The notes below the pieces were generated by a model. It had not been told where the DNA came from and did no database searches. It saw only the letters and a program-made list of their open reading frames with translations. A stretch of DNA of 24,927 nt. It comes from a virus. Location of the stretch: IMG/VR virus record IMGVR_UViG_3300042881_002872, positions 1 through 24,927 of that record; one strand, given 5' to 3'. Of the stretch, positions 1 through 24,927 are shown piece after piece. A program made the translations under genes and the position numbers. Position 1 is the first letter of the stretch. Every line of letters begins with the position of its first letter.

Positions 1-122
1 CAACACTTGTTGAGCTTGGGTTCATCACTAACCCGCAGGATCAGGCTTACCTGATTTCACGCGATGCACGAATTCGTTTCTGGACGAACTTACTCCCAGC
101 GTTTAAGAAGGCAAAAAGATGA
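1..122 (+). CDS. N-acetylmuramoyl-L-alanine amidase endolysin, C-terminal fragment
   Basis: The frame is open from base 3 to the TGA at 120-122, so this is the last 39 residues of a gene that starts before the window. It begins with TLVELGFITNPQDQAYL, which matches the end of the Amidase_3 (AmiC/CwlB type) fold: a catalytic Glu inside LVELGF, followed by the usual N-P-x-D-x-x-x-L stretch. Enzymes of this family are zinc amidases that cut the bond between MurNAc and L-Ala in peptidoglycan. In a phage late region this is the lysis enzyme. Its stop overlaps the start of the next, holin-like gene (ATGA), which fits a lysis pair. The upstream zinc ligands are outside the window. Confidence 0.8.
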   Translation, partial: TLVELGFITNPQDQAYLISRDARIRFWTNLLPAFKKAKR

Positions 123-376
123 CTCCAATTCAGGGTGATATTGTCGCAGTCCTTGCCACGATTATTGGCGCGTGCGTTTTCTTAGTGCGAACCGTGGTGA
201 TGATGCTCAAAGATAGCCAGAAGATTTTTACCAAGACTATTGAAACGCTTTCAGGCTCGGTAGATCGGAACTCGCAAAGCGTGGAAGAACTCGCGCACGA
301 AGTGAAGGAATTGCGAACCGACGTGGGAGAACTTAAGGCAAGCCGAATCGCAAAGAGCCCGTCGCATTCTCGCTAG
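119..376 (+). CDS. Holin-like membrane protein, one TM segment plus coiled coil
   Basis: This is an 85-residue protein. Residues about 8-30 form one hydrophobic span (IVAVLATIIGACVFLVRTVV). The rest is polar and helical, with heptad-like VEELAHEVKELRTDV around 55-70 and a basic tail. The ATG overlaps the endolysin TGA (ATGA), so the two are probably translationally coupled. Size, one membrane span and position next to the endolysin suggest a holin or holin-associated lysis protein in the inner membrane. The single N-terminal TM followed by a cytoplasmic coiled coil is the reverse of XhlA, so no family is assigned. The stop codon TAG (374-376) is part of the first copy of the repeated TAGGTGTTTAG element. 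Confidence 0.6.
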   Translation: MTPIQGDIVAVLATIIGACVFLVRTVVMMLKDSQKIFTKTIETLSGSVDRNSQSVEELAHEVKELRTDVGELKASRIAKSPSHSR

Positions 377-384
377 GTGTTTAG
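374..384 (+). promoter_or_regulatory. TAGGTGTTTAG element, copy 1
   Basis: TAGGTGTTTAG is followed by 7 nt and the ATG at 392. Its first three bases are the stop codon of the holin-like gene. It is one of six identical GGTGTTTAG elements placed 6-7 nt before a start codon. It is a candidate phage late promoter for leaderless mRNA or a translation-initiation element. It opens the packaging block. Confidence 0.6.
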
Positions 385-391
385 AGCGGTG

Positions 392-637
392 ATGTTCAAC
401 TTTTCTCAACTGATCGCCACAGCCCGGCTTGCACTTTCCACAGTCCCGGCACAGGCACACGCTTTTGTAGAGCGTGCGCTTACGATTCCAAAGAGCCAAC
501 GGGACAAGCTATATTCCGCGTCTGGCCTTGATGCCGCTGACCGAGAAGAGGCTGATGTGCTTTACCGCAAGGTTGCAGACGCGGCTTCTGATTGGGTCGT
601 CTTCGTTGCCAGCAAAGGCACGATCGACGCTGACTAG
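392..637 (+). CDS. Hypothetical protein, first gene of packaging block
   Basis: This is an 81-residue protein from ATG 392 (MFNFSQLIATARLALSTVPAQ...). A GTG at 377 is in the same frame but lies inside the repeated TAGGTGTTTAG element, so the ATG is preferred by analogy with the other five copies. The N-terminal 30 residues are moderately hydrophobic and could form an amphipathic or membrane-associated helix (LIATARLALSTVPAQAHAFV). The C-terminal half is mixed and acidic, with VYR-like and WVVFVAS segments. I do not recognise a family. It lies between lysis and packaging genes, so a lysis accessory or packaging-associated role is possible but unsupported. Confidence 0.55.
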   Translation: MFNFSQLIATARLALSTVPAQAHAFVERALTIPKSQRDKLYSASGLDAADREEADVLYRKVADAASDWVVFVASKGTIDAD

Positions 638-730
638 ACTTTCACGAATACCTGGGAATAGAGTCGGAAGAGAATTCCGAACACGGTTTTATGTAATTTC
701 ACCGGTCTTGAACACCCTTCCTCCTATTTT

Positions 731-2041
731 ATGAGTGAACCAAACTTCCCGCCCTACAAAAAAGAAAAGCTATCCCGCTTGACGGGTTACGCGGCAAATA
801 GCCGAACGCACTCCACCGAGCAGATCAAGCAGATCGCGGATTCTATTACCGAGTTTGGCTTTACGAACCCGATCCTGGTTGACGAGAACGGCATGATCAT
901 TGCTGGCCACGGGCGACTTGCGGCGGCTCAACTGCTTGGCATAAATGAAGTTCCGACGATTACGCTGGCAGGGCTTACGGAAGCGCAGAAAAGGGCTTAT
1001 GTGATCGCAGACAATAAGCTGGCTCTGAACGCTGGCTGGGACTTAGGGCTTTTGAAATCGGAACTCGGCGCGTTAAAGTCTGACGACTTTGATCTATCCC
1101 TCACTGGCTTTAGCAGCCTTGAATTAGCAGACCTCTTTGCGGAAAAAACAACCGGGCTTACTGATCCTGATGAATTGCCTGAAGCGGATGAAGATTCAGT
1201 TTCTGTCATTGGAGACGTATGGGTCTTGGGTGCGCACAGGATCGCTTGCGGGGACTGCACGGACGCACTGGTGGTGGATTCAGTGCTTGCAGGCGTTAAA
1301 CCGCATTTGATGGTAACTGATCCTCCTTACGGCGTGAAGTATGAAGCAGACTGGCGAACCAAGGCCGGATTGCAGGATGCAGGGGCGCACGGAAAAGTTT
1401 TAAATGATGACAGGGCTGATTGGAGAGAGGCGTGGGCATTATTCCCGGGAAACGTTGCTTACATTTGGCATGGTGCGCTACACGCTCAAACTGTGTCCGA
1501 ATCTCTTGCCTCTGTTAAGTTTAAAGTTCGCGCTCAAATTATCTGGGTTAAAACGCGATTTGCAATAGGGAGGGGTAATTACCACTGGCAACATGAGCCG
1601 TCTTTTTACGCAACCAAAGAAGGTGATCTGGATGATGGGTGGAGATTCGTAGATGATCATGAATCAGCGGCTTATGTAGTGAAGGATGGTAAAACCGCTA
1701 ATTGGGAAGGTGGGAGAAAGCAAAGCACAGTGTGGTTTATAGAACACATCAAGTCAGAAACTGGGCATAGCACCCAGAAGCCTGTAGAATGCATGGCTCG
1801 CCCTATTCGCAATAATTCCAGTCCTGGGCAGGCGGTTTATGAGCCATTTAGCGGATCTGGAACAACCATCATTGCTTGCGAAATGGAAGGAAGGGCTTGC
1901 TATGCCGTTGAATTAAACCCGCCTTATGTTGATATGGCCATAAAGCGTTGGCAAAACTTTACAGGGAAGCAGGCGGTCAGGGAATCGGACGGCGTTACCT
2001 TTGATGAGGCATTAAAAGATCATGGCAAATCCTCCGCATGA
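731..2041 (+). CDS. ParB-domain / DNA N6- or N4-methyltransferase fusion
   Basis: This is a 436-residue two-domain protein. Residues about 8-105 are a ParB/Srx-like nuclease-type domain (NSRTHSTEQIKQIADSI, then IIAGHGRLAAAQ and IADNKLAL). The C-terminal part is an S-adenosylmethionine-dependent amino-methyltransferase, with the catalytic DPPY at 197-200 and the SAM-binding FSGSGTT at 373-379. Motif IV before motif I is the beta-class order, so the target base is adenine N6 or cytosine N4. The fusion is common beside phage terminase genes, where it probably modifies phage DNA against restriction. There is no SD before ATG 731; the sequence just upstream is CCTCCTATTTT. The 3' end overlaps the small terminase by 20 nt. 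The 93-bp gap before it shows no convincing promoter. Confidence 0.9.
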   Translation: MSEPNFPPYKKEKLSRLTGYAANSRTHSTEQIKQIADSITEFGFTNPILVDENGMIIAGHGRLAAAQLLGINEVPTITLAGLTEAQKRAYVIADNKLALNAGWDLGLLKSELGALKSDDFDLSLTGFSSLELADLFAEKTTGLTDPDELPEADEDSVSVIGDVWVLGAHRIACGDCTDALVVDSVLAGVKPHLMVTDPPYGVKYEADWRTKAGLQDAGAHGKVLNDDRADWREAWALFPGNVAYIWHGALHAQTVSESLASVKFKVRAQIIWVKTRFAIGRGNYHWQHEPSFYATKEGDLDDGWRFVDDHESAAYVVKDGKTANWEGGRKQSTVWFIEHIKSETGHSTQKPVECMARPIRNNSSPGQAVYEPFSGSGTTIIACEMEGRACYAVELNPPYVDMAIKRWQNFTGKQAVRESDGVTFDEALKDHGKSSA

Positions 2042-2414
2042 ACCAACCGACGCGCAAATTGCCACCGTTCGCGCTATGTCTGCATACGGTATCCCGCAGG
2101 ATGACATCGCGAAGGTTATTGGCATTGATCCAAAGACGCTCCGCAAGCATTACAGCGAGCAGTTAGAGAAGGGATCAATCGAAGCCACTGCAAAGGTTGC
2201 AGAATTCCTATTTCGCCAAGCCACAACGAACAACGTGGCGGCGGCTATGTTTTGGATGAAGTGCCGTGCAGGTTGGTCGGAGAAGACTCGCGTTGAAGTA
2301 TCGCAACGACACGAGGACTTAGACCTGACCAAGCTTTCTTCCGATGATTTGGCACAAATGGAGGCACTTCATGCGAAAGCCAGTATCCCTAGCTCAAATT
2401 CAAGCGGAAATTAG
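2022..2414 (+). CDS. terS: Terminase small subunit (DNA-recognition)
   Basis: This is a 130-residue protein directly before the large terminase. Residues about 8-45 look like a helix-turn-helix (TDAQIATVRAMSAYG, then DIAKVIGIDPKTLRKHY), as in many small terminases that bind the packaging site. A central helical region (GSIEATAKVAEFLFRQ) probably drives oligomerisation. The following AAAMFWMKCRAGWSE matches the W-K-x-R-x-G-W pattern common to this family. The start at 2022 overlaps the methyltransferase end and the 3' end overlaps the terL start, consistent with one transcript. The assignment rests on motif pattern and position. Confidence 0.8.
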   Translation: MANPPHEPTDAQIATVRAMSAYGIPQDDIAKVIGIDPKTLRKHYSEQLEKGSIEATAKVAEFLFRQATTNNVAAAMFWMKCRAGWSEKTRVEVSQRHEDLDLTKLSSDDLAQMEALHAKASIPSSNSSGN

Positions 2415-3720
2415 GCGGCGCGATCTAAGCCGCTTCCTTCCTCACGCGATGCCTAACCTGCGCTGGGACTGGCCGCATACCAAGCTCATCATCGATCATC
2501 TCCAGGCGTTAGCTGATGGTGAGATTGAGAACCTGATGATCTCCTGCCCTCCGCAGCATGGCAAGACTCAGGTCGCATCCATCGGGTTTGGTGCGTTTCT
2601 GCTTAACCAGCGCAAAGAAACCCGCGTGGGGATTGCGTCCTACTCGGAAACGCCTAGCCTCCGCATCTCGCGCTCGATTCGGCGCATCATGGAAGGCGTT
2701 GGGGCTGAGTTTACTGGCGACCTTAAGAGCGTTCAGGAATGGGAACTGGACGACGGTTCTAAGGTTCGCGCGACTGGTGTCGGTGGTGCGTTTACGTCGT
2801 TTCCGGTAGACATTGGTATTTTGGATGACCCGATCAAAGACCGCGACCAGGCGGAGAGCCTCAATGCCAGGGAATCGCTCTGGGAATGGTACACGGACGT
2901 TTGGGTAGCTCGGAACATGGCGCACCAGGTACTCATCGGCACGGAGTGGCACCAAGACGGGCTGCACGGACGCATCCGCAACGCTCCGGGTAACCAACGA
3001 TGGACATTGCTGAACCTTCCTGCTATCGCGCTGGAAAACGATATTCTTGGTCGCGCTCCTGGTGAGGCGTTATGCCCAGACCGAGTGACATTGGAGCAAT
3101 TAGAAGAACGCAAGCTCCAGAATCCTTATTCATTTGAGGCGATGTACCAGGGCAACCCAAGCCCACGGGAAGGAACGCTGTTCAAGGTCGGTTCGCTAGT
3201 CTACTGCAACCATGACGAAGTGCCAATCAATCTACCAAAGGTAAGACGTTGGGACTTGGCAAGCTCACCGGAAGGGGACTATACCGTCGGCCTCTTGATC
3301 GAAGGGCCGTGCCGAGATGGGCGGTTCTATGTGACCGATGTAGTGCGCGGTCGATGGAACGTATTCGAGCGTGACCAGGTGATTCTGCAAACCGTGAGCA
3401 GGGATGGAAGGGTGGTAAGGCAGGTATTTCCAAACGATCCCGGTTCTGCTGGTGATGCTCAAATCAACGCGATGAAACGGATGCTCGCTGGCTATCCGGT
3501 TTATGACGAACGGGAAACGGGTAGCAAAGAGGTTCGGGCTGAACCCGTCGCGTCTCAGATCGCGGGTGAGAATATCGTCATTGCTCGAGCGCATTGGAAT
3601 ACCGAATTCGTTGAAGAGCTGCGGACGTTTCCGCGTGGTCGCCATGATGACCAGGTTGATACGCTCGCTGGTGGGTTCAACTACTTGGCAGCCAAAAAAC
3701 GCATTTCGGTAGCGGTGTAG
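2371..3720 (+). CDS. terL: Terminase large subunit (packaging ATPase/nuclease)
   Basis: This is the 449-residue motor that pumps DNA into the prohead and cuts concatemers. The start is set at ATG 2371 because GGAGG lies 6 nt upstream; an ATG at 2344 in the same frame has no such site. The N-terminal ATPase has Walker A CPPQHGKT (about 59-66) and Walker B VDIGILDD (about 146-153). The C-terminal RNase H-like nuclease starts at RRWDLAS (Asp about 294) with Asp about 303, and ends with RHDDQVDTLAGGF near the C-terminus. Order and length fit the Terminase_6 family. It overlaps terS by 44 nt. Its stop TAG (3718-3720) is the start of element copy 2. Confidence 0.94.
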   Translation: MRKPVSLAQIQAEIRRRDLSRFLPHAMPNLRWDWPHTKLIIDHLQALADGEIENLMISCPPQHGKTQVASIGFGAFLLNQRKETRVGIASYSETPSLRISRSIRRIMEGVGAEFTGDLKSVQEWELDDGSKVRATGVGGAFTSFPVDIGILDDPIKDRDQAESLNARESLWEWYTDVWVARNMAHQVLIGTEWHQDGLHGRIRNAPGNQRWTLLNLPAIALENDILGRAPGEALCPDRVTLEQLEERKLQNPYSFEAMYQGNPSPREGTLFKVGSLVYCNHDEVPINLPKVRRWDLASSPEGDYTVGLLIEGPCRDGRFYVTDVVRGRWNVFERDQVILQTVSRDGRVVRQVFPNDPGSAGDAQINAMKRMLAGYPVYDERETGSKEVRAEPVASQIAGENIVIARAHWNTEFVEELRTFPRGRHDDQVDTLAGGFNYLAAKKRISVAV

Positions 3721-3728
3721 GTGTTTAG
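3718..3728 (+). promoter_or_regulatory. TAGGTGTTTAG element, copy 2
   Basis: TAGGTGTTTAG, then 7 nt, then the portal ATG at 3736. The first TAG is the terL stop codon. It marks the start of the portal/MuF block. No SD lies between the element and the ATG. Confidence 0.6.
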
Positions 3729-3735
3729 CCTAGTT

Positions 3736-4983
3736 ATGAATCTATCCCAGCGGGTTAAGCAGTTCTTCCTGTCTACTGCGCCACGCTCTAGCGTCGGTAT
3801 GCTTCAGGTTCCTGTTTTGCGCTCGCTCGACCCGCAGAAGGAGCCATTGCACCTTAATTCCGTGGTGATGTCGCTGATTAACTGGGCATGGGTTCAGTCT
3901 TCGGCGGCTCCACTTGCGGTGTTCAAGAAGGATGATGCGACCGACCAGGACGAGATTGTAAAACTTCCGTTGGTGCTTGAGGCAATCACCGCTCCGGTGC
4001 AAGGTATCTCCAGCCGCAACGCAATGTTCGGGATGTGGATGTCCCTCATCACCGAAGGCACGGCATTTTTCTACCCTGTGCGCGATGCTAGGAACCGCGT
4101 GGTAGGGCTTCAGTACCTGTACCATTATTACTGCACGTTCCAGGGTGGCAAGGTTCAGTATGTAGCACCAAGCGGCGAAACGACGTACTTTGACGAGCAG
4201 GATTTAATCATTCTGCGTTATGGTATTGATCCTGAAGATTCCAGACGCGGATACTCACCACTCAAGGCCTGCCTTCGCGAGGTGCTGACCGACCAGGAGG
4301 CAAGCGAGTATCTCCGCGCTGTGCTTTCAAACTTCGGTGTCGTTGGCTCCATCATTTCCAGCGATGATGAGTCCGCAAACTTTGACGAGGATGCGGTCAA
4401 GGCGATTACTGCGGCTTGGAAGAGTGCAACGACCGGAAGCAACCGGGGCAAAACGCTGGTATCAAGCACGAAGCTCAAGATTCAGGAGATCAGATCCAAT
4501 CCAAAGGACATGATCCTGGAAAAGGTTCGCAACATCCCAGAGCAACGAATCTGTGCGGCGTTTGGCGTTCCTCCTGCGGTGTTGCAGCTCGCATCGGGTC
4601 AGGAAACAAGCACATATAACAATTTGACCCAGATGATCCGGCTTGCTTGGAACCAGTTCCTCATTCCGGTGACTGACATTATCGCAAGTCAATTTACTGA
4701 CCAGTTTTTACGTATTTTTACTGACGATTCTGCGCTCTATTTGGGCTATGATAGGCGTGGTGTTGAGGCGTTACAAATTGACCGTGCAGAATTGGAAGCC
4801 AGGTACACGCTTTTGTACCAGGGTGGGATTGTGATGCTGAACGAAGCTCGGACTGCGCTCGACTTTGAACCTGCTCCTGTGGACGGGTTTTACCAGGATT
4901 TGAGTTCTGCGGCCAGTCTGACTCTTGCAAAGGCTCGGTTCGCTGAAAGTCTGGCAAAGAAGCAAGGGCGATCTGATGTGTGA
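3736..4983 (+). CDS. Portal protein (HK97-type)
   Basis: This is a 415-residue portal, the dodecameric ring at the packaging vertex. Family-typical stretches include NSVVMSLINWAWVQSSAAPLAVF near the N-terminus, DLIILRYGIDPEDSRRGYSPLKAC in the middle, and NIPEQRICAAFGVPPAVL followed by TYNNLTQMIRLAWNQFLIP. This is the pattern of the HK97 portal superfamily (Phage_portal). ATG 3736 is chosen; the in-frame GTG at 3721 lies within the repeated element. Position immediately after terL and before a MuF-like gene agrees. The 3' end overlaps the next gene by 8 nt from its ATG at 4976. Confidence 0.92.
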   Translation: MNLSQRVKQFFLSTAPRSSVGMLQVPVLRSLDPQKEPLHLNSVVMSLINWAWVQSSAAPLAVFKKDDATDQDEIVKLPLVLEAITAPVQGISSRNAMFGMWMSLITEGTAFFYPVRDARNRVVGLQYLYHYYCTFQGGKVQYVAPSGETTYFDEQDLIILRYGIDPEDSRRGYSPLKACLREVLTDQEASEYLRAVLSNFGVVGSIISSDDESANFDEDAVKAITAAWKSATTGSNRGKTLVSSTKLKIQEIRSNPKDMILEKVRNIPEQRICAAFGVPPAVLQLASGQETSTYNNLTQMIRLAWNQFLIPVTDIIASQFTDQFLRIFTDDSALYLGYDRRGVEALQIDRAELEARYTLLYQGGIVMLNEARTALDFEPAPVDGFYQDLSSAASLTLAKARFAESLAKKQGRSDV

Positions 4984-5695
4984 GATTCGGATGGACGGTG
5001 GATTGCCTCCTGACCAGGCGGTGCTTATAACCACGCTTGGGCATAGACCGCGCTCCAAGGCGTACCGTGACAATGTAGACAAGGCATTACCCAGCGGCTT
5101 TGATGTTGAGGAGACCTTGACCCAGATTTACCGGGCATTAAAGGGCGATCTTATGGGGCTTGTTGAGCAGGTTAAGTCTGGCGCGATTGATCCTCAGCAG
5201 TTCGCGGACGATGCGTACCTTTTGATCGAAGATGCTCACTCTAAGGCTTGGTTTATTGGTCGGAAGCGTTCGGGGATGACCGATGCCTTCAACTCAGCCG
5301 ATCAGCAAGCGGGGCGGGTCGCGGCTGACTTTGATTCCTTTTTCATTGCGAATTGGCGCGATGATTTCGTGTCCGGTCGCTATTTTGACGGGGAAGAATG
5401 GGCTGATGGATTGCTCAAGGAACGAGCGCGGGCTTATGGTACGCGGGTTCGCGGGACTGCCAACGAGGCATTTGTGCTTGGGACTGAAGAGCAGGGGCTT
5501 GACGTTGAATTCACTTGGGATCGCTCTGCGCTGGAATCGTGCCAGGACTGCATAGAGTACGAATCCCTGAACCCGTGGCTCCCTGGTGAGCTTCCTTCTT
5601 TTCCAGGCGATTGCTCCACGGATTGCCGGCACAACTGCCAGTGCCGCATCGTGCGCTCGGACGGCAAGCTCGGTTTCGATCCATTTGACGACTAG
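4976..5695 (+). CDS. Mu F-like minor head protein (head morphogenesis)
   Basis: This is a 239-residue protein from ATG 4976, which overlaps the portal stop by 8 nt. A TTG at 4925 would give 256 residues but would need a 59-nt overlap. The C-terminal part carries the Mu F signature: ESCQDCIEY, then a Pro/Gly stretch, then CSTDCRHNCQC with closely spaced Cys and His likely to bind metal. Proteins of this family sit in the prohead near the portal and are needed for head assembly or are ejected. The stop TAG overlaps the TAG of the opposite-strand gene (CTAG at 5692-5695), so the + block ends exactly where the minus-strand cassette ends. Confidence 0.82.
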   Translation: MCEIRMDGGLPPDQAVLITTLGHRPRSKAYRDNVDKALPSGFDVEETLTQIYRALKGDLMGLVEQVKSGAIDPQQFADDAYLLIEDAHSKAWFIGRKRSGMTDAFNSADQQAGRVAADFDSFFIANWRDDFVSGRYFDGEEWADGLLKERARAYGTRVRGTANEAFVLGTEEQGLDVEFTWDRSALESCQDCIEYESLNPWLPGELPSFPGDCSTDCRHNCQCRIVRSDGKLGFDPFDD

Positions 5696-5880
5696 GTTTT
5701 CTTTTTTCGACCTCTTTTCCACTCTGTTTTGCGCTCGTAGACAAAATCTTCGGGGATGATCCAGGCTTTGATTGGCCCAAAATCGTGAAGAGTTGCGCCT
5801 GGGATTCGACCCTCTTTACAGAGGGTATTTATTCTTCTTCGGCTAATTCCCCACTTTACGGCGGCTTCGGCGGTGGTCAA
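5692..5880 (-). CDS. Small helix-turn-helix DNA-binding protein (MerR/excisionase-like)
   Basis: This is a 62-residue protein read leftward from TTG 5880. The N-terminus TTAEAAVKWGISRRRINTLC is a winged-helix/MerR-type recognition unit, followed by EGRIPGA and IKAWIIPEDF, the usual wing and W-x-I-P end of the helix_turn_helix_17 type. The C-terminus is strongly basic (ERKTEWKRGRKKKT). The TTG overlaps the TGA of the preceding gene (TTGA), so it is translated by coupling as the last gene of the four-gene cassette. A transcriptional regulator or excisionase-like architectural protein is likely; autoregulation of the cassette is an inference. Starting lower would cut the HTH, which supports TTG. 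Confidence 0.78.
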   Translation of the reverse strand: MTTAEAAVKWGISRRRINTLCKEGRIPGATLHDFGPIKAWIIPEDFVYERKTEWKRGRKKKT

Positions 5881-6245
5881 GCGTGGTCACCAGTGATGTT
5901 CAAAAGCGATGCGGTTCCGGTTCCATGATCCACAGAAAGTTGCATTGATCCAGCGATGGCGGCGTGAAGTCCTGGGAACAGTTCTTCAAACTCAGCAGGT
6001 GTTGCGTCGCCGTCAAAATCTGAGTCATGGAAAACCCCGTCTATGTCTTGATAACCGATCCAAGTTTCGGATTCAAAATCAAACTTGAGGTTTTTGTTTA
6101 CATACTGAAAATCGACAGGCTTGCCGTTTTCAAATTTGAGTTCGACCAACCCCGCTCCACGGTAACGGGAATCGGTTGGTTCGATGTTTGCGACATATGC
6201 GATGCTGGGGTGAAATTGCCCAGTATTTTTTGTGAAGTGGATCAT
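5877..6245 (-). CDS. Hypothetical acidic protein, third gene of minus-strand cassette
   Basis: This is a 122-residue protein from ATG 6245, preceded on its strand by GGGGAGG 5 nt upstream, the best SD in the cassette. A TTG at 6263 in frame lies before that SD and is rejected. The protein is acidic, with segments such as DGVFHDSDFDGD and PAEFEELFPGL and a small beta-rich N-terminus (GLVELKFENGKPVDFQYV). I see no TM segment, signal peptide or family. It overlaps the genes on both sides by 4 nt (ATGA and TTGA). In this setting (small, acidic, own operon, HTH gene downstream) a host-takeover or anti-defence role is possible but not shown. Confidence 0.72.
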   Translation of the reverse strand: MIHFTKNTGQFHPSIAYVANIEPTDSRYRGAGLVELKFENGKPVDFQYVNKNLKFDFESETWIGYQDIDGVFHDSDFDGDATPAEFEELFPGLHAAIAGSMQLSVDHGTGTASLLNITGDHA

Positions 6246-6460
6246 AGAACCTCCCCAAACCAAACTTCAAGAGCAGCTTTGCACTCTGCGCCGCTTCCTG
6301 TCGCAACCACGCTGTAAGTTTTTTGCCCGCGTGGCTTTACTTCGGCGCGGCGGTTGCCCTTTGCCGCGCCTTTTATGCGCCCAAACCCCTTTGATCCTTC
6401 CCACTTCTGGAAAAAAAGTTTCCGTCCGTCATTGTCGAGTTTAATTTTCATGGTTGTCAT
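6242..6460 (-). CDS. Hypothetical basic protein, second gene of minus-strand cassette
   Basis: This is a 72-residue protein from ATG 6460; a second in-frame ATG at 6451 is also possible. It is basic in the first two thirds (FFQKWEGSKGFGRIKGAAKGNRRAEVKPRG) and ends in an amphipathic helix (AECKAALEVWFGEVL). The Gly/Lys/Arg-rich middle could bind nucleic acid, but no family is recognised. Its TGA overlaps the ATG of the next gene (ATGA), so the two are coupled. A weak GGGA lies upstream of the ATG. Confidence 0.65.
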   Translation of the reverse strand: MTTMKIKLDNDGRKLFFQKWEGSKGFGRIKGAAKGNRRAEVKPRGQKTYSVVATGSGAECKAALEVWFGEVL

Positions 6461-6480
6461 TGTGATTTCCCTGCTTGGTT

Positions 6481-6780
6481 TTAGATTGAGTTCCAGACTT
6501 GGTCAAAAGTGACGTTTTCGCCAAATGTTTCAAGGATGAAATCGGCGGCTAAGTTGAATGCTTCATTGTCTTTCGTTCGGCGAGTTGAAACTGAGCTTGT
6601 GTTTGGCTGGACTCTAAGCGCGTCACTGTTTTTGTAGAAGCCAGGAAGACGACTGGATTCGAGGTATCCGGTTCCGGTTGTGTAATAGATTTTCTCACGA
6701 GTGGTTCCGTTGACGTAGATTCGTCGTTCGCCGTTTCGTGTTGTGAAGGTTCCGAGCTTAATTGTGGATGTGCTTTGCAT
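6481..6780 (-). CDS. Hypothetical protein, first gene of minus-strand cassette
   Basis: This is a 99-residue protein from ATG 6780, with AAGG about 9 nt upstream and a sigma70-like promoter 39 nt away. The N-terminal half looks like beta strands (TIKLGTFTTRNGERRIYVNG, YYTTGTGYLES); the C-terminal half is helical (NEAFNLAADFILETFGENVTFDQVW). There is no TM segment and no recognised family. It leads a four-gene leftward operon inserted between the MuF-like and protease genes, on the opposite strand from all neighbouring structural genes. Confidence 0.68.
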   Translation of the reverse strand: MQSTSTIKLGTFTTRNGERRIYVNGTTREKIYYTTGTGYLESSRLPGFYKNSDALRVQPNTSSVSTRRTKDNEAFNLAADFILETFGENVTFDQVWNSI

Positions 6781-6818
6781 TTTGTTTTACCTTGTGTGTC
6801 CCTTGCGGTTACGTTATT

Positions 6819-6846
6819 ATTATACCATGCCTGGAACAATAAACAA
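6819..6846 (-). promoter_or_regulatory. Sigma70-type promoter of the minus-strand cassette
   Basis: On the minus strand TTGTTT (6846-6841) is separated by 16 nt from a perfect TATAAT (6824-6819), about 39 nt before the ATG at 6780. It is the only textbook -35/-10 pair I found in the window, so the cassette can be read from the prophage by host RNA polymerase, independently of late transcription. The leader contains two CAAGG direct repeats. Confidence 0.7.
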
Positions 6847-6885
6847 GGGGAATTAGGATTTTTTTTGAAAAAAGTTATTGCCCCC

Positions 6886-6896
6886 TAGGTGTTTAG
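6886..6896 (+). promoter_or_regulatory. TAGGTGTTTAG element, copy 3
   Basis: TAGGTGTTTAG, 7 nt, then ATG 6904 of the protease gene. Here no upstream gene ends in the element, yet the leading TAG is kept. This shows that TAG is part of the element and not only a stop codon. The upstream 40 bases are AT-rich (TTTTTTTTGAAAAAAG). Confidence 0.6.
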
Positions 6897-6903
6897 TCTA
6901 GAC

Positions 6904-7659
6904 ATGAGCGAAAGCCTGGTGCGAAAGAACTGTTTGACCGTCCTCAAGTCTGCCAATGAAGAAGGCATGGTTGAGGCGTTTGTCTCGGTCTACAACCTGA
7001 AGGACTCTCACGGAGAGCGGATGCGCTATGGTTGCTACGGCGAATCCCTAGCGAAGAAGATGCCCAAGGTTGCCTATTTCCACAACTGGAGCGAACTCGT
7101 TGGCAAGGTCGTTGAAGCTAGGGAGATTCCTGCTGGTGATCCTTCCCTGCCTGAATCTATCCGCGAATTTGGCGGTCTTTTTGTGAAGTGCCAATTCTCG
7201 ATGGATGTCCAGAAGGCAAAGGAGACTTTTGCGCTGATTCGGGATGGCGTCCTTGATGAGTGGTCTGTCGGCTACTACGAAAAGGGGCGCGAGATTGAGG
7301 GTGAAGATTACTGGGTGACTGCGACCGATCTAGTCGAAGTGTCCCCGGTTTTGCGTGGCTCCAACCCTGCCACGTCCACAGTTTCAGTTAAGGCGTCTGG
7401 AGCGCCGTTTGCTGATGAACTCGGTTCGGTTCGTGAGGCCGTGTCGAAACTTGTTACCAGATCCAAAGAAGTCGCTGAACTTCGCAAATCCAAAGGCGGT
7501 GCGTTCTCTCCTGAGAATCTTGAGCTGCTCAAGCAGATGCGTGAAGAGATTGACGGCTTTATTGCGGACAACGACCAAAAGCAAGAACCCGAAGCACCTG
7601 ACGCTGATGCTCAATTAGCACTTGCGGCTGTCGCTGAGGCTGTCCTTGCACTTTCGTAA
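6904..7659 (+). CDS. Prohead maturation protease (HK97/U35 type)
   Basis: This is a 251-residue serine protease that cleaves the scaffold or delta domain of the capsid protein during head maturation. ATG 6904 is used; GTG 6889 lies in the repeated element. Typical motifs are present: GMVEAFVSVYNLKDSHGERM, YFHNWSELVGKV with the likely catalytic His 60, and DEWSVGYY with the likely nucleophile Ser 121, followed by DLVEVSPVLRGSNP. The tail beyond residue 170 is Lys/Glu-rich and helical, probably scaffold-like. It sits immediately before the capsid gene (4-nt gap), the usual order. Confidence 0.92.
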   Translation: MSESLVRKNCLTVLKSANEEGMVEAFVSVYNLKDSHGERMRYGCYGESLAKKMPKVAYFHNWSELVGKVVEAREIPAGDPSLPESIREFGGLFVKCQFSMDVQKAKETFALIRDGVLDEWSVGYYEKGREIEGEDYWVTATDLVEVSPVLRGSNPATSTVSVKASGAPFADELGSVREAVSKLVTRSKEVAELRKSKGGAFSPENLELLKQMREEIDGFIADNDQKQEPEAPDADAQLALAAVAEAVLALS

Positions 7660-7663
7660 CGCT

Positions 7664-8971
7664 ATGAATTTCACTCAAAAAGAAACTGAACTGCGCTCCA
7701 AAATGGAGCCAATCATTGTGAAGGCTCAGGCTGGCACGGCTTCCTCGGAAGAAGTGACCGCACTGAAGGCTATGACCGACGAACTGACTTCCCTCAAGGC
7801 TCAAATGGAAGCTGCCGTTGCGGCTGAAAAGGCACAGGCTGACCTGGCGGCTGGTAAGGGCGTCAATGCTCTTGATACCACTGCAAAGGCTGAATCTGCT
7901 GTTCTTTCGAGCAAGGGTTTGACCTTTGACGACCGTCCAGAGATGACCGAGAAGCAAGCTCGAATCTATGGTACTGACGAACACGTCAAGGCATTTGTTG
8001 ACTTCTTCATGACCAAGGGTAAGCCAAGCGATACCCAGACTCTTAAGGTCGTCAACGAAATGGTTGATACTGAAGGTGGATTCTTCGTTCCTCCTCAGTT
8101 TATGACTGACCCGATCCAGCGAAAGGTGGCTCCGTACCGGTTGCAGAACTTGGTGACCAACTTCCAAGCCGCAAGCAACCAGATCAAGTACCCGACGATC
8201 CGGTACACCGCCGACGATCTGTATACCTCCGGTATGCGTCCGATCCTCACGGGTGAGCAACCTGCCTCAGCTACTGCGGCAAACGTGAACCCTGAGCCGG
8301 TATTCGGTGAGACTGTGATCAACATTCACACGTACATGGCGACCCTGCCTGTTACCAACGACTTCTTGGAAGATACAGTGAACTTCGGTTCTTGGATCAC
8401 CACGAACTTGATGGAAATGGCGGCTGTGAACATTGATGGCTTGATTGCAAACGGTCTCGGTGGAAACCTCGGACCGCTCGGCTTGGTCACTGCTTCTGCA
8501 ACTGGCTTCGCTAACGGTATCACCAACGTTGCCACAACTGTCAACGACTCCTTCTCCTGGCAAGACCTGGTGGGAGTCACAATGGAGCTTCCTGAGCAAT
8601 ACGCATCCAACGGTACTTTTGTCATGAACCGACAATCGGCTGGAAAGGCTGCGATCACTCTGCAAGGTTCAGACGGTCAGCCGATCTTCCGGCGTGGCGG
8701 TGTCAACAACGGTATCACTGATGCTCAGCCTGACACTTTGAACGGTTACCCGATTGCTTACTCCGCTCATATGCCGAACTTGGCTGATGGCGCGTTGCCT
8801 GTGATCTTCGGTGATCTGTCCCAATACGTGCTTGCTCGACGCGGTGTGATGACCATTAAGGTTCAGCAAGAAGTGAACTACACTTCCAACCGAACCTTGT
8901 TCACTCTGCGCTACCGAATCGGCGGCGCACCGGCACAACCAGCGGCGTTCAGAACGCTCCGATGCATCTAA
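7664..8971 (+). CDS. Major capsid protein (HK97 fold, with N-terminal delta domain)
   Basis: This is a 435-residue protein from ATG 7664; an in-frame upstream start at 7622 would overlap the protease and is rejected. Residues 1 to about 65 form an Ala/Glu/Lys-rich coiled coil (ETELRSKMEPIIVKAQAG; LTSLKAQMEAAVAAEKAQ), the delta/scaffold domain removed by the protease. From about 125 the Phage_capsid fold follows: VDTEGGFFVPPQF, then IKYPTIRY, TLPVTNDFLEDTV, and AAVNIDGLIANG. The C-terminus RGVMTIKVQQEVNYTSNRTLFTLRYRIGG is the usual P-domain end. There is no clear SD, so it is probably translated by coupling to the protease. Confidence 0.94.
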   Translation: MNFTQKETELRSKMEPIIVKAQAGTASSEEVTALKAMTDELTSLKAQMEAAVAAEKAQADLAAGKGVNALDTTAKAESAVLSSKGLTFDDRPEMTEKQARIYGTDEHVKAFVDFFMTKGKPSDTQTLKVVNEMVDTEGGFFVPPQFMTDPIQRKVAPYRLQNLVTNFQAASNQIKYPTIRYTADDLYTSGMRPILTGEQPASATAANVNPEPVFGETVINIHTYMATLPVTNDFLEDTVNFGSWITTNLMEMAAVNIDGLIANGLGGNLGPLGLVTASATGFANGITNVATTVNDSFSWQDLVGVTMELPEQYASNGTFVMNRQSAGKAAITLQGSDGQPIFRRGGVNNGITDAQPDTLNGYPIAYSAHMPNLADGALPVIFGDLSQYVLARRGVMTIKVQQEVNYTSNRTLFTLRYRIGGAPAQPAAFRTLRCI

Positions 8972-8980
8972 GGAAAAACA

Positions 8981-9430
8981 ATGAACCTAACATCTAACTA
9001 TCGAATCGAACGTGTTGCTCCTGATGGTACAGCGGCTTCCACGTTCACTCTTGCGGCTGGAACTACGACCGTAAACTCTGCGGCTGTTGACCTTCTGGAC
9101 TTTGCTTCCGTGGTCTTTTCTGCTCACATTGGCGCGATCACTGGCTCCGGTCAGGTGATCTTCACTGTGGAAGGATCGGCAAACGGCTCTACTGGATGGA
9201 CTGCCCTCACGGGTGCTACTACGACTGTCGTTGGCTCGGCTAACTCCAACAAGATCGCGCTCATTGGTGTTGCGCGTCCGGCGTCGCCGTACCGATACGT
9301 GCGGCTTGTCTCGGCTCGAACCGTTGCCAACGTCGTACTTGACGCTGTGACTGCATTTGCTGGAGATGGTCGGCTTAGCGCTCCAACTCACCCAACAGCA
9401 ACTGTTGCGGCTTCTGTCTACGTCGCTTAA
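8981..9430 (+). CDS. Capsid-associated / decoration-like protein (hypothetical)
   Basis: This is a 149-residue protein with AAGGA 6 nt before ATG 8981. It is Ala/Thr/Val/Ser-rich and looks all-beta (VVFSAHIGAITGSGQVIFTVEG, ASPYRYVRLVSARTV, NVVLDAVTAFAGDG). The P-x-R-Y-V-R-L stretch is seen in proteins found directly after phage capsid genes, often annotated as hypothetical or putative head decoration. No signal peptide or TM. It is the last gene before a strong terminator, so it shares a unit with protease and capsid. The role is inferred from position and fold type. Confidence 0.65.
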   Translation: MNLTSNYRIERVAPDGTAASTFTLAAGTTTVNSAAVDLLDFASVVFSAHIGAITGSGQVIFTVEGSANGSTGWTALTGATTTVVGSANSNKIALIGVARPASPYRYVRLVSARTVANVVLDAVTAFAGDGRLSAPTHPTATVAASVYVA

Positions 9431-9454
9431 TTGCGGCAATAGCAGGATCAAAAG

Positions 9455-9489
9455 CACCTCCCTAGCGATAGGGGGGTGTTTAGTTTTAT
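9455..9489 (+). terminator. Intrinsic terminator of the protease-capsid unit
   Basis: CACCTCCCTA (9455-9464) pairs with TAGGGGGGTG (9469-9478) in a 10-bp stem with one G-T wobble. It is closed by a GCGA tetraloop (GNRA type) and followed by TTTAGTTTTAT. It lies 25 nt after the stop of the decoration-like gene. The 3' arm and the U-rich tail contain element copy 4. Confidence 0.75.
9475..9483 (+). promoter_or_regulatory. GGTGTTTAG element, copy 4 (inside terminator)
   Basis: GGTGTTTAG, 6 nt, then ATG 9490. This copy lacks the leading TA (it is preceded by GGGG). It overlaps the 3' arm of the terminator hairpin, so stop and restart signals are fused in about 35 bases. Confidence 0.6.
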
Positions 9490-10131
9490 ATGCCGCGAGC
9501 AAACTACCCTACGACCTCCGAACTCACTGGATACCTCGGCTCACCTACTTTGCCGACGGTGATTTCCAGCGGCTACCAATCCATGCTCGATTCGGCGGTT
9601 GAAGATTTCGAGAGGCTCACCGGGATCAAGCCTTTCAAGGCAGACGCGAACGCAAGCACCACGATCTTTAGTTCAGCCCATGAGAGCGGTGATGCGCTTT
9701 ATTTGCCAACGACGTATTTCACGCTGACTTCATTAAAAGCAAACGTTACTCCGAGCGATGCGGGTACTGAATTGGTGGTAGACCAGGATTACTTCTTGCT
9801 CCCTGAAGCTGGACCTTATGACATGGTGCGCTTCCGTGGTCCTCGCTCGTTTGGGATCAAGGATTTCAGCGTGACTGGTCGCAAGGGATACAGCACGACG
9901 ATTCCTGAGGACGTGTTTGAGGCGATCCTGCTGAAGGCGGCGGTTACGATCTACAACTATCAGGCAAACGCGGCTGGTGGCAATTACGAGAAGGTCAAAC
10001 AAGGTCCGGTTGAGCTAACCTACGGCGCGTCAGGCTCGGAGCTTGTTGAAGGGCTGGGTGGCAAAGCAAGAGCCGCTGAGGAGCGATTCAACGCTGTGGT
10101 TGCCAAGTACAAGCGCATGGTGATTCTATGA
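9490..10131 (+). CDS. Head-tail connector (HK97 gp6-like)
   Basis: This is a 213-residue protein. The N-terminus has the gp6-type pattern: a helix SSGYQSMLDSAVEDFERLTGIKPF, then beta strands (YFTLTSLKANV, ELVVDQDYFLLP) and a C-terminal helical half (PEDVFEAILLKAAVTIYNYQ; KARAAEERFNAVVAKYKRM). Members of this family form the adaptor ring under the portal. The start is the ATG 6 nt after element copy 4. The 3' end overlaps the next gene by 4 nt (ATGA). The assignment rests on fold pattern and on being the first connector gene after the head genes. Confidence 0.75.
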   Translation: MPRANYPTTSELTGYLGSPTLPTVISSGYQSMLDSAVEDFERLTGIKPFKADANASTTIFSSAHESGDALYLPTTYFTLTSLKANVTPSDAGTELVVDQDYFLLPEAGPYDMVRFRGPRSFGIKDFSVTGRKGYSTTIPEDVFEAILLKAAVTIYNYQANAAGGNYEKVKQGPVELTYGASGSELVEGLGGKARAAEERFNAVVAKYKRMVIL

Positions 10132-10457
10132 TTCTGAGTTTGGCGGTGACGGTCAAGTTGCCAGTCTCCAACTCTATCGTGGGTGGGGAAGGGCATGGCG
10201 GTCAAACGTTCTCGGCTGGGACTGCGGACACGGTGCAGATAACGCCCATGACAACGACTGCGGCTTACGAACTTACGGGGGTGGATATTGATCGTCCGTT
10301 CCTGCTCCTGACCACTCCGGCGTCTGCTTCGCTCTACGTTATGGGCGGGGTGGTGGAGTTTAGTTCGCGCTCATTTCGGATTATGCGTCCACCATTTACT
10401 TTCAACGTTGTACCAATCGCTTCTAATTGCAACGTGATTCTCTCGGAGATTTTATAA
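10128..10457 (+). CDS. Putative head-tail joining protein (hypothetical)
   Basis: This is a 109-residue, mostly beta protein (LSLAVTVKLPVSNSIVGG, QITPMTTTAAYELTG, FTFNVVPIASNCNVILSEIL). The start overlaps the connector stop (ATGA). It occupies the slot usually held by the head-closure (stopper) protein between the gp6-like connector and the tail terminator, but I see no specific family motif. The name is by position only. Confidence 0.6.
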   Translation: MILSLAVTVKLPVSNSIVGGEGHGGQTFSAGTADTVQITPMTTTAAYELTGVDIDRPFLLLTTPASASLYVMGGVVEFSSRSFRIMRPPFTFNVVPIASNCNVILSEIL

Positions 10458-10458
10458 G

Positions 10459-10911
10459 ATGGCATTTTCTGATCATTACAGGCCGATTTTGGATGAGCTG
10501 CACGATGCGGTTGTTGCTGAGTGGGGGCTGAGCGAAGCGAACGTGTACATGGGTTCGCCAGGACTCGAGATCAACATTCCTCACGCGATCATCGCTCCAC
10601 AGCGGATCACCACGGATAGGAACAGCGAGTATGGGACGGGTAGAAAACCAGCAGGAATTTTCACCGTCACCGTTCGCGGGGAGTTTGCGATCACTGCGAG
10701 TACCCAGCGACCGATTGATCTTGTATTTGATCAGGTTGATGCGCTTTGCTTTGCGATTGAAACCAACGCGACGTTTGGCACTCTGGGGATGATGCCGCTC
10801 GTGGAAGAAGTCGGGCTTGACGAGATTACCGGGGAGATGGACGGTTCGGGTCAACGGCGAACGGTTGTTGAGATGGTCGTAAGTTTCGTGGTGCAGAGGG
10901 CGCGTGGCTAG
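10459..10911 (+). CDS. Putative tail terminator / tail completion protein
   Basis: This is a 150-residue protein. It starts with a helix (YRPILDELHDAVVAEWGLSE), then strands with PHAIIAPQRIT, FTVTVRGEFAIT, IDLVFDQVDALCFAIE and a final TVVEMVVSFVVQRAR. Alternation of an N-terminal helix, a beta sheet and a long central helix fits tail terminator proteins (lambda U / HK97 gp9-like), which cap the tail and join it to the head. It precedes a gp10-like gene, overlapping it by 8 nt. No strong SD. Confidence 0.6.
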   Translation: MAFSDHYRPILDELHDAVVAEWGLSEANVYMGSPGLEINIPHAIIAPQRITTDRNSEYGTGRKPAGIFTVTVRGEFAITASTQRPIDLVFDQVDALCFAIETNATFGTLGMMPLVEEVGLDEITGEMDGSGQRRTVVEMVVSFVVQRARG

Positions 10912-11431
10912 GAAGCACCTTTCTTCTGCTTCGCTTTTCCAGGCTCATATCAAGGCGTTTGCCAAGATGAACGGGACTCACCGGGAGCTTGTTTTAAAGA
11001 GCGTTCAGCAGGCACGGCGCGACTTGCACAAGGAGATGAGCGGTTCAGTTAAGACGGATGCACTCCGTAAGATGGGTCACCCATACGGGCGCGGTGGATC
11101 GGCTGGAAGTGCAGGGCGCGGGCAGAGGGGGGATAGACGCGGACGCGCGAGTTTGGCGCCTAACCCGATCAACTGGCAGAGCGGAACGCTTAGACGTTCG
11201 ATCTACCTCACGGAACGGACTCCGGGTAATTGGTATCTGGGATCTTCGGCTCCTTATGCCAAGTACCAGCTTTCGCCGGATGGAACAAAGGGCAAAAACG
11301 GCAAAGGCGGCATGATTCGGCGCGGTGTGTTTGGTGGTCGCAAGATGGGCGGTTCTTTGGGACGAATTGAGCGGTATTGGCGGGCTAGGAACCGTGGGAT
11401 TCGTGAGGCTTTGAAGCGTCAAGGGTTCTAG
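10904..11431 (+). CDS. HK97 gp10-like neck / tail-completion protein
   Basis: This is a 175-residue, very basic protein (many Arg/Lys/Gly) with a GTG start at 10904 inside the previous gene; AGAGGG lies just upstream. A helical N-terminus (ELVLKSVQQARRDLHKEM) is followed by VKTDALRKMGHPYGR, a Gly/Arg-rich loop, then NPINWQSGTLRRSIYL and APYAKYQLSPDGTKG. The S-G-x-L-R-x-S-I and APYAxYQ patterns are those of HK97-gp10 family proteins. The C-terminus GRIERYWRARNRGIREALKRQ is an amphipathic helix. Its TAG stop (11429-11431) is the start of element copy 5. Confidence 0.72.
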   Translation: MARKHLSSASLFQAHIKAFAKMNGTHRELVLKSVQQARRDLHKEMSGSVKTDALRKMGHPYGRGGSAGSAGRGQRGDRRGRASLAPNPINWQSGTLRRSIYLTERTPGNWYLGSSAPYAKYQLSPDGTKGKNGKGGMIRRGVFGGRKMGGSLGRIERYWRARNRGIREALKRQGF

Positions 11432-11439
11432 GTGTTTAG
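11429..11439 (+). promoter_or_regulatory. TAGGTGTTTAG element, copy 5
   Basis: TAGGTGTTTAG, 6 nt, then ATG 11446 of the tail tube gene. The leading TAG is the stop codon of the gp10-like gene. It separates the connector block from the tail block. Confidence 0.6.
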
Positions 11440-11445
11440 CTTTGT

Positions 11446-12276
11446 ATGAGCGCACGACGCACCGATTTAAGCACCAAGTCCTTTACGATTGAGTCTCTTG
11501 ACTTGATCGCGCAAATTAGGTCTGATGATTTACAGCTAACGAATACACTTGTTGACGCTCGCGGTGCTTCTCGGTACGAAGTGCAGGTGCAAACTAAGCG
11601 AAGCGGCACTTTGAATTTTACGATTCAGAACACAACTTCTGGAGCTACTCCCGCGGACTACATCCCGCGAAGCAATTTGAGTGTGACGGCTTTAACGGCC
11701 GGCAGCTACAATTTCCTCGACCACTGGAAGAGCTTTACTTTGTCTTTGACCAATTCCACGGCTGACGGCTCGGGTGGTCGCGATGAGTTTACGTTTGCAA
11801 ACTACGTCGGCGGGTCGGCTTTGGAGCTAACTGTTGACGCTCAGGTTCCTGTTGCTGAGCTTCAGTATGACCAGGTCGTTGATATGCTGAGCGTAACGGC
11901 TGCTGACCGGGTGAAGGCAATGAGTGTAGACCTGGGATCGGGTCAGGCTATCAGCGGTAATGCTGTCCTGGCGTCGGTTGGGATTGGGTTCCAACGGGGT
12001 TCGATTATGATGGTTCCTCACACCTATCGCTGGACTGGCACTCCGGTTATTACGGGCGCGGTCACGACTGGTGCCACGGCTTTAATTAACAAAGCCATTT
12101 CTGGAACTTTTGGAGACTCGATTATGGATTTAGTCCATGACACCGGGGCTGGGATCATTACGATCACCGATGCAAGAGTCCAAAGTTTGACGGTCACTGT
12201 GAACGATTCAGACATTCAGACGATCAGCGGGGTTCTTGCTCTGGCTGGCGCACCAACATTTACTGCGAGTACATAA
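11446..12276 (+). CDS. Major tail (tube) protein, putative
   Basis: This is a 276-residue, Thr/Ser/Val-rich, all-beta-looking protein (KSFTIESLDLIAQIRSDD; SRYEVQVQTKRSGTLNFTIQ; TVTVNDSDIQTISGVLAL at the C-terminus). It starts 6 nt after element copy 5. It follows the connector/tail-completion genes and precedes the frameshifted chaperone pair and tape measure, the slot of the tail tube protein in siphoviruses. No family-specific motif was recognised; the call is by position and composition. Having its own element would suit a protein needed in high copy. Confidence 0.7.
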   Translation: MSARRTDLSTKSFTIESLDLIAQIRSDDLQLTNTLVDARGASRYEVQVQTKRSGTLNFTIQNTTSGATPADYIPRSNLSVTALTAGSYNFLDHWKSFTLSLTNSTADGSGGRDEFTFANYVGGSALELTVDAQVPVAELQYDQVVDMLSVTAADRVKAMSVDLGSGQAISGNAVLASVGIGFQRGSIMMVPHTYRWTGTPVITGAVTTGATALINKAISGTFGDSIMDLVHDTGAGIITITDARVQSLTVTVNDSDIQTISGVLALAGAPTFTAST

Positions 12277-12277
12277 C

Positions 12278-12412
12278 ATGAAAAGCGAAGAAGGAAAAAA
12301 GACAAAAGAGGGTGGATTTCCTGCCCATTCCATGCCGGCGCCAGTTGTAAAGGAAGACTTAATAACTGAGCCTGCACCTGCACCACAAGACGAAGAAGAA
12401 GAGGGCGAATAA
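12278..12412 (+). CDS. Small acidic, Pro-rich ORF (44 aa)
   Basis: ATG 12278 starts one base after the tail tube stop and the TAA at 12410-12412 shares its last A with the next ATG. The 44 residues start MKSEEGKKTKEGG, carry HSMPAPVV, and end in PAPAPQDEEEEGE. Both junctions are tight, which supports real translation. It resembles a charged, unstructured linker rather than a globular protein. It could be an assembly peptide, or could simply keep ribosomes moving into the chaperone gene. No family. Confidence 0.5.
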   Translation: MKSEEGKKTKEGGFPAHSMPAPVVKEDLITEPAPAPQDEEEEGE

Positions 12413-12876
12413 TGGGGCTGCTTGATACCTTGGAGAAGGATTACAAGGCAGAAGAGGAGTTCTCGGTCGAGCTTCCGGTGGCGTCGTTGCCAAATGGGAA
12501 GATGACGCTTTGGTTCCGTGGGTTCAAGGACGTCAACGAACGCCAGGCGGCGGCTAAGAAGGCAAACGGTTACTCGAAGGCCGCGCTTGTTTTGGGGAAG
12601 GCTCGAGAGCTTGGAATCACTGGCGATAACGAGGCGATTTCCGAACAACTAGCGGCGGTTCATTTGATCCATGCGACGTTTCTCAGATCCGAACCAGAAG
12701 AAGAGTTTTCGCTTCAAGATGCCATGCGTCTTTTGCGTCTCGGCGAAGCGTTCGTCTTACTTAAATTCCAGTGGGAACAGGGTCAGAAGACCGTACAAAG
12801 CGTGATGACTCAGTACTTTATTGATGAGGCAAAAAAAAACTCAGTGACAGTAGACGATTCCTTCTCTGCGGATTAA
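12412..12876 (+). CDS. Tail assembly chaperone, short form (gpG-like)
   Basis: This is a 154-residue protein between the tail tube and tape measure genes, the conserved place of the lambda G/GT pair. GAGGG lies upstream of the ATG. It begins with a beta strand region (EEFSVELPVASLPNGKMTLWFRG) and is then helical (NERQAAAKKANGYSKAALVLGKA; EEFSLQDAMRLLRLGEAFVLLKF). The stretch FVLLKFQWEQG ends the folded part; the 3' end carries a nine-A run (12831-12839) where a -1 shift gives the long form. Zero-frame reading past the run adds only NSVTVDDSFSAD. Confidence 0.75.
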   Translation: MGLLDTLEKDYKAEEEFSVELPVASLPNGKMTLWFRGFKDVNERQAAAKKANGYSKAALVLGKARELGITGDNEAISEQLAAVHLIHATFLRSEPEEEFSLQDAMRLLRLGEAFVLLKFQWEQGQKTVQSVMTQYFIDEAKKNSVTVDDSFSAD

Positions 12877-13016
12877 GGGATGCGGGTTCGCCGGCTGATG
12901 TGGTGCTGAAGCACTTTGACGATTTAGACGATTATGTTTTCAGCCTAGCGGCACTTGCGGAGATAGAGTTTGACGAGAAGGTTGCCATGGCTGGGATCAA
13001 TTTAGGAGTGAAATGA
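12412..13016 (+). CDS. Tail assembly chaperone, long form by -1 ribosomal frameshift (gpGT-like)
   Basis: After GCA AAA AAA a -1 shift continues AAA CTC AGT GAC and stays open to TGA 13014-13016, giving about 201 residues. The extension reads SRRFLLCGLRDAGSPADVVL and later FDDLDDYVFSLAALAEIEFDEKVAMAG. It has no start codon of its own near the run. It ends with ATGA overlapping the tape measure start at 13013. Such a -1 fusion between the two chaperone reading frames is conserved in long-tailed phages and sets the G:GT ratio on the tape measure protein. The gap between 12876 and 13013 would otherwise be empty. Confidence 0.75.
12831..12840 (+). promoter_or_regulatory. Slippery site for -1 programmed frameshift
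   Basis: The sequence is GGC followed by nine A and C; in the zero frame the codons are GCA AAA AAA AAC. It contains both A_AAA_AAA and the classic heptamer A_AAA_AAC. Either slip leads into the same -1 frame. No clear stimulatory hairpin or correctly spaced internal SD was identified. Confidence 0.75.
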
Positions 13017-14389
13017 GCGTTACAGATGTACTAGAAACCCAGTTTAAGCTTGATGCCTCGCAGTACAAGCGTGAGGCGGGCATGGTGACGTCATTCAACG
13101 ATACGCTGGGGCGCGATTTTAACAAGCTGAACGGCGTGATGGATGCGATGCGGCTTGCTGGTGTTGCGGCTGGGGTCGCTTTGGCTGGCATTGGGATTGC
13201 GGCGGCTGGAGCTTTTGCGGCGTTTAGGCAGTACGCGGCTTTTGAGTCCTTGGAGAATGGGCTGGTTGCGGTTGAAGGGAACGCAAAGAAAGCAAAACAG
13301 GCACTGGAAGATTTGAAGCGAATTGCTCGTCAGCCGGGGATTGGCTACGAAGAAGCAGTGCGTGGATATGCGGGGCTTCGGCGCGGTGGTGCGGATGCTG
13401 ATTTCTCCCAACGTGCGGTTGCGGCGGCTGGGAACGCGAACGCTTTTGCTGGCGGGAATATTGAGAGTTTCCAGCGCATGATGCTCGCGTTTGGGCAGAT
13501 CCTCAACAAACCATTCCTCCAAGGTGAGGAATTGATGCAACTTAACGAGGCTGGTATCCCAGCTTCTCGAATCATCCGTGAAAAATTTGGGACTGCTGAT
13601 GGTGCTGAGTTAAAGAAACTAGGCGTGACGTCTGGCATGGCGCTTGAGGCACTTGTTGAGGCGATGGAGAAGATGCCGGCCGCAGCCGGCGGTGCGCAGA
13701 ATCTTCTCGACAACATCGCAGGCGCGCTTAAGTTTGCGATGGCTGGATTTGGCGCTGGGCTTGCTTCCGGGGTTGGGAACCCGCTAAACTCGGTGCTTAA
13801 AACCCTAGACCAACTGAACTCCAACAAATACTTTGAGTCGCTCGGTGCAAACATCGGGCGCATCTTTGAGGCCGTTGCTGGTGGTGAGGGTGAGGGGCTG
13901 ATGAAGTTTGCCAATACGCTGGAGGTTCTTTCGATGGCGATTGCTGATGCGATGCCGGATATTATGTTCTGGCTCAAGGCTCTTTTGCTCACACTCGGGC
14001 CCGTCGGCATTGTTGCTCTTGAAAAACTTAAGGCACTGGAAGGAGATAGGTCTCTTGCAAAGGCTCAGCAAGAAAACGCTGATAATTTCCAGGCTATCAG
14101 GGAAGCACAGGATAAAGCCAAGGCAGAGACTGAAAAGCAAAAGACTGAGGATCAAAACTCTGCACAAGACCCTGCGACTCAGTTCCTACGCAAGATTGAA
14201 AAGAACACCGCCCAGGCTTTAGAGATTCAGAAGGCGGCTTTTGGTGGTGGTGAGCTTGCACGGATTGGGGTCACTGCCACGGAGATTCGCGGGAAGTCTA
14301 ACCGTGAGAAACTCGCTCACCAGATCGGCGTGGTTGGGCTTGATATGGCGTTTCCGGTGATGAGGCAAACGCGAAGGCTAGGCACTTAA
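13013..14389 (+). CDS. Tape measure protein (short)
   Basis: This is a 458-residue protein, AGGAG 4 nt before ATG 13013. The N-terminal region contains a hydrophobic GVAAGVALAGIGIAAAGAFAAF segment (about 49-70). It is followed by the tape-measure domain pattern: FESLENGLVAVEGNAKKAKQ, LKRIARQPGIGYEEAVRGYAGL, LAFGQILNKPFLQGEELMQLNEAGIP. A second hydrophobic stretch MFWLKALLLTLGPVGIVAL lies about 320-338 and a Lys/Gln/Glu-rich coil near 350-390. It sets tail length and enters the host membrane on DNA ejection. At about 0.15 nm per residue it predicts a tail near 70 nm. Its position after the frameshifted chaperone is diagnostic. Confidence 0.88.
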   Translation: MSVTDVLETQFKLDASQYKREAGMVTSFNDTLGRDFNKLNGVMDAMRLAGVAAGVALAGIGIAAAGAFAAFRQYAAFESLENGLVAVEGNAKKAKQALEDLKRIARQPGIGYEEAVRGYAGLRRGGADADFSQRAVAAAGNANAFAGGNIESFQRMMLAFGQILNKPFLQGEELMQLNEAGIPASRIIREKFGTADGAELKKLGVTSGMALEALVEAMEKMPAAAGGAQNLLDNIAGALKFAMAGFGAGLASGVGNPLNSVLKTLDQLNSNKYFESLGANIGRIFEAVAGGEGEGLMKFANTLEVLSMAIADAMPDIMFWLKALLLTLGPVGIVALEKLKALEGDRSLAKAQQENADNFQAIREAQDKAKAETEKQKTEDQNSAQDPATQFLRKIEKNTAQALEIQKAAFGGGELARIGVTATEIRGKSNREKLAHQIGVVGLDMAFPVMRQTRRLGT

Positions 14390-16785
14390 TGGCTTTTGAT
14401 GATCCTTTCGTTATTGAGGTAGACCACGAACAAGGGCGCATTGTGAAGCCTCTGAACGCTGTTCTCTGCCAAGGCTCCAGCGATGGGGTGGGGCGGGATA
14501 AAACGCTGGGATGGTCGCTCAGTAAGGGATCAGACGTATTCATTGAGGTCGCTAAGTACACCGCTTTCCTGGCTCCATACCAAGGGTCACCTACATGGGC
14601 GAAAACGACCACCGGGAACTATGTTCGCAGGCGAAAGACTGACTTTGCTTTTGGGGATAGCACGAAGTGGAGCGAAGCGGAGACTAAGGTTGCTGGGGAT
14701 TGGTATCTCAACGGCTCGAACCTCCCGGCAAATGAGACGATGATCACCACCGCGACGTTCGGAAAGAATCGCGGGTTCTATGTTTCCTACCTTGTCCCTA
14801 GCACGGGAACGGAAGACTTCGAAGTGATTCAGGTCGGCTGGAATTCCACTGCTACGCTTGCAGGTGGGGTTGGGCTTTCGATTAGCTCGACTGGGAATGT
14901 TCTGATTTACCGGGATGGGGTTTACCGGGGTCAGGCGAGCATCAGCGGATTTACGGCGGGGAATCAGACCGGGCAACGGTGGGTATCGCTCCTGCTGATT
15001 CCTGGTCGCAAGTCGGAGCTGATCGTAGTTCCTGACCAGGGGACGGGTTTCACCTTTGATTTTGAGGAACTGAACACGGTTACATCGCCGGAGATTACGC
15101 CTCCAAGTACGAAGTTCTGGGCAAAGTTTCCGAGTACGGCGGCTGGGCGTTCGGTGAGTATCCAGATTGCGCCGATCACCTATCCAACCTCGGGTGTTCT
15201 GGCTGGTGTTGATGCGTGGTTCTCTGAGCCTCCGGATTCGGGCGATACCTTGCTTTCTCCTGACATTTTCTGGGATGAGGCCTATGCCGGGACGACTGGG
15301 GTTACGGCTTCGCTTCGTGAGACGACGGCTTTTGGTACGGTGTTTGCGCCAAACGGGACGAAGATTTCAGCCACTCCGCGCTTTGATTTGACCGGGGACG
15401 GGAATTATACGCCATTTATTTATGGTGGGGTCTTTGGCTACCGTGAGGAGCGGGGGCTGACCGATGATGCGGAGATTGCGGACATTACCAACGCTCTGAC
15501 TCAGCGCAGCATCTCGGTGGGCGAAACTCCGGACGCTACCAAGATGATGGTCAGCACGGTTGGGCTTGATCCTGTAGCCACGGCTGGGATGGTGGATCCG
15601 CTTGGGCACATGTGCAGACCGATCCGGGCTAAGATGGGCGGTCAGACGCTCTTTGATGGGGTGACAATGCCTCCCTCTGTTGCTGGTGCGCCAAGTGAGG
15701 CTGGGTATGAGCTTAATTTTGAATGTTTGAGCCGCTGGCATTTGGGCGATAAAGCACAGTTCCGCGCTCCTTATGCGCTCGACGGGTTTACTTTCGTTAA
15801 TTCCATTAGCTTCTTGCTACGCCAGGCGGGCGTACCGGATGCGCTGATGAACATTGAGAATCCAAGTATTACGCTCGACTCTGGCAAGACTGCCTCGCTC
15901 GGTGAATGGTCGCTGCTTATTCGTCCTGGCGATACGGTGAATGAGTGGATCGCTAAGGTGTTTGAGGGCTATGCCGGGAACTGGTTTTATAACTGGGTTC
16001 CAAAGTCTACGGGGGGCATGGAGTTCAAGGTGCTTTCACCGACGGGCATGGGTTCCACTCCTGTCCTTACTTTGTGGGGAACGGTTGCTCAGGCGGTTGC
16101 TCAGTTGGTATCGGAAGGGCTTTCTGCTGGGGATGCGGCTAAGTTTTACGCGCATAGGCTCTGGCAAGACTTCCAAGAGGAGCAGTTGCCACCGGAGGCC
16201 AACGAGGTTCGGGTCATTGGTCGCAATCCTAAAAACAATCAGCCGATTGCGGCTTTTAAGGTGGATTATGCGGCGGCTGATCCTACGACTCTTCCGAGTT
16301 TGCGGCCTTCTAACTGGGTCGGGTATCGCTCGGTTGCGGCGATTGTGAATCCTGGGATCACTTCGCAGACGAGCGTGAACCGTGCGGTCAATTTGCTCTT
16401 TGATCGGCTTACTCCTAAGCGTCGCCTTGTGAAGTTTGGTTCCCCGGTTTGGATTAAGCTGACGGCTTCCGGGCAGTACCTTTACCCACCGATGTCGGTG
16501 ACGCTGAAGAACATCTATGACGGTGTAGACGCTGAGGTGCGGATTACGGGGATTGAGAGCGATCTAGACTGCTATGACGCTTGGCCTTATTTCTCGACTC
16601 CAACGCAGTACATGGGCGAAATTATCAGCGGGACGACTCCCTGGCGCGGGTCGCTTAGGACGGCAAACTTTGACGTAGCGGTGCGAATTGCGATGGACAG
16701 GTTGCAATCCAACATTCCGTACCCTGTGGCGATTGGTGGTCAGCTTATCAGCGGCAAGCCTGGGACGTTTGGGGTGGAGCAATGA
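14389..16785 (+). CDS. Minor tail protein (distal tail / baseplate hub-like)
   Basis: This is a 798-residue protein directly after the tape measure (TAATG overlap). Residues about 100-220 look like a lectin-type beta sandwich (FGKNRGFYVSYLVPSTGTEDFEV; GLSISSTGNVLIYRDGVYRGQ; WVSLLLIPGRKSEL). The region about 420-560 has PIRAKMGGQTLFDGVTMPP, FVNSISFLLRQAGVP and RPGDTVNEWIAKVFEGYAGNWF, resembling the hub domains that read coordinates into the tail tip. The C-terminus is strand-rich. I do not have a firm family; the place after the tape measure is where distal tail and hub proteins are encoded. High use of GGG and GCG codons continues into the next large tail gene. Confidence 0.65.
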   Translation: MAFDDPFVIEVDHEQGRIVKPLNAVLCQGSSDGVGRDKTLGWSLSKGSDVFIEVAKYTAFLAPYQGSPTWAKTTTGNYVRRRKTDFAFGDSTKWSEAETKVAGDWYLNGSNLPANETMITTATFGKNRGFYVSYLVPSTGTEDFEVIQVGWNSTATLAGGVGLSISSTGNVLIYRDGVYRGQASISGFTAGNQTGQRWVSLLLIPGRKSELIVVPDQGTGFTFDFEELNTVTSPEITPPSTKFWAKFPSTAAGRSVSIQIAPITYPTSGVLAGVDAWFSEPPDSGDTLLSPDIFWDEAYAGTTGVTASLRETTAFGTVFAPNGTKISATPRFDLTGDGNYTPFIYGGVFGYREERGLTDDAEIADITNALTQRSISVGETPDATKMMVSTVGLDPVATAGMVDPLGHMCRPIRAKMGGQTLFDGVTMPPSVAGAPSEAGYELNFECLSRWHLGDKAQFRAPYALDGFTFVNSISFLLRQAGVPDALMNIENPSITLDSGKTASLGEWSLLIRPGDTVNEWIAKVFEGYAGNWFYNWVPKSTGGMEFKVLSPTGMGSTPVLTLWGTVAQAVAQLVSEGLSAGDAAKFYAHRLWQDFQEEQLPPEANEVRVIGRNPKNNQPIAAFKVDYAAADPTTLPSLRPSNWVGYRSVAAIVNPGITSQTSVNRAVNLLFDRLTPKRRLVKFGSPVWIKLTASGQYLYPPMSVTLKNIYDGVDAEVRITGIESDLDCYDAWPYFSTPTQYMGEIISGTTPWRGSLRTANFDVAVRIAMDRLQSNIPYPVAIGGQLISGKPGTFGVEQ

Positions 16786-16970
16786 TCACCGTACAAATCA
16801 ACATTGGCGGGGATGGTGAGCAGGTGGAAATACCTGTGACGGTTTCGGGCTGTTCGTGCCGCGCTGAGGATTTCGTTATGGCACTTGTTGGGTTTGCGAA
16901 CGACTGGAAGGCTGGGGCTGATGCTTTGGTAGAGCCTGAACGCAAGCCGTGCGGGTGTAAGGATGCCTAA
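16782..16970 (+). CDS. Small CxC...CxC protein between tail genes
   Basis: This is a 62-residue protein. ATG 16782 overlaps the TGA of the upstream gene (ATGA) and its 3' end overlaps the next gene by 8 nt. Cysteines occur as two pairs, CSC at 24-26 and CGC at 57-59, separated by a helical stretch (AEDFVMALVGFANDWKAGADAL). Four thiols in two CxC pairs could bind one metal ion or form a disulfide-locked hairpin. The first 20 residues are beta strands (ITVQINIGG, QVEIPVTV). It probably acts in the tail tip with the two proteins it is coupled to; no family recognised. Confidence 0.65.
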   Translation: MITVQINIGGDGEQVEIPVTVSGCSCRAEDFVMALVGFANDWKAGADALVEPERKPCGCKDA

Positions 16971-19900
16971 TAACGGGCTGATCGTCGCGTGGGATAAGCT
17001 GGAATATCGCCTGGCTGGGTCGGCTACGGCTACGGGTGCAGGTGGGACTTTATCCTATGGGTACGCGGGGTCTGGGTACACACGGTGGGCGCCGGATACT
17101 GTCAACTCTCCGACGGGGATTGAGCTTTATGTGGAGTCCGATTGGAACGGAACTTCTGGCACTTGGGAGGTGACTTACCGCGGTCCAAACGAGCCTTCTG
17201 GTGGTTACACGGTTAGTGGTTCGGGCTACCAAGCAACGTCCATCGTTGCACGGTTTATCAACCTCAAAATCTATTCCAAACTGACGGGCGCGCTCTACCG
17301 GGTGATGTGGGATTCTATCGAAATCTACGTTAATGGCTCGCTTTCTACCACGCTTGGAAGTGGGGACGAGACGAGCAACGGTGTTGGTCCTTGCTACCTC
17401 AACTATATTGGCGTACCGTTTCAGATTCAAGGATCGGCGACGGGTGGGGTGGATACGAGTTGGGCTTATGATCCTTGCGATCCATCGGACGTGGCAAGTG
17501 GGAACTGGAATTATAACGTTCCGGCTGTGATTGAGGGGGGATGGAGGTTTGAGGATGATGGCGGCACTACGTGGAACGCTTTGCCTGTTTATGTGGACGT
17601 TCGGACTGTGGCGGGTACTGGGTGTCCTTTTGGTTTGACGGCTACCGGGATTGTGTCGGCGGCTGATACCTACTCTGGCACGGTGAATGTGACGGCAAAG
17701 GGGAGCCAGGTCTTAGAGTACATCGGCCGCACAATGGGCGTGGGGTACACGCGGGTGGAATGCGAGGACGGGTTTGGCAACGTGATTGCTACGGCTGATC
17801 TGCTGATGGTGGAGCCATGCCTGGATTTGTGCGATTCCTCGGCGACTGATCCGTACCGCGATTACTACCGAACGACGCTCACGAATGAGCCGGCTGATGG
17901 TTCCATTATGCTTCTTCCGAACCTTGAAAAAGATATTTTCAAGCTAGGAAATAGCGATTACAAGTCTTTGATCTACCGGAACGATTTCCCCGTGGTGAGA
18001 GGCTCGGCGTCTAGGACTTGCACGATTGATTCGGTCACCACGTCTGCCAGTTCCACTCCGCAGATTTACCCTGGTTCGGCGGCCTTCCTAGGCGGGGTTG
18101 GGCTTGGAACGCATCCAATGGAGGACTTTTTGGCACTGGATACGGTGGCTCCGGTGACGATCAACAAGTCTAAGACTGAGCTTAAGAGTATTTCTTTCTA
18201 TGGCAATACCGTCTGCTCGACTTATGCGCCATCGAATCCATTGGTGGTTGCGGTCTGCCCGTCGGCTCCTATTCGTATTATCAGCCCTATTGAGGTATTC
18301 CCGACTGCTCCAACGGGGTCAAATAAGGAGGAGGCGATTGGCTGGACTTCCATTAACTTTGTGGATACTATGGCTAACTACCAAAGCCACGCGAGTATGA
18401 TCTTGCGCTATGTTGGATCGTGGGGCAATCCGCTTTGGCACTACTTCCATTTTAAGGATGACTTTTCAAGTTTGGTTTTCGCGGACTATTGGGGGCCTGG
18501 GCGCCAACAATGGCTGGGGAATTCCTCGCTGCCGACGGCTGAAAAGACGGATACGCGCACGGACATTCTCGGCTCTTGCTTCGATGATTCGGGGCATACG
18601 GTCTTCATGGACACTGCCACAACGCATCGCTGGCTCGGCACTTCCAGGCAACGGCTCTATTCTCCGACTATTCCCGCGTCATGTCAGACGGGAGAAACTG
18701 CGGTCTGGAACTTCGGGGAATACGACGAGGACACGGAAACTTGGGACGGGACGGGAACGGTTGGGGCGACTACGGTCACGGTTGGCACGACAACGACGAA
18801 GGCAACACTTGATGCGCTGAGCTTTACGGCTTACCCTTATATGTACCCTTTGATCTGCGACCGGATCGAGATACCAGCAACTGGGTTTACGAACGTTGCT
18901 TCATTCTCCGTGAAACTGATCGGCATAGACGGCTCGGAAGTGGAGCTTTGCACGGCTAGTGGTACGCACGTCATTCCGAAGGGCGCGAACGTGAAGTATG
19001 CCGGGTCTTGGGGTATTGAGAACTCTCCTGACCCTGGCGTCACTCCTGATCTGGGTGTGGATGCAACGGGGAGCGGAATTTCTACCACGGTTATGGGTGA
19101 CCCTTTGCACTGCCCGGCGTTTTCGCTCTTACCTGCTCGGTCGTATTATAGGCTGAGATACGACATTGTAAAGACGAATGCCGCGCTTACTGCCACGGTT
19201 CCGAACCCGATCTTTAAGCGAAATGCCACGACGCCTAAGATGTACTGGGAGTCGGGGCATATTCAGACTTTGCTTTGGCCGAACGGATCTGCTCTTAGGC
19301 TTGGGAACTGGACTTTCTACGACATTAGCCTTGGGCTGATAAATCCTCCGGTGGTGCTTGGAAACGCTAAGACGACGATCATTGATGCGCTTTGTTCTAT
19401 CAGGCTGATCTTTGAGGCGAGGGCGCACAATGACGGCTTGACTACCGAGCTTACGACTCTCTTTGATACCTACGAAGGGCAATCCGTGGGGGTGGTGGAT
19501 AAGTTTTCGTGCGCTTGGATCAACCCTGCTGAGGGTGATCATTCCACGGTGTCGAGCTATCAGTGGAGCCTGGTGAATACGATGGCTGAGTCGCCACCGC
19601 TGATGTGCTTTCCGAACAAGTCTTTTGTGGTTGCTTCGGCCAGCTGGGCGCAGACGGGCGCTTACAAGCACCAGGCGATTGATTGGAGCCAGGAAGCACG
19701 GCACTTGATCCACCCATCGAACCGCATGGATCAGGAGACGGCTACCGGGCCTGGTTTGATTACATCACCAACGACGGCTCCGCTTGGCTGGGCGATCACG
19801 ACTCACCAGGTAGCTGTGGACAATACCGAGACGGCTACCTGGGACATTAACATCGGGGCGACCAAGTACGCGGATGCTACGCCCTGGCGGGGATGGTTTG

Positions 19901-20466
19901 GGATTCTTGATATTCTGGAGAGCGATGGGGTCGCCTACGCGGTCGGGCTGAACTTGCGCCACGCGGTCGCTTATGTTCAGGGCGGGACGGCGTGGCTCGG
20001 GATTGCGGATCACGCGAACCTTTCGAGTATCGCTTTTACTGATACGGGGATTGCAGCTGAAACGGTTTTCCTAGAGTGGGTGAATGGTGGGGCGAATGAG
20101 CTTAATTTGTACGTGTCCGATGCGGGGTCTTGCGAGCGGCACAGGACGAATAACGAGGGTGTTTCATTTACTATGACAACGATTGGAAACGGTTCACAAG
20201 TGGCGGCGGTTTGCGCTCCTGACAACCTGGAATATACCTACCGGGTAGACGGCGGGGCGATCCTTGGCAAGATTTACGATGCGATGGGGAACGTGATTGA
20301 TACGTTCACGGCGGTTGCTTCTGGTGTGGATGACGCGCAGATCGGGGTGGATTGCCAGTACAACGTGCCTGGTGGGGTTCCTGGCGGGCTTCGGTTCACT
20401 TTGTACTACATGGTGAGCGGATCGGTGACGAGCAAGTCGAGCCAAGATGGGCGCGTCTTCGCTTAG
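16963..20466 (+). CDS. Large tail tip / fibre protein, unknown family (1167 aa)
   Basis: This is the longest gene of the window. It is Gly/Thr/Ser/Trp-rich with a beta-strand look throughout, consistent with an extracellular tail protein. The first 150 residues are Gly/Ser/Thr-rich (GYAGSGYTRWAP, PTGIELYVESDWNGTSGTWE). Cys residues recur (for example DPCDPSD, CLDLCDSS, ICDRIEI), suggesting disulfides or metal sites. Near 990-1160 it looks like a jelly-roll lectin fold (WDINIGATKYADATPWRGWFG; YTYRVDGGAILGKIYDAMGN). ATG 16963 overlaps the previous gene. Its stop TAG (20464-20466) begins element copy 6. Receptor binding or tail-tip structure is inferred from size, composition and position; no catalytic motif was seen. 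Confidence 0.65.
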   Translation: MPNNGLIVAWDKLEYRLAGSATATGAGGTLSYGYAGSGYTRWAPDTVNSPTGIELYVESDWNGTSGTWEVTYRGPNEPSGGYTVSGSGYQATSIVARFINLKIYSKLTGALYRVMWDSIEIYVNGSLSTTLGSGDETSNGVGPCYLNYIGVPFQIQGSATGGVDTSWAYDPCDPSDVASGNWNYNVPAVIEGGWRFEDDGGTTWNALPVYVDVRTVAGTGCPFGLTATGIVSAADTYSGTVNVTAKGSQVLEYIGRTMGVGYTRVECEDGFGNVIATADLLMVEPCLDLCDSSATDPYRDYYRTTLTNEPADGSIMLLPNLEKDIFKLGNSDYKSLIYRNDFPVVRGSASRTCTIDSVTTSASSTPQIYPGSAAFLGGVGLGTHPMEDFLALDTVAPVTINKSKTELKSISFYGNTVCSTYAPSNPLVVAVCPSAPIRIISPIEVFPTAPTGSNKEEAIGWTSINFVDTMANYQSHASMILRYVGSWGNPLWHYFHFKDDFSSLVFADYWGPGRQQWLGNSSLPTAEKTDTRTDILGSCFDDSGHTVFMDTATTHRWLGTSRQRLYSPTIPASCQTGETAVWNFGEYDEDTETWDGTGTVGATTVTVGTTTTKATLDALSFTAYPYMYPLICDRIEIPATGFTNVASFSVKLIGIDGSEVELCTASGTHVIPKGANVKYAGSWGIENSPDPGVTPDLGVDATGSGISTTVMGDPLHCPAFSLLPARSYYRLRYDIVKTNAALTATVPNPIFKRNATTPKMYWESGHIQTLLWPNGSALRLGNWTFYDISLGLINPPVVLGNAKTTIIDALCSIRLIFEARAHNDGLTTELTTLFDTYEGQSVGVVDKFSCAWINPAEGDHSTVSSYQWSLVNTMAESPPLMCFPNKSFVVASASWAQTGAYKHQAIDWSQEARHLIHPSNRMDQETATGPGLITSPTTAPLGWAITTHQVAVDNTETATWDINIGATKYADATPWRGWFGILDILESDGVAYAVGLNLRHAVAYVQGGTAWLGIADHANLSSIAFTDTGIAAETVFLEWVNGGANELNLYVSDAGSCERHRTNNEGVSFTMTTIGNGSQVAAVCAPDNLEYTYRVDGGAILGKIYDAMGNVIDTFTAVASGVDDAQIGVDCQYNVPGGVPGGLRFTLYYMVSGSVTSKSSQDGRVFA

Positions 20467-20474
20467 GTGTTTAG
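20464..20474 (+). promoter_or_regulatory. TAGGTGTTTAG element, copy 6
   Basis: TAGGTGTTTAG, 6 nt, then ATG 20481. The leading TAG is the stop codon of the 1167-residue tail gene. It opens the receptor/sugar-processing block. The start codon context ATGAGC also follows copies 3 and 5. Confidence 0.6.
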
Positions 20475-20480
20475 AATGGC

Positions 20481-20783
20481 ATGAGCGTTCCTCAGATACT
20501 AACTTCCGGGCCTTATGTGGTCACTGCAACGGCTACAAACGCGGCTTTGGCAACTGCGCCGTGCCGTTTAACCTATCTGCGGATAAACGCAACGGCGGCG
20601 GGAACCGTAATTCTTTACGATAATACGGCGGCATCTGGCTCAACACCTCTTCAAACAATCCGAGCAGAACTAGGCACAACCGTTGTGCCTTTACCGGCAA
20701 ATGGAATTCTGCTAAAAAACGGACTTTTTGCTACTTTTACAACATTTACAGGCACCGTTGATGCGGGGCTGGTGAGAAACTAA
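20481..20783 (+). CDS. Small tail-associated protein (hypothetical)
   Basis: This is a 100-residue protein, Ala/Thr-rich and probably all-beta (PYVVTATATNAALATAP, LTYLRINATAAGTVILYDN, TFTTFTGTVDAGLVRN). There is one Cys and no signal peptide. Small proteins of this look (a strand pair, GTVxLYDN-type turn, final GTVDxGLVRN) are frequent near tail fibre genes of phages and may cap or decorate the tail tip. It starts 6 nt after element copy 6 and ends one base before the deacetylase ATG, so both are one unit. Family unnamed. Confidence 0.6.
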   Translation: MSVPQILTSGPYVVTATATNAALATAPCRLTYLRINATAAGTVILYDNTAASGSTPLQTIRAELGTTVVPLPANGILLKNGLFATFTTFTGTVDAGLVRN

Positions 20784-20784
20784 G

Positions 20785-22218
20785 ATGCCAAGTTCACTAA
20801 TCAAATCAGCACCGACTCAGGTCAACTATTCTGGCGGCACTACTCGTATGTTTTCGATTGCTACGGGCGCGGCGGCTACGAGTGGTAACACTGCCACACC
20901 ATCACTGCAAACTGTTCCGGACGGTAGCGGCGAATCCTTGGTTTCAGTAAGAAACGCTGTTGCCGATACTGCAAACGGAGTGACAGCAACGTTTGAAACA
21001 AGGCTTTACACTGGGCGATTTGCACTTGCAATCTACTTGGATGATTTTTACACTGACTCCGGGTTCACAACGATTGCTTCATCTAATACCGCGTTCAACC
21101 AGCTTCTATGCACTATTGCAATTTCAAACGACTCGATCACTTATAATGACACTTCGCATTTGTACCAAGTAGTGCTGACTCGCGGTTGGAACGTTATTCC
21201 ACTTTCGCGGGCATACGCGGCAAACGTTGCTCGCAATGCGGGTGCAACTGCAATACGTCCACAGCTTTCGGGGACTGGCACAGTTGGGATTCCTTCTGGT
21301 ACTGCGGTAGATGGAGTTCCGGCAGTTGGGGCTTCATTTACAAGCTCTCTCTATGATGCAGTGCGATCTGGGGCACAATTAAGAATCACAGTGGCTAGTT
21401 CAGGAGCAGGCTTGTTCTCTAGGTTCTTCGTCAAGGAGATTGTGGACAACTATCAAGCAGACTCTAAGACTTGCTTGATCTTTGATGATGCTCGTGACAC
21501 GGTTTACACTGACGCTTTTCCGCTGATGCGGGCGCGTGGTCTTGTTGGAACGCTTCCGATCATCAGTTCTTCTGTTGGCACTCCTGGGTTTATGACGGTT
21601 GCCCAGATCAGCGAGCTTTACGACGCTGGTTGGGACATTGTGAACCACACTCGCTCGCACCTCCCGGTGGCTACGATGGCAGGATTTACACAGGCTCAAT
21701 GCTTCGCGGAAATTGATGCTTGCGAACAGTTCATCAAATCAAACGGCTGGATCAGAAACAACGCTCCAAAATACTTTGTATCTCCATTTGGCGGGATGCA
21801 ACAAATGAACTGCACCAACTACCGAGCGGCTATCACTCAGGCTGGGTGCGTGGCATCGTTTGGAACAACTAACCGAGCTATCGGCGGGCAGCTTATTTCT
21901 CCGTTCTTTATCCCGCGGATTGACTTCAATACTATGGGTCCAACAGGCGCGTTCACAACAGGTACGGGATACAACATCGCTACTATGGTAGACCAGTACA
22001 CTCAGGCTTGCATGAATGGCGCAAGCCCGATGGTTATGCTCCACCAATTCCTAAACGTACCAACGGACAGCACGATGCTTGCGACCACTGAACTGGAAAC
22101 CTTCCTTGATCGGGTTGTTTCACTTCGTCAGGCTGGGTTCACTTCGGTGGAGCCTGTCACCACGGCGATTCCTGCTCTTACGACTGGTTCTGGTACTGGG
22201 ATTCGGCACCTAAAATAA
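20785..22218 (+). CDS. Tail-associated polysaccharide deacetylase (NodB/CE4-type)
   Basis: This is a 477-residue two-part protein. Residues 1-225 are a beta-rich domain with no enzyme motif (TRMFSIATGAAA, ATFETRLYTGRFALAIYLDD), perhaps a tail-attachment or sugar-binding part. The C-terminal part matches the CE4 NodB fold: IFDDARDT with metal/base Asp 234-235, NHTRSHL with metal ligands His 288 and His 292, YFVSPFGG (about 330-337), and MLHQF with His 420 as the motif-5 catalytic His. CE4 enzymes remove N- or O-acetyl groups from chitin-like, capsular or peptidoglycan sugars. In a tail gene cluster this suggests modification of the host surface polysaccharide during adsorption. Motif 4 is not evident. 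Confidence 0.82.
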   Translation: MPSSLIKSAPTQVNYSGGTTRMFSIATGAAATSGNTATPSLQTVPDGSGESLVSVRNAVADTANGVTATFETRLYTGRFALAIYLDDFYTDSGFTTIASSNTAFNQLLCTIAISNDSITYNDTSHLYQVVLTRGWNVIPLSRAYAANVARNAGATAIRPQLSGTGTVGIPSGTAVDGVPAVGASFTSSLYDAVRSGAQLRITVASSGAGLFSRFFVKEIVDNYQADSKTCLIFDDARDTVYTDAFPLMRARGLVGTLPIISSSVGTPGFMTVAQISELYDAGWDIVNHTRSHLPVATMAGFTQAQCFAEIDACEQFIKSNGWIRNNAPKYFVSPFGGMQQMNCTNYRAAITQAGCVASFGTTNRAIGGQLISPFFIPRIDFNTMGPTGAFTTGTGYNIATMVDQYTQACMNGASPMVMLHQFLNVPTDSTMLATTELETFLDRVVSLRQAGFTSVEPVTTAIPALTTGSGTGIRHLK

Positions 22219-22222
22219 TGCC

Positions 22223-23011
22223 ATGCGCTTCCTCGCCTTTGGTTGCTTGCATCACCCGGTCGCTGATCCGGCGGCGTTAAGGTTCCTGCACGATCAGATT
22301 GAATCCTTTCAGCCTGACGTGCTAGTGAACCTGGGGGATTGGTACGACGGTGAAGGCTGGAGCCGCTGGGACAATGAGAATCCTTGGACGATCATAGATG
22401 AGTACCGGGCGGCGCGTGACCATGCGCGTATTCTGAACGCTTTCTCGTTTATCAAGAAGCGCGTCTGGCTTTACGGGAACCACGAAGCCAACATCAGCGA
22501 ACCGGGGCGGTTGAAGAAGTCTCAGCGTGATATCGTGGACTGGCAAGACTGGAGTCCACCGGGCGGGGGTCTTAGAGATGAGGTGCGGGATTGGCACGTC
22601 GTTAGAAAGTATGGGTCGAGCGTTCGGTGGAACCTCGGCCCAATTTCTTTTACACATGGCACGAAAGCAAACGTCTACTCTGCCCGTGATGAGGCTCGAA
22701 TGCACTGCGTTCCACACGGCTTGACCGTCTCTGCTCACTCGCATAGACCTGTACACGTTACCCGTGACTCTTTGGCTGGGAATCAGCCGGCGGATCTGTG
22801 GTATGCCAACGTAGGCACGGGGATCAATATCTCGAAGGCTCGGTACATTCAGCGCTCGAACTTCCAGGGATGGGGCATGGGCGTCGTTCGCGGCGAGATC
22901 CACTCCAAAGATTCTACGCTGCTGAAAGAAGGTCGAAAGGCGTACCGGGCTAAGAACTGGGACGCTGAAACGGCGATACTCTCCATCTTCCGGGATCGGC
23001 TGAACGCATGA
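22223..23011 (+). CDS. Calcineurin-like metallophosphatase with altered motif I
   Basis: This is a 262-residue protein with the metallophosphoesterase motif set: LGDWYD (Asp 39, Asp 42), YGNHE (Asn 86, His 87), FTHGT (His 145) and SAHSHRP (His 172, His 174). In the first motif, usually D-x-H, the sequence is GCLHHP, so Cys 8 stands where the metal-binding Asp is expected; His 10 is kept. Family members hydrolyse phosphomono- or diesters, with phage members often nucleases or phosphatases of unknown target. ATG 22223 is 4 nt after the deacetylase stop; its TGA overlaps a 13-codon reading frame. The function in the phage is unknown; the Cys could weaken activity or change the metal. Confidence 0.8.
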   Translation: MRFLAFGCLHHPVADPAALRFLHDQIESFQPDVLVNLGDWYDGEGWSRWDNENPWTIIDEYRAARDHARILNAFSFIKKRVWLYGNHEANISEPGRLKKSQRDIVDWQDWSPPGGGLRDEVRDWHVVRKYGSSVRWNLGPISFTHGTKANVYSARDEARMHCVPHGLTVSAHSHRPVHVTRDSLAGNQPADLWYANVGTGINISKARYIQRSNFQGWGMGVVRGEIHSKDSTLLKEGRKAYRAKNWDAETAILSIFRDRLNA

Positions 23012-23049
23012 AAACAAACGAGGAATTGCGGCGGGTTGAGAAGGTTTAA
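23008..23049 (+). CDS. Very short ORF (13 aa), likely gene remnant
   Basis: ATG 23008 overlaps the metallophosphatase TGA (ATGA) and reads MKTNEELRRVEKV to TAA 23047-23049. The same RVEKV ending recurs in the next short ORF, encoded by a perfect 17-bp direct repeat. It is either a coupled micro-ORF or the truncated start of a lost gene. No protein-level support. Confidence 0.25.
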   Translation: MKTNEELRRVEKV

Positions 23050-23160
23050 CGCTAAACCATTTTCCCGATGTCGGCAATATGGTCAACCTACCAGCACCGG
23101 GGTTTCGCCGGTCGAGTGCACTCTCTTCTCATTGCAGAAGGCTGGCGGGTTGAGAAGGTT
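23030..23160 (+). repeat. 17-bp direct repeat flanking 97 bp
   Basis: GGCGGGTTGAGAAGGTT occurs at 23030-23046 and 23144-23160, perfect and in the same orientation, 114 bp apart. In both copies the frame reads RVEKV followed at once or one codon later by a stop. It looks like duplication or deletion at a gene end. Confidence 0.7.
23043..23065 (+). terminator. Possible weak terminator after the late region
   Basis: GGTTTA (23043-23048), loop ACGC, TAAACC (23053-23058) form a perfect 6-bp hairpin followed by ATTTTCC. It lies just after the last + strand structural-side gene, where a late terminator is expected. The stem is AT-rich and the U tract short, so activity is uncertain. Confidence 0.4.
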
Positions 23161-23166
23161 GGTTAG
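23068..23166 (+). pseudogene. Short ORF (32 aa), possible remnant
   Basis: ATG 23068 to TAG 23164-23166: MSAIWSTYQHRGFAGRVHSLL then IAEGWRVEKVG. The sequence contains a helix-like GRVHSLLIAEGW. There is no SD. It ends in the second 17-bp repeat copy, and its stop overlaps the stop of the opposite-strand gene (TTAG), which hints that it may be real. Equally it could be the surviving end of a longer protein. Confidence 0.3.
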
Positions 23167-23531
23167 TCTGCCTCTTTTATTACCTTGATTGTGATGTCCA
23201 CAATGTCTATGCCGACGGTCGGGATTATGAGGCTGTTGCCCTTTACTTTGTGTCCTTTGATCTCAATGATTCGCTTGTCTGATATTTCTTTCTCCAGTTC
23301 CTCAATCAGATCTTCGACATAATGCCTTGAATCTAACCCGGCAAACTTCCGTGCGGCTTTCATGCCGTCGGCAGTGTCTGGGAATATCTCTCCTTGGCTG
23401 AGCCATGTTTTGTCATCCCCATTATTGGGATTATATTCTCGAATTGCGACGTGTGCAGTGCCTGGAAATGATGGAGGGCTTGCAAGTAAAACAAGTTCTC
23501 CATCAATCGGTGTCCATTTTTTATTTTCCAT
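23163..23531 (-). CDS. Hypothetical protein, right-arm minus-strand operon
   Basis: This is a 122-residue protein from ATG 23531 with GGAAGAGAG about 13 nt upstream. The N-terminus WTPIDGELVLLASPPSFPGTAHVAIREYN is strand-rich; the middle is a long helix (VEDLIEELEKEISDKRIIEI) and the C-terminus is strand-rich and Ile/Val-rich (IIPTVGIDIVDITIKVIKEAD). No TM, no recognised family. It is preceded by two hairpins (23569-23622) and lies downstream of another unknown gene and the C5 methyltransferase on the same strand. Its stop overlaps a convergent short ORF. Confidence 0.6.
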   Translation of the reverse strand: MENKKWTPIDGELVLLASPPSFPGTAHVAIREYNPNNGDDKTWLSQGEIFPDTADGMKAARKFAGLDSRHYVEDLIEELEKEISDKRIIEIKGHKVKGNSLIIPTVGIDIVDITIKVIKEAD

Positions 23532-23568
23532 CGTTCATATTCTCTCTTCCGTACATTCTAGCCATAAT

Positions 23569-23622
23569 CGCCTCAGCATTTGAGGCGAATCGCGGGGTTA
23601 ATCGCCTCAGTCATTTGGGGCG
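23569..23622 (-). repeat. Tandem hairpin repeats between two minus-strand genes
   Basis: Two related units are spaced 34 bp apart. In the first CGCCTCA (23569-23575) pairs perfectly with TGAGGCG (23581-23587). In the second CGCCTCA (23603-23609) pairs with TGGGGCG (23616-23622) with one G-T wobble. Both are preceded by AATCG or TAATCG. They could attenuate or stabilise the transcript, or be operators. The second overlaps the stop codon of the upstream gene. Confidence 0.6.
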
Positions 23623-23918
23623 GGAGTTCGCATGATGATTACTTGGTCGCCGTTGTTGAATTCATCTGCAAAAAGAGCTTTACTAAGATTTGTATCTTCT
23701 AAGCGATACTCCCATACAGTCTTCTCCACCGCCCCAAGCAACTGCTCTGCCGTCGGGATCAAGAGGAATTCTATGCCCCAGTCTATTACCTTGTGTTTGT
23801 TCTCTTCAATCTCGTTGAGCCTCCAAATGCTTGCATCAGCCCATTCCATGCCCGCCGACTTGCCCCAGAACTTTAACGCCCCGCTCGCCAACGCCTCCTG
23901 ATAATTCATCGGCTTCAC
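23607..23918 (-). CDS. Hypothetical protein downstream of the C5 methyltransferase
   Basis: This is a 103-residue protein. GTG 23918 is preferred because GAGGTGA lies 4-10 nt upstream; an ATG three codons later is also possible. It starts MNYQEALASGALKFWGKSAGMEWAD and has a beta end (FNNGDQVIIMRTPAPND); the middle is acidic and helical (LNEIEENKHKVIDWGIEFLL). No family is recognised. An 11-codon frame MKKYLITEVSK (23950-23915) overlaps the GTG (GTGA) and could be a leader peptide. It is 71 bp after the methyltransferase stop on the same strand. Confidence 0.6.
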   Translation of the reverse strand: MKPMNYQEALASGALKFWGKSAGMEWADASIWRLNEIEENKHKVIDWGIEFLLIPTAEQLLGAVEKTVWEYRLEDTNLSKALFADEFNNGDQVIIMRTPAPND

Positions 23919-23989
23919 TTGCTCACCTCAGTTATTAAATATTTCTTCATAAGTGTATTCTCTCGTCGGTCGTGGGGCAAAAGCCCATG

Positions 23990-24718
23990 TCAAATGTCCA
24001 CCTGTGGGGGTGGGTTGGTTAAATCTGCTATGGCTTGGAGGATGGGGAACGCTTGGGTAGGCGAAACCGCATTTCCCAGAGCCTCTAATCGTCGTCGTCG
24101 ATACTTGTCCAGCCCTCGGGGAATCCCATCATGCGTTCGTACATCCACGGCTCCAAGGTTTCTCCAAAGGTGTCTCTGAAATTCCGACAGCATTGGTGCT
24201 TCATCATTGATTGGCAAAGCAAATTGCTCGTCCTGGTCGGAGTGTGCAACCACCCAGATACGCTTCCGTTTATGGGTAGCTCCGGTGCTTGCGCTTGATA
24301 ATACAATCGTTGTTGCGCGGTAGCCAATTCCTTCCAGGTCGGACAGAACCCGATCAAGTCCTCGATGTATGAGCTGATGTACGTTCTCAATAAGTACCCA
24401 ATTTGGTCTGCATTCGGTAGCAATTCGGATGATTTCTCGGTAAAGCCCTGACCGCTCTCCATCAACACCTTTTCCTGTCCTGTTTGCTGTTGAAATGTCT
24501 TGACAAGGTGACCCGCCTGAAAGCAGGGTGACTCGTCCCAAAAAAGGCTCTCCATTGAAAGTTGTAACATCGTCGTAAATGGGTACGCCTGGAAAGTTCT
24601 TTGCAAGAACCTTCTGGCAGTATTCGTCGCGCTCGACTAGAGCAATGGTAGAGAATCCCGCCCAATGAGCTGCAAGATCGATTCCGCCTATTCCGCTAAA
24701 GAGTGAAAGGTGTGTCAA
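23990..24718 (-). CDS. DNA cytosine-C5 methyltransferase
   Basis: This is a 242-residue enzyme transferring methyl from SAM to C5 of cytosine. Motif I is LFSGIGGIDLA (6-16), motif IV GGSPCQDIS with catalytic Cys 72, motif VI ENV at 111-113, motif VIII HKRKRIWVVA at about 149-158, and motif X GNAVSP at 215-220. The target-recognition region between VIII and X is only about 50 residues, which is short for the family. TTG 24718 is used: GGAGGT lies 6 nt upstream and the protein starts MTHLSLFSG as expected. No restriction endonuclease is visible beside it, so it is an orphan, probably protecting phage DNA. A short GGGC-AAAA-GCCC hairpin follows the stop. Confidence 0.92.
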   Translation of the reverse strand: MTHLSLFSGIGGIDLAAHWAGFSTIALVERDEYCQKVLAKNFPGVPIYDDVTTFNGEPFLGRVTLLSGGSPCQDISTANRTGKGVDGERSGLYREIIRIATECRPNWVLIENVHQLIHRGLDRVLSDLEGIGYRATTIVLSSASTGATHKRKRIWVVAHSDQDEQFALPINDEAPMLSEFQRHLWRNLGAVDVRTHDGIPRGLDKYRRRRLEALGNAVSPTQAFPILQAIADLTNPPPQVDI

Positions 24719-24744
24719 GCGTCTACCTCCAAGCGGGTAAACCT

Positions 24745-24768
24745 AGTTGGGAATATAGTTGGGAATAT
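24745..24768 (+). repeat. Perfect 12-bp tandem repeat near the attachment site
   Basis: AGTTGGGAATAT is present twice without a gap (24745-24756 and 24757-24768), about 80 bp left of the tRNA-Leu fragment and upstream of the methyltransferase. It may be an integrase arm site or an operator for the methyltransferase operon. Confidence 0.7.
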
Positions 24769-24846
24769 CGCCACTGAACCTGTAGAATACATTGTTTTGG
24801 TGCAAATTTCTACCTGAATTTGTGGCGCGTTGATGCCAAATCCTTT

Positions 24847-24905
24847 CGGACTTAAAATCCGTTGTTCGCAAGGACGTGCGGGTTCGAGTCCCGCCCTGGG
24901 CACCA
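24847..24905 (+). other. 3' half of tRNA-Leu(UAA): candidate phage attachment site
   Basis: From CGGA at 24847 the sequence folds as the 3' half of a class II tRNA: anticodon loop CTTAAAA (anticodon TAA), closing TCCG, a long variable arm (GTTC-GCAA-GGAC), T arm GCGGG-TTCGAGT-CCCGC, acceptor strand CCTGGGC, A, and encoded CCA ending at 24905. The 5' half is missing: no GCCCAGG and no D arm lie upstream. Homology stops inside the anticodon stem, the usual crossover region for phage integrases that insert into tRNA genes. It is likely an att site (attL/attR distal copy, or attP). The last 22 bases after it would be flanking DNA. No integrase is in the window. Confidence 0.75.
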
Positions 24906-24927
24906 GGTTCAAATTAGCGGAAAAGTT

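Follow-up and report, generated by a model that had tools for sequence, protein, structure and literature searches.

The window analysed here, meaning the whole stretch of 24,927 bases, is an IMG/VR virus record from a lake phage, in which PHROG matches identify terminase, portal, protease, capsid, head–tail adaptor, and tape measure genes. Near relatives from IMG/VR, labelled g1–g6 (G001–G006) and g7 (L399) and oriented as the window, include the contigs G003 (35.4 kb) and G002 (33.1 kb), and g1 overlaps the window with 99.95% identity. The relatives carry an integrase-like gene beside an attP-like 3′ half of tRNA-Leu(TAA), together with a CI-like repressor, and the group is, as judged from its gene content, one of temperate siphophages. 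An apparent ORF at the right end of the window (VPRAGLEPARPCEQRILSP...) is this same tRNA-Leu(TAA) 3′ half, which adjoins the integrase-like gene in relatives and is a probable attP site. The attP-like sequence is absent from 392 Planctomycetota genomes, records of plasmids and phages match it only in part, and no close prophage was found in GTDB. A second DNA methyltransferase gene (phrog_363) lies close to the right end, and the terminase unit includes a gene for a fusion of a ParB-like nuclease domain with a DNA methyltransferase, which is lacking at this place in g3 (Table 1).

Six of the late units in the window are headed by the same word. GGTGTTTAG occurs exactly six times by exact search, always on the plus strand, at distances of 7, 7, 7, 6, 6, and 6 nt from an ATG; the first-pass annotation had described six such sites, and every coordinate, orientation, and spacing was reproduced. 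The word extends to TAGGTGTTTAG in five of the six copies, which confirms the leading TAG that had been claimed for five sites. This TAG is missing from the copy at 9475 and, in relatives, from the copy before the lysis genes; the conserved core is the 9-mer. Dinucleotide shuffles gave a mean of 0.05 exact copies and a maximum of 2 in 300, and no other 9-mer in a scan of the window occurred more than twice at 6–7 nt before an ATG, so that the earlier claim of a repeat beyond chance holds. When two mismatches were allowed, 62 matches were found versus 56 expected, which indicates that GGTGTTTAG is a sharp word and not family-like.

The first-pass annotation had also stated that no copy lies inside a gene or on the minus strand. 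The restriction to the plus strand stands, whereas a purely intergenic location does not, because four of the six copies overlap the gene before them, which uses the leading TAG as its stop codon (Table 1). In relatives, the lysis copy, GGT GTT TAG, supplies the final two sense codons of the gene upstream and its stop. The copy at 20466 is followed, 1 nt past the element, by an additional out-of-frame ATG that is lacking in the relative L399. Immediately before TAGGTGTTTAG at copy 3 (in g2, g3, L006, L007, and L399), the sequence TAGGTTTTTA(T/C)CC has the look of a degenerate tandem element.

Table 1. Copies of the element and neighbouring features, with positions in the window.
Feature	Position	Strand	Leading TAG as upstream stop	Context
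Copy 1	376–384 (TAGGTGTTTAG 374–384)	+	374–376	7 nt to ATG 392; heads unit of small gene, MTase, terS, terL
Copy 2	3720–3728	+	3718–3720 (terL stop)	7 nt to portal ATG 3736
Copy 3	6888–6896	+		7 nt to ATG 6904, head protease/major capsid unit
Copy 4	9475–9483	+		6 nt to ATG 9490, head–tail adaptor unit
Copy 5	11431–11439	+	11429–11431	6 nt to ATG 11446, 276-aa gene (probable tail tube, judged by position), first in tail unit
Copy 6	20466–20474	+	20464–20466	6 nt to ATG 20481; heads last late unit (100-aa, 477-aa, and metallophosphoesterase genes)
ParB-like nuclease domain/DNA methyltransferase fusion	731–2041			In terminase unit
Minus-strand cassette, 1.2 kb	5701–6883	-		Excisionase-like gene and small orphans, between minor head gene and copy 3; probable moron
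Terminator-like hairpins in cassette	5809–5826; 6344–6370	+		
Strong terminator-like hairpin	9452–9481	+		-22 kcal/mol, z -3.8; 3′ arm overlaps copy 4; conserved in relatives
Second DNA methyltransferase	23990–24718	-		phrog_363
tRNA-Leu(TAA) 3′ half	24715–24927	-		Probable attP site

The 35.4 and 33.1 kb relatives each have seven copies of GGTGTTTAG, the seventh of which precedes the endolysin gene, just beyond the window. These seven copies head the lysis, terminase, portal, protease/capsid, adaptor, tail, and last tail/fibre cassettes, and no copy is present in the early or lysogeny regions of the relatives. The motif search in related genomes that had been proposed as a check returned 57 exact copies in 14 related contigs, and all 57 stand 6–7 nt before an ATG. 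This set was gathered by exact match, so that degenerate copies are uncounted, and in three fibre-gene copies with a first ATG at 1 nt it is the in-frame ATG at 6 nt that was counted. The letters of the spacer vary, and the spacing flips between 6 and 7 nt at one and the same locus; the copy 5 spacer is 7 nt in g4 and 6 nt in the window. Genes are exchanged around the element: at copy 1, the upstream genes of the relatives differ right up to the element, as far as the TAG, and L399 (83% capsid identity) has copies at the expected loci with different genes downstream, copy 6 being retained despite a different downstream start.

Two of the copies lie where transcription from upstream would be expected to fail. 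The minus-strand cassette ahead of copy 3, which is missing from g2, g3, and g4, contains terminator-like hairpins on the plus strand, and the strong hairpin at copy 4 would stop a read-through mRNA, or leave it occluded, just before the adaptor ATG. Because copy 4 is embedded in a hairpin and copy 3 is located behind an antisense cassette with hairpins, each of the two units would require its own start.

A different word is found in the sister phages, which comprise L013–L015 (TerL 54% identical) and L398, a contig with the portal of the L013–L015 group. GGTGTTTAG is absent from these four contigs, and CGTACCTTA stands 6 nt, and in one case 7 nt, ahead of the portal and protease ATGs, and in L398 before the adaptor ATG as well. 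The cassettes concerned correspond to those of the window copies at 3720, 6888, and 9475. The portal proteins of L013 and L014 are 55% identical, and each is 23–26% identical to that of the window; at such low identity, the retention of CGTACCTTA is not simple sequence inertia. Replacement of GGTGTTTAG by CGTACCTTA at matching sites, the strongest of the new observations, speaks for a reader specific to each lineage and tells against simple pairing with 16S rRNA. On sequence grounds, this en-bloc replacement points to a phage-encoded reader and not to a host-wide signal, and a change of word at equivalent places would follow if the reader of the late switch were a product of each phage group itself. 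No repeated start element of this kind is present in relatives at about 43–50% TerL identity (L321–L346) or in those further away.

The early regions of g1–g6 contain one of two otherwise unrelated modules (g3, g1, and g4 versus g2, g5, and g6), and the sole rightward early gene common to both encodes p253. This orphan protein of 253 amino acids is 96–99% identical in g1–g6, and its gene immediately precedes the first element, which in g3, g1, and g4 itself provides the last codons of p253. The second gene that both modules have in common is leftward and encodes a membrane-like protein of 155 amino acids. L182 (G003) and L184 (G002) have nothing in common in their replication modules and also differ in their repressors, yet the same late region is joined to both exactly at p253. 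For the phage sigma factor or regulator that was to be looked for outside the window, p253 is a linked candidate, but homology to sigma factors was found neither by profile nor by BLAST: p253 has no sequence match in Pfam, PHROG, or PDB, its profile–profile comparison with 28 sigma factors did not rise above shuffles, and BLAST gave no similarity to gp55 or phiEco32 gp36. The sole NCBIfam match is marginal (sigma factor SigI, E = 0.022, residues 136–189). The structural model is of low confidence (pLDDT 44–55; best PDB fold match E = 0.16), and nine of the ten top PDB fold matches of its C-terminal part fall on ECF sigmas or on PhyR, a sigma-like protein, in entries that are redundant and not independent. 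By its linkage, p253 is a candidate regulator and the best candidate for the reader, and the SigI and fold matches give only a hint of a sigma identity. Among the early proteins, p91 scores best for sigma region 4, but it was rejected as the reader because one of the early-module types lacks it. With seven late cassettes headed by the word, no early copies, an en-bloc sister word, and linked p253, the earlier proposal of one dedicated late switch is well supported.

Features at the start codons bear on whether the element acts in transcription or in translation. Shine–Dalgarno (SD) pairing of the early genes has a mean of -8.0 kcal, whereas in five of the seven element genes AGGTG pairs at 9–11 nt from the ATG with about -3.7 kcal, as is also seen at random ATGs; internal late genes are likewise weak in SD, so that this contrast is valid only versus early genes. 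The copy at 9475 has an SD pairing of -10.2 kcal, but within the hairpin. Complementarity to 16S rRNA at 5–9 nt from the start was not found for the element, and CGTACCTTA, which has no SD core and is not 16S-complementary, nevertheless follows the same spacing rule. These results support the rejection of a plain SD role, which the first-pass annotation had already disfavoured. The GTG within GGTG was likewise rejected as a start codon, since it is in frame in the 7-nt copies only, and no Rfam match was obtained. Upstream of the element, no strict -35 box was found at k = 6, and an A-rich patch about 19–24 nt upstream, with AAAGA at about 23 nt, was borderline (p about 0.02–0.1) and was left out of the evidence.

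In the usual promoter geometry, a -10-type block lies 6–7 nt from the first transcribed base, and with this geometry the start of transcription would fall at the ATG. GGTGTTTAG is accordingly read, with a rough probability of 0.55, as a short -10-type late promoter that is recognized by a phage factor and starts transcription at or near the ATG, the message being leaderless or nearly so. A phage-encoded factor would direct host RNA polymerase, which the phage probably uses, to GGTGTTTAG ahead of each late cassette, and transcription would begin at, or a few bases from, the ATG located 6–7 nt downstream. The resulting late mRNAs would be leaderless or nearly leaderless, and an SD sequence would be unneeded. 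A leaderless late mRNA is geometrically apt, and the spacing and the lack of SD are only consistent with it. The reader may be p253, possibly a very diverged sigma-like factor, and in the sister phages the element and its reader would have changed together. The complete scheme is offered tentatively and is doubtful as a whole: each of seven late cassettes would be transcribed into a leaderless mRNA from a 9-bp promoter that is fused to its start codon, a sigma-like p253 would recognize this promoter, and element and reader would co-switch between sister lineages.

The layout of GGTGTTTAG would also fit a translational element, in which the word acts in the mRNA, as has been proposed for the start-associated sequences (SAS) of cluster K mycobacteriophages, and marks late starts for a phage RNA-binding protein or a modified ribosome. 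Such a start-associated signal would account for a word that occupies the ribosome-binding window at a spacing fixed to the ATG, that includes an AGGTG able to pair weakly with 16S rRNA, and that has an SAS-like layout (asymmetric, in one orientation, ATG-biased, and a few nt before the start). It is nonetheless rather unlikely, because AGGTG is far from the ATG at 9–11 nt and contributes only about -3.7 kcal, TTTAG is left without explanation, CGTACCTTA keeps the same spacing without an SD core, and a protein that occupies -7 to -15 would be expected to hinder the ribosome, not to aid it.

The remaining readings fare worse than the late promoter. That the phage merely uses a host-wide promoter or leader motif would agree with its probable reliance on host RNA polymerase, Pfam and PHROG scans of the early proteins having found no phage polymerase, but is improbable given that sister phages carry another word at the same loci and that early genes of the same phage are without the word. 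Among the matches listed, moreover, the pattern of GGTGTTTAG plus ATG spacing occurs in multiple copies in this clade only, and many unrelated viral contigs match it once each by chance, which speaks against a host-wide signal. Repressor-binding sites (stoperator-like sites or operators) that silence the late units in the lysogen were considered because cluster A stoperators, to which the immunity repressor binds, are likewise short, asymmetric, and all in one direction in a temperate phage, and the element lies at gene junctions as well. Here, however, the element does not co-vary with the repressor: that of g1 and g4 differs from that of g3, g2, g5, and g6, and the element is identical. Swapped repressors with an unchanged element largely refute this very improbable reading, which also leaves the fixed distance to the ATG unaccounted for and is at odds with confinement to late cassettes. 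Least probable of all is a recombination linker, that is, short module-boundary homology for cassette exchange, for although several exchanges have their limits at the element or close to it (the holin side of copy 1, the cassette side of copy 3, and the downstream genes of L399), the fixed ATG spacing and the sister word at matching places are unexplained and other module boundaries, as at the early module, are without the element.

Regarded as a late promoter, the element can be compared with several known systems. The T4 late promoter is a single block with the word TATAAATA, is read by the phage-encoded sigma gp55, and yields leadered mRNAs. The T4-late-type promoter suggested at first stands as a likeness in logic, that of a single-block late promoter with a phage-encoded reader (putative here), and does not extend to sequence, since a TATAAATA-like -10 block is absent and p253 has no sequence similarity to gp55. 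Phage sigma factors also read promoters with TAATGTATA in phiEco32 and TGATGT in 7-11, plus TATA in late promoters (PMC4331800). These are similarly short, -10-like blocks before late or structural genes, and the phiEco32 word has TGT.TA in common with GGTGTTTAG; theirs, however, are intergenic and, as far as the published table shows, have no fixed distance to the start codon (PMC4331800), and their sigma genes are recognizable, whereas p253 is not.

The SAS of cluster K mycobacteriophages have the sequence GGGATAGGAGCCC, which contains the SD core AGGAG; they are located in the non-structural half, prefer gaps above 50 bp, and are in half of the cases accompanied by upstream inverted repeats (PMC3203893; PMC12699233). 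Like the element, SAS are short asymmetric repeats in one orientation that occur in many copies a few nt before an ATG, sometimes include the upstream stop codon, and are specific to one phage group. The words differ (GGTGTTTAG and CGTACCTTA versus GGGATAGGAGCCC), the AGGAG core is missing, and all copies here are on lysis and structural cassettes instead of non-structural genes, mostly with zero gaps, with no SD at proper spacing, and with en-bloc replacement in the sister clade. As the defining features of each known system fail in part, the element is assigned to none; by analogy, its layout resembles that of cluster K SAS and its logic that of phiEco32, 7-11, and T4 late promoters.

Promoter/reader pairs that co-vary among closely related phage lineages would amount to a natural experiment in transcription-factor specificity. 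If the late mRNAs start at the ATG, the late switch would be coupled to ribosomes able to translate a message that has no leader. The element also bears on SAS, the mechanism of which was left open by the 2011 SAS paper, and in metagenomes it may serve as a simple marker of late cassettes and of phage regulators that are otherwise hidden.
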